Part shown: positions 1 through 64,000 of the stretch, in pieces
Layout of the letters: every line of letters begins with the position of its first letter
Position numbering within the stretch: position 1 is the stretch's first letter
Assembly: GCF_014805625.2 (NCBI RefSeq)
Contig: NW_023998432.1
Span: forward strand, 5,340,414 to 5,404,413
Direction: 5' to 3'
DNA length: 64,000 nucleotides
Origin: Glossina fuscipes
Taxonomy: Eukaryota > Arthropoda > Insecta > Diptera > Glossinidae
Notes under the pieces: generated by a model
What the model saw: the letters and a program-made list of their open reading frames with translations, nothing else
Databases searched by the model: none
What the model was told of the DNA's origin: nothing
Translations under genes and position numbers: made by a program

Positions 1-687
1 TGAATTTTTGCCCTGTAACGCTATACATTCTTTGGATAGCATGTCGAAACCTTCAGTCTTTACTTCTGCTACAATGTTGGGATGTGGCCACGGTATAGCG
101 GGTATAGGCCAATGTGACGCGGAACGAGGCCACAGCCCGGCGCATTTAAAGGCAGGCGTTATCTGTACAACAATACGTTCGCGAATTCGTAATTTCACCT
201 CGGTGGTGTCGGCAATCATTTTGACTACGTCACGATAGGCACATTTATCACAAGCTTGAGCTACCAATGTTTGAAAACGTGAACGAATTTTTCGTGCTGA
301 TAGATAGCCCGATGCGGTAATAAATTCCACCCACAATGACATGGACCGTTTACGGCCATCACTCAATTTGAGTACCGCACAACCGGGCAATGCACCGTCA
401 TCCACAAAATTAAGGACACCCATCTGATTGAGGTAGATAATGATTTCGAATTCTGTGGGTGAGATCACTTCGAGACCCTCAAAACGGCCATTATAATCAT
501 TGAGAGAGGAAATGAAACGAGGCTCCTGCACCTCAACCTCTTTTAAAACGTCCTGAACGATGCGACACACTTCTAAAATCTGTTTATGGATCTGCGTTTT
601 ACGTGCTTGCACGCGATCGGCACAATATTTATTCATTTGATAAACCATTTTAGATTGTGCCGCTATCATATCCGACGGCACTAACAT
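1..687 (-). CDS. mab-21: mab-21 family protein, N-terminal 229 codons (cut by left window edge)
   Basis: Reading the minus strand from the ATG at 687 gives one uninterrupted frame of 229 codons that runs off position 1. The product starts MLVPSDMIAAQSKMVYQMN and continues with VQEPRFISSLN (53-63), GLEVISPTEFE (71-81), a KLSDGRKRSMSLWVEFITAS block and YLSARKIRSRFQTLVAQA. These are hallmark mab-21 / MAB21L1 stretches, aligned end to end without gaps. The family shares the nucleotidyltransferase fold of cGAS. The GLEVISPTEFE segment is where that fold's acidic pair lies (here E79 and E81), but whether fly Mab-21 is catalytic is not settled by sequence. Roles in development are known for the family in worm and vertebrates. 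Vertebrate proteins start at the equivalent of the second methionine (669, M7), so that is an alternative start. The usual length is about 360 residues, so roughly 130 codons lie outside the window. Codon use is less AT-rich than the surroundings. Confidence 0.96.
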   Translation of the reverse strand, partial: MLVPSDMIAAQSKMVYQMNKYCADRVQARKTQIHKQILEVCRIVQDVLKEVEVQEPRFISSLNDYNGRFEGLEVISPTEFEIIIYLNQMGVLNFVDDGALPGCAVLKLSDGRKRSMSLWVEFITASGYLSARKIRSRFQTLVAQACDKCAYRDVVKMIADTTEVKLRIRERIVVQITPAFKCAGLWPRSASHWPIPAIPWPHPNIVAEVKTEGFDMLSKECIALQGKNS

Positions 688-868
688 GACGACGTTAACG
701 ACAATAATAAATGTGATCACTTGAAAAAATTCAAAGTGAAATGCTTTTTTTACAAACGCAACGCGAGGTTCTATTGAGATGAGATTAATTTACATTGTGG
801 AAACTCGTTCTTTCAGGTTAAGTGTTGGTAGACAATTTACATAAGGATTTATATATATATATACATAC

Positions 869-920
<52 letters not shown>

Positions 921-1844
921 GCATAAATATATTATTTAGAAACTTTCTAGCGACTTTTTTTCTTGTTTTAATAAAGGTGCTTTTATTTTGTTATAAATTA
1001 TTATGTTATTGTTTCCTTTAATATTTTATTACACCGTTTTTTTTTTATTAATAATGTTTTTTCAAGCTCGTTCCTTAACTTTTTGTGAAAAGAATAAACC
1101 AACGTTTCTTCTTGTTTTATTTTTTGTTAATCATATCTATCAGCACGCGACGTCACACAAAATTACTCTCCACACGTTCACACGCTGCCAAATTCCAAAT
1201 GTTGACTGAGTTTACTGAGTTCATGTGATTAACTCACCACAGCCCAAAGACTCTTTTTTCCAAACGCATTCTCGTTATTGAACACAGCAAAACTCACACA
1301 TGCATAAAAAATATAGTTTTCTTGCAGTCTATAAGTTGTACTCTTTTAACTAGTCTTACTTCAGTCGGGCTAACCATATTTATCCAACTAGCATTACTAA
1401 AAGCAACTAGAAAGAGATAGAGATGGAAACTGAATCAGACAGGCAGAGAACGATAAGGAGAAAGATATAGAAAGAATGAAAGAGCATTTGGGTTGTGTTA
1501 AACTTCGTTTAATTATATTTAAAGTTTTGTGGCTTGTTTGCATGTTGTGTCTGCAATTCAATGGCTGTTGAAATTATTGTTGTTCTCTGCTTATGAATTT
1601 TTTTGGTTCTATTTTATTGTTGGCATATTTGCTGATATATGTTGCTTTTATATACATTTTATGTATATAACCATAGTACTAGATAGCAATGGTGCTTATA
1701 AATTATTATGTTATGGATATATTTTTCCTTTATGAAAAAAATATACGGCAAAGAAATATATAACGTTAAAATGTTGCCAGACTTGAATATGAAAATGGAA
1801 ATAAAGAATGGATTTGTCAAAGAATTGCGTGTACAATGGCGGTT
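688..1844. other. 5' flank of mab-21
   Basis: AT-rich non-coding sequence upstream of the mab-21 start, expected to hold its 5' UTR and proximal control region. I see a TA/CATA microsatellite at 850-930 and a CRE-like octamer (GACGTCAC, 1149-1156). I do not see a convincing TATA box, initiator or splice acceptor that would fix the transcription start. Confidence 0.5.
850..930. repeat. TA-rich microsatellite
   Basis: About 80 bp of alternating T and A broken by CATA and GTATA units, upstream of mab-21. Likely polymorphic in length. Confidence 0.9.
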
Positions 1845-1854
1845 ACATATTATT

Positions 1855-2022
1855 ATTATTATAAACTTAGCCAGAGAATAAATTTTAGGACTAAAAAAGG
1901 TCTTAAAGTACTAGCATCTAAGGATTTCGGCTTTATTAAAAACGCTACCGTACTTGAGATTTGAACCCACAACCATTGCATTCCTAGTCGAGACTCTTGT
2001 CTGCTAGGCGGCTCAGGCGGAC
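1855..2022 (-). mobile_element. tRNA-derived SINE, copy 1 (divergent head)
   Basis: Read on the minus strand, the element starts GTCCGCCTGAGCC. It carries a B-box-like GGTTCAAATCTC, then a 3' half with TTAGATGCTAGT and TTTAGTCCTAAAATTTATT, and ends in AAT repeats. It is bounded by a perfect 10-bp target-site duplication, ACATATTATT, at 1845-1854 and 2023-2032. Its 3' half matches copies 2 and 3 and also the 3' end of the I-clade LINE in this window. The head differs from the other two copies around the A box (CCTAGCAGACAAGAG instead of TAGCCGAAGG), so it may belong to another subfamily or have decayed there. It has no coding capacity. The intact duplication argues that the outline is correct even though the body has changed. 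Confidence 0.85.
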
Positions 2023-2032
2023 ACATATTATT

Positions 2033-5000
2033 TACCTCGGTTTAAGCAAGTCAATTGCAAAAACTCTCACTCACAACTAAGCCAGAGCTAAAAAAGGAAT
2101 CCATAGTAAATACACATGCGCTGTAGAACGGATCTGTGATATTCATTGACGCAGAGAACTGGACAAATCGTTACTGTTGGCTGCAAGAGTTAATATTTTT
2201 TCTCTTCCGATGAGTTATTCGTCCATAATTTTCAATAAATCATAGAGAATGCGAAGGATAGAATACAATTCCTTCTTTGAATGACTGAAGCTTTTACTTA
2301 AGTCGTGAACGGATAGGTGGATCATCACGTTCCTGATGAAAAATCATTTTGCCGTGTCTTTTCCATATTATTAACATATTATTATAAAAATCGTAAGCCA
2401 ATTAGATAATTAAAATAAAACACCGCCTTTTAATAATGCCTTTGTTCTTTAAAAGTTGTGGAAGACTAAGTCCAGCTGATTCAACTGATAAATACAAAAT
2501 AACTTCTTCGATGCTTTACTGTTGTTTAGAATTACTACTCCTGATAAACTGAAAAAATTCTCCTATGATTTCTTAAAGGCAGCATTTCTAAACCTGAAAA
2601 GGACGAAATTCCACGATTTTAACTCCTGCCATATTATTATCATTTTAAATTCTTTTAATTTAAGGGTACGAAATGGATCGCAATGGATGGAATGGATTTT
2701 TGGCTTTTGACTTTTTTAGTTGTCTTTTGTGCTCTTCATTCTAAGGCCAATTTCGAACCATTTCGTACGCACTAACCTCTAAGTGTCCTTCACTGCCCGG
2801 CCGAAACGTTTTTTGAGGTAACAAAAATTGAGTAGCTCGCAATTGTAGTTTTCCTGACTTCAAATCAGTCATTTTGCGAAACTGCAAACATCCATTTGAG
2901 TCAGTTTCAGCGAATTAACAAACAAAGCGACGTAGATATCTCAAACGTGCTAAACAATTCCTCAATAAATTACAAAAATATTCTATTGTTTGCGAATTGG
3001 ATATATTATATATGTTCCTATATATATTCCTATATAATAGAATAAACAGACAAATACATTAAGTAATACCTTCCTGTACCTTACATGGCTACCCGTTTTA
3101 ATGTTCTTGTAAATTCTTTGTTCACGACTTATGAAATTGAGTTTAAAAAAATGTTCTACAATTGCTGAATTTGCAGAAATTATATGCAACTAATTAAAGC
3201 GATAAAAGCTGTGGAAACAATAGAAATTTTTAAGTCATTTACATCACAACGAGGCTGAGATTTTGAATATCGAAAATGTTTTTCACTCATTTTTCTGCAT
3301 TAAATTAACTTTAATCATTTGTTTGTTTTCTATTTGGCCTAGGAATCGTTTGCAAAACATTTGCAACTTTATAGAACTTTTCATCAGTACATGCAAAGAA
3401 CTACAACAATCCTTAATTACAGGTCACCGTCACAAGTAAGGGTATTGTTAATAGAAGCGTTAAATCTTGGAGTACAGTCCGTCTGCAATTTGAAAATTCT
3501 GGCGCCTCTTCCTTTGCACTCTTTGTAAACGATCAATGAAAAGATGTGAAAATATCTTGTATATGTTATGTGTCAACTTTTATCTTCCGTTTAACGTTAT
3601 TATTTCATGTAAGACAACCTAAACACACGGTGGATTGCATAACGTATGTAGCATACACGTAACTAGTGGGCGTCCGTATTTTTTAGGGTTTCCTTTTTCA
3701 TTACATGACTTTAAAAGTGACCGATTTGGCAAATATGCAAGTATATACATGTGCTATGTACAACATTCCTTGCGCCATTTTGCAAAAGCAAAACAGTGCA
3801 AAGAAAAGAGGGTCAATCACAACAGATCGGGTAGAGCAATCAGAAGGATAGTCGAGTTTTAATTTACGCAGTCACTTCTTAAACGCGCTCGCGTAAAGGT
3901 CAGCGTTTATGTTGTCATTGGTAGACGTCACAATAAACCTTCTTGATTGCACTTGTCGCAACTATCGCCGCTCGAGAGTTAGATTGAAATTCTTAATCTT
4001 TATGAATATACTTTTCCAATTGATTTTAATCGTCATTGTGTTTTAATGAAATTAATTGATAGTTGACCCATGACAGAAGTACATATATATAGCGATCGTG
4101 AGCAGTTTTGTGAGGATTTGAAAAATTCAATAGTATGTCTGGATAATTGTGGTGTAATACGTAGACATTTTGATCAACGTAAATTAAACTTTTTAATATG
4201 TTTTTATAAACAGTTAATCAGTCTTTAATATTTTGTTCTTCTAATGCTTTACGCTCAATTGATTGCTAAAGTAGGGAACGGTCAAGTTAGGGAGGCTAAC
4301 GGTAGGTATGTGGCGTGGGGACGGATTGTAAATTTAACGAACGATTTATTACAGAGGACGACCAGTAAAAGGATAATAGAAAATGGACATCGGATATGAC
4401 ATACAATATAAGCAAGTGTGTTCCTGTCAATTTTATATTTTTACATTTTTCTAACTTTTTAATTTCGTAAAATCAGCTGAGCTAGACCGATGTAAGCTCG
4501 ACTAACATTTTTCCTGTATAAAGGGCTTATTCTTCAGCGACATATGCCTAAGTCGTACGGATGTATATATCATATATATGCTGTATGTATAACTAGAAAC
4601 AAATAAATAGCACAAACTAAAAAGATACTTTCAGTTAGCAACAGTCTTCAGTAGTAGTATACAATGGTATTCTACTATCAAAAAATTTGGCATGGAATGT
4701 GCACCCGTATTGACCTTAAACACTACCGAGAATAGATATGATAGATTAAAATTTGCATTACCTCGTGCTTTAAGTTAATCGGTAATTTGGTTTATAGTTA
4801 AGGTGAGTTCTCACTTGTATTGAGCTTCTCAAAGAAAAAATATCAAAATTATTTCTAATTTGCCGTAATAAATTATTTATAAACGTAACAAACTATTTAC
4901 AAGCTTAATACATTATTGCAATAACAAAGAAAGAAAAAAATTCTGTTTATTCAAACGAGAAAGAAATTGATATATAGAGATCCATTGTCAAAGCCGTTGT

Positions 5001-8000
5001 CCGCAAAAGCAAGCAAGATCTGTTTAAATGCTTTATATAAATAAAGTGCGAAGAAAATTAACGAAAAATTTAAACGTTAGCAGATTCAATAGAGCCGTTT
5101 AAATTTTGCGAGATTTTCTGAAGGAGTCAGCTTTGCTAATTAAATGAGGTAAAATTTATAGCGTTGGATCAGATAGTAGCAGAATAGAATAATAATAAGA
5201 ACAGATTGCACCCAATGAACTATTAAATATGGTAAAGGTAGGAAATGGTCTGGGACGCTTTTCTCTGACGGAAAGTGGACATATTCGTAGGATGAAGGAT
5301 AGAGTATTTAGCTGTTTCAAATGTATATAGTCGTCTACTTTGAACTCTATCCCACTAATTGAACGAAAGTTTTCCGGAAGGTTTATAAAATAATTGGTGG
5401 TCACAAAACGGCATTATTAAACTTTAGCAATGATTACCTAACTAACCACTGAAAGTGTTTCAAGTAGAAGGTTGATAAATGATGATTGGTTGTCAAAAAT
5501 AAAAAAAAAAAATATTGAAGTTTACTAATGACTACCAAAATGCCTCGATCCTAGTTTTAGTACTAGAGATTACAATCAATTAAACAATAGACAGAATGTG
5601 TTTGAAACAACGCAGATCTTTGGGAAGTAACAATGAAACTTGGTGTTCTACAGCGGACACATCACAGAATTTGTCGAAAGCAAATGATAATGTTCGATAA
5701 GCATCATTTCTTTCAGAACACTTGTTATGAATTAAGACTAATTACAAAGCTGTCTTCGAAAAGGCACATATTTGCAACGCATAAAAGTAGGTGTGAACAG
5801 ATAAGTCCACAAAGTATATATTCTTAATGAACATAACAAGTGGAATGGCCATGTTTATGCGTTATTTGTGCTATAATCAAAGTCAGTGTTAAGTCTTCAA
5901 AATTCTGTTTGGAAAAACGAACTGAGTTTCCAATTTGTTATTGTACCTTTCAGGTTGGTAACGGAAATGAAGTCCGCCTCAATTACGCAAGCATTAATAA
6001 TTTGGTCATTATTTTCAAATTATAGTCGCAAAACTTTAACGATTTTAGTTGCGAGCCTAAGTTGTTATATACTATTCATACGCTAGCCTTACGCCGACAT
6101 TTGAAAAGGTAATAAGATTGTGGATTAAATTTCATTATGCCGAGTGAAAAATGTCTGTAAGTGAGCACCTATTAATTGCCATGATTGATGTCGTTTCTCA
6201 TACACGGTTAGTTAGCCAGTCAAATTTGTACGTCTGCCCTGGCACAATGTCTAACAATTTCATCCTTTACCTAATTGTAAATGAAATGTGTTCATTTTTC
6301 TCTTTTTTCATGCGATCTGGCAACACTTTCTATTATGCTTCCCTAAATATATATGCTTTTTCATTAAATTATCGCAAAAAGTTTCCGCCCCTTTTTCGAC
6401 TCTTTTTATGCAAACTCTCCCGTCGATAAAAATCGCACATGCTTACATGCATATGAACGCGCATACACAAGCCACGTGTATTCGAACTTACACGGGAGAA
6501 AGCATAAGAATTCTCTCCCATTATAAGAAGGGAGTAATCACAAGATATAGTAGCATATTAATAATATACATAAGCACTCAACAATACTAAAACCATTAAT
6601 ATGAATGTTTATATGACTGTGTGAGTGCTAGGGTAAAGTAAATTACCTAAAAACAAAAAGGAAAGAAAGTAAAATAACATAAATATTTAATAAATATATA
6701 ATGCGAGGATTGGTGTTGATGTTGTGTTCGTTATGTGTTTGTGTTCGTGCATTAATTCCCACCGTGTTTGTTTATATTAACGTCTGTGGTGGTGATATTT
6801 AACATACTAGTAAATATGTCCACCCCTAAAATATAACGGAATATAATAAAATTTTAAAGATTTCTTTTTTCATGTTTTCTTTTATTTGTTGTTATTGTTG
6901 TGCGGAAACGAAATTTTGATTTGATTTAAATTGCATTACTGCTTATAATTTATTAGACTTCTGTAGAAATATCCTGGTGCTCTCACTGGCATAATGTGAA
7001 AGATTTACAAACTGAACGCAACTCATTTTATAATTAATGATATGAAAACATGAAATATTTTAACGCAATCAGCAACGCATGAAAAATGTTAACAATTATA
7101 TTAAAGCATATTTTCATTATGGCCGACGAAAAAAGAAAAAAATTCATTTCTTCTCTTATTCTATCCTATATGCAATCCTTCAATTCATATATAAACGTGC
7201 CAATTCGTTATTCCCTAATAATAATAAGGAAATTTAGGATCGTTTCATATCCCTACACTAAATTTGTCTGATATGGATTGATTAGAGTATTTCTTGTGGT
7301 CACAAAGCGAACTTTTTTGCCATTAAATATAGGGACAGAAGGGATTGTAAGATATTGGATGGTTCGTAAACTTTCCGAACTTGCGTAGATGATGCTAATC
7401 ATTACACGAATTCTTCAAAACTGATACAAGCCTTTGTCATAATGTCAGATAATATAAAAAATAGTAAACACTTCTTTTGTTAACATTTTCAATCAATTAG
7501 TGTGATTACGCTAAGACTTGTAAGCAATCACTATCAAGATACATATATAAATATCAAAACGAACAAATGAAAGAGACTGCAAATGAAAGAAAAATATTCG
7601 TGTACCGCCGTTGAAGTTTTTCCAAGTTTTCAAGTTTCCAAGTTTTGGCGCTTCTCGGGATGAACTCTGATACAATAGGCATGTTTCGGTAGACTATCTG
7701 CATATTTTTCGTTAATGTAGACCTACATACATGTTTTAAGTACTTTGCATATTTGTATACTTACTGGGAGCCGAAATTGGTTTGAAGGGTTTAAAAAGGT
7801 AACGGTATATGAAATATAAATATGTTATGTATATAGGGCTGAAATCATGCTGCCATTTATATTTCGCTTTTGGAATTAAAACTATTATTTTCTTGAATCT
7901 GCCTAAATAAGATTTGTTTAAAGATTTTCTTTAGATATTTTTATTTATTTGTTTATGTATGCAATAGGGAGCAGTCGTTCATTTCACCCTTAACAAAAAG

Positions 8001-10059
8001 CTTCGCAAATCTTTCTCTGTTGCAAAGACAGAGAATAGTTACAACTTTACTTTGGTTCTTTTTCAAAGAGAAAAGCGCAAGACTTAATACAATGCAAATT
8101 TATTGTAAAATGGACTTCGAATGCAAAATGCAAAAATAATCATAGACGACATCTGAAATATATAAATATGTGATATATCTTTTCTGACTATGGACCAATA
8201 CTAACTTTTATATTGAACGATTGCGAAAGTTTGCGTTTAATTTTCGTAGATGACAGAGATGAGCTTCTGATTGTATTAATGCGCCATTAGATATATGCAT
8301 TTAAGTAAGTATGCATATATCGATCTTACTCCTGGGCAGCGGATGGTGAAAAGCTGTCTATTTCGCTTTGATGTAGTGCTTTTATTTTAAACATTTAGCT
8401 TTAGGTGAATGTATTAATATTGATTAGTTAGTCACTACTTAATTATTTGCACGATACGTTAAGTTTTTACGATTACCCTTAGACAGATTGCTAAAAGACA
8501 GTGTTAACTTGGGTAATACTATGCAGCTTATTCGATAGTCCAAAAATTGACACTTAACAGTTAAATCAAAAATTTAGCGAGTGGAAACAAGAAATTCAGT
8601 CTTATTCGACCTTGACGTAGAAATTTATAGAATGAGTCAACTACCTTTAAGAAATAGCCTTTAATTTTCTAAATGGGTAGAATTCGAAAACTTATGATGC
8701 CCTATAAAAATTTTTATTTCTAACTGAGTCAATAACCGGATACAACTCTCTGCCCACACGCAAAAATCATTTGGAATTGAAATAAAAGTAAAACCAGATA
8801 GAGAATAGAACACAGCAGATAAACTACTATCAAGCTAACCTTCCGATTACGTTTTAAATTTATTGGGTTGGTTTATTGGTTTATTCACAGAACGGAAATT
8901 GTGAAAGTGTTCTCATTAGACACTAAAGAACGAAACGACTGTTACACCTCCAACATACCTTAGATGATACGTTTTCAAAATATTCGATATATGAAGAAAA
9001 CTTTTTTTTACTCTGTGTAATTTATTTTAATTTTTGATATTGACTTGTGTCTTCTGTTCTTTAATGGGACATTTTTCCGATACCCATAGTTGTTTGGTTA
9101 ACATCTATCAAAGTTTAATTAATTTATGTAAAATTTACCACAGCGAGCATGCACCCGGAAAAAAGGATGAAAATATGTAGAAAAGTAAAAACCAAACGAC
9201 GAACATAGCATGTAAAGTTTGTGTGCAGAAGTAACCAACAGGCTACTTTAATGAAACGGAAGACAGACATGGTAAGAAAACACTAACAGTAACAGAGTCA
9301 CCAGCACAAAGCGATATGCACAGTTTTCAACAACGAAAGGAAAAAACTCCAACTACATGCTGAGATATGCTTAAATACATACGTATATATATATCTATAT
9401 GTATATAGAGGGTGTGCGTATTTATGTATGTGTATATGTATGGAGGCAGTATTGCAAACATATATATGCAAGATATTTATGTACGTTGTGCTCTAACACA
9501 ATTTAATGATTGTTAATTAAAAAAATTCAGTTAGTTTACAAGAAACTCGATTCAATGTTATCCCAAGATGGTTTCACTTTCATTTTTTACGACCTTGGTA
9601 AAAAGTATAAACGATATTTTTTGCTTGACATTAGTTTTTTAAGAGAAATTTAATCCGTTTATATGTATACTATATATTATACTACGAATAGACTTTTTGT
9701 GGTAGCATAGGAGAACGGTGTTAAGCAGATGAAATAATTTAAACTCATTTGTATTAGTTAAGCAGTTGCACAACTAAAGATTGATTATTTTCTTTACATG
9801 AAATCGGAATTCTCGCATAGGTGGCACTAATGGCATTTGTGAAAGATACACACGTATGAAGTGTTTCTTTTTATAGCTTAGAAATCTGGAAACGATAAGC
9901 AATTGCAATATTAACACATATCACAACGTAACAAATATTTTTTAACAACACAAATGGCCACGTTTGTGTCACCTAAAGATTTTACGCTGAAGAAAGCTTT
10001 TTTTACTTCGTATCCTAACTAGCTATGATTTTGAAAAGTCTCGAAGTAAAAATTCTTAG
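2033..10059. other. AT-rich intergenic stretch, no gene recognised
   Basis: Eight kilobases with only short, stop-bounded AT-rich frames of low-complexity composition (for example at 6151-6590 and 7086-7271) and scattered TA microsatellites (about 9383-9470). I recognise no domain, transposase or RNA gene. The region is upstream of mab-21 and could hold regulatory elements, but nothing in the sequence alone marks them. Confidence 0.6.
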
Positions 10060-10238
10060 ATTACTCCAAGCGTACCATCCATTTTGGCAGTGGAGGTGAA
10101 TACCTTCGGCATGAAGACGATATTTTGTATGATTGCAAGACCAGAAGAATATGCTATATACTTAGATGTTAATTGCTGCCTAAAGGGTTTAAATTTATGC
10201 CAGGTATATTTTTTTTCAATACTTAAATATATGCTCAA
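10060..10238. other. exon-like open stretch, strand unresolved
   Basis: Both strands are open here and the base composition is more balanced than nearby. On plus, a frame containing NTFGMKTIFCMIARPEEYA runs from an AG after 10088-10090 to CAG/GTATAT at 10203/10204, a usable donor. On minus, a frame containing SGLAIIQNIVFMPKVF ends in a stop at 10056-10058 and is preceded, after CCTTTAG near 10188, by a usable acceptor. That would make it a terminal exon. I recognise neither protein. It could be a short host exon, a transposon relic or chance, and I would not assign a function. Confidence 0.25.
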
Positions 10239-10779
10239 TACCTTAATTATTGTTATTCTATTATCTTTTTTATATTTTTTTATTGTTATTCTTTCATTCC
10301 GAACAAATTGGCAAAAAACACGTTTTCAGAGGCTTACCATCTTAAAATAAGTGAGTTCAATGTAATCGATTCTGTTTTTTTCTTTTTAACAAGGAAGGAA
10401 TTACGCCTACATAAAAAATGAATATATATGCAAATGTAGTTTTATTTAGTCCGTTCGAAAATTAATGGTAAATAATATTTGGTTTACAATATATTTTTAT
10501 GTATTCCTCTCCTTTTATCAAGTACTTCCTTCCTTGTTCGGGTGATCCTATTACCTAAGATTATCGAGTGAAATTATTATATTCGCGTAAATAGTGAACA
10601 TTCTATTTTTATTTTGTGTGTTATAAAAAATATCCCTTGTTGGTAAATAATTAACGCATTTTCAATATATTTTAAAGAAAAAGTGTAATCGTAGGTTTGT
10701 TTCTAATATTAAAAATACCACATTGGGTGAACTTTAGATGCTGGAGGATTGCGGTCTAAAATTTTTTCGAAGACTCCTG
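10239..10779. other. AT-rich intergenic stretch
   Basis: I see no gene, repeat family or regulatory motif that I can support here; the sequence is AT-rich with T runs. Confidence 0.6.
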
Positions 10780-11215
10780 AAGTGGTCTTTTAGTCACTAA
10801 TGAATATATGCGTTGCAGGCAAAGCTAGAAAAGATCTACGTATAACACAGACAGCGTGAGCAGCAATTTCCTAACACCGATACGGGTGAAAAATATAAGC
10901 ACAAAATTGTCAAAGCACGCTTAACCCAGCGCAATAAAAAATGGTCGTATTGCATTCGCCAAAAAATTTTTGGAAGGAAAGATTCGAAAATATTATATTT
11001 ATTGATGAGAGAAAGTTTAATTTGAATGGATCTGATGGTGGTGGAAAAATATTGGAGGGGTGTACAACTTCATCGGCCCAAGCGATACAAGCGCAACCAT
11101 GGTGGTGGATGTCTTATGGTGCAAGCTGCATTTGAAGCACGAGAAAAGTCAAAAATATGCTTTACACCCAGCAAAATAAAGACAGAGGAATATATTGACT
11201 TGTAAACAAAACCAA
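10780..11215 (+). pseudogene. decayed Tc1-like transposase fragment
   Basis: The plus frame at 10941-11135 includes FENIIFIDERKFNLNGSDG. This corresponds to the Tc1/Tc3 transposase segment around the second catalytic aspartate, normally of the form W..V.FSDE+KFNLDGPDG. Upstream residues such as KIVKARLTQRNKKWS resemble the linker just before it, in another frame. A shifted reading just downstream gives MVVVDVLW, in the position where the family has a GG..VMVWG motif. Frameshifts and stops break the rest, and no terminal inverted repeats were found. It is an old, non-functional relic and only the central part of the gene is visible. A mariner-type relic is less likely because the conserved FNLDGPDG block is Tc1-type. 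Confidence 0.65.
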
Positions 11216-12269
11216 AATTTAAAATTAAAAAACCAATTTGTTATTTAAGCTAAAACTCAAAACAACACATTGCACATACATGCAAGGCTATACCCGTTTG
11301 ATGTTCATATCGTGCTTACCGTTCTTGTTCTTTTCATATATTCTAAATCATTTCTATATTTCAAGTTACTGATGTATTTATTTAAAGGCGAAATAATCGT
11401 AAAATGTGAGCATACGCGTGTCATTGGATGAACGACCTCTAGCTTATGAGGTGGCACATATTCAGGTTCATGGTGTAACTTATTACGAGAAGCGTGAACA
11501 TTTTATTCCACTAAGACCTCGGGAAGAAGGTTATCCTAAAATATTTATTAGAAAAACAACACAAACCTCAATTTCGCTCGTAATTACGCCTATAAGCTTC
11601 CTAGCAACAGCGATTTGGCACAGCATTTGTGTGCAAAAATTTTCGTCTAATCATTACCTCGATATGCTTCTTATCTTATAGCAATAAAAAAAGTGTTTTC
11701 GTGTTCTATGATGATTTTGAGTAATTGTAATGAAATTGCGTGGCCATGCAGCTAACTGTTTGGAAAATAAAATACCAACAATAAGGCGGGAAATTAAACA
11801 TTTTTTGTACTTTGTAATCTATTCTCCTTTCAGTAATATACCTCGGTTTTGTGATCCCTTGTAGGCATAGATTTTCTGGTTTTCATTCGATACTTATAGC
11901 TCGATTGGTGTCACTTACGCTTTAAGTTATTACAGTGCACACGTGCTTTCAGTAACGTACTTTTTTCTACATTCACTAAAAATGCCGATATATTATCTCT
12001 CTTCGCTTTTTCCGAGAAATATTGCAAATTGATATATTTTTTTCTTTTGCATGATGGTTTTGTCAAGTAGGCCTGTATAATGTGAAAGGTAAAAAGAATT
12101 AAATTAAATTATTATTCAATTGTGTAAATTTTTGGACTTAAACCTGACAAGGTATTAAATTTCGGCGAATTTCGACGGACAGGATATATAAGAAAAAGTT
12201 CGCCTATTTCAGGTTGTTTCGGGTGTTACAAATTTCTGCATAATTGCACATTGCATTATTTTCGAATAT
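11216..12269. other. intergenic stretch between Tc1 relic and LINE
   Basis: AT-rich. One 91-codon plus-strand frame at 11406-11681 (starting MSIRVSLDERPLAYEV) has ordinary composition but no recognisable domain and no gene context, so I leave it uncalled. Confidence 0.5.
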
Positions 12270-12391
12270 CTGGTCTTAAGTATTATTATTATTATTTTAA
12301 TTTTAGACTAATGAAATGAATTCTTAGACTAAAAAAAAGACATTGAGCACTAGCAACACAGGCTATCGGCTCTAATTTAAATAAATGTACA

Positions 12392-15300
12392 TTAGATAAT
12401 AAGCTTAGTAGTATTAATAAAGTAAAATATTGAATTGATATTCTGTTCTGAAGCTGATTGTGGGATGTTCAAAGGGTTAATCATTCCAAATGCAATACTT
12501 CTAGCCGAGGAAAAGTTGAGGCAGTCGCAGAGAATGTGCTTTATAGTAAGAGTTTGTCCACAACAGCAGATTGGCTGAGAAGACTTCTTCAGGATCCATT
12601 GGTGAGTTGCAATTGTATAACCAAGATCCAACTTTTCCATGACATCATCCATAAATAGAGGACCAGAAGCAGCATACTTTGCCGCTTGATCAGCCTGCTC
12701 ATTTCCCAGTAAACCGATGTGACTTGGTACCCATAACATTTTAATTTTTCCGTCGTGTGTAGTAATTATATTCCTTAATTTGTTGATGGTGCTCCATCTC
12801 GAAGTCGAAGGGTTCCGGGTAGCTTGTAATACAGACAAACTGTCAGTAACAATGACGGTTTTGAGTTTGTTTTCATGGGCAAGGTTGGCAGCGTGAAGGA
12901 TAGCTCTGGCTTCCGTTGTGAAAGTTGAAGTACTTTCGTGAAATATGTGGTTGAGAAGAACCCGTCCTGTAGCATCTACCACCGCACAAGCAGGAGGCAG
13001 ACCAGGAGATTTTGAGCCGTCTGTGTACAAAAGATTCCAACCAGTACTGTCCAATACTTGGGTTTTTTCAGCTATTAAATTCCTGAAGACGTAATTTGGA
13101 ATATCTTCTTTCTTGTGCATAGACAGTGAGATGTCAAAAGAGCAGTCTTTCAAAATCCAGGGAGGTTTAACACCAAAAGAGCGGTATATTTTTAAGGGAA
13201 TGTTCAATTCCTTTGCGATGCACAAACAATGGTCAATTGCAGATGGTGACTTTGGAATTTTCTTCGCAATAATAATCTTTCTTATGTCATCACCGAGAAT
13301 GGATTTGTTTGAATTAAGAAGCTTAGGGACTATTTTAGCTTTTAACTCATACAGTCTATTTTCTAAGGTTGGGAGACCAGTTTCAATTATAATATTATTT
13401 ATGGGCGTCGTCCGAAAAGCATAACAACTTGCTCTAACGGCTTGGTGATAGACCGGTTTAAGGATGTTGATATTAGATTTGCAGCTATTGCCATAAATTA
13501 TCAAAGCATAGTCAATCTTGCTTAACACAAGCATTTTGGTAAGATAAGCGATAGTGTTAATATGCGCATGGCTTCTCCAAGCAACGTACTGTATGAAATT
13601 TACCCTTGTTAGAAGGGAGTTTTTTAACCGAAGGCAGTGTGCTTTCCAACGATAATTGTTTGAAAACGTGAGCCCGAGAACATGGAGCGTCTGCACATTT
13701 AGTAATGGTAAGTCGTTAATATGCATCAGTAGGTTTCCTGCATCGCACATTTGTTTTCGACAAATGTGCATTTTTTTTGATTTTTGTAAAGAGATTATAG
13801 CTCCTGACGAGTTTGCCCATGTGGAGATCTATCGTCCAATAGATTCGAGGATGTTGATTGCTTTCGTGTTGTCTTTTTCTTTTGTAAAAATGTATACATC
13901 GTCCGCGTAGAGACATTGTTCCACTCTTGGTACACGGCAAAGAATTTCGCTAACTTCGTTGAAAGCGATCTGGAAAAGCGTGACAGAGAGAGGAGATCCT
14001 TGCGGAATGCCATTCATTAGCGGAAAGGAATCAGAAAGATGATTGTTGATTCTAACTTTGAACCGCCGATGCGACATGAATGATTTGATGTAGTTGAAGA
14101 ATTTGAGTTCAACATTCCATGATTTCAAGAGTCTTAAGATAACATGAAGACCAACTCTGTCAAATGCTTTTTCGAAATCAATTGAGAGAATTGTTACGTG
14201 ATTTCGTTCGGAAATTGCTTTGCTTGTGAAATAATCAATATGTAACAGAGCGTCGATGCATCCTCTACCCCGCTTGAAACCAACTTGTTGCTTTGTTATC
14301 AGGTTCTTGGACTCAAGAAACCAAGATAATCTAGATGCCATAATCTTCTCTAATACCTTAGAGAGGCAAGGTAAAGAGAAATTGGGCGATAATCTGATGC
14401 GATGGAGACATTTTTTGACTTTGGAATTGGAACGACTGTTGCCAGTTTCCACATGTAGGGTATATGGCCAGTCATAAATACCGTATTATATAGGTCCAGT
14501 AATTTATTTTTACTAGACTTAGACATAGCACTGATCATTTGGTATGAGATGCGGTCTAGACCAGGTGTCTTCCCCTTCAAATTGGAGAGACAACTTCCAA
14601 GTTCTGAGGTAGATACGCAATTTTCCAGGAACATGGCACATCTATCGATATTATTTGAAAGAGATATTGGAGTCCTTTTATTTTCAATGAAAGCACTGGA
14701 GAAGTTGCTGTCAGAGGAGTATTCGCACCACACTTTTCCAAAGTAATTAGAAATCTCATCTGCGTCAGTTAAAGTTCGATTGGGAGTGCAGATGGCAGAA
14801 ATTTCGTTCAGGTTTGAAGTCCCATTAAGTCTGTTGACTTTGTGCCAGACAACTTTCATTGATGTATTTCTGTGAATTCCTCTCGAAAAAAGTTCAAAAT
14901 TAAGTGCCTTTGATTTTCGCAATTCCCTCCTGAATAGAGCATTGGCCTTTTTGTATAATAACAAGTGATTCTGATCAGGACATCTCTTAAAGCGGTGCCA
15001 TAGATCCATTTTAGTTTTCCTCAAAAACGAAAGCGTGTTGTTCCACCAAGGAACCCTAGCTCGTTTAAAAGAGGTATTGGATTGAGGAATAGAAAGATGA
15101 GCAGCCGTGCGAATCGCTTTAGACATAATAGCAGCATCATGGTTGCAGTTTCCGTTAAATGGCTTTGAATTCAAAAATGACTCCATTTGTTTGGAGTAAT
15201 TGATCCAATCCGCTTTATCTAGGAGGAATTTGACCTGTTTTGCTGGAGTAGAAGAGGACGTTGAAAGTTTAAGATCGATTATGATTGGAAAGTGATCACT

Positions 15301-15936
15301 ATTATGTAGATCATCAGAAATAGACCAGGACACCAAAGGAAGAAGTGATGGAGAGCAACATGTTAAATCAATATGTGAAAAAGTATGATGAGTTGAGAAG
15401 TGCGTTGGTTTTCCATCATTTAAAACGCAAAGGTTGCTTTGAAAAAAGGCCTTTTCTAAAACAGTACCGCGAGTGTTGTTCACTGTTGAGCCCCAGATGG
15501 TATTCCAGCTGTTGAAATCGCCGCATATAATTAATGGGGGGGAAAGTACGGAGAATAAACTGTAGAGTTCTTGCTGAGAAAACGATTGCGAAGGTGGAAT
15601 ATAGAGCGAAAGCACTGTAAATTTTATATTTAACATTATTTGTATCGCTACGGCTTGTATATTTGAGCTTAAATTTATGCGTTTGTGAGGTATACTTGAT
15701 TTTATAAAAACACCTACTCCTTGTTTGGAATATGAGTTTTGATCAGCATTTGTGAAGTATCCAGTATATGATTTGGGTGGAATAGGATTATAAGAGCTTC
15801 TACAATGGGTTTCTTGAAGCGATAAAAAGGTTGGATTAAAATCACTTATGAGTGTACGGAGTTCATCAAAATTATTAATAAGTCCCTTAATGTTCCATTG
15901 TAGAATTTTAAAAACTTTATTTAATTGTAATGACAT
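12392..15936 (-). pseudogene. LINE ORF2: endonuclease-reverse transcriptase-RNase H, one frameshift and one in-frame TAG
   Basis: From ATG 15936 the first segment carries the APE endonuclease: LQETH (E42), GVGVFIK, SLYIPP, GDFNSW (D140), SHIDLT and NSDHFP (D214). It runs into the reverse transcriptase fingers with KTPGLDRISYQM and SDYRPISL. One T is missing from a T run near 14380, by comparison with copy 2, and the frame then moves. The next segment has QVGFKRGRGC, IDFEKAFDRV, NGIPQGSPLS and the catalytic LYADDVYIF, and ends at TAG 13829-13831. The same frame resumes at once, through 19 codons before ATG 13771. It then carries RNase H: LLYTDGSK, TEARAIL, VIVTDSLS and WVPSHIGLLGNEQAD, followed by a cysteine/histidine cluster near the C terminus. 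The product would nick target DNA, prime on it and copy LINE RNA. Apart from the two lesions all catalytic residues are present. Confidence 0.92.
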
Positions 15937-15957
15937 GTAAGCAGGGTGGAGGGAGGG

Positions 15958-17430
15958 TTAAGTTGACATGTCAGCGTCTCCGTCGAGAAGGTCGCTATAG
16001 GAATTTTTCGTGAATGATTTATTCTTACCAGCAGAATAATCTGTATTTAGGTGATTTGGTGCATTTGAAGCGCAACAGGTTGGCGCACGTGAATAATTTG
16101 AAATTGAAGGTTGATTAATGGATGAAAGAATGGGTTCATTACCACTTGTGATTTGTTGAGTAAAGTTGATAGCTGGAGATTCTGGAGAATTTGGTATATT
16201 AGATTTTAGCATATGTATTGTTGTTTTAGTTTTTTCAATATTTGCAGTTGCTTTGGTTTTTGAAGGTTGATTAATGGATGAAAGAATGGATTCATTACCA
16301 CTTGTGATTTGTTGAGTAAAGTTAAGAGCTGAAGATTCTGGAGAATTTTGTATATTAGATTTTAGCATATGTGTTGTTGTTTTAATTTTTTCAATATTTG
16401 CAGTTGCTTTAGTTTTTTCAATATTATCTTTGGCAAGTGATGTAACTGGTTTCGCAATATAATTTTTGGTTAATGGTGGAACAGGTTTTTCATTGGAAGC
16501 AGTTGCAGTCAAAGTCTTACTAGGCTCGATTTGCGAGACAACAGCAGCATAGGTATTACTTTTGCCAATTCCATGGGCTACAGATGGATTTCTTTCCCGG
16601 TATGTGCGTCGCGCTTCGCCCATGCTACAGTAATTTTCTGTTTTGATTTTTAATATTTCGCGCATCTGTACAAAACGTGGGCATTGTTTGTCTAACGCAT
16701 TGCAATTTATGCAGAAACTACGGGTACAGCTTTCAGTATGTGGAGGATGACCACAGTTAGCACAAGATGCAGCATTAGTGCATCTTTTTGCCGTATGACC
16801 CAGGCGTTGGCAATTTTTACACCTCATAGGATTTGGGATGTATAGTTCTACTTTACATTTATACCACGCCACATCAACTGTTCGCGGTAATCGGTAGCGA
16901 TCAAAAGTTAAAATAATCCTTCCTGTAGGAGAGCGTGTTTTTCCGTCATCATTTAGTTTGGTGAATTTATATATTTCAGTCACTCCTTGATTGCCCATTT
17001 CGCGAACAATTTCATCTTCCGGCACATGCTTTAAGCAAGGGGCGTAAATTACGCCTCGAACCGAGTTAAGTTTCTCATGTAGTTTAGCTGAAATAGCACA
17101 TAGATTAGCTAAAGATTTGGCCTTTATGAGCTTTTCGGTTGCGCGCGGGTTCCCAGCGAGGACCAGTAAATTCCCATCGCGTAGAATCGAGATGGAGTCG
17201 ATGTATGTTGTAATGCTATCTAGAGTTTTTTTTATAGCAAACGGGCTAATTTGGGAAATTGTTATTCGAGCATCGGTTGAAGAAATAACAATATATTTTT
17301 TATCAATAGGGGTTATATCGGTGATTGGCAACAACGGAAAATCCGAATTTTTACTTTTTTTTCTTTGGGGGGATGTATCACTTAATAGATGAAATCTATT
17401 CGAGTTTTTGTCTGGCGGCCCCGGGGCCAT
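15958..17430 (-). CDS. LINE ORF1: gag-like RNA-binding protein with zinc knuckles
   Basis: An intact 490-residue frame from ATG 17430. A basic N-terminal tail is followed by a folded region (about 45-200) ending in VELYIPNPMRC. Zinc knuckles follow: C204-x2-C207-x4-H212-x4-C217, then C223-x2-C226-x4-H231-x3-C235, then a third cluster (C240, C243, C250) that lacks the usual histidine. The protein is expected to bind LINE RNA and package it into a ribonucleoprotein, as ORF1 of I-type elements does. Past the knuckles the chain is low-complexity and rich in S, T, N and K. It contains a 52-residue unit present twice in tandem (DNA period 156 bp, 16105-16260 and 16261-16416), each unit including MLKSNI and FTQQITSGNE. 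ORF2 starts 21 nt after the ORF1 stop, as usual for reinitiation-type LINE translation. The frame is intact although ORF2 is not. Confidence 0.88.
   Translation of the reverse strand: MAPGPPDKNSNRFHLLSDTSPQRKKSKNSDFPLLPITDITPIDKKYIVISSTDARITISQISPFAIKKTLDSITTYIDSISILRDGNLLVLAGNPRATEKLIKAKSLANLCAISAKLHEKLNSVRGVIYAPCLKHVPEDEIVREMGNQGVTEIYKFTKLNDDGKTRSPTGRIILTFDRYRLPRTVDVAWYKCKVELYIPNPMRCKNCQRLGHTAKRCTNAASCANCGHPPHTESCTRSFCINCNALDKQCPRFVQMREILKIKTENYCSMGEARRTYRERNPSVAHGIGKSNTYAAVVSQIEPSKTLTATASNEKPVPPLTKNYIAKPVTSLAKDNIEKTKATANIEKIKTTTHMLKSNIQNSPESSALNFTQQITSGNESILSSINQPSKTKATANIEKTKTTIHMLKSNIPNSPESPAINFTQQITSGNEPILSSINQPSISNYSRAPTCCASNAPNHLNTDYSAGKNKSFTKNSYSDLLDGDADMST
16105..16416 (-). repeat. 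156-bp tandem duplication inside LINE ORF1
   Basis: Two adjacent near-identical units with a period of 156 bp, each encoding 52 residues including FTQQITSGNE and SSINQPS. The period is a multiple of three, so the frame is kept. The units differ at only a few bases, so the duplication is fairly recent. Confidence 0.92.
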
Positions 17431-17971
17431 TACGCCTTATTGTTGTCTATTGCTTATTATTTGTGAAATAACCACTCACTTCAAAAGGTTTGGAAAACTA
17501 CTGAATAAAAAGTCAGATGTTTTTAATTTTTTTTTTTTTTTTTTTTAATGTATTTAAAGGAAAACACGTACGATATCCGCGATGAACACTTTTCGCAATA
17601 AACACACAGAAAGTTCAATAGATTATAATAAGTTTGAGAACTTTTAAATATGTATAACGCAATAAAGAAATTAAATTGCAAAAATTTTTCCACAAAGAGA
17701 AAAATGTGACCACAGCGCTTGAACAGAGTTGCCGATTGCTGGTCTTAAGTAATATTTTCCAAATGACTCTATAACGTTCATTGAGAAAAAGCAGGAAAGA
17801 ATGTTTTTGTGCCACCGCCAGCAAGAAAAAGTGAAAACCAGTTCGAACGATATATCAATTTGACATCATGTATTACCCTACATGCGGTATATTCTAAATT
17901 CCAAATCATTATTTTATACCATTCAGAGTTGCAGTTGTACAAACTAAAGGCATAACATATTCTGAATGATA

Positions 17972-19123
17972 TTAGTTTGGGGAAAAAAATCCATTATTTT
18001 TATATGAACTTCAGGACTTTATTTAACATGCTTCGGATTGACCGATTTGGGTCAAATATGCACCGTTATGTTGTATGATAGAAGTCCTGGTCTCTATTTG
18101 CAAAAAACTCTAGTAGTCGATTTTCACAATCCTCCCTAGATTCCAATTTTTTATCATTAAAGAAATTTTGCAATGCAAGAAAAAGATGATAATCGCTTGG
18201 TGCCAAGTCCGGACTGTATGGCGGATGCATTAAAACTTCCCAACCAAGCTCCCGAAGTTTCTGGCGAGTCACTGTAGATGTGTGTGGCCTAGCGTTGTCC
18301 TGGTGGAACACGACACCTCTCCTGTTGGCCAATTCTGGCCGTTTCTGGTCAATCGCTATCTTCAAACGGTCCAGTTGTTGACAGTAGAGATCAGAATTCA
18401 GCGTTTGGCCATATGGAAGCAACTCATAATAAATAATCCCCTTCCAGTCCCACCAAATGCATAGCAAATCCCATTTCTCATCTCCAGTCACCATCCGTTT
18501 AAGAAATGGGTCTATCTCATTCCGTTTGGCCAAGGCTTCGTAGATGAAAATTCGATCCATCATGTTTTTTTCTGTTAATTGGTGTGGCACCCAAACATCG
18601 AGCTTCTTTTTGAATCCAGCTTTGTGTAAATGGTTTAAAACTGTTTTATGGTCGATTTTTAGCTCCTGGGCGATGTTACGACTGCTAACATGCCGGTCAA
18701 CTTCGATCATTTCTCCGATTTTATCGACGTTTTCGACGACCGGCCTACCTGTGCGAGGTGCATCTTTAACATCAAAAATTCCTGAACGGAATCTACGAAA
18801 CCAAAATTGCACATAATTGGCTGTTACAGTAACGGAACCATAAACACCATTCACAATTTTAGCCGCCTGGCTTGCATTTTCGCCTTTGTCAAAGAAAAAC
18901 TGTAAAATGTACCGAATTTTCTCTTTGTTCACTTCCATTTTTAACACGCCGTAACTCACAACTGAATGCACCAAACAAAAAACAGCAAAAGAATTTTTTT
19001 TACTGCGAAATGTCACCTTTCCAACGAGCATAAAAATGAAATTGTTTGATCGATACTTTACGAGAAATCTATCAGTGCAGCCATCTACCGAAAAAATAAT
19101 GGATTTCTTTTTCTCCAAACTAA
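17972..19123 (-). mobile_element. mariner element with intact ends and internal deletions
   Basis: The element is bounded by TA at 17970-17971 and 19124-19125, the usual mariner target. Its inverted repeats of about 30 bp start TTAGTTTGG and contain AAATCCATTATTTTT. The right-hand repeat has two extra bases in the A/G run. The transposase gene lies between them on the minus strand. At 1152 bp it is shorter than a typical element of about 1.3 kb, matching the two deletions seen in the gene. It cannot move by itself but could in principle be moved by a related active transposase, because both ends are present. Confidence 0.93.
18066..18938 (-). pseudogene. mariner transposase with internal deletion and lost C terminus
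   Basis: The start ATG at 18938 opens MEVNKEKIRYIL. The open frame extends upstream of it, but that part overlaps the 5' inverted repeat and is not transposase-like. Present in order are the helix-turn-helix region (FFFDKGENASQAAK and FRRFRSGIFDVKD), the linker WVPHQLTEKN (116-125), the first catalytic Asp in VTGDEKW (D153), the second in HQDNARPH (D214) and the third in YSPDLAPSDYHLF (D249). There are 34 residues between the last two, the D,D34D signature of mariner. Only 60 residues separate D153 from D214, where the family has about 90. TGDEKW is joined directly to LLCIWWDW, so roughly a hundred bases are lost in frame. After DQDFYH a second, frameshifting deletion removes most of the C-terminal tail; NGAYLTQIG is still readable in another frame. 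The protein should be inactive. Confidence 0.93.
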
Positions 19124-19125
19124 TA

Positions 19126-19880
19126 TTATGTTTATTTGTATTTCTAAAAGATTCGCTTTGTCGATGATTGGGCGCTCCCTTCAACCGGCTGCGTCAAGTA
19201 TTATAACTAAAAGCTAGCCAATCTGCGGTCATAATTAAGGAAAAAGGGAGAGTGAAATTGCAAGGGACGTCTTTCAATTAGAACATAAGAAGGAGTGCTG
19301 ACGTAATTCATTTATACCGAAAAATAACATCTTTGACAATAAACACAAAATATTGGAATAACAACAGGAAGCTCTGTCTCTGTCCTTTATTTTGTGTTCC
19401 CGGTCCAACGTTTCACTGGAATAGAACTGTGCCATGTCAGCGTACGACTACGTGAAATTGTGTGTTTTTTTACGGGTTGTCTCTCATATTTTTTAATTGG
19501 TTCCACAGTCTGAATTGTGAATTTGCAATAGCATAGGGTCTATTTACAAAGTTAAAGCCTCTTATATATATATGTAGAAAATTTTTTATAAAGCTACATA
19601 AAGTTGTTTCTAATAATATTTACCCCGCATAGTCGGGTAGATAAGAGCCGTGAGTACCGATGATTTAAATGTGCGTGCCATCTGACCATTCTTGGTTGTA
19701 CCTACATAACATAATATGTGCTCAGCCGGTAAGGGCATAACACTGATTATGAACATATTCAGTAAGCTATGATCTCACCCTATCTCTTCCCGCCTTTACC
19801 CGCTTTTTTCTCACCATCACTATGTTACATATATAGAAGAGGACCTTCTGGATGATTGGTCATATTAAAACTACAAAAAA
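19126..19880. other. intergenic stretch after mariner
   Basis: I see no gene or recognisable element here, apart from a short TA run near 19563-19573. Confidence 0.55.
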
Positions 19881-20034
19881 AAGTAAGTTAGGAAGTTATG
19901 TTCGGCTGGGCCCGAATCTCGCAAATCGACCATCGTTAGAATCTTTAGGGCCAATGCTTTTATTTGTCGTTATAAAAAAATTAATATCATAAAATTTATC
20001 TTCCACCTTTTAGTTCGCTGAAATATATTGTTCA
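19881..20034 (+). repeat. probable 5' end of an old interspersed repeat, with TTCGG...CCGAA hairpin
   Basis: After an A-rich run and AAGTAAGTTAGGAAG there is a small hairpin (stem TTCGG 19901-19905, CCGAA 19912-19916). The same arrangement recurs at 48520-48565. Fly genomes contain abundant repeats with a TTCGG...CCGAA hairpin near the start. I infer an old copy of such a family, possibly Helitron/DINE-like, but the family is not proven. Confidence 0.4.
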
Positions 20035-20345
20035 CAAAAAAGTAATCCTCCACGCCGTGACGTCCATCATAATTAATTTAGAATTAACACACTCGGCTTG
20101 GCGCATTTTACTCTTCAAGCCTTTTTATATGATACATATAATGGTTAGTGTTGTGGTCAAAAAAATAATCCACTACGCCGTGACGTTCGCGGTACTGAAC
20201 TAACACACTTAACTTGTTGCATTCTAGTCTCCAAGTCCGTTTATTTGACACCCATATCGATGGCATTGTTAAGAAAAAATTCATCCGCCACGTCGCGGTG
20301 TTCACAATATTTATTTTAATATAGAATTAACGCATTTTTAGGCAG
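20035..20345 (+). repeat. three diverged tandem units of about 120 bp
   Basis: The motif AAAAAA...TCC.CCACGCCGTGACGT starts near 20035 and 20158, and a weaker version (CCGCCACGTCGCGGTG) starts near 20273. Each unit then carries an AT-rich middle with GAATTAACACAC or CTAACACAC, and the first two add a CTTG...GCAT...TCTxCAAG segment. The spacing between units is about 123 and 115 bp. The third unit is truncated. The units are too diverged to be recent. The block directly follows the hairpin repeat and may be the internal tandem array of the same element. Confidence 0.65.
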
Positions 20346-22090
20346 ATAATATATCTTCATTTGAGGAATGCATAAAATAGTTTTAAGCATTCTATCTTGT
20401 TTACTTTGCGATTAATAAGCATAAAACCTCAAAAGAATGAAAGAAGGAAAACGTAATCATTTGTAACTTCGTGTGGCCACGCCCGATTTTTTCCACTTCC
20501 GTACATAAAAACTAAAAATTTCGGTACAGAAAAGGTAGAAAATTTCAGTTTTCTTTTTTTCATAACATGTAAGTATTGGAATAAACGAGAAACAACAAAT
20601 TTTTTATTAGGGACACCATGTTGCGTTCAGTTTACGCTTTACTGTGGACGTATGCTCTTATCAATTTGGCCCAATTTCAAAAAAAACCTGTGTGCAGAAA
20701 CTTCCAATGCTTATACCGACATGAAGTCGATATTTCCTATTTGCTGCCAGGAGAGTGTCAATAACATACATCGTATAGACACACACAAACATGGCTTTAT
20801 CAAGCTTTATCAATTCAAAATTTCAAGCTGATCAGGAATATACATATTTTATAACTTCTGCCAAGCTTCCTTTTAAGTGTTGCAAACATTTTGATAAAAT
20901 CCTTTGGTGGGATTTAAAAAAGAAACATTTTAAATCTTTCTTTAAACTTCTATCTTCGAAAGTTACGATTAAACTAGCTGGGTGTGAAAAATTGTTTCGC
21001 TTATAAACCATCAAAACAATCAACGAATAGCACCTTTCGTCTTGCTGTTTTTGTTAATGCACCTGTGTTGTACAAGCTGAATTTTGTATCAAAAATATTT
21101 ATTTAATATTTACACATGATATGTTCCTGTGGGTGTGCCTCTTTGTTAGATGTGATGCTTTTTTTCCTTTTCTTTTCTCTCCCTATTTATAAAAGAATTT
21201 TGTTCTGTCTATTTATTTTTTTAAAATACTATTAATAATATTTATTTTATTTATTAATTTCTATGGGTCAAATAAATTCGTCATAAAGGCTAACTTTAAT
21301 GTGTGTAAATACTGCGAGAAATTCAAATCAAATAATTTCAAAAATTGCAATCACCTCTTAATATGTGCTCAATATGACTGCTTATGACAATTACAATGAT
21401 AAGCAGTTAATGAAAAAATTTTTTTTTAATTGATTCCATCACATTTTTGCATACAAAAAATAATAAGTATTATTAGAATTTGTTGCGTTTTAATAAGCAT
21501 GAATGTGAAATTTGAGAGAAAGCATGTTAAACCTTACGCAGAAGCGCAAGTACGTATATATTCGTCCGTTCGAAATGTCCGATTGTAACAGCTCTCATTA
21601 CAATCAACAGCAAGAAAAATCAACTAAAGTTGATAGCTACTGCCATTAAGTGCATGTTTTTTTGCTTTTCTCCTTCTTTCCTAGATAACTCATGACATTA
21701 TCTTATTACCAAGTTGTGTAGCATATAAATTTGGAACATATTTCGCGTGCGCGCGCATTGAAAGACCAATGAAAAATAACATAAAAAACCAACAACTATT
21801 CTTTTATTTTGGTTAAAAGCGAACTGACGCTATCTTTTTTGGTTATTTTAAGTTTTTTTGGTTTTTTTAGATAGAAAATACAAGTAAATGAAAGGATAGG
21901 AAAATAATATTCAGTTTGAGACAAATTTTTAGACGGAAATTATTGACTGTTTTCCAACTACGTTTTGCGCGTTTTGAAACTAAAGTAATATTGAGAATTT
22001 TGTAAATATAGCATATTATGTGAGTGCAAGCAAGATATTTTTTAAATATAACAACTTCTATTGCATTCCTCTCATGTCTACATAACATGT
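20346..22090. other. AT-rich intergenic stretch
   Basis: No gene is recognised. A segment near 20470-20500 (GTGTGGCCACGCCCGATTTTTT) resembles internal sequence of old fly repeats and may continue the element that starts near 19881. Confidence 0.45.
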
Positions 22091-22180
22091 ACAGGCGTCC
22101 CTCGTAAAACACGATTAATTCGTACTGTGCCATATCGAAATTGTGTTTTACAAGTACCATGTTATACGAGGGACGCCTGT
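22091..22180. mobile_element. 90-bp palindromic MITE-like element
   Basis: The first and last 16 bases are perfect inverted repeats (ACAGGCGTCCCTCGTA at 22091-22106 and its complement at 22165-22180). An inner pair (GTAAAACAC at 22104-22112 with GTGTTTTAC at 22143-22151) allows a second, overlapping hairpin. Nothing is coded. The size, GC-richer ends and long terminal repeats fit a miniature DNA-transposon derivative. No clear target-site duplication flanks it, so superfamily and exact ends remain open. Alternatively it could be a structured RNA element, but no sign of expression is visible. Confidence 0.7.
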
Positions 22181-24300
22181 GCCTCACTTTGCATGAGGTG
22201 TTATTATACGTATTATATAACATATCTAAAATGTAAGTTGAAAGTATTCGTTTTACATTGTCTTTCGTATTCATGAGATGAGGTAAGATATTTGAAAGAT
22301 ATTACATGAACTATATTGCGAACCAAACTTCTATAAAAATCTTTTCAGATTTTGACTTCTTGTCGACAATACAATTAACCCAAATTATTCAATTTTCTCC
22401 TTAAAATAATTGACTAAAATGAAAATGCAGGGCTTTAAAGTGGAGTTGAAATCTTAAATAAAGACTTGAAGCGTTATTATAGTGGGCGGACAGACTGATT
22501 CAGTTCTTTAAATATTCAACCTTACATTAATGAAAAGAAGATTCAAAGGACAAGTTCAAAGTTTTAGTTTGCGTTCACATTTAGCAGACAAACTGACATG
22601 CGGGAAGAATCGTTTTCTTTCCTAATACCGTTCAAGCATGCTCTGCGGTCTCTCTTGTGTGTATATACTTGATCAACATAAAACACCTCTTCTATTGGGT
22701 ATAACACGAATATAAACTGCTTTACGACTATGATATTATAAAGGTGGTAATAAAAATAATCGTAACGCCGGAATAGAATGACTAAATAGTTAGTCGTAGC
22801 AGTCAGCAAGCTATCATCGCATAAGATTACATTTTTTTTTTTGTTTTTATAAACACATCTTCAGGTTGTGGTAACATACAGTGAAATATGTGAGTAGACC
22901 TTTTGATATGCTATAAAAAACTTCGGTATAGTTTTAAAATTTGAATTAAAACGATATCATTCATGTATTCAGAGAAAGATAGTAATTAACTTTCGCTAGT
23001 TTTACACACCATTTTGGGAAATTCGATTTTGAACTGATCTTTCGTTTAAATTAAATTATGAACTCATATGAAAATGTTGTTTAGCGTGTGGAGAGGGGTG
23101 AGGTGGTTGGTTCAAAGAAGCATTTTTGTTTGATTAAGGTAAGAAATCAAATTTGTGGGTCGTTAAGTACAAGTGTAGCTAATATAAAATAATGAAATTA
23201 CTCATTTTGAATGCAAAATTATTTTATGAACATCAATTGTCTTTTACTACGAGAGACCGGGAAAAACTAAATTGATTGAAACCAATATATCATCGTTTAG
23301 AATTCAAAGAAAGTAGGTTTGTAGCTGATACCTGTATGGCTGAGCGAGAAATTGCAGGAGAACCAGTTATTCATTAAAAGTATTGCACCTATGCACAATA
23401 ATGCAAAAAAAAAACACATAACTTTTTAGCAAAAACTCAAATTTGTTTGAGCGTTTAATTAACCACCATTGAAATTATGTGTGATTCGTATAGTCGTCGT
23501 AGATGTCGGCGAAAGCTGATCTTGAGTTAGTCGATTTTATCATTGACTTGCTAATGAGATCGATCAGTACCTTTGATTAACGAAATTGTCTTCGCACACG
23601 ATAGATACATTTTATTAGTTTTTTTGTTTACGCACTAAAAAAAATTTGCTATTCTAATTTTTTTACAAATTTTAACGTTCATCTGAATTATTATTCTTCG
23701 TATATTTCAAACCAATGTGAGCAAAAAATAGTTACGAGCGATATTAGTTTCATTTTGTGCGGAGCAATGGATAGGTGCAATAAAGAACTTGCCAAGCGAA
23801 CATTATGAGTTACGCAACCCAACACAATTGTACATGCAAGCAGTAACTTATATTATTGTATGCCGGCGTATAGATAAAATTTTTTTTTTTCTTATTGGCT
23901 CAGTGGATGCTTTGAACCTTCTAGAATATGGACAAAAAATTATTATTATTTTTTTTTTGAAATTTTGAGCCCTTCGGTTCCAAACGGTTTCAGGTGTCAC
24001 TTGAATGCCGGCTGGCATATTATAGCCATAAATACCTTACGCCACTTCGCTTCATACAGTTATTCATAACTTGTCGAAAAAGTGATGCACTCCGAATCAT
24101 AAGTTTCGTCTTTAAGCCAAAAGACGTCGGCGTACCCATTTCATCAAAATATTTAAAAAATTTGCGCTATGTAGATTGAACACAAGAACACTAGACGGAA
24201 GAACGGGTTCAGAACCGGTTTGTGAATCGGATGGGTTGATAAAATGTGAATCTATTTCAAAATCTTTTTAGATGTTACATACATCCGTATAAACTTGACA
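22181..24300. other. AT-rich intergenic stretch
   Basis: I see no gene I can support. A 61-codon plus-strand frame at 23994-24179 has no recognisable domain. Confidence 0.5.
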
Positions 24301-24335
24301 TACTCTTGTGCCACAAGTGGTGTAGGGTATAAAAA
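24301..24335 (+). repeat. CCACxxGTGG terminal palindrome of an interspersed repeat, copy A
   Basis: GTGCCACAAGTGGTGTAGG followed by GTATAAAA closely matches 28745-28768 (GTACCACAGGTGGTATAGG, then ATATAAAA). Similar palindromes followed by GGTATAA mark the 3' ends of common fly repeats. I infer that both sites are 3' ends of old copies of one family. Confidence 0.5.
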
Positions 24336-25739
24336 TTTATTTACTAATTAATACTTTTTTCTCAAGCAGGGAATTTACATTCCTGACGAAGTGATAAGAT
24401 TTTAATATTACAGCACTTGTACGTTTCTTCATTTTATTACCCCGGAAAACTATAAATGTTATTGGTTTTCCTTCGAGATGCATAACGGAAAATAATCTGT
24501 TGCATTTATGCAATTATTACTCAATCTTTTTTTATTGCTTAGTTTGGCAATGTGAACATGTTGTTAACGTAGAGCAAAGGAAAACAAGAACTTTTAAGAA
24601 ACAGTGCCTTTGTCAATGTAAGTGTGGCGACACATTGCTTGTATACCTTGTACGTATTCATACATAATTCATTGATGTTTATTGCTGATTAGGTAACAAG
24701 TGATAAGCAACACACAGTGTTATATACACGACTAGTCATCTGTGTAACAGAAATAAAAATAATATTACTGCTGTGCTTTTGCCATAGGCCCTGATCTGTT
24801 AAACAGGATTTCTTTTTTTTTGTTTTCGATATGAGAAATTTACAAAGAATGTGATAATTATTTTTTTAAATGTTCTTCTGCTTTGTTGGCGTCGTGTCTA
24901 TATGCTTAAAGATGCTTCAAAGATAAGATTGTGGGTTAAAGAAAAACCGGGTTTTTTTTTTCTTTATACCAACTAACTAAGAGTACGTTAAATTTGTCAC
25001 TTTTGTAACATAATAGTGTAGATCCATCCACGTCTAAGCTATTAAAAAAATCATTTTTCACGTTAAAGCGAATACTAGGTAGTATGGAACTACATAATTA
25101 GTAAGAAAGTTCATTTAATCTTAGGGCGCATCTCGTATATTGACTACTTCGCTGTTTGTACTTTTCTTTAAGCAGCACTCCTGGCACTTTTCTCTGCACT
25201 CCATTATATTTCTCTAACTTGTCAAATTTCAAAATTATGTTCAGTTATGGGCGAATCTTCTATAGCCAACAATGTCACCTAAAAAAAAGTTCGAAGAATA
25301 TGAAATTTCACTAGTCTATAATATTGTGCTGGCGATTGTTTCTTTTCAAACAGTAGGTAATAAAATATGTAAATATTTATTGTTGTAACGTATGAGTAAC
25401 GCGAAAAAACCAATTGTTTTGCTTTTGAAAAGCACGGTCCTCCTAGTTTATATTATATTATAGGATTACTCTTCGACATGCTTGGACCATTATCAATACT
25501 AATATAGTTGCAAAAACTTTAGATGTTTCTCCCAAATTTGAAGCCGATATCCTTATTTTTGCGATTAGAAGCAGAATATATATAACCTATATATTTTATG
25601 GAGTCTTAAAATTTTTGATGCGCGTATGGTAAACTAATCCTTCGGCGATAGGTAGAAAAAATTACTTAAGAGGAAAAACGTACGCGTTTATTTAGAAAGA
25701 CGGACCTTGAAGCTCTCTACTTGGATAGACAGCCATGAG
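24336..25739. other. AT-rich intergenic stretch
   Basis: I see no gene, repeat family or RNA gene I can support. Composition changes at about 25.74 kb, where more GC-rich LINE-derived sequence begins. Confidence 0.5.
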
Positions 25740-25899
25740 GTCCGCGATATGAAGGAAGAGAGCCCCTTCAAATTGAATGGAAAGGTGTAAAGGTCGCCAG
25801 TAGGCGTACAAGCGCAGCCTCAATTTGGTCAATCGCTTCCTGGCTTGTCTAACAGCAATTTGAAGAAGAATTCGGCAGCTACTTTCTTGTATTGATGGA

Positions 25900-26600
25900 A
25901 ATGTTAGCAGATATGTCAGAAAACGACGCCACCTTAATCAACCTGGGCGTCTACAAAAGCGTTTAGGTAGCCAAGCGAGGTAAGAAGAAATGAAAAACCA
26001 AGAAACACACAGTCAAGCTGTACGCGATTGTTATAGCGTCAAGCAGTTAACATTCCAACGCGAGTATATTGCAAAAGGTGAAATGGGGCGCGGGTTTAAG
26101 AAGATCTCGCTAAAAGACAAATCCGAAAACTGCACCCCCTCTTTTAGTTGAAGGAGAAGTGCATTACAGAGGGCATTTAAGGAGCACGGGGTGGCCTTCC
26201 CGGATAAGAAATTTCACTCCGCACCTTCAGGCAAAAAAGAATTGCCCATATCCGAGGTCTAGGCCTAGAAATCACGGGCGTGGACGAAGCTAAGAAGGCA
26301 AAACGGGCATTCGAATGATGACTGGAGACCGCCGAACTGCTGAGCCTACGTAAAGCACCCGGAGGAACTGAAACGGCTAGTCTTACAACTTAAAAAGCAA
26401 ATGTATTGTTCGAGATTGGAAAGATGAAGATCGGTTGGATAGTTTGGGCATATGCGACAAGACTAGTCCCACTAAATGCTTCCGTTGACTGGAATTAGGG
26501 CATTTTGCAAAAGAATGTAAGAATTTTAAGGACCGCTCCAAAGCTTGCTACAGGTGCAGCGAGGAAGGTCATATTGCGAAGGACCGCACGAGGGGGTTAT
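25900..26600 (+). pseudogene. R1/LOA-like LINE ORF1 fragment with zinc knuckles
   Basis: The sequence is GC-richer than its surroundings. One frame reads KLYAIVIASSS and, further on, ILQKVKWGA, a pattern seen in ORF1 of R1/LOA-type LINEs. Near 26460-26590 one frame reads KCFR*LELGHFAKECKN and then KACYRCSEEGHIAKD. These are two CCHC zinc knuckles, the first with its second cysteine turned into a stop and the second with its last cysteine lost. Many stops and frameshifts break the rest. The protein would have bound element RNA. Its position upstream of, and on the same strand as, the ORF2 fragment at 27.64-28.45 kb suggests one element, but no endonuclease is readable between them. Confidence 0.7.
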
Positions 26601-27640
26601 CATCAGTTTGAATAGTCTTTATCACTTTTAATATCTCGTTGATTCTCATTGCTTATTTTGTTTCAGTTCGTGCGAGAGAAAGCGTTGCATCTAACTTGGA
26701 TTGTTCGGATTCTGCGTTCTTTTGAAGTTGGAGGTTATAAACGATGTCTTCGATCATTTCATTGAATCAATATGAATCAAGATGACTTGAATCAATCAAG
26801 ATCACGTGGTGGTGTTAAACTCTTTATCAAGCGAGTAACATATCCATATGAACTTGTGTTAACTGTTGAGGATTTTCAATTATTGAAATGGCGTTCAGGC
26901 ACTTTAGTCAGTACTCCATGATAAAAAATTAAAGAAATGATTTTGATTGAAAATGATAATTTCATTTGTTTCATTAAATCACAAAGAGATGCTTGTATAC
27001 TAAAATGAGTATCTTATAAACTATATATGTTTCGTATATGAGAGCAAAGAAGGACGGTCATAATGAAATGTTTATCCATGTCAGCATCGGATAATGTCTT
27101 CACTTAGACAAAGTGCGCTGGACATGCATTAACAATACCGTTTGTTTCTGTTCACAGACTACTCTAACATCTAAACAAAATAAGAAATGTAATAGCATGA
27201 ATAGGCAAACGGTGATTGCATGATCACCGTGAGCACATGCACACGCATGTAAACGCAACGGCGAAAAACGGACCTTACGTAAGAACATAAACAAAATGTG
27301 CAACTTGAAATGTTGGTAAAACATTATCAAGTATGAAATTAAAAAGACAAGAAAAAGCATGCATATATGTATATGTATGCATGTACGCGGCTATTTGAAC
27401 ATGCAGCGCAATTGACGGCAAGATACGGACATTCAACGGAACGGTACATAAGAGCTAAAGTAAAGGAGAGACAGTTCTATAGCTACTATGCTCGCCTGAG
27501 CATAGACAGTCGGACAAAGCAGCAGGATGAACAACTGCGCGATGTTTATTGAAGGCGTTTGCCGTGCTGTTAGCCACATTCCTTAATGATATATGCAATG
27601 ACGTCTGCAGAGAGGTGGGAAGATCAAAAATTTATATCAT
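26601..27640. other. sequence between LINE ORF1 and ORF2 fragments
   Basis: This is where the endonuclease of the R1/LOA-like element should be, yet I see no endonuclease motif and the composition is AT-rich up to about 27.1 kb. A 61-codon plus frame at 27367-27552 has no recognisable domain. An insertion or replacement of the middle of the element is a possible reading. Confidence 0.4.
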
Positions 27641-28450
27641 CTTTGTCAGTGATACGATAACAGCAAGTTGCAATTGGTCGCTGGGGCAAGGGTCACACAA
27701 AGAGTGACCATCGGAGAATAGATCTGGGCATCAGAGTCAAAAGATATACAGCCAAAAGTGACCCAACCGAAATGAAAGGATGCATCTTTCGGCGCAGGCA
27801 GCTTCAACATGATTGCAGATGCGTATGAAAAGAGCAAAGGAAAAGCAGATCAAGTCCAGAAAAGTGCGAACAACCTTTTCACAGGACCATGTGATGCGCC
27901 AATGCTGGGAAGGAAAAGGCGTAGTAGAGGAAATGCGTGTTGCAGGTGAGGCAGCGAGATAGAGGCACACAGAAAGTACTCCCTAAAAGCCCTCGATCCA
28001 GAGGGAAAGAGAGCGGAACTCTCGTGGCCCTCCATAGTAATTTTTATAACGATTTAAACAAAGCTTTAAAACGTTGCAAGAAAGAAAGCTTCGACCGCAT
28101 GTGTCAACAGACGAATATTAACGCATGGGGACTTGCATATAAGGTAATGCTGAAAATAATAAAAGGAGACATATCACCTAAATTTACCTGTCCCGTCATA
28201 CTCCAAGAAATTATGTCAACTGTTTTCCCGTTTTGTGAAGTGGTAGATTCCCACAAAAGAGAAGAGAAGCCAACTCCAGTAATTATATTGAGAGAATGTT
28301 GGAAGCTAGTAAAAAGGTTGTGGATAGAAAGGCTCCCGGACTAGACAGTATATCGAATGCAGAAGCAACGCTTTAAAGATTTTCGTTAGAATGCCTAGAA
28401 GAGAGAACATTTCGCGATAAATAGAAAATGAAAACACCGGTAATCATCCC
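27641..28450 (+). pseudogene. R1/LOA-like LINE ORF2 fragment (end of endonuclease to start of reverse transcriptase)
   Basis: Pieces in several plus frames follow the order of an R1/LOA ORF2. A KSDHRRI block resembles the endonuclease SDH motif. CDAPMLGRKRRSRGN resembles the linker. LNKALKRCKKESFDRMCQQ, with NAWGLAYKVMLKIIKG and KFTCPVILQEI, resembles the segment just before reverse transcriptase, and KAPGLDSISNAEAT is the start of the reverse transcriptase. Stops and frameshifts occur throughout. Readable coding sequence ends near 28450 with no catalytic core, so the fragment is 3'-truncated or decayed. It is not functional. Confidence 0.72.
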
Positions 28451-28499
28451 GAAAATCCACCGATTTATGCCAAGTTATTAATATTAACGAAGCGGTCGG

Positions 28500-28770
28500 A
28501 CAATGGTGTTTTCAATAACGTTTGTCCCTAGATCAGGACACAGAAACGTTCAAAATTTCATCAAAATATCTCGATAATTGTGACCTGTAGGGTGAACACA
28601 ATAGTACATGAACATGAACGGACATCGAATAGACAAGTCGATGAACAAGATAACCATCATCTTAATCGATCGATATAATAAAGGGTAGGACCATATTAAG
28701 TTCGTCTGATTGCTATACAGTTTCGCACAAATTTAATATAACCTGTACCACAGGTGGTATAGGATATAAA
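28500..28770 (+). repeat. 3' part of an interspersed repeat, copy B of the CCACxxGTGG end
   Basis: CAAAATTTCATCAAAATATCTC, then GAACGGACATCGAATAGAC, then a GTTTCGCACAAATTTAATATAACC stretch leading to GTACCACAGGTGGTATAGG. This order (a CATCAA.ATATCTC phrase, a GGACAT phrase, an AACTTAATAT phrase, a terminal palindrome and GGTATAA) is one I know from common repeats of higher flies. The terminal palindrome is shared with 24301-24335. Assignment to a named family was not possible. Confidence 0.5.
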
Positions 28771-31700
28771 AAATAGAAAAAGGCCTAGGCAGGTGCTGTT
28801 ATACCCTCCTTCTTCTCATTGTCTTAATTAATTGGAGAAGTTTTTGTAAAAGATAGGCTAAATAATGTAATAGAAATTTTTAATGTCAAAGAAAATGTTA
28901 CCAGGTCAGTCTTTATCATCGTGCAAATAACTTTCAAACGAACATGTGAACTCTACCATGTTTATCCAAAAATTAAGAATATGATTTTGACTAATTATCG
29001 CAACTCCACTGTAAAGAGCAGATTAAAGAATTTAAAAATCCGGCGTATTAATGATGTTACTTTTGTTTCTTATTCGAAAACTGCTTTAAAAATTACAATG
29101 GGGCACCTCTAGAAAAGTAGTGGAGTGTCAAGTATGGAATCTAATCTTGGAAGTTGAACAAAAATTTTACATTTCATTTTATGCTCTTAAGGCTTATTTT
29201 GTTAGGTCGAAATAACAGATAAAACAGTTGTAATTTTTTGAAGATAGTTTTTGGTTACACACTCTTAAGATGAAAACCTCTCATCTATTACAATTCATTT
29301 GTATTTTAGTGGATCGATCAACATCTCCTTTTTTTCAGAGTAATTACGTCAAATTTTGCAACGAATGTTATTGAGGTATAAATATTTTCAGAACTCTTTT
29401 TTATATTCTTTTAACCCTTTCGCTACTGCGAGTGTAGTTGAAAACGAATAATATTCATTGCAAATTAATAGTCGGAATTCATGAAATTTTAACACATTCG
29501 AAGGTTGGCACTATATACAAACAATGTGGATTCGTTAATACTGACGACAACTCTATGCTATCCTACAAGCTTATTGCGTGATGATTGTCAAATTTTAGGA
29601 TATCAATTAGAGACACACGAACGCATGGACTTGTTTACACGATTTAAATTCTCGATCTTCCTGTATATATTTACATTGTTAGGCAATGTTTTTTTTTTCG
29701 AAATTGATTAAAGTCAATATTATGTTGATTGCTATTGTCTTCTTGTCATTATGAGAGATGAATATGCGCTATATATTATAAATTTTAATACAACAAAACC
29801 AACATAAATTAGGAATCTGCAGTGAAAAATAAAGTCTACAGCCTAAAGCTTGATTTCGAAACAAGATCAACAAACTGAAGGCAAAAAAAAACTTCAAGAA
29901 CGAAACAAAACTACTACGTACTAAATAAGTGATGAAGAGCTAAAGAGCATTAAAATCAAGAACAGTCACGATTTTAGTTAACGCAATGGTGTGTAGTATT
30001 AACGCTAAGCATCGCGAGATGGTTGAACTAATATTTAGTAGGCCTTGCATCGTGGTAATCACAGCTTGTTATAAACGGTGTAATTAGGTGTCCATTAAAA
30101 GGGTGGTCCACACATGTCTACACCTGATCGTTGTCATGATATGTAGACAAACTGCTACAACGATATAACTATACCGCAATTGAAAAAAAATTATCTTTAG
30201 TAAAACTTTTTTCTTTAAACGTTTGTTTCTTTTTTCCCTTTTGCTCGTTCTTTTATTTTTGTAAACATCGACAACCACGATACCAACACGCCCCACTCCA
30301 CGCCTCATAAATAACTGGGTTTACAGGAAGAAAGAGAGTTAACTTGAAAAATTATACCTAAACACATCGAGATTTATATTTACTAACAACAGCAAGATCT
30401 TTAAGGCGAAACTGGATCCCTGACTGGATAAACTAATAATAATAAAAAAGAGAAGTCTCGAAAGATGATCAAAATTTTTCTGTGTTTAAACAAATACTAC
30501 AACAATTCATAATTATGTAGTTTAATAAAATGTTTATTATTATTATCATTATTGTTGTTATTGTCGTCGTTGCCCGGTCTGTTGGCTTTGTTTTATGTAG
30601 AGGCGGACGGTTTGTGTGCAGTTTATTCACTTGCCTTAATTCTATCAATCGCAGCACAAACATGACCACCACCGTTTCATGAATTCTCTGCGCACACTGA
30701 CTCCAGGCTTTCACGTCCCATCCTTTCTCCTCGTCTCTCTCTCTCAGTTTTTGATTTGTGCGTTGTTGGCCTGTGTCTTCTCGTGTAGAAATTTCACGCC
30801 CGGCAGCTATTTTGCGATGTTAAATTGATTTTATGATTTTTATCGTTGTTTTAAGTCAAATTTTGTGTTATTCTCTGTAAAATATCAACGCATTTAACTT
30901 AAAAACGTCTCCTTAACCATAACCAGTGTAAAGTTTCTTTGCGTATCCTCACGTTATATTAATGCTTTCGGCCATAATATATATTTTGTTCTCCTATTTT
31001 TATTGTTGTTGTTTATATGTGTTTGCTTTCTTAAATGTTCGTTTGAATATTGTAAACTATCATTTACGATGGGAGAGGCTAATAATTAAAATGCAATTCA
31101 TTTTTTTTTTATTTATTTTTTTATTTATGTATTTTTTAATAACATCATAGCAAAAGAAATTATAACAACGAAATGCCTTTTGTTCATTTTAAATTGTCAC
31201 TAAAATTTTTTATCCAAGCTTTTAAATAGTAAACATTAGAAACCGTAATTTTTCTTAGAAATTAAAGATCCTCTTATATTTTGTTTATGTTTTGGGTGAA
31301 TGTGTGACATCCACATCTCCTTCTCTTGACTGCAAATAAACAAAACTTTGTAGGGTATTAAAGTGTAGCAGAAGTTTCAAGTCTTTAATTATAATTCCAC
31401 ATCTCTATTTATAGTTCTACAACCGTGATTATGCCAATTGCATAGAAAGGGCGGTAGAATGTGCGGAATCGCAAAAATTTGCCAGAATTAAGACTGGTTC
31501 GTATTTCTGAATGTCACTGATGGATATAATGGCATATTAGGCAGTTTAAAAACCATTCTATTGTCTTCCTTGACATGTCAGCTGCAGTTGCAAAAGCGTA
31601 CAGTGACATTGGCCCCGGCCAAGTATTATAGTAAGCGTCATGTAGCTTTTTAGTCTACCATAAAAACGAAAAATTTTTGACTAAGACATAAGAATATACC

Positions 31701-32928
31701 ATTAATAGAAATAAACCTTTTACTTTGTTGTAAAATGAAGTAGTCAGCGATCATTCAAAGGAAAATATCTTGAGATTATGAGAAAAGCTAAACATAAAAT
31801 GTCCTTTCATCTATTTTCCCATTATTTAGGAAAAAAACTTCTGTCATATAACAGCACGAGTAAACTAACGAAAAGCAACTTATTTGAGTGGGTTTTTGGC
31901 CACTAATTCCTACTAAAATGCAACGAATTCGATTGATTTCTAAAGCGGTTCAAATAAGCTGGCGAGGATCTGTTAAAATTTATCGATAGACAGCATGCCG
32001 TATAGCAATCTGACAAGAGTAGATAACGTTTATCTTCAAGGTATCATCAGAAATTAAAAGAGCTAAGTTGAATTTTTATCGCATCCTCTGCACAGCAATG
32101 TATATAGTAATTTCCTAGTCTCCAAGGCCAGCTTAAATGAGAAGTGTTTCTGTAATATATATAATATTAGGGATGTTATCCATATCCGGGAATGTGGATG
32201 ATTACAAAACTTTCAGTTCTCTACTCTATTCATCCTTTTTTTGATCTCTATCTGTGTGATTGCATGGATCAACTGGCACCGCGCAGGTGTTAAGAAACAT
32301 TTTGGCCACGAAGTTCTTTTCCGATACCGTCCTCACGTAATGATTTTATAGGTAAGTGATTATATTTTTTCCTTTTTCAACAAGATGCCCAAGGGATGGT
32401 CGGGTCGCATTTTCATATCACAAAGAGGTGTCGTCTGAAGTTTGCGCACGAAAAGCAAACCAATAATATAATGGTACAAAGCACTCGAGCGCTTTTAATT
32501 TATTTTTTTAAGCCAAACTATTCCAAAGTAAATTGGTAGCTTATGACTTGAATAAGTAGGAAAAAGTCTAGAACTGTACGAATAATACACAAAAAAATGG
32601 TTTCTTATCTCCGTTTCCGTACATAAGAAAATTCACAGTTGAGCTGAATTACCATTTTTCTGTAGGCTTGAGCTTTTCGATTTTATAATAATATATTCTT
32701 AGTTAAGGTTATTTATGCTTCTATACAGTAGTAGTATGAAATATTTTCTTTAGAAAACAGAATTTATAAATTGTGCCATTTTGTGATATTTTTTATGCAA
32801 CAAACAGTTTCATTTATGTACGGATTTCCAAAGAATCGTGAATATTCGTGAATCATGAATAAGTGACGTTTAAGCGCTTTTACATAAAATATTTTAACCG
32901 AAATTGTGTTTGTTGCAATTAGCAGTTT
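28771..32928. other. AT-rich intergenic stretch
   Basis: Only short AT-rich frames (for example 29505-29711 and 30962-31150) and simple-sequence patches are present, among them an ATT/GTT-rich run near 30535-30575. I see no gene or element I can support. Confidence 0.55.
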
Positions 32929-32939
32929 TGCAATTCTTA

Positions 32940-33115
32940 TTATTATTATTATTATTATTAATTTCGCCAGAGAAATAAATTCTAAGACTAAGCTGTTAAA
33001 AGCACTAGCATCTAAGGCTATCGGCTTTTATTAAAAACTCTACTGCACTTGAGATTCGAACCCACGACCATTGACTTGCTAGTCGAGATTCCTCGCCTTC
33101 GGCTATTCAGGCGGA
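32940..33115 (-). mobile_element. tRNA-derived SINE, copy 2
   Basis: The minus-strand element starts TCCGCCTGAATAGCCGAAGG. It has an A-box-like TAGCCGAAGG and a strong B box, GGTTCGAATCTC, then a 3' half with AGCCGATAGCCT, TGCTAGTGCT and TTAGTCTTAGAATTTATTTC, and ends in TAA/AAT repeats. The target-site duplication TGCAATTCTTA is perfect at 32929-32939 and 33116-33126. RNA polymerase III would be expected to start near the tRNA-like head. The 3' half is shared with the LINE 3' ends at 12283-12380 and 39520-39620. It inserted about 60 bp downstream of the stop of the small ORF at 33190-33390, in the same orientation. Confidence 0.92.
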
Positions 33116-33189
33116 TGCAATTCTTAATTTAATGACCGACAAGTAAAAAATAATAAAAGGCTCAGAAAGAGTCTAGGATCCAGGGCACA

Positions 33190-33390
33190 TTAGCGAATAT
33201 ACATTGGTGGCCATTCATTTGTTTGTCGCCTATTATCGTAACGACGGAAGGTGGGATTTACATGGTCTGAAAGCTGGAATCTTGCTCGTATATTTTGATT
33301 AATCAGATCTATCGGTATTGGTCGCTCCCAAATGCTTTCGGAATACTTAAAATGGTGAAACAATCGCGAAAAAGATCTCAAAAAGCTCAT
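33190..33390 (-). CDS. candidate 66-residue small protein, unknown
   Basis: ATG at 33390 has a purine at -3, and an in-frame TAA lies three codons upstream, so the frame starts here unless it is an exon. The protein starts MSFLRSFSRLFHHFK, basic and amphipathic like a mitochondrial targeting peptide. It continues with SESIWERPIPIDLINQN and ends NEWPPMYIR. Its composition is balanced (W, P, D, N and R all used), unlike the leucine/isoleucine/phenylalanine/lysine-rich chance frames around it. I do not recognise the family and no domain or transmembrane segment is evident. An ATTAAA polyadenylation-like signal lies about 60 nt after the stop. It may be a real short host gene, a terminal exon or chance. 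The mitochondrial idea is inference only. Confidence 0.4.
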   Translation of the reverse strand: MSFLRSFSRLFHHFKYSESIWERPIPIDLINQNIRARFQLSDHVNPTFRRYDNRRQTNEWPPMYIR

Positions 33391-36300
33391 TGCGTATTAA
33401 TGGAAAATTAACATTCTTCAGAATGGTACACTAATGTGAACTAGTAATACGTTTTTAATAAATAAAAAACTGTCTTAGTATGGAAGGCGCGGAATGCAAC
33501 TTTCGAATCAAACATAACTCCTTTGTTTTAGGTTTAACTTTATCCTTAAAACAGATGAATAAGCATTTCAGGTTCTTTTCTCGTTTAGTGTCATTTAGTG
33601 GTACGTCATTGCAGGAACCAGCTTAAAATGTTTCCTTTAAAACGTTTGCAACCGTAACAACTAATTAAATTACTATTTTATAAAAAGCGCTGAGTTTTTG
33701 TTCTTTTTCCACTTTGTATTTTCGTTAAAAAGAGGATATCGCTGAAGCAAACAAATTTTTTTGCCGATTTTCAAACGCTAACGACTTTATTTGAATCCCA
33801 ACATGACGGAGTCAAGTTATCAGTTTACTAAAATCTATGCGTGCGTTTATGTGTTGTTGCCGGTCCCAATAGTGATGGCCATCGCCTTTAATTGGAGAAA
33901 CTACAGAAATTAAATAAAAAAGAATTGCAACCGCGTTTAAGATTACAATCAATTCGGCAGCTGTGACATGACAATTACGCGGAGTTCATGTACAATTAAA
34001 AAAAAAAAAAGAAATGCAGGGAAGAATATCCAAAAAATACCTTAGAACTCTTGCACAGAACATTTTCATTAACAAGAAAAGATAGCAAAGCAAAGTTAAA
34101 AATGATATAAACAACATAAGATAAGAAGAAAAGGAAAAATTTTATATATAAAACATTTTGTATAAATTTTTGACCGCTATATTCTCTTCAACGACTTAAG
34201 AACGAACATCACCGTAACAATATAGGCTAGCGATTATGTAATTTCAAAGAGTCGAACTGTCAAATATGCTTGCAGATTAATTATGTCTACGGTAGTTGAA
34301 TATAAATTTTTTTTTACATGGTCAAAACTGTTTCTTTTTGGAATTTGATTATGTTTTTAAAACTTAAGGTATAAAGCCAGAAACAATGTCGAGAAAATGT
34401 ATAATTCTGCAGCAAAATTCATAGCAAATATCACAATTATAACATTTTGGTAGAAGCACTAAATCTTTTTGAAATATTCTCGGTCTCTTGTTCATTCGAC
34501 GGTCGCCCCGATAAAGCCACGCTAATGTATTATTGGTTGGTTTGATTGCTTTTAAATGAAAACAAACACTCTCAGATGACTTCTGTTAGCGTATTAGGGA
34601 AACTAAAAATCGATAAGTAAAAAACATTAAGTTGCAACTTTTCATCAAGGATTTGTTTGATAGAGATAGTGTTTTCAAAGCATTTGTCGAAGAACTTAAA
34701 ATTTCTCTATATTCTGGAAGATTTAAAGACAGTAAAAACAAAATTAAATTTCTGAAAAAGTTCTCGTGGTGCTTCCTCTCAAGTCAAGGTTCATGTCCTT
34801 TTATTATTGTGATCACAGTTTTCCGGAAGCTAATCAGCAACGTTGAGCTTATCAGTGAGCTCGGAAACAAGAAGTTCTTTTATAGAAACCGTAAATTGAT
34901 CTTAAAATAATTTTTTAAGGGGCAGCGTTTTTCGTTTTGTAAATTTTTTATTTTTCTTTAGGAATGCTTTTTCTCTGTTTCTTTTGAGGCCATCTCGTGA
35001 TATTTCTTCTCATTTCTTTTCGCACTGTAACTTGCCAAATCATCTTACAGTAAACGCTTTGTTATTAAATTTTTTTCAATAGCTCGGTAGAAAGGAAAGA
35101 CTTATAAGTAACTTAATTGTACATAGACAAACTGTTTATTTGATAGTTTCAGTATGTCATCACACAGCACGTTTTTTGAAAAAACCGTGCCAGTTGGTAA
35201 AATGTTGTGGAAAACAAGAAGAATATTATAACTATATCATTTCAACGAGATCGGTAGTTTTAAACGCACTGTGAAAAAGCCCTACATAATTGATAAAATT
35301 GTTCAACTGACATTTTGTGCAAAATATTATATTTGCAACGAAAATTCTTGTGCAAACCCAGGGGAAAAAATTACTGGTTTCGTTATACAGACAGTAAAAG
35401 TCAACTGTACAGTGACCTAAGGGTTGTTGTTTAAAATTCGGGTTAATACCAAATTATCTCTTAATTAATAAGTATATCTGACTGTGGTAATATAAAGTAT
35501 TGGTACGAAAATGACATATTTGATGATTTCAGTTTTCATAAAAATTAGTCGAGTTTCTAAGAAGAACGGGGAAATCCAAGTGCGCATTCATGGAGACAGA
35601 GAAATTTACCGAAAGACGTAACGCTAATTTGCAAGCAAAGGGGTGTATAAACGGAAAGGGAAGTGAGTCGAGAAATCCGAGTCAAGAGAGTTGAATTGCA
35701 ACGGTCCAGACCAGACAGGGAATTAAGCAAGTTCCTGTAAGCAATTTGTAAATAGAACTGTTAAAAATTATAAATTATACCTATACTATCATAAAAATCA
35801 GCGACCTTAATTTGAAGAGGGGTTGAATAAGTAATATTAGATAGACAAAAAACAGTTTACATTGCAGTACATTTACTTGTATTTTACAGATTGCGAAAAC
35901 TGCGTCTACGCTTAACAACCGACATTTTCATTCTTTCTTTATCTTGCTTTCGCTAACAGTTGGCAATTAAAAAATGAAAAGTTTTTCCTGATGTAGACTG
36001 AATGTACCGACACACTCGTACAATACATGAATATATTGAAAATTCACTAGAAAAGCGTTATAAATTTCTATGTTAGAAGGCGATTCGTAAAGTTCGTAAT
36101 ACTTGTGATCATCACAAAGTACTTTCCACCTATGCAGGCATAGGGAGTTCAATAAATAGATTCGAATGTCACAAAAAACTTGTAATCGTCCCGTTAAGTC
36201 AACAGAAAATATCGCCAATGCAGTTGATAATATGATTTACAACTGCGGCTTATTACTTTTGCATAAAGATTTTGTGCTGTACATTTGCTGATTTTTCAAA

Positions 36301-36680
36301 TTAAATTATTTTGCGCGATGAGGCTCCTTTTTATTTGGCTTTTTTCAGAGCCCCTACTATTTGAAGGTCTTGTAGCAACAGAATCACCGTTTCTGACAGT
36401 TTAAACTTAAAAAAATATATCAGCAGCTTTCATGAAAATGTTTTCTACGCTTTGCGAACCATTTGAAATTACACCTTGTGTTGAAAGACCTTACGTATTA
36501 AACGACTCAAAGTCACTTGTCGGAACGTACCCGGAAGTCAAACGACGTAAAACTAGCAAGATTATAGATCTTCCCCTTAAAAGCAGAATTCACCTTTTAT
36601 GCCTGCCTATCACAGTTCGAGCCAGTATATATTTTTCTTTTTTAAAAAATTCATGTAGATTTAGGAAAACTGAATGGTAT
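33391..36680. other. intergenic stretch upstream of the truncated LINE
   Basis: No gene is recognised. A more GC-balanced patch near 35560-35730 has the feel of retroelement leader sequence but no motif I can name. Plus frames at 34632-34910 and 36432-36650 have no recognisable domain. Confidence 0.5.
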
Positions 36681-36690
36681 TATATTTCTG

Positions 36691-39620
36691 TCTACATAAT
36701 AGTGATCACTTTCCAATCAAAATCGATCTTAAACTTTCATTGTCCTCTGTTAGTCCAGCAAAAAAGCGCAAATTCCTCCTAGATAAAGCGAATTGGATCA
36801 ATTACTCCAAACAGGCCGAGTCATTTCTGAATTCAAAGTCATTTAACGGGAACTGCAACCATGATGCTGCTATTATGACTAAAACGATTCGCACGGCTGC
36901 TCATCTTTCTATTCCTCAATCTAATAGCTCTTTTAAACGAGCTATGGTTCCTTGGTGGAACAACACGGTTTCGTTTTTGAGGAAATATAAAATGCATCTA
37001 TGGCACCGCTTTAAGAGATGTCCTGATCATGATCATTTGTTATTAAACAAAAAGGCCAATGCTCTATTCAGGAGGGAATTGCGAAAATCAGAGGCACTTA
37101 ATTTTGAACTTTTTTCGAGAGGAATTCACAGGAAAAAAATTAATGAAAGTTGTCTGGAACAAAATCAACAGACTCGATGGGACTTCAAACTTGAACGAAA
37201 TTTCTTTCATCTGCACTCCCAATGGAACTGACGCACACGATATTTCTAATTACTTTGGACAAATGCGGTGCGAATACTCCTCTGACAGCAACTTTTCCAG
37301 TGCTTTCATCGCAAATAAAAGGACTCCAATTATTCTTTCAAATTTTATTGACAGATGTGCCACCTTCCTAGAAAATTGCATATCTACCTTAGAACTTGAA
37401 AGTTGTCTCTCCAAATCGAAGGGGAGGACACCTGGTCTAGACGGCATCTCCTACCAAATGATCAGTGCGCTGTCTAATTCAAGTAAAAAGAAATTGCTGG
37501 ACCTATATAATAAGGTATTTTTGACTGGCCATATACCCTACATGTGGAAACTGGCAGCAATTGTTCCAATTCCAAGGTCTAAAAATGTCTCCATCGCATC
37601 GGATTATCGCCCAATCTCTCTTTTATCTTGCTTCTCAAAGGTATTGGAATAGATTATGGAATCTAGATTATCTTGGTTTCTTGAGTCCAAGAACCTGATA
37701 ACAAAGCAACAAGTTAGTTTCAAGCAGGGTAGAGGGTGCATCGACGCTCTGTTACATATTGATTATTTTACAAGCAAAACAATTTCCGAACGAAATCACG
37801 TAACAATTCTCTTAATTGATTTCGAAAAAGCATTTGAGAGAGTTGGTCTTCATTTTATTTTAAAACTCTTGAAATTATGGAACTTTGGACCCAAATTCTT
37901 CAACTACATCAAATCATTCATGTCGCATCGGTGGTTTAAAGTTAGAATCAACAATCATCTCTCTGATTCCTTTCCGCTAATGAATGGCATTCCGCAAGGA
38001 TCTCCTCTCTCTGACATGCTTTTTCAGATCGCCTTCAACGAAATTAGCAAAATTCTTTGCCGTGTACAGAGAACTGAACACTGTCTCTACGCGGATTATG
38101 TATACATTTTAACAAAAGAAACAGATAGCACGAAGGCAATCAACATCCTCGAATCTATTGGACGATAGATCTCCGCATGGGCAAACTCGTCAGGGGCTAA
38201 AATATCAATACAAAAATCTAAAAAAATGCACATTTATCGAAAGCAGATATGCGGCGCAGGAAATCTACTGATGCATATTCATTACTTACCAGAACTAAAG
38301 GTGCAAACGCAGCATATTCTCGGGCTCACGTTTTCCAACAAATATCGTTGGAAAGCACACTGTCTTTGGTTAAAAAATTCTATTTTAACAAGGGTGAATT
38401 TCATGCAGTACGTTGCTTGGAGAAGCCATGCGCATATTAACACTATCGCTTATCTTACCAAAATGCTTGTGTTAAGCAAGATTGACTGTGCTTTGATAAT
38501 TTATGGCAATAGTTGCAAATCTAATATCAACATCCTTAAACCGCTCTATCACCAAGCCGTCAGAGCTAGTTGTTATGCTTTTCGGACGACGCCCATAAAT
38601 AATATTATAATTGAAACTCGTCTCCCAACCTTAGAAAATAGACTGTATGAGTTAAAAGCTAAAATAGTCCCCATTGTTTGTACGTCGCAAAGGAATTGAA
38701 TATTTCCTTAAAAATTTTCCGCTCTTTTGCTGTCAAGCCTCCATGGTTTTTGGAAGACTGCTCTTTTGACATCTCGTTGTCTATGGACAAGAAAGAAGGT
38801 ACTCCAAATTAAGTTTTCAGGAATCTAATAGCTGAAAAAACCTAAGCATTGGAGAGTACTGGTTGGAATCTTTTCTACACAGACGGCTCAAAATCTCCTG
38901 GTCTGCCTCCTGCTTGTGCGGTGGTAGATGCTACAGGACAGGTTCTTCTCAATCACATATTTCACGAAAGTACTTCAACGTTCAGAACCGAAGCAAGAAC
39001 TATTCTTCACGCTGCGAACCTTGCCCATTAAAGCAAACTCAAAACCGTCATTGTTACCGACACTTTGTCTGTATAACAAGCTATTCGGAACCCTTCGACT
39101 TCGAGATTGAGCACCATCAACAAATTAAGAAATATAATTACTGCACCCGACGGAAAAATTAAAATGTTATGGGTACCAAGTCACATCGGTTTATTGGGAA
39201 ATGAGCAGGCTGATCGAGCGGCAAAGTATGCTGCTTCTGGTCCTCTATTTATGGATGATGTCATGGAAAAGTTGGATCTTGGATATACAATCGCAACTCA
39301 CCAATGGATCTTGTAGAAGTCTTCCTCCCCAATCTGCAGTTGTGGACAAACTCTTACTATCAAGCACATTCTCTGCGACTGCCTTAACTTTTCCTAGAAG
39401 TATTGCATTTGGAACGACTAACCCTGTGGACATTCTAAAATCAGCTTCAGAACCGAATATAAATTCAATATATTACTTTATTAATACTACTAAGCTCATT
39501 ATCTAATGTAAATTTATTTATATTAGAGCCGATAGCCTGTGCTGCTAGTGCTCAATGTCTTTTTTTTTTAGTCTAAGAATTTATTTCATTAGTTTAAAAT
39601 TATAATAATAATAACAATAA
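36691..39620 (+). mobile_element. 5'-truncated second copy of the I-clade LINE
   Basis: The copy is closely related to the LINE at 12283-17738 but on the plus strand, starting inside the end of the endonuclease (NSDHFPI region). It runs through reverse transcriptase, RNase H, the 3' UTR and a TAA-type tail. A perfect 10-bp duplication, TATATTTCTG, flanks it at 36681-36690 and 39621-39630, so the truncation happened at insertion, as is usual for LINEs. Length is 2.93 kb. Confidence 0.94.
36692..39506 (+). pseudogene. truncated and broken ORF2 (reverse transcriptase and RNase H) of the second LINE copy
   Basis: The frame opens inside the endonuclease at NSDHFPIKIDL. Readable blocks are RVPWWNN-like APWWNN, GRTPGLDGISYQM, SDYRPISLLSCFSKVLE (then TAG near 37650), QGRGCIDALLH, IDFEKAFERV, NGIPQGSPLS and LYADYVYIL. 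The core YADD has become YADY and AFD has become AFE. TAG at 38166-38168 sits at the same codon as in the first copy. RNase H blocks follow: LFYTDGSK, TEARTILH, VIVTDTLS and WVPSHIGLLGNEQAD, with several stops. A frameshift near 37130 lies in an A run. It is dead, but it preserves the T that the first copy lost near 14380. Comparing the two copies separates shared from private lesions. Confidence 0.92.
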
Positions 39621-39630
39621 TATATTTCTG

Positions 39631-42200
39631 GCAAAAACTAGATGCAGCCTTTGAAGATGTGTATAGCTGATTACAAACTCTGTTTCAAGAAAATTAGTAA
39701 AAGTTTTAATAAATAGTTTTTTCGATGCCGTTTACTTATAGTGGATTTGCGAAAAAGTGGGAGTAATTATAGAATTATCCGCATATGCATAAAGCTTTTT
39801 CCTCAGAAAATAACATTCTTCTTTGCAGATGCAGATGGAATAATGGAAAGAATTTTATTTGGGGATATTTAGTAGTAACGCTAACTTTCTTATGGGTCAT
39901 CTCATAGATGATTAACGATGATTTCATGACATATTCTGTCTTTATCCTTTTAAGTCAATCTGCATGAAACGTTCAACAGAGTTTATGATCACCTGTTTAA
40001 GCGTTGTGATCTCATTCATTGTTCTCGTTGTTTTTCTTCTTTTTTTTTGTTTTAATTGATGGCATTATCTTCTGTCTATAATAGATTTTTCTACCTTTAC
40101 CTCTACCAATTGCCAAGCATACCAATACAAGATTTAACATAAACACTGGGGACAAACATTGATCTGTTGTATGGTAAAATTTTAACGTAATCAGACGACA
40201 AGTGGCCAAAGAAAAACCAAAAAAAAAAAAAAATAATAAAATGAATGAATAATAAAACAAAATTCCGGTCACACAACTGACATTGTACAAAAAAATAAAA
40301 AAACTTCATGCATTCAGTCTGGGTAACTTAGCCGGCATGTGCGCATTCACGCGTGAGAGGTACGTTTCTCAGCGCATTTACTTGGTATAAACTGCCAGAT
40401 AGTACTGATGCGTATAACGTCAGTCAGGCCGCAGATGCAGCTTGGCATCTTATACTCTTTTAGTTTATGCTTTGTTAGTTCAGGTTTTCATACGAACTAT
40501 CGAAAAATACGGTATATAACATTTTTCCTTCCGTTTGTCACATCCAAAAACTTTCAACAAAGACTTTTTATAATATAGGAGACATTCCCTAGGTTAATGT
40601 ACCACTCTACGCCAATGTAGGGAAGTCTGTCTGTTCGCTAGGTTGCGTGTGCTTGAAATTGCCAATTGTGTGGCGCTGAAACGATCATAGCTGTAAAAAG
40701 TGAACCCGAAAATTGAAATATATTTTCTTATCTGCCCTATCTATCAATTACCTATTAAAATCAAAAGTTTTTCTCAGAGACTTTAGCGTAAGCTTGAAAT
40801 GGTTTGTTATGCAACTGTAAACACCTGGGTGGTAGGTGTCAAAAATTCGCCACGAGGCGAAAGTTGTTATCTTACTTGTTGTTGTTTTAATTTTCCTTTT
40901 ATTTCGTGCTTTTTATTTATTTATTTATTGTTCTTAATGTGTTTTGTTTTAGTTTTTTAAAATGTTAAAACTGGCGCCTATATCCCGTCGCGCTCAAATC
41001 GCTTCATATGCAATGTTCATATTCGTTTACCGTACATATGCGCATGTCTGTACGTGTATGCTGCATTCAAATGAATCACAAATAATAAGTTGATATCATC
41101 CTCATCTTCCTATTCTCTCGTTATTTTTTTCTCCTTAACTTAAGCTGAACCTGAAACCTACCTTGACACTGCTAAGTATTATAATATAAGTAATATGATT
41201 ATTTTCTCAATTTGGTCATTTATTGTTGTTGTAACCTCGTTATAAAGCTCTCGGATCAAATCGTTGTTTACCTTGAAACAGTATCACGTCTCTTTGTTTA
41301 TGAATGCAATGTACATACAATATTTATGTACATACATGCAGCCGTTTTTATTTATTTTTGGTTATACCGATTAAATATTTTTCCGAATTGCCCATGATTG
41401 TTCTGGAAAACAAACATAACAAAAAAGTGCGGTTTTGTCTTCTATACGCTGCACAGTGCTATTGATTTGCTCAGGCTTACGAAACTGTCATCACTTTTAG
41501 ATAAACGCCTAATGCACTTATTTGCTATATATATGTATATATATACATATAAATAATACTGTTACGCAATATTCAACTTAATGGTAAAAGAAGGTAAACT
41601 TCAAAGTCTATAATACATAAATTACTTGCCACTCTTTATCAATATTTTAGCTTGTATCGATGTAGTTCTTATATCAAGCCACATGCTCGTGGGATTGACG
41701 GAGTAGTCGATAATCGCCATCGCTTAGTTCTGATCCAAGCTAATGACAGGTATGTTGTAACTTCGTACTGCTTCAACTACGAATGTCTGACCTATGGTCG
41801 AGTCAGATGTGGAAATACTTAGTATCCACAACGTTATGCTTAAAACTTTTTAAAATTTTTGGTATTAATTAAGCCGCGGCCGTAATTGAAAAGCAGTTAT
41901 TCAGACCATTGAGAAGGACTCGCTGAGAAGCCTGCATCACAAAAGCCGAAAAGTCAAAAGTTGAGAAGATTTCACCATTTCATTGAGATACCAACTAACA
42001 GTGGAGTAAATGCGCATGTCTTTGCCCGAAAAACGTTGTCATATAATATGCACCACCCCTTTAAAATCATCAACACACAATGGGACCGAATCATCTACTG
42101 AAATGAAATTATCTTTTCATCTTTTTGATTTGACTAGAATTTTCATGGCGACGAAAAAACATTCAATTGATTGAAAGTTTCTCAGACAAAATTTTAAGGG
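39631..42200. other. AT-rich intergenic stretch
   Basis: I see no gene or element I can support. An A run lies at about 40218-40232. A moderately GC-rich patch near 40320-40680 has no recognisable content. Confidence 0.55.
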
Positions 42201-42209
42201 CCTATGTCT

Positions 42210-43290
42210 CATATTCACACAAATGGCTAAGCAGATGAAGAAATGAAAAGTTTATTTATGAGATCTGCAAAATAATTTTGGCGCTTGGTAAATGAATACA
42301 TTTGAGAAGCCTTTGTGTGATATTCTGCATGGTTCGGTAATAAAAGTAATTGCTCGTATATAATGTGTTTGCGTGTATTTTGATCATTTGTTAACTTTCC
42401 GGCATTTTCTACAATTTTTTCCCATCGTTCTAGCAATATGACGATATCATCTCGAAGAATGATATTAGTTTGGTAGCGATCATCGATCCATTTTCGCGCT
42501 TCTTCAACATTTCGAAAAGTTTTGCCAGCCAAGCCATGCTGCTTTAATCTGAACAAGGGGTAATCAGAAGACGATATATCTGGTGAGTGACAGAACTTCG
42601 CATTCGGCTAGCAACCATGTATCCTGGACAGCACTTGCAACATGCGCCCGAGCTTTGTCGTGCAATAGGATGACTTTGCGTCCGTTGACCGCTATTGCTG
42701 GTTTATTCTGCAAAAATACATCGTTAAATTTATTCAATTGACGGCGGTGGACATCTGTGTAACAGTTCAATTCGGTTTTAGCAGCTCGTAATACACTTCA
42801 CCTTTTTGATCTCACCATATGCACACTAAACCTTTACAGTCACGAGTATGCCGCTTCGGTGTCGGTGCGGATGGTTTTCTTGGACTATCCCATAACTTTG
42901 TGCGCTTGGGATTGTCGTAGTAGGTCCACTTTTAACCACTAGGTCATAATGCGAGGCTGAAACGGTTTGAATTGGCATTTTCAGTCAGTTCGTAAGGTAG
43001 CTATTTTCCCTTCTTTGAGATCTCTCCCAGCGCACGTAAACAGTTCGCTGATCAATTTCTAAGCGTTTTGTAAGTTTGGACTGTTTTTTCGTCCAATAAG
43101 TTTTGCAATTCAATGTCATCCAACTTTTTTAATCCTCCAGGCTGTTCTTCGTCGTCGACATCAAAATCATCACTTTTAAACCGTTGAATTTAAAACCGAC
43201 AATTGGGATATAATGGAGCAGCATCACTATAAGCTTCAAGAGCGTTTAATGGGCGTCGGCAGCAGATTTCTTCAAATCAAAAAAAACAAA
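42210..43290 (-). pseudogene. old, decayed mariner transposase (second lineage)
   Basis: Pieces in different minus frames follow the order of a mariner transposase. They are FFDLKKSAADAH and AYSDAAPLYPNCR (N-terminal helix-turn-helix), FKSDDFDVDDEEQPGGLKKL, LNKFNDVFLQNKPAIAVNGR, then VILLHDKARAHVASAV around the second catalytic Asp. After it come LKQHGLAGKTFRNVEEARKW and LLERWEKIVENAGK, near the C terminus. The frame is broken many times and the HDNARPH motif is altered to HDKARAH. The N-terminal and RNVEEARKW patterns differ from those of the mariner at 17972-19123, so this is another subfamily and much older. No inverted repeats were found at its ends. Confidence 0.82.
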
Positions 43291-43649
43291 AGTAATGAAT
43301 GCCGAAAATGCAATATTGATCGTTTCATAATTATTGTCTGTATACACTGAATAACTCAACTAAATGGAAAACTACTATTTTATATAGAGAAAGGTGGCAG
43401 TAATCAAATTTCAAGATAGCATCGCTACCTTGCATTAATTTATCATTTTCACCAATAGATGTCGCTGATTAAAATATATGCAAGCACGTATTAAATTGCG
43501 CTCTTTACTCAGCAGTTCTCAAGTGTTTATTCCCTATCTAAGGGTCAAGTAACTCGATTTCACGATTCCTTCCGTGACGGGCAGTTAGTGTTTTTAGCAC
43601 TATTATAATTTCCTTTGATTTTATTTTAACCAATTATATTTGTCTTTTT
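43291..43649. other. gap between decayed mariner and decayed LINE
   Basis: AT-rich. The missing 3' part of the LINE to the right does not continue here, so that element is cut off at about 43.65 kb by deletion or an older rearrangement. Confidence 0.5.
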
Positions 43650-43657
43650 CACGAGAA

Positions 43658-45660
43658 TTACATAGGTTCATTAAAGCACTTGAAGACAACCACAGATCTC
43701 AAACTCCGAAATTTCGACTTTGAATCTATTGTAGAAATAAACATCACACTTAAGTCAATTTGATACGATTGGTATTCCAAGGAGAAAGAAGAAGGAACTT
43801 TAACATCATCAGCGCACATTAAGATCTGGCTGGATTTAATTACCGAGGGAAGATCATTAATGCATAAATTAAATAAAAGCGGCTGCATTGAGGGAAGCCA
43901 GACGTAAGGGGAAATTCATCCGATGTGATAAAGTTAAACAAAACCCTGCATGATCTGTTATGCAGATAAGAGCTTATCCATTTCACTAAGTACAAAGGGA
44001 AGCCAGAGGCTTGGAGTTCGAAAATTGTAACTAACTAAATCAGATGCTTTATCAAAATCAGTACATACGACGTCTACGCTACAGTTACTAAGAAAAGCCT
44101 TGAAAACATGGCAAGTAAACTTTAGGATAGTCGTGACAGTGGATCTTCCTTTTCGAAAGCCATGTAGAAATATAAGTTTTAATAGTAAAAGCTTAATGCT
44201 TAGTAACAATTCACCCAAAGAATTTCGGTAAAACACTCAACTTGGCCTCTATACTTCGCAACGTGATGACTATTTCCATATTTGTGAATTGGAATAAGTA
44301 AACTACTCTTCTAAGTCAAAGGGAAAACACTTGACTTCAAGGATTGATTAACACCAGATAGCTGGACAGAGCATGTTTTCAGTATGTATAACGGAATCCC
44401 ATCAGGTCCAGGTGCAAAATTATAGTTTACAGACCCTAAACCATCTAAAACATCATTTTCTGAAGCGAACAAGTTAGGAATCAGAAGCCAGTTAGATACT
44501 GGATATGGATAGTTGACAGTTGCATCGAAATTAGCAGTAGAAAAAATTCGTCAGAAGTATTTAGCAAAGAGATTTTAGGATTCTATATCATCACAGGACT
44601 CAAACATGGGCCAAATATATGAAAGAGATATATGGAAAAACATGTGACGGGTGTATGGAGATTTTTTGGAGTTGAAAAAAAATATCTAAGAAGCAAAAAA
44701 ATATCTAGCAGGGAGAATTTTATCAACTGAATGTACCTGCAATAGTTTTGGTGGTTGAGGTAATTAAGCCTATGCTTTGATGCAGAATGGGCAAAATAGT
44801 CGTAAGGAGAACCACATTTAATAAATTTTTCGAAAAGTTTGTTTTTCCTATTTTTGTAATATTTAATTGTCTTGTTAAACGATGGCAGCCGCCTGCTTCG
44901 ACGGTGTGGTTGCTTGATCAGAACGGATGCAGAAACAGCTAGGTTTAATACATTATAGAACGAAGATGGTAAGGTTTCAATATTTCCAGCAAAGAAATCA
45001 AGCATGATATGTGAAAGATGGGATTTAAACAATAAAATATTAGTTTTGTTAAAATCACAACATTTGTTCGAGGAAGTTGGATTTCATATATTAGAGTAGT
45101 GCAAGGACCATTAAACTAAAAAGTGGATTCTGATTTACAACTATCTCCCGGAAGTTGGCAAAGCAAAGATCTAGCAGTCTGCCATCACAATTAGGAGTAT
45201 AATGAAGTTAAAATAAATTGCAATCAAATAATTCATTCAAAAACACGATAGCTCTATAAGATATGGATGTGGGGATCATAAATACATAATTATTACCATA
45301 ACATCAAATGACTTGTGGCAAGTTGAAGTTCCGGAACACTATGACTATTTCAATAGATTTGAACTTTTCGGCCACATCGCAAGTCAGGGCAGCGTGTTTC
45401 TTATCAGTAGATATATCTGCATTTGGAGAAATATAAGAGTAAGTTACGTGTAACTGTTTACTGGAAATTTTCGTCCGAATGGCAATAAACTCAACGTCGG
45501 GAGGAGTAGGAAATTCATTTGAAAAGGACCGGACTGCAGCAATAATGGCAATTAAAACACCGCCGCCAGTGCGATCCATTTGATCCTTGCTGAAAATCTG
45601 GAAAGAATGTGAAAAGGTTCTAACGAATGTAAATGAGGCTTTAGTCAAGTTTCAGTGAAG
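43658..45660 (-). pseudogene. CR1/Jockey-like LINE ORF2 remnant (endonuclease and partial reverse transcriptase)
   Basis: Endonuclease blocks at 45.65-45.30 kb are DRTGGGVLIAI, TYSYISPNADIS and VIVFRNFNLPQ, the last being the GDFNLP site with its Asp lost. Linker at 45.03-44.70 kb reads RRSRRLPSFNKTIKYYKNRKN. Reverse transcriptase blocks are NFAPGPDGIPLYILK near 44.40 kb, GFRKGRSTVT and DFDKASDLV near 44.05-44.20 kb, and QPLLFNLCINDLP with LMCADDVKV near 43.80-43.89 kb. The catalytic YADD has become CADD. There are many stops and frame changes. It is long dead. Confidence 0.82.
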
Positions 45661-45756
45661 GCGAAAGAGGAAAACTTCCTACTCAGCGAATTTAGGAGAG
45701 TAGAGTTTGGGCCCCTAAAATTTGGTAAATGAAAGTTACTGGGCCTAAAGAAACAT

Positions 45757-46700
45757 TTAGTTTTTTGAGAGCCTAGCAGCTGCCCATTTAGTATTACGTA
45801 GTCGATTTCCAGGAATGAATTCCTTTATTAAGGGTCCAACTGGCCACAATGGTTTGTTTTGCAAAATTTCCATGTATTCAGTCGGAACTAATACTTTAAA
45901 AGACGTGATGGAATCAATTTGACAATGCTTACACGCTTCGTATTGACATACGGGACTTTTGCAACCAGATAACATTTTACGTTATCCACAGAGGTGCCAG
46001 GCGCCAGTCTTGACACGAATGTTGCCTTTCTTTGAGACACTGTCGACAAGCACGCGTCATCCCTACTAGGAACAATAGGATTTGAAGGTAGAGACTTTTG
46101 ATTTGGCGATAATACAGGGGAGGTAATCATACTTGCACGTCCAGGTTGTGCGACTTGCCCAGCATGGTAGCCAACAGACACCTCCAAACAGTCAGGAGGA
46201 GATGCAGATTTGTTTTATTCATTAATATTTTTTGGAGTTGTTCACAGAGTAGCCTGAATGTCATCACTGGGGGAAGATACCCTTGCTACTTCAGCATAGC
46301 TAGAACGACGGGGCCTTCCCAACTCAATTGGGCTTTTTTATTATCGGCCATCTCTACGATAACGGAAACTATAACGTTCTTTGTAGGCAAGGTTGGAGCA
46401 CTCACATGAGTCGACAAATCAATTTTACGCGAAGGTGGGAGTGAAGTACCACACGTCACACTGCGGGTTGGTCTTGTACAGGCTGGGAAAGAAGGTGAGT
46501 GCTCTAGATAACGACACTCGTCGAATATTAACTTGATTTTTTCAAACTTCCCACACAAAGTAACGAGATTTTTGCGTAGTTCGGAAAACCCATTCCTTAC
46601 CTCCGTGAAAAGCTTATAAAAGTCAATATCGTTCATCTCACCGTCAGGACACGACCAACGCAGATCGTAAAAAAATACCCCGTGGCAAAAGTTACAGACA
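45757..46700 (-). pseudogene. CR1/Jockey-like LINE ORF1 remnant
   Basis: In order on the minus strand: a cysteine-containing stretch CNFCHGVFFYDLRWSC just before MNDIDFYKLF, like the end of a PHD-type finger; then a helical segment (ELRKNLVTLCGKFEKI); a low-complexity serine/threonine/proline stretch; and an RRM-like domain seen in many LINE ORF1 proteins. The last reads FVSRLAPGTSVDNVK, then SFKVLVPTEYMEIL and NKPLWPVGPLIKEF. The protein would bind element RNA. At least two frameshifts separate the pieces, so it is not functional. Domain names are by resemblance only. Confidence 0.7.
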
Positions 46701-46720
46701 AGGGATTAAAGCGACAAGAG

Positions 46721-48519
46721 AGAGAGAGAGATTGTAAAAAAAAACAAGTTTGTCACGCACATAAAAATAATCTCTTAAGCATTAACTTTGCTCTACTAAC
46801 GACACAGTAAATAAGAGGCCAAGAGAAAAAACTGCTATAAAAATCTTTAATGAGCTTGTATTGAGTATTCGTAAAAGATTTTTTGAAAGACAGTCTGGCA
46901 GCATTTATAAGAAAAGGGTTTTGGTTCTGTTTGTAATTCTTCCTTTCTCTTTGAAGAATAATATGAATTATTACAAGGTATAGACAGACGAAGAAGAAAT
47001 TATCAGAACATGCGAACAGATTCATGTTGCATAATGACTAAGCCGATGTCCGCTGCAATGACTCCAGAGGTTTCGAACAGGGCAGTATGTACACAGAATT
47101 TAAGAACTTTACTCAATATTGTTTATAGACTCTAAATAACGCTGATATAAACGCAACATGCTAATAATGATAATACCCCGGCCTTACAAATAAAAGTGTA
47201 TACTCACGTTATTACGTAAAGATATGAATCGTATTGTCAAAATCTCTAGCAGATTGCAAAGGAATGTGTTTACGATAAAGAGGCTGTTTTATTTAAATCA
47301 TTACATTCATAAAATTTTGCACCTGTATCTTAAGCTAATCAGTAAGCCAGAAACATTTCAGAAAGTCTTTGTTTTTATGTATGTATGTGCCTGTGATGTG
47401 ATTCTTCACATCCTGCGTTTGGGTTTTCAGTGACAACTTTCTTTTATTTTTGCCTGGCCAAGATCATAATCAGTATCAATTGCATATGTTTAACTCAAAA
47501 TATATGAAAACACAGCGTGTAGTCTTACGAGAATTTTATTTAAAATTATCTCTTAGTGCTTGCTACGACCGCATTAATGGCGTCTCAGTCAACTTCTAAA
47601 GACGGAATCGTCATTTGTTTCTATGACGTTTTTTCTTCTGTAATTAATTAATGAGATTCAATGCTTTTTTTTTTAATTTCAATAACAAAATTATCCAATA
47701 GAAGTAATAACGTGTGAAAATTTTATATATTTTCCGTTTATTGTGTTTACTGTTGTTGCTGCTGTTGTGTTCAACTTCAGCTGATTTTTACGTGAATTAC
47801 GAGTATTAACAAATGTTTAGCCTACAAGTGATGTCAGTACGCATCAAAAAACCCATTTAGGCAATATTTATATTTTCCATAAATTGGACGAAAGCGCGTG
47901 CGTCCATGTGTACCTGTTTGCGTATGTATTGTTGCTGCAAATGCTAAACCAGCTAAAACCAACAAACGCTGCGGGATAACTAAACCAAAATAACATGACC
48001 AAGCAATAAGCGAAAAAAGGCAAGCAAAAGAAAAAAAAAAAACATAAACAGACAGCTACGGTTGTAGCCAATAAGGCGGTACGATCAAGAGCAGCAATCA
48101 TAGCAATTACAACAACAATTTAAAGTGAACCAGCAACGCAAAAAACTAAAAAATCAGGAAAATTGAATTGAAAACAAGTAAAATATCACTTCGATTAATT
48201 CAACCTTAAAAGATCTCCCAACATACACCTAAGCAAACACACACGTCACCAATCTCAGAGATATTGAAACAAAGAATAGCTTTTACGATGCAATTGAATT
48301 TAAGGAGATCAACGTCGTCTGACTGCATAAAAGAAACGAAAGTATAAACCGTATATATATTTATATATAGGGTACGGTGGTTGATTTTGTTGGTTTGTTA
48401 AGCCTAACTTATCGAAAACGAGCGGCCACAATCTTCAATGGAACCAGCACTGCTAAATGAAGTTCGCATATTCCCAAATCACTTCAAATATAATGTGAAG
48501 AGAGCCAGTTAACCTAAAC
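46721..48519. other. AT-rich intergenic stretch
   Basis: A short GA run (46718-46732) lies at the start. I see no gene; short frames such as 46753-47025 have no recognisable domain. A CTG/TTG-rich patch lies near 47750-47770. Confidence 0.55.
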
Positions 48520-48600
48520 AAGTAAGAAAAGTATATTCGGGTGCGACCGAATCTTTTATACCCATCCGTGTTGTCCTACAAAAGAATTGAAAAAAAAGGG
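48520..48600 (+). repeat. second TTCGG...CCGAA hairpin repeat start
   Basis: AAACAAGTAAGAAAAGTATA leads into a stem TTCGG (48536-48540) and CCGAA (48547-48551), then ATCTTTTATACCCATCC. The layout matches 19881-19920, where the stem is kept and the loop differs. I infer the 5' end of another old copy of the same fly repeat family. Confidence 0.45.
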
Positions 48601-51600
48601 AAAATATAAATTTGCATAAACGGGAAAATGTTTATCACCGGTGGATGGACCATAGTGTGAAACATGGGGGGATGGACAAACGAACATGCTTAAAGCAGAA
48701 TTTGAGGTTGATGAAGAATATGTATACGTTGTGAGGTTTCTGACGCCTCTTTCTGGGCACAGCAAACGTTTTGGTAAAATGAATATACCGCTCGTTCTTC
48801 GGTGATGAGCATAAAAAAAGCCAAAAAGAGAACAATAACGAACAAAAACCGAAAATTGTTTTCAGTTCCGTTTAGCAACAATTTAGTACCTAAGAAAACA
48901 AGAACCAAAAACAAGCTAAAGAAGAGAAAACCTATTCAAGCAATAATTCTTAAGCTGCTTGTCGTGTGAAATCAATTGGAAATAATATGCGTACGTACGT
49001 ATAACTAACATCCACCGACGAGCAGACACTAACTGCTTTTAAGCCTTCTTTACTTGAATATAAGAAAGAAGGAGAAAATTTTATATACATGCCACATCAC
49101 ATCATTTGATAAGTAATTCTTGCATTTGAGTTAATGGCGGCGGCTTCTTTTTTGCGCTTTTTCACCGACAACCAAAACGTACATTTCCTTGTATGTGAAT
49201 TTATGTATTCAGTTTGTTCTTTAAAATATTACACCATTACACCGACGCAGTTCAAAAAAGATTTATACATTAATCTGTTGAATTGTGCTATTTTGCCCTC
49301 AGTGCGTTCGCGGTTTCCATTATTTTCCTGATTTTCAAATCTTTATCTATTGTTTATTATACAATAATATATAAAACTTGAACAAATATATAAATTAATT
49401 GGTAGCAATAGCAGGAAAACCATTTCATGCCAAAAAAAATATCTGTGTAAAACATCAGTTCAAACAAATTATGTTCATGAAAGAAAAAAAAAATGATATC
49501 ACCAATTTTATATTTAGAAAACTCTACAATGAGCTATCTAATTACGAAAACTCGGTACTGATTGCGAAAGAAAGGACATAATTGCTAAGCTGTCCACAAA
49601 TTTAACAGCCAACCGTAGAGTAATGGACGTTGAACGATTTTTACAATTCATCCTACATGGGACGTTTAGGTTTCTGTTTGACTTTTACTAGACATGTTTA
49701 TCTGCCAAAGCCTTCATATTAAATTACTAAACTTTGCATTTGACAATTCACACACATGTGCAGAAAATTATAAAATGAAAACCATTGAATTAACCTGACA
49801 CACGTTTTTTCTTGCACTCTGTACATCACAAATTGGCGACGAGAATAATTCGGTTTATAAAATTTTTATGTGAATTAAGTATAAATATAGTAAACCTAAG
49901 TCAAAATGGCTATAAGGAATGAGAACAATGCATAATCATTAATTTTTTATGATACGACATATTTAGTGGAATTTTTTTCAAGCGAAGAACAATGCAATAT
50001 TTGAAAAAACAGGCTAGACATTTACTTTTGTGAAATAAATTGCCTAGAGGATAATGCAAAAAAAACCATACTACTGTTGGAAGTGCCGTTTATTCTACAT
50101 TATATATTTTGTTCAGGGCGTTAGGTGTTGCAGTGAAGGACGTTTTAATAGGTTAAAACTAGATAAACACCATTAAGCAAAGATACATACTTTTTGTCTC
50201 CTTTTGAGTTGAACCCTCACATGATTGAAATTTTCTTGGCACCATTACCGGGGTACTGATGTTGTAAAGTGTGCGATGCTCGGTTAATTTGAGTGTAGTT
50301 TTGTTGCGATGTAAAGTATATAGTGAAGTCTTGTGGTAATTAATTTTAATTGCATCAGTAATTAGCACTGTCATCGATCTAAAAATTTAACACAATATTT
50401 TTCTAGTTTTGACCGACAGGCTAAGATCTCATAGGAGAGATTATTGACCTTCCTAGCGAAGAACCATCTCGGAATTAGATTCGTGACTTGAAAAAGTTCC
50501 TAGATAGAAAAAGCTATTCATAGCTGTGTGAAGCAGTTGCTATGATATTGAATTTTCAAAACAGCTTGGCATGCAAAGTATCAAGACTACTTGCAAGCAC
50601 TGAAAGGAGTTTTAAAGGTAGATAATGAAAATCTGAACGGTGCGTTAAGACGTCGTACAAATTCGTCGTCTAACGGCAGATTAAAGTGACAATATAAGGT
50701 TTAGTAAAAAAAGTTTGATTGCATGAAGTCAAGGTAGTGGAACTTAAATTAGCTGTTTTAAAAATTTTGGATATACATAGCTTAGCCCTTGTTGCCTGTA
50801 TGGTATACGTTTCAGTTGTTTTTTGCAAAAATGGTCTAACTAAGTGACACGCTGTTGGAAAAATTATCATTTACAGACGAAAAAACCCGCTTCGATACTA
50901 ATAAGTTTCTATCAGAAAGGCATGCGCAAGCTACCCGATAAAAGGCAAAAGACCAAAGATATTGAAGATAAATATTTTGATTATTAAGACGACGCAAAAA
51001 GGATTTTTTAATTAATTTTTGATTTACTCAAAAACTACGCAGAATTTTTTAGTATACCTATTAATAGAAACTGTAGTTGAAACCGTATTTAAAAAACTAA
51101 CAATGGAATATCATATATATTGAATATTTGTTTTTGAATTTAATAATTAGTTGTACCATGTTTTGAATTGTAATAATACAAATCTTGTAAATTAATTTAT
51201 CGAAAGCAGGATGTAATCGTTAATGCGAAAGTTAAGCACACTTGAACATTTCTGTACGAGGCCGTCTATATCAATTTTATAATTACGACTTATGCTGCTG
51301 CTGCTTGATTTAGACGAGAAAAAATACTATATCCACAATACCAATAACATTAAAAAAACGACAACAAAACACCTTCCACGAGGAAGCCGTAGAATTAATG
51401 GATTAAAGTATCAAATTTCATTAATAACAGAGTTTTCCTAATTACTTTTATAAACAAAGTAAGTACGCTAACCATACGAACTAAATGTATATGCTCGCAT
51501 ACTAGTTTTTACAAGAAAAACAAGTTTCTTGTGTGTCGACCCTTTTCCTCCTTTAGCCTCTATCCAACAAAGGGTGTACAGTAACTTGAGTTTCGCATTT

Positions 51601-52715
51601 GCTATAAACCAAATTGTTCTTGAAAGATTCGAAGCAAGGAATCGTTTTCACCTTGCTTGTGCTTCCTGAAGTTATAGTAGAAATAAAGAAACATATTGAG
51701 AGGATTAACTCAATGTTATTGAGCGCAGCTCTATCCTTTCACATTTCACATACTACTCAAGCTCGAAAAATTGAACCGATCATAGGGACACGCAGATGAC
51801 CAGGCTGGTAAAATTGAATCAACTTGGAATGCTGCAAAAATGTCAAGAATGTAAATATATTTTAGGTGATATCTAAGAAAATTTGTGGAATATTTTGGTA
51901 CGAACGAAACGAAAATTTCATTCGAATGTCGTATTTAATAATAGCTTAGCAGTATTCTTGATTTTTGTTTTTTAAAGTTATGATGGACGGTGGGTATCTA
52001 AGATTCGCTTTAAAGCGAAGATGTTTCCTTCTCCTTTATTTGGTATTTATATTTATGCAAGTTCTTATATTCTAACATTGCATGTATGGACATCGTTTAA
52101 ATGTAATTTATTAACAATGTTATTGCGTGGAAACTAAAGACCGAGTAGTAAAATTTAAATTAATGTTGCGTCAACGATCTTTTTACGTACATACACTTAT
52201 TCATCCACATGCATTAGAAACTGTAGAAAACTACAGCATATCCCAGCTGACAACAAACAGCAAGAAAGTAAGGAACATTTGTTTTGTAGTAAACATATGC
52301 AAGCTTAGTGAATGGATGGCACGATAAAAGCTTGTAGTTAATGTTAATATACCGCTTACGTATGTGTGTGTCCATGTGTATGTTAGGTTTGATATGCAAA
52401 TACGGAGAGGCTGAAAAGTTTTGAAAAATTTACCTGTACCTACTGGTGATCAGTGTATAAATGTTTTAAATGTTAGCCATTAATTAACACATTACAACCA
52501 GAGTTATTTTATTAACAAATATTTATGGAAATAGTACAGAGCATACGATCGCTTGAGAAGAATAAAAAGAATATTGCTTAAGAACTCTAGCGAAAGGCAT
52601 AACATGAGAATTTTTTAATATTTAATGTTGATATGAAAAGAAAAATGTTTAAAAAGCTTCTTCGTCTTCAATCTGTCAAATCAAAGGGTTTTTATCCATA
52701 AGGAAGAGAAAGCGT
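48601..52715. other. AT-rich intergenic stretch
   Basis: I see no gene I can support. Sequence near 50400-50680 is slightly GC-richer and could be old retroelement sequence, but no motif is readable. Confidence 0.5.
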
Positions 52716-52718
52716 GTG

Positions 52719-52734
52719 GAAGACAGAGAGAGCG

Positions 52735-52777
<43 letters not shown>

Positions 52778-52787
52778 GGAGAGAGCG
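52719..52787 (+). repeat. GA microsatellite
   Basis: A pure GA run at 52741-52772 inside a longer purine-rich GAGA tract. GAGA tracts can bind GAGA factor in flies, but nothing here shows that this one does. Confidence 0.92.
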
Positions 52788-52954
52788 GTTTTATCTATAT
52801 TATTATTTTCTTTTCATCGTGACATCGTGAGTATATACGATATCTCAAAGTTATCGGATGCATCAGCAGTTTCAGTCAGGACAATAATTGAAATGTAACA
52901 TATTAATCATCTTTCCGGAGAAATAGAATACTATTTATTTAAAAATGGTATTTT

Positions 52955-52956
52955 GA

Positions 52957-52989
<33 letters not shown>
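52955..52989. repeat. TA run followed by T run
   Basis: About 18 bases of TA followed by about 17 T. In the minus orientation the A run directly follows the 3' end of the R1/LOA-like LINE fragment at 52990-53690, so it may be that element's poly-A tail. Confidence 0.7.
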
Positions 52990-53690
52990 CTTCACAGGGA
53001 GGGCAGCCGTTTTGGCGCTATTTAAGAGTCTATGTTGACGTTCGTCGTTTCTTTGTTTTCCCATTCTGTTCGCGGCGAACATCATATTTTCAGATCGTGC
53101 AAAATAATTGTCACAATTTTGTCGGGGAGAGGGCACTTTCCGATTTCAGTCTGTAGCCTTGATCGTTCGTTATGATATTTTGGACAGACGAAGAACATGT
53201 GTGCTACTCTATTTTAGACCTATGTAATTGTGCTCTAAAACAACCATTGCCGGTTAATAATTGTGTTAAGCAAAAATCAACCTCACCATGCTGCCTAGTG
53301 ACCCAGGGCCGCAGATCTGGGATGAGCCAGTGCGTCCGGTATCTTTGCTCGCCATGCTCCAGCGCTCCTGCCAATCTTTCGTCAGCCGGCGTTTTCCTCA
53401 TTGCTTGGCCGCACCTGCCGGTTAGTTATGAAGTTCAGCTCTATATTTGCCTTATTTAGCCCAAAGGTCGAATTGATCATCAAAAACCAGTGCCGTATCT
53501 TCCGACACCGAACGATATGCGTTGCAAACCCTTAGAGCATAGAGCCAGTATGCTGTTTGGATGCCTCGTGTATATGACGGTACATCGAGCACCCACACGG
53601 AAGAGCCATACAGCGTACTGCCATCAGTTTTTCACGCTCTTGCCTAGCGCCGCGCAATTTTCGTAGTAACCACGCCAGCGGCTGTGCTAC
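52990..53690 (-). pseudogene. R1/LOA-like LINE ORF2 C-terminal fragment
   Basis: Minus-strand frames read TLYGSSVWVLDVPSYTRGIQ, YALRVCNAYRSVSEDTA and then THWLIPDLRPWVTRQHGEVD, with FCLTQLLTGNGCFRAQLHR. These match the conserved order after reverse transcriptase in R1/LOA-type LINEs (LLYGAPVWA, RVCSAYRTVS, LIPD...W..R.HGE, LTQ.L.GHG.F..YLHR). After LHRSKIE there is a stop and a frame change, with remnants of the C-terminal CCHC region. The sequence is markedly GC-rich relative to the surroundings. It ends at a run of A in the element's sense, like a tail, so it is probably a 5'-truncated insertion, now dead. It may or may not be the same family as the fragments at 25.9-28.45 kb, with which it does not overlap. 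Confidence 0.82.
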
Positions 53691-56600
53691 CTAGGCTAGT
53701 TGCATTTTTTCTAAATATTTGTTCTAAGTATTTTTTCACATTCTTTGAAAATTTGACGAGTTGCATATTATACGTTCAATATTTTTCATATCCATCGTCC
53801 TCATAATATTGAATACATCAATCCATATCGGAACATCCGATATATCTGTTACAACAGTAAGCCCTTAAAAAATCGTTTTTCTTTTTTTATTACCTTTTAT
53901 TTTCAGTTTAATTGAATTTTATAACTCCTCTCATGTCCAATTAGCATCAGACGTTGGTCAGTCAATCTTTTTGTATATTCGGGCAGCAGAAACAGCAGCA
54001 GGTTGAATTTGAAACCAGTATTTAACGTTTTAACATTTCATGGTATGCAGTTAAAGAAAAACCTTCGTTTTCATTAAATCAAATCAAAAAATCCAACACA
54101 TCAAATCACCAACAGACAACAAAGCCAAAAAGTTACATTCAACCAACTTTAAAGAACAGTCAAAAAGCATATCATGAATGAATGAATGGATAACAACGTA
54201 ACCACGTACATACTTACGATACGAATGACTGACTGACAGAATCATATTATTAAAATTAAAACTGAAGTGCACGCAAGCAAAGCTTGTTATTAAAGTTAAA
54301 GAAAATCAAAAAGAAAAAAATGCGCAAAACCTTTTTATAATGAAAAGAAATTCTATAGGCAGAGGAGGTAAACGAATCAAATTGCAAAAAAAAAAAAAAA
54401 AAAAACAGAAAAAAAGACATTCTGTATGTTTTGTGCGCCTGTAATTAGGCACACTTGTGTGGCAGCCAGATGTCATATATAAATATACATTTGTACCCAT
54501 CGCAGAAGAATTTAAAGTACTCTAAATGCATCATTTCCTATGCAACGCCCAACAATAAGAACGAGAGATTCTGCAAAGTAGAAGCATCTTTGTTCAACAA
54601 ATCGATTGAAGTTTATCAGTATGTTCATCCGTCCATACATCCAATGGTTTTTAGCCATGTCCAAGTTGCACAGGCCATGTATATTCTCTGTCTTCCTTCT
54701 TCCACTTGTCGTGCGTGTTCGTCCATTAAATCAAAAGCTAAAACTTGGCTCAAGCACTCTTGGTTCAGTGGTGTAGATTTAATCCAGAAACTAAATCCAG
54801 CCGTGAATTTGCAACTTTAGAAGAAACCGTACTGTAAATAACTTACAAGGCGTATCGGGTATCCTGAGTTGAAACTTAACTCAAGATTTTGTAAGCTCTA
54901 CTTAAGGCACCTTGCGAACGACCAGTTAACTTGTCTTGTATTCATATAATGGGTCCATAAAATTCGCCTCCAGGCAAGTATGGTCTTCTCCTTTGCCTGT
55001 AATATAAAAACAAAAATTTTTCTAAGTTGTGCCAGCAATGATTTTATGGTTTGTATGAGACTTTGCTCTATCAAAAAATGTAATGACGTGAATGATAGCT
55101 GTGCTCATACATACATTTAAGGATTTACGAAATAATATAGTATTTGAAAGCATATACCGTAAACTTAGTCTAAATAAACGAATTTTTAAGTACATAATTC
55201 TTTGCAAGGAATGCATAAAATTTCTTATCTTTTATACATTTCGGTTTATGACTTTCGTAACGGGTTATGTCAATATGGTCTCCTTTACTTAGCTACACAG
55301 TCCTCGATGAATATAACAATTAAGTTCTGAAAATTAACCTAATTAATTTTTAACGTACTCTATTTCGCAAAGAGAAAACTCACAAGATAATGATCTGGAT
55401 TTGAGTGGTTTAGATAAATATCTAATTGCGATGTTTATGTGTTTGTCGGTAATGATCCGAAATCTCCTTCAAGATGAACATAGCTTCCTTTCCTATTGCT
55501 TCTTATAATTTCTCTATTTCTATCTTGTTTATAGCCTACTCCGAGCTTTACGTATTATTTCTATTATATGTTATGTCTCTATCGTTAAGCAATTTGTTTT
55601 TTACTATGAGAGGTAGAAGTTTCTTGTGTGAAAATTCAAGGGTATTTTTGGGCGTTTTTGAATGTAAAGTAAATAATTAATGAAATAAAAATAATAATTA
55701 ATAGTCAAACATTCTCCAATAGTCATTGGATCTGAACCAAGTTTAAACACAAATTGCAGTCTTTAAGCGACTCTCTAAGTTCGACGATTTTAGCAATTGC
55801 TCTTTAAAAAAAATCCCAAACTATTATCGGATACGTTTATATAGCTGTATCGCCAATTATCTGAAATGATGTACAATAACTGATGATCAATAGCGATGGG
55901 TGAGCTCTAAGACACTTGCAAAGCAGAACTGTTTTCCTACAATTGACTTTGCAATTTGCATAGAAAGTTGACCATCTTTAACCGGTCGATTGCAGGTCGA
56001 AAATGGTTTTTTTTATTCATTATGTACAATATGTACATTGAAGGAATTCCAATATCCTTTTCTTTCTTTGTCCTTATAATGGTATATAATTAAACAAATA
56101 TTTATTATTATTAGCGTATAAATAGTTCATTTATATTTACTCTTCTTATGAGAAAAGTAAACTTCAATTCCTACATCAAGCAAAAGAATAATGTGTTATC
56201 ACTGCCTCTTTCGGTTAATCCATTTTATATCCCACACCATTTATATAATAAAAACCAGAGAGTACGGATTATGTTACGATTACCTGGATATGTTTATAAT
56301 CCTAAGAATGATATCCGATGCATCCATCTTTTATTATACCGATCGACTCAAAATCGTGTCCTTGATTGATTTGGGCTTGTGTGTCCACTCGTCTAATGTC
56401 CTTTGGCATAATTTTTTTTCAACCTACAGGTCACAATATTTGAGATATTTTGGCGAACATTATTGTTTTCCTCCATGATAATGTTACGATTGCTTCCCAT
56501 ATAAAATCTAACAAAAATTGTTCTAATTTAATCAAATCTTAAAATTTTCTTCTTAACACTTGCATCTACATCTACTAACTTCAAGTTTACAGAGTTTGCA

Positions 56601-57545
56601 AATTATAGGCATTTAAATGATTTCGACAACATTTTATTTTTATTAGAATGAAACAATAAAGAATTGCAAGACTGTCCTTTATAATAATGAGATGTTTATG
56701 CTGAATTTTTAAAGTTGTGTTTTAACTAATAAAATTTTTTCCGCCGGTTTTATTGTTTATCTCAGAGATAAAATTATATTGCGAATTATTAATTGGTTTC
56801 TAAACGTCTCTTATTAATGAAACTTAATATTCATGAAGCGGTGCATGCGATCTTTACCATTGTTTACGATATGATGAAAATTTTCAATTAAAATACATTG
56901 TATTTTATGGGATATACCTAAAAAATGTTAAGACTATTTTTAATGAACTGCGTAATTGATAAGTTTTCAGAACTTCACGTGTTTAACTAATATTTGTTCA
57001 AACTTCAATGAAAACGGCGATGTAATGAAATAACTTCAATTAATGAACTAATAAAACAGTACGATATCACAATTTGTTTTCTTCATTCTCCGAGAGGTCA
57101 TATCGAGGAAACGTTCCTGTTGTTGCTCATTTTAAGTTAGGGAAACCATTAAGCATATTTCACCTCTTGTCTCAATAGCTATCTGTCTATCAATCTCAAG
57201 GTGAAAGAAATCGTCTTATTTGGCTAATAACTTTTTGTTAGAAGGGCAGTGCACCATCCAATATATAAGATTATGTCCAATATATAAAGTTTCTTAGCCA
57301 GAAATATCAAAAATGAAAATAACGATGTTTTTTGAGCAAAATTGAGCACATTTCTGGAGTTTAATATAATATAAGTTAAATATAATAAACATACATTTTT
57401 ACGCAAATATTAGACGTTTATTAAACATCAATTTAAATTCAATTCATTACTATGCGTTGTCGAGTTTTGTACACAGAAAAAGAATTTGTTCTCACAAACC
57501 GCAAAAAAAACACAAATCGAAATAAACATATCTGAAAACTACACA
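53691..57545. other. AT-rich intergenic stretch
   Basis: I see no gene I can support. An A run lies at 54387-54404 and other AT simple sequence is scattered. Short frames (54455-54820, 55474-55680) have no recognisable domain. Confidence 0.55.
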
Positions 57546-57546
57546 C

Positions 57547-57562
57547 TCGAACCTAGGTTCGA
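57547..57562. other. 16-bp perfect palindrome
   Basis: TCGAACCTAGGTTCGA is a perfect inverted repeat with no spacer, in AT-rich sequence. It could be a binding site for a dimeric factor or chance. Confidence 0.6.
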
Positions 57563-59459
57563 TTTTTAATTTTATGATTAACTACCTTAAACAAAATTTT
57601 TAAAGTTTAAGTAAACTTGGTGAATAAAATAAATTCCAAAAATTTAAAAGTCTTCTAAACTTAGAGCGTTTAAATTTTGTGTATTTTGTATTATAAAATA
57701 GATGTAGTTACCATCACCTTTCTTTTCAGTGTTAACTCTCTTTATGCACGTGCTTTGTTTTGCTGGATCAAACGATTAAAGTATAATGCTGAACGCCATT
57801 CTGGCTGCAAATGCATGAAACAATTTCAATCCAATAATAGAAATAGAATAAAAGGATATTAAAAAATTGACTTTTGCCCAAGAAGAGTGGTATTACGAAC
57901 CATGGCGCAGTGCGTAACTTAGCACTTCTAAACTTCATGACTCTTCTTAATCGGTCACCCAAATTTTTGAAATTTCAAAGTTGAAGCCTAAATTAGAAAG
58001 ATAAATAAAGCAAAAGTAGCCCTTAAGACAAGATGAACGAAGATGATATGCAACGACTTACGTTAGACTGTTAATGATGGCTGGTATTTATAAACTTTGG
58101 GCCATTCTCCGAAACCAGGCATGTCTGCTAAATCCTTATGACAAATTTGAAGTACTGATCTGACTTCAATAAGATGACGCAATATCCGAGACTTCGTAGC
58201 TGTGTTTTTAAAATGCACCGAGCCATCGTTTTCATCTGACCATGAATGCTAGAATGCTTCACGTTCCCAAACTATTTATTAAACAGTACGCGATCGGATA
58301 TTAATTTTTGCGTTTGATATTTGTTAATAGTTTTTATTCTTTCTCTGCCTTTTTTATCCTCTTTCTCCATCGCCCTTTCTCTTTCCCACTCCCTATACCA
58401 CTCTTAGTTTTATTCTCTTCCTCTGACGATCTTTGTTTCTCACATTTTCCCACACGATAAAAGTCTTACATATGTTCTTCATATTCTTTCGTAGCAATTC
58501 TATGTTTGATTTTTTTTTTTTTTTCATCTTAATTCGGAACTAGGTAAACGAACATTACAGTACTTCATATTTAATTAATAATTAATATTTACTATGCGCT
58601 CTGCCTTTAATAAATAATTTAATACATATATGTTAACGTTTTTTGCTTATGTTTTTTGAATTTTATTCACATTCATGCATATATTTTATATAAATTACTG
58701 GCGGAGAACTCATAAACTCCCAATATTGGCGTAATAATGATAGCAATGCTCTCGTTGATGCAATTTTTGTTGATTTACTCGTCTTTACTCGTTTGTTATG
58801 CTTTTTTCAAAGTTAATCTTCTTTTTACCCTTAAAGAGGAGATCGTTTGCTCCTTTCCTACAAATGATGTTTAAGCCTGCAAGAGCGCACAAGCGTTCCT
58901 TTCAAGTGTAATGTCTTTAAGTGAGTTTTAAAGATAATTTTCAGAAATTAGTATACGTTCCGTATGCATAACAGAAATTTATGAGGTTTAAAAAAAGACA
59001 TTTGTAAGGAAATTCTTTTGCTTCTTGTGGTATTAAATCGATAAATTTATACACAAATAAATTTTAGTTGTCAGCTGAAACATTTTTGCTTGAGCAAACT
59101 AAAATTCTTAATAAAGTTACATTCTTTGAGCAATAAAAAAGTATTGCCCATATGTCTTGCTATTTTGCTTAGCGGTTACGCATGGTATTTATTTCGTTAA
59201 GTTTCTCCTGACAGCAATGTATCCCGTATCTGCAGCTGAGTTTTTTTGATGCCACTTGTCACTTAGTGAGCGTGCACGTAATGTCTTGTAAGAGTCATAA
59301 AACTAAATGTATGGTTATTCTTGTCGCCGATACGCACATGACATGCGTAACATGATTTTATGGGCCAAACAATAATCGCATACTTTACTTACAATGCCAA
59401 GCTTATAACTGCATAGCTGTCAGCCATGAACAGCAACATCATCATTGTCAACGTCGCAA
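57563..59459. other. AT-rich intergenic stretch
   Basis: I see nothing I can support, apart from CTTT-rich and T-rich patches near 58320-58530. Confidence 0.55.
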
Positions 59460-59463
59460 GCAT

Positions 59464-59534
59464 GATCATCACAATCACAATCAGTATCACCATCGCCGTC
59501 ACTATCGCCATCGCCATCGCCATCATCGCCATCA
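59464..59534 (+). repeat. CATCGC-type hexamer minisatellite
   Basis: Imperfect units of ATCACA and then CATCGC repeat for about 70 bp, becoming more regular toward the right-hand end. The unit length is six, which would keep a frame, but no long open frame uses it. Confidence 0.85.
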
Positions 59535-60852
59535 GAAAGACTGTTTTGAATATTAACTCAAATTAAACGCACAAGACAAGTTTAATTAGTTTTGTTCGGC
59601 AGTTCATGTTGATAAGAACAAGATTTCTGTTATTGATTTCCACTGATTGCTTTTAGCTGCTGCTGCGTTTGCCTTCGCCGTTAGTGCTGTTGTTCCAGTT
59701 AATGGTTATGAATTTTTATCACTTTAGGTGTCTTTGACATAGACAACAAAATATCAAATCGTATATTTTATTACTACCGTTTATTCGTAAAGTTGTTTCT
59801 ATAAAAAAGTCACTTCAACATAAAATTGTTAAAATATTATATTATTTATTACTCATGCAATTTACGTACACTGTACATCAATGGGAATATATGTACATTA
59901 GTTTGACATGAACGTGTTCTCCTATGTGCAAATAGAGGTAGCGTCAGAATCGCCTGAAATATTTTCGACGATTTATTGGTTTTGATTCTTAGAGATGCAT
60001 TTCAGTGAAGTCACAGAGGCATGGTCTGTAATTTCCATTCGCAGCCAAAATTTAGACAGACTATCGCAGAACCCATTATTTTCAATCCAGTTTCCTGTGA
60101 TTAATGCAAATGTGAACTCATTTGGCATAAAATATATTATTTACTATTATTTCGATAAACAAAACCAAGTCATATAAAGTGATATCAATTGCCTATGCGA
60201 GGTGTAAGAAGTGATTTAAAAATATCTTTCGCAGAGTCTTTTTAATCACACAAAAGCAACCGTCTAATTGGCCAACTACAGCTAATAACGGCCGGATCAA
60301 GCCTTTTCGAAGAATATCAGCTCGCGTGTTTTTTTTACCAAGTTTTGTCTTGTGACGAAGAATTCTTAATCTGCTGCGAAGGCAGTCGACAAAGATTTGT
60401 GCGCACTTCTAACGCACCAGCACAAGGAAATCGAAGAATAGGTTGCAATAAAAACTGTTGGGAGATTCTAAAGCTGTTTTTTATTTTGCGCTATGACAAA
60501 AATCCCGACTGTCAATTTTGATGTTTATTGAAGTAGAAAAATTCGCGAATTTAAAAGACGTATTTTGTATCGTAATAAGGTAAGGTTCTTCGTAATTCAT
60601 GCACACCTGACCTGCTTGATTGATTGTCATTTTCTTTGGAACTTGCACAACTCTACGAAAGTACACGTTTTCATATATAAATGAGGAAGCAAACCCACAA
60701 AAATTCGGTGATTCACAATTTTTTTTTGAGAGACTATAAAAGATGTTCGCACGATATAAAAAAACACAATATCCACATAAAAATGAGAAAATAAATAAAC
60801 AGGAAAATTATATTTGACTTTTCCAGTTTCTTTTTCACACTCGCTTCAGCTT
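59535..60852. other. AT-rich intergenic stretch
   Basis: I see no gene or element I can support. Confidence 0.55.
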
Positions 60853-61059
60853 TTAAAAACCCTTTGCTCCACAAAATTCGATTGACGGGGTCGATTTTAT
60901 CCACTTTTCTTCTGTAGCCTTACCCATAGTATGTAAATGTATAATATCCTTTCTTTTAACATTAGGAAAAAAACAGTCTACGTTGTGCGATAGGCGCGTC
61001 TTTTGACCGATTTGCCTTTTTTTAAAAATCTGTCTACAAGAACATTCAAGGTGGTTTCT

Positions 61060-61190
61060 AAATATGAAGCGGATGTCGTAATTTTTCCGAGCGATAAGTA
61101 GACCACCACCACACAGATAGAGGGACGAGCCGGCAGACATGCCTAAATCCGTTCGGAAGGTGATACTGTTCAAGAACGTATTATATTCAT
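61060..61190 (-). pseudogene. possible LINE endonuclease scrap
   Basis: One minus frame reads NSITFRTDLGM, then SLYLCGGGLLIARKN. Endonucleases of CR1/Jockey-like LINEs have the order FR.DR...GGGVLIA at this spacing. Nothing else of an element is readable on either side, and the frame continues with unrelated sequence, so this could be chance. Confidence 0.3.
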
Positions 61191-62605
61191 AAAATATACT
61201 TACTTTAAGTTCCTTCCTTTTGGACTTTGCAGAGACTTATGTTAATGAGAAACTTTTCTGCAATAAGACATTTTCCATTTGAATAAAGAAGATAAAGATT
61301 AAGATAAATTAAAAAAAAAAAATTTTTAATTCTAAAAATTACAAACGATACATAAAAAATATTTTGTAGCAGAAGGACTTGATATGGACATTATGATATC
61401 TCATAACGATTATTTTGTTGAATCACGATCATTTCTGATGCAATTTGAACTCATCTGTGTGGCTCAATTCATCTACCCTCCGAAACCCGTTTATGCATTT
61501 TTGTGCTTAAGCTACAGGCCGCAGTTTTTGAGGTACTACAACGAAATTTAGCATACTGATTTGCTTTTTCTCAGGGATCAACCCTAATTAAATTGAATTG
61601 AATCGAGCGATTTTTACGATCATTCCTTATTTTGAAAGGTCGTCATAGGAACAAAATTGTTAATTTTCATAATTTCTTGCCAAAACTCGACCGGCTAAGT
61701 TCATGTATAACATTTTTAACAGATGCTACAAATTTTGAACCAATTTGCATATAATCGGTTTTGCGAAAAGTAAACTTTTGCATTGTAAAAAGGTGAAGTT
61801 TTTAGTAACTTGTGGTGAAAATACCCTTTGTTGAAAGAGCTTTTATCACAAAATATAAAATTCTTTTTGCTATTGTGAGGAAAATAGACTTACATGGTCC
61901 AATTTTGTTAATGCCAATTCTTATGTCAAATTTCTGTTATGAAATAGATACCATCGAGAAATACTAAAGATTATCTCTTTTCATCAAATCACAGGTCTCC
62001 TTTTCCGCTTCCAAAAGTAAAAAAATGAAGTCCGTTATTACAGATCACCGAAAAGTCATCACCTTGGAGTCATTTTCAAGATGAAGTTGGTTAGTGCAGA
62101 ATATTCGCCCATAGTCGAAATAATTTTCTTACTTATTTTACTCGTCTGATTTTCTTTTTTAGTTGTTGTGTAAAATTATCTTGTATACAGAAATGTTATA
62201 ATAAAAGAAATTCTTTGTGACCTGCTCAACACATTCATTCACTTCCGTGCTACTTTCTGAATCAATCTAATCTTGTCTGTCCGTCTCGTTTTCTTCAGTT
62301 AACCATTAGGCTGCTGTTTTTGAATTATTTTGATAAAATATAACGCCTTGTTTTGTAACGTCGTTTTTACGTATAATTAACTATATTAAGTGAAGCGGTG
62401 AAGGCCAACTATAGCATTTTCACTTGGTTTTTAAACATTTTATGTAGAAAACTGTTTTCTTTCATCCGTACAATTTTTTGCAACTAATTAAAATCAAAAG
62501 TTCATGGCATTCTTTGCATACAATTTAAACTGACTTTTCTCATGTGTTCTATTTATTTACTTAATTAAATTCCGCTAAAGAACAAGTCATTACCCGAATG
62601 TGAGG
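61191..62605. other. AT-rich intergenic stretch
   Basis: I see no gene I can support. The stretch at about 61440-61700 has a less AT-rich, repeat-like feel but no recognisable motif. Confidence 0.5.
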
Positions 62606-62619
62606 TACAAAATAACCTA

Positions 62620-62789
62620 TTATTATTATTATTAATTTCGCCACAGAAATAAATGCTAAGACTAAACTCTTAAAAGCACTAGCATCTAAGGCTATCGGCT
62701 TTTATTAAAAACTCTACAGCACTTGAGATTCGAACCCACGACCATTGACTTGCTAGTCGGGATTCCTCCCCTTCGGCTACTCAGGCGGA
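62620..62789 (-). mobile_element. tRNA-derived SINE, copy 3
   Basis: The minus-strand element starts TCCGCCTGAGTAGCCGAAGG. It has the A-box-like TAGCCGAAGG and the B box GGTTCGAATCTC, then the shared 3' half (AGCCGATAGCCT, TGCTAGTGCT, TTAGTCTTAGCATTTATTTC) and a tail of TAA/AAT repeats. A perfect 14-bp target-site duplication, TACAAAATAACCTA, lies at 62606-62619 and 62790-62803. It is very close in sequence to copy 2. It sits directly beside the 3' side of the LINE remnant at the right edge. Confidence 0.93.
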
Positions 62790-62829
62790 TACAAAATAAC
62801 CTAAAATGCAGTATAAACAAGGAAACAAT

Positions 62830-64000
62830 ATATAAAAATAAACATGAGATCAACATATAATATACATCAAAATTTATCTAAACTCTAAATTGAGATACTA
62901 GGATGTAATATATACTTATGATGAGAAGATCAGTAAGTTCTAATAAAACTAGTGAATAAACATCTCCCTTTATTAGTTTAAAGACGAAGTTTACGCCTAT
63001 CATTTCAACGGTAGGCAAGTCAATGAGCTTCAATCTATTATTATATGGCAGAAGAGGTAAGGCAGGATCCCACCCCAAACCTCACAAAACAAACATTAAG
63101 AAGTCTCGTTGAACAGACTTGAAAAGATCAACATGGCATCTATAACTAGGAAGCCAAACTACCGACGAGTATTCAAGCGTTCGTCTAACTAGAGATGTTT
63201 AGAAGCAGTTGGTAACGTTTGGGTTCTTGAATTCTTTCGACCATCTTTTTATAAACCCTAAAAAGGATCTAGCTTGATTAACTGAAACCACTATATGAAT
63301 ATCAAACTTGAGCTTTCAATTAAAAACAGCTCCTAACTCTTTGTAAGTACAAACAGTTTGCAGGATGTGATTGTCGATACGATATATCGACACGAGGATA
63401 TCGTATTGCACCATGTAAAAGACATCTTCTTACATTGTTTTGAATTCAGCACCATACCTTTGATTGCACACCATGAGGAGAGAAAGTTTGCAAACATTAA
63501 AACACAGGAACGTAGAATGCACTCCGGAAGGTCATGAACATATAAAATAAATAAAAGCGGGCCAAGATGACTGCTCTCAGGAACACCAAAAGTGACGACA
63601 GTTACTCTGAATTGACAAAAATTCAACACCAACTGTTGGACGCGACCAGACGGATAGCTACTGAACCAGTTCGAAAACTTGGGAAAACTCCGTGAAAATA
63701 ACATCAGTTTGCTTATGAACGGAAAATTCTTTGTAAGTTGGATTAAAAAATTCCAGAAGGATATCAGCAGCTGATCGCCCTTTCAAAAAACCTTCCTGAC
63801 AGTCCAATATAATTAACCCTAAAACCGCGGTAAGCCTTTTTGTTACCAGTGATTTAAATAGTTTGGGCAGTGCGCTAAGTTTGGCAATTCCCCTATAATT
63901 CTCAATAAGGTTTCGAGAACCAGTTTTATAAAGAGGTGAAATAAAAATATCTTTCCAGATCGGTGGAAAGTAACCTATTTTCAAACGAACATTAAAAATA
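62830..64000 (-). mobile_element. decayed CR1/Jockey-like LINE, cut by the right window edge
   Basis: Minus-strand sequence with reverse transcriptase and the following C-terminal region of a CR1/Jockey-like LINE. It enters from the right edge and fades out near 62.83 kb, next to SINE copy 3. The left boundary is approximate because no tail or duplication could be identified. Confidence 0.75.
62878..63984 (-). pseudogene. CR1/Jockey-like reverse transcriptase remnant
   Basis: The first piece reads FPPIWKDIFISPLYKTGSRN, NYRGIAKLSALPKLFKSLV, CQEGFLKGRSA and DVIFTEFSQVFELV, where the core D..AFD has become E..VFE. The next piece has VTVVTFGVPESSHLGPLLF, YVHDLPECI and LMFANF, then jumps to SSWCAIKGMVLNSKQCKKMS. 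The catalytic YADD and the stretch after it are lost by a deletion. Further on, in other frames, come LVRRTLEYSSVVWLPSYRC and GWDPALPLLPYNNRLKLIDL, the conserved C-terminal order. It is not functional. It resembles the LINE at 43.65-46.72 kb in clade, but the overlapping core motifs differ enough to suggest another family. Confidence 0.82.

Follow-up and report, generated by a model that had tools for sequence, protein, structure and literature searches.

Here we ask whether the 3′ half of a tsetse SINE is the 3′ end of a LINE lying in the same window (the whole 64,000-nt stretch of Glossina fuscipes DNA analysed here), and whether that LINE could supply the enzyme that copies the SINE. Three SINE copies lie on the reverse strand, at 1855..2022 (copy 1, target site duplication (TSD) AATAATATGT), 32940..33115 (copy 2, TSD TAAGAATTGCA) and 62620..62789 (copy 3, TSD TAGGTTATTTTGTA). 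Copy 1, whose ends were taken from the sequence by reading, consists of a tRNA-like head, a LINE-type tail and a TAA run; it has an older head type and a decayed hairpin, and its identity to the other two copies is 84-85%. The range originally given to the SINE/LINE pair, 12283..62789, holds SINE copies 2 and 3 and both LINEs and leaves copy 1 outside. The exact SINE core occurs 767 times in the 366-Mb genome, and the family shows the interspersion, high copy number, TSDs and 3′ simple-repeat tail of a SINE. In the head, TGGCCGAGTAGG and GGTTCGAATCT may represent the A box and the B box of a pol III promoter, respectively, as judged by their fit to the consensus. ARAGORN found no tRNA in the SINE at default settings and a weak tRNA-??? 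match at a relaxed score, and since the Rfam tRNA model did not match the SINE, no isoacceptor was assigned. Pattern scans of viral contigs and genome contigs and a blastn search against phages gave no match to the element, as expected for one that is fly-borne. A literature search for a tsetse SINE yielded only a statement, in the accessible part of PMC6721284, that SINEs are 'very scarce' in the tsetse genome.

The three SINEs and the two LINE copies have in common a 3′ domain of ~70 nt followed by a TAA tail. Taken alone, the blocks within this domain are only mildly enriched in the window: GCCGATAGCCT was found at 11 places with at most two mismatches (shuffle mean 4.9), and TGCTAGTGCT at 8 places with at most one (shuffle mean 2.45). 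The two blocks adjoin at five places only, namely 1907-1931 (-, SINE copy 1), 12346-12370 (-, LINE copy 1), 33001-33025 (-, SINE copy 2), 39528-39552 (+, LINE copy 2) and 62675-62699 (-, SINE copy 3), and at all five they are followed by a TTAGTCT..AATTTATT-type block and then a TAA run; the block variants quoted for copy 1 in the initial annotation are present as described. When the SINEs without their tails were compared with the LINEs, the best match was the LINE 3′ end in 6/6 comparisons, with scores of 39-48 against 26-30 for the remaining window on both strands. The similarity persisted between consensus ends built from genome copies, again without the tail, which aligned with a score of 51, while the maximum among 20,000 dinucleotide shuffles was 36 and none reached 51. 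It could be argued that the likeness arose by chance or convergence, or that the LINE gained its end from the SINE, given that the single blocks are only mildly enriched and that A+T-rich sequence outside the LINE ends yields matches scoring as high as 30; the shuffling result speaks against chance, and we hold this reading as a whole to be very improbable. Judged by these alignments, the 3′ half of the SINE and the end of the window's LINE family on that side are homologous, genome copies included, as had been proposed, and the two elements have the common 3′-end sequence within one genome that characterizes SINE/LINE partners.

The common end is also predicted to form an RNA stem-loop in both elements. 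The hairpin lies at 12345..12372 (-) in LINE copy 1 (GAGC-CGA-TAGC-CTGTGTT-GCTA-GT-GCTC), at 32998..33029 (-) in SINE copy 2 (AAAAGC-CGA-TAGC-CTTAGAT-GCTA-GT-GCTTTT), at 39526..39553 (+) in LINE copy 2 (loop CTGTGCT) and at 62672..62703 (-) in SINE copy 3. The inner stem is identical in SINE and LINE, the 7-nt loop has diverged, and two outer pairs are changed on both sides: pair -2/25 is A-U in 30/30 SINE and G-C in 30/30 LINE loci, and pair -4/27 is A-U in 30/30 SINE and U-A in 27/30 LINE loci. These two double changes, which are compensatory as expected of a stem-loop kept in common by partners, count as a single contrast between two families. The hairpin pairs are intact in 29-30 of the 30 SINE loci L001-L030 and in 28-30 of the 30 LINE loci, save for pair -3/26, which is A.A and intact in none of the LINE loci. 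The outer pairs are less complete in L031-L080 (33/50 for -3/26 and 32/50 for -4/27), because tail-only copies lack those letters. The significance of the folding energy is mixed: 4/200 shuffles were as good as the SINE hairpin (z -2.62) and 7/200 as good as the whole LINE 3′ end, while the energy was not significant for the LINE hairpin alone (30/200) or the whole SINE 3′ end (22/200).

The element behind classical hybrid dysgenesis in Drosophila is an I-type LINE, and ORF2 of the Drosophila I factor has an RNase H. LINE copy 1 (12283..17738, -) is full length at 5456 nt and is flanked by a perfect 13-nt TSD (12270-12282 and 17739-17751). Its ORF1 (15958..17436, -) is an open frame of 492 aa with CCHC-type zinc knuckles recognized by eye and without a Pfam match at 1e-3. 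The N-terminal part of ORF2 (14350..15957, -) encodes an APE-type endonuclease (PF14529, PF03372), the reverse transcriptase (RT) follows at 13829..14485 (-; PF00078) and terminates at an in-frame TAG (13829-13831), and the C-terminal part (12392..13828, -) encodes an RNase H (PF00075) from which a 159-nt segment, or 53 residues, is missing. Thus two ORFs, with an endonuclease, RT and RNase H in ORF2, can be recognized in broken frames, and a TAA-repeat tail is present. On these domains and this tail, and not from a tree, the LINE is assigned to the I clade; many of its close protein matches are unnamed, and some bear a jockey or X-element name. The pairing of an I-clade LINE with a TAA tail had been regarded as unusual; however, the I element itself ends in TAA and such tails are typical of I elements according to the accessible text of PMC3747384.

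LINE copy 2 (36691..39620, +; TSD TATATTTCTG) is 5′-truncated and 91.7% identical to copy 1. It carries an in-frame TAG (38166-38168) between RT and RNase H, as in copy 1, and the identical 159-nt deletion, beyond which a further ~93 nt are deleted. Among the sequences read, the exact 159-nt deletion occurs in these two copies only; the segment has exactly that length in 15/30 sampled LINE copies, with 8 of other lengths and 5 not typable. The best match spanned the whole C-terminal part in five sequences, of which four carry 2-4 stops and the fifth, LINE copy 1, is the one short of 53 residues, and no intact LINE copy was seen among the sampled sequences. Conserved recoding at this TAG was considered and rejected, since 17/19 aligned protein hits have an ordinary residue there and the other two (P0121 and P0003) have no letter at this position, and 30 genome loci gave 10 GAG, 3 TAG (one being LINE copy 2) and 17 not typable. 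Divergence from the LINE consensus was 3-6% in 14/31 sequences and 9-45% in the remainder, partly because flanks of truncated copies entered the comparison. SINE copy 3 was 98-100% identical to 40 scored genome matches, so that the SINE looks younger than the LINE, with both samples biased toward best matches. The initial annotation held that the likely enzyme source was visible in the window; this fails, as both LINEs are broken.

Given that the hairpin and the repeat tail are common to both elements, the SINE probably borrows the LINE's copying enzyme. The explanation that we favor, with fair confidence, is a tsetse SINE with a tRNA-like head and a tail homologous to an I-type LINE, with the SINE RNA copied by an ORF2 protein that this LINE family, or a closely related sister, encodes. 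This protein would bind the hairpin and use the TAA repeats as the starting point for target-primed reverse transcription, so that the SINE RNA would be copied in trans; the two dead LINE copies of the window would not be its source. Loops in the 30 sampled LINE copies were CTGTGCT (22), CTGTGTT (5) or other (3), and the SINE loop CTTAGAT was found in none, so that the tail may derive from a sister LINE; partnership with the LINE family here stands by its 3′ homology and similar hairpin and is weakened by the absence of this loop. Both tail donor and driver might be a sister LINE of I type whose loop reads CTTAGAT and which is rare, lost or unsampled, with the window LINE as its cousin, a tentative reading that we hold at somewhat below even chances and that overlaps with the favored one, because the latter allows a close sister. 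It would account for the consistent differences in loop and outer stem and for the older, broken look of the sampled LINEs, and SINE families with similar tails have been active at different times, as stated in the accessible part of PMC7245038. However, besides its absence from the 30 LINE loci, no such LINE was found behind the SINE-type tails of L001-L080, a sample partly tested by the C-terminal protein alone. This protein matched only in L034, far from the tail, and in L065, where the tail is inserted within a LINE copy; in L062 the tail comes after another LINE's own TAA tail.

We know of no SINE partner of the Drosophila I factor. The tsetse pair is a further example of a known relationship, and the view that I-type SINE partners are unusual is contradicted by precedents. 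In Table 1 of PMC3747384, Gecko of Aedes aegypti, paired with an I-clade LINE (MosquI, I-74_AAe), was the only I-tailed SINE found (58 SINEs per its text); it resembles the tsetse SINE in its tRNA head, fly host and I-type LINE tail, a likeness by listing and not by sequence, and is another family in another species. SINE3-1_TC of Tribolium castaneum is also a precedent, although it is classed as SINE3 and the tsetse SINE has a tRNA-like head. The eel UnaSINE/UnaL2 pair likewise has a common 3′ end and a short tandem-repeat tail, whose use is experimentally supported (accessible part of PMC3747384), but it belongs to the L2 clade with TGTAA repeats, and the tsetse pair is known from sequence alone. 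The Drosophila I factor resembles the tsetse LINE at the level of tail type, TAA (PMC3747384).

Tail-only SINE copies are an unusual and new addition to this relationship. Among 100 off-consensus sites listed, 44 have no SINE head in the 14 printed letters, and 40 of these 44 have at most three SINE letters upstream of one position, the hairpin base. Of 32 loci read as tail-only, 22 are flanked by target duplications 10 nt or longer; on closer inspection one of the 32 (L067) has a decayed SINE head, and in another (L079) an older SINE immediately precedes the tail. This bears on whether the enzyme might read the TAA repeats only, with the hairpin as a passenger from the LINE ancestor. Both elements end in TAA runs, and a title cited by PMC3747384 names UAA repeats as essential for precise initiation in the Drosophila I factor; however, loop and flanks have diverged around a conserved inner stem, and tail-only copies start at the hairpin base, so that we find this reading unlikely. 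Equally doubtful is that the hairpin and TAA repeats of the ~70-nt tail form a minimal retroposon in their own right, released by excision or made as a distinct transcript and able to move without a head; the SINE would then be a composite of this unit and a tRNA-like one that brings a TAA run of its own. Head and tail of the SINE meet at a TAA/A-run junction that varies between copies. Some copies stop at the hairpin's 5′ base and are tail-only, which would be due either to cutting of the RNA at this point or to A/T microhomology through which the cDNA end is joined to target DNA. The young-looking SINE may offer a natural set of RNAs accepted by the enzyme, in which the conserved stem, the altered loop and the tail-only copies point to the part that is recognized, and 3′-end recognition by I-type enzymes becomes directly testable.

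Two short 3′ blocks lie side by side at exactly five places in the window, and, read outward, these proved to be three SINEs, one full-length LINE and one 5′-truncated LINE. Target-site duplications of 10-14 nt flank each of the SINEs (SINE1, 1855-2022; SINE2, 32940-33115; SINE3, 62620-62789; all on the minus strand), while LINE1 (12283-17738, minus strand) carries a perfect 13-nt duplication and LINE2 (36691-39620, plus strand) a 10-nt one. The initial annotation proposed that the SINE 3′ half matches the LINE 3′ end, and this was borne out, as all six SINE-LINE alignments placed their best score (39-48) at the LINE 3′ end, compared with at most 30 in the rest of the window. The assembly (366 Mb, 709 contigs), in which the window occupies bases 5340414-5404413 of contig C384, was then searched. 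SINE3 returned 40 scored matches at 98-100% identity (1966 first-look candidates), and an exact 20-nt SINE core occurred 767 times (383+384 by strand; control 0). The similarity persisted between the genome-derived SINE and LINE consensus sequences, whose alignment, tail excluded, has 59 identical positions, 13 mismatches and 8 gap letters; none of 20,000 shuffles reached the score of 51 (maximum 36). These results show that the shared 3′ end is real and that the core reading is correct at the family level.

We found no earlier description of the tsetse SINE in the literature searched, with Repbase and SINEBase outside that search, and PMC6721284 calls SINEs 'very scarce' across six Glossina genomes. 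The pairing of an I-clade partner with a TAA tail had been considered unusual, a view that does not hold: PMC3747384 counts 58 SINEs with a LINE tail and gives an I tail for Gecko of Aedes aegypti, and PMC7245038 states that SINE3-1_TC seems to be mobilised by the I clade. The tsetse pair is a further case of an already known relationship.

Both 3′ ends were predicted to form two successive hairpins, in line with the shared RNA stem-loop that the initial annotation suggested looking for, and the inner stem of hairpin 1 (TAGC/GCTA) is identical in SINE and LINE. The SINE loop reads CTTAGAT in 80/80 SINE-type loci, 50 of which were picked by a pattern fixing the loop and 30 by similarity; the LINE loop is CTGTGCT in 22, CTGTGTT in 5 and otherwise in 3 of 30 loci. 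The outer pairs are A-U in the SINE at -2/25, -3/26 and -4/27, and G-C, a mismatch and U-A, respectively, in the LINE. These changes support the structure but do not prove it, because they represent a single contrast between two families. Folding energy gave mixed support, with z -2.62 for the SINE hairpin (4/200 shuffles equally good), -1.99 for the whole LINE 3′ end (7/200), -1.27 for the whole SINE 3′ end (22/200) and -1.14 for the LINE hairpin alone (30/200).

The SINE head resembles a decayed tRNA and occurs in two types, one short and one longer with a better A box (judged against the A-box consensus). The longer type was seen in four genome loci (L036, L044, L049 and L050), and SINE1 has a decayed version of it. 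Runs of A or TAA of variable length stand at the head-tail junction in these four loci and in L031 and L037. Since such runs separate head and tail, we suggest that the SINE arose by joining two TAA-tailed units, a tRNA-like one and the tail.

The aspect most worth following is the tail-only copies. A pattern for the SINE core preceded by non-SINE sequence, viewed over 14 nt, matched 114 genome places (50+64 by strand; control 0), of which 100 were sorted into analyst-set classes by these 14 letters. Forty-five are SINEs whose head-tail junction has either gained A or TAA units or undergone a deletion; 11 had A-rich runs there, and the three inspected (L031, L036, L037) were headed, the L037 head being shortened; 44 had no head within the 14 letters. 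Before AGCC, at the hairpin base, these 44 retain 0 (4 places), 1 (24), 2 (9), 3 (3) or 4, 6, 7 and 8 (one each) SINE letters. We read 32 of them, 12 from L031-L060 and 20 chosen by the analyst from the list. A search of 140 nt upstream revealed a head in two: L067, a decayed SINE, and L079, where an older SINE immediately precedes the tail. Target duplications of 10 nt or more, with their ends 0-4 nt from AGCC, were present in 22/32, and duplications of 8-9 nt in four (ending 11 nt away in L056); six had no convincing duplication. The upstream flank is the same in L045 and L046. At L065 the tail interrupts a LINE copy: LINE coding sequence lies on both sides of the insertion. Because of the duplications, the head search and the L065 insertion, we conclude that tail-only insertions, as defined by the 14-nt upstream view, are genuine retroposition products starting at the hairpin base. 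L062 is a tail-only copy directly after a LINE's TAA tail.

A probable route is that SINE RNA would be transcribed by pol III, its 3′ hairpin would be bound by an I-type ORF2 protein, and the TAA repeats would prime at a nicked target, a priming mode indicated for the I factor by the title of a work cited in PMC3747384. The cDNA would then either reach the SINE 5′ end or halt at the hairpin base.

The LINE ORF2 carries endonuclease, RT and RNase H domains (Pfam), and CCHC-type knuckles were seen by eye in ORF1. The best named database matches for the LINE proteins came from the tsetse fly Glossina fuscipes fuscipes, at 91% identity across 39% of one query and 85% across 66% of another. The proposal that the enzyme source is visible in the window failed, as both LINEs are defective, having in common an in-frame TAG that separates RT from RNase H (13829-13831 in LINE1, 38166-38168 in LINE2) and a 159-nt deletion (near 12620 and near 39280). 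LINE2 has an additional loss of ~93 nt, also present in the LINE copies L093 and L101. Residues 1-509 of the C-terminal protein were fully spanned by the best match in five sequences; L088, L089, L093 and L103 each have 2-4 stops there, and LINE1 has none but lacks 53 residues. Several shorter LINE copies are free of stops in the retained part. At the TAG site, typed in 13/30 genome loci, 10 carry GAG and three TAG, LINE2 itself being one.

LINE1 and LINE2 are inverted, with TAG sites ~24 kb apart, and differ by K2P 0.088, with divergence highest at third codon positions. When a tree was built from the final 1.7 kb, LINE1 grouped with L102 and L088, which have GAG and retain the 159-nt segment; LINE2 joined the two TAG copies L093 and L101. 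One explanation for the shared TAG and deletion despite this split is gene conversion between LINE1 and LINE2. With LINE2 as query, 8/40 scored LINE matches, LINE2 included, fell on its own contig, C384 (8.4 Mb of the 366-Mb assembly); a local subfamily may lie behind this, or a chromosome rich in repeats. LINE1 ORF1 contains a 156-nt tandem duplication (16104-16417; 52 codons, 94% matching), and a mariner-type transposase fragment (18066-19193, minus strand; PF01359 and PF17906) lies just past the LINE1 5′ end.
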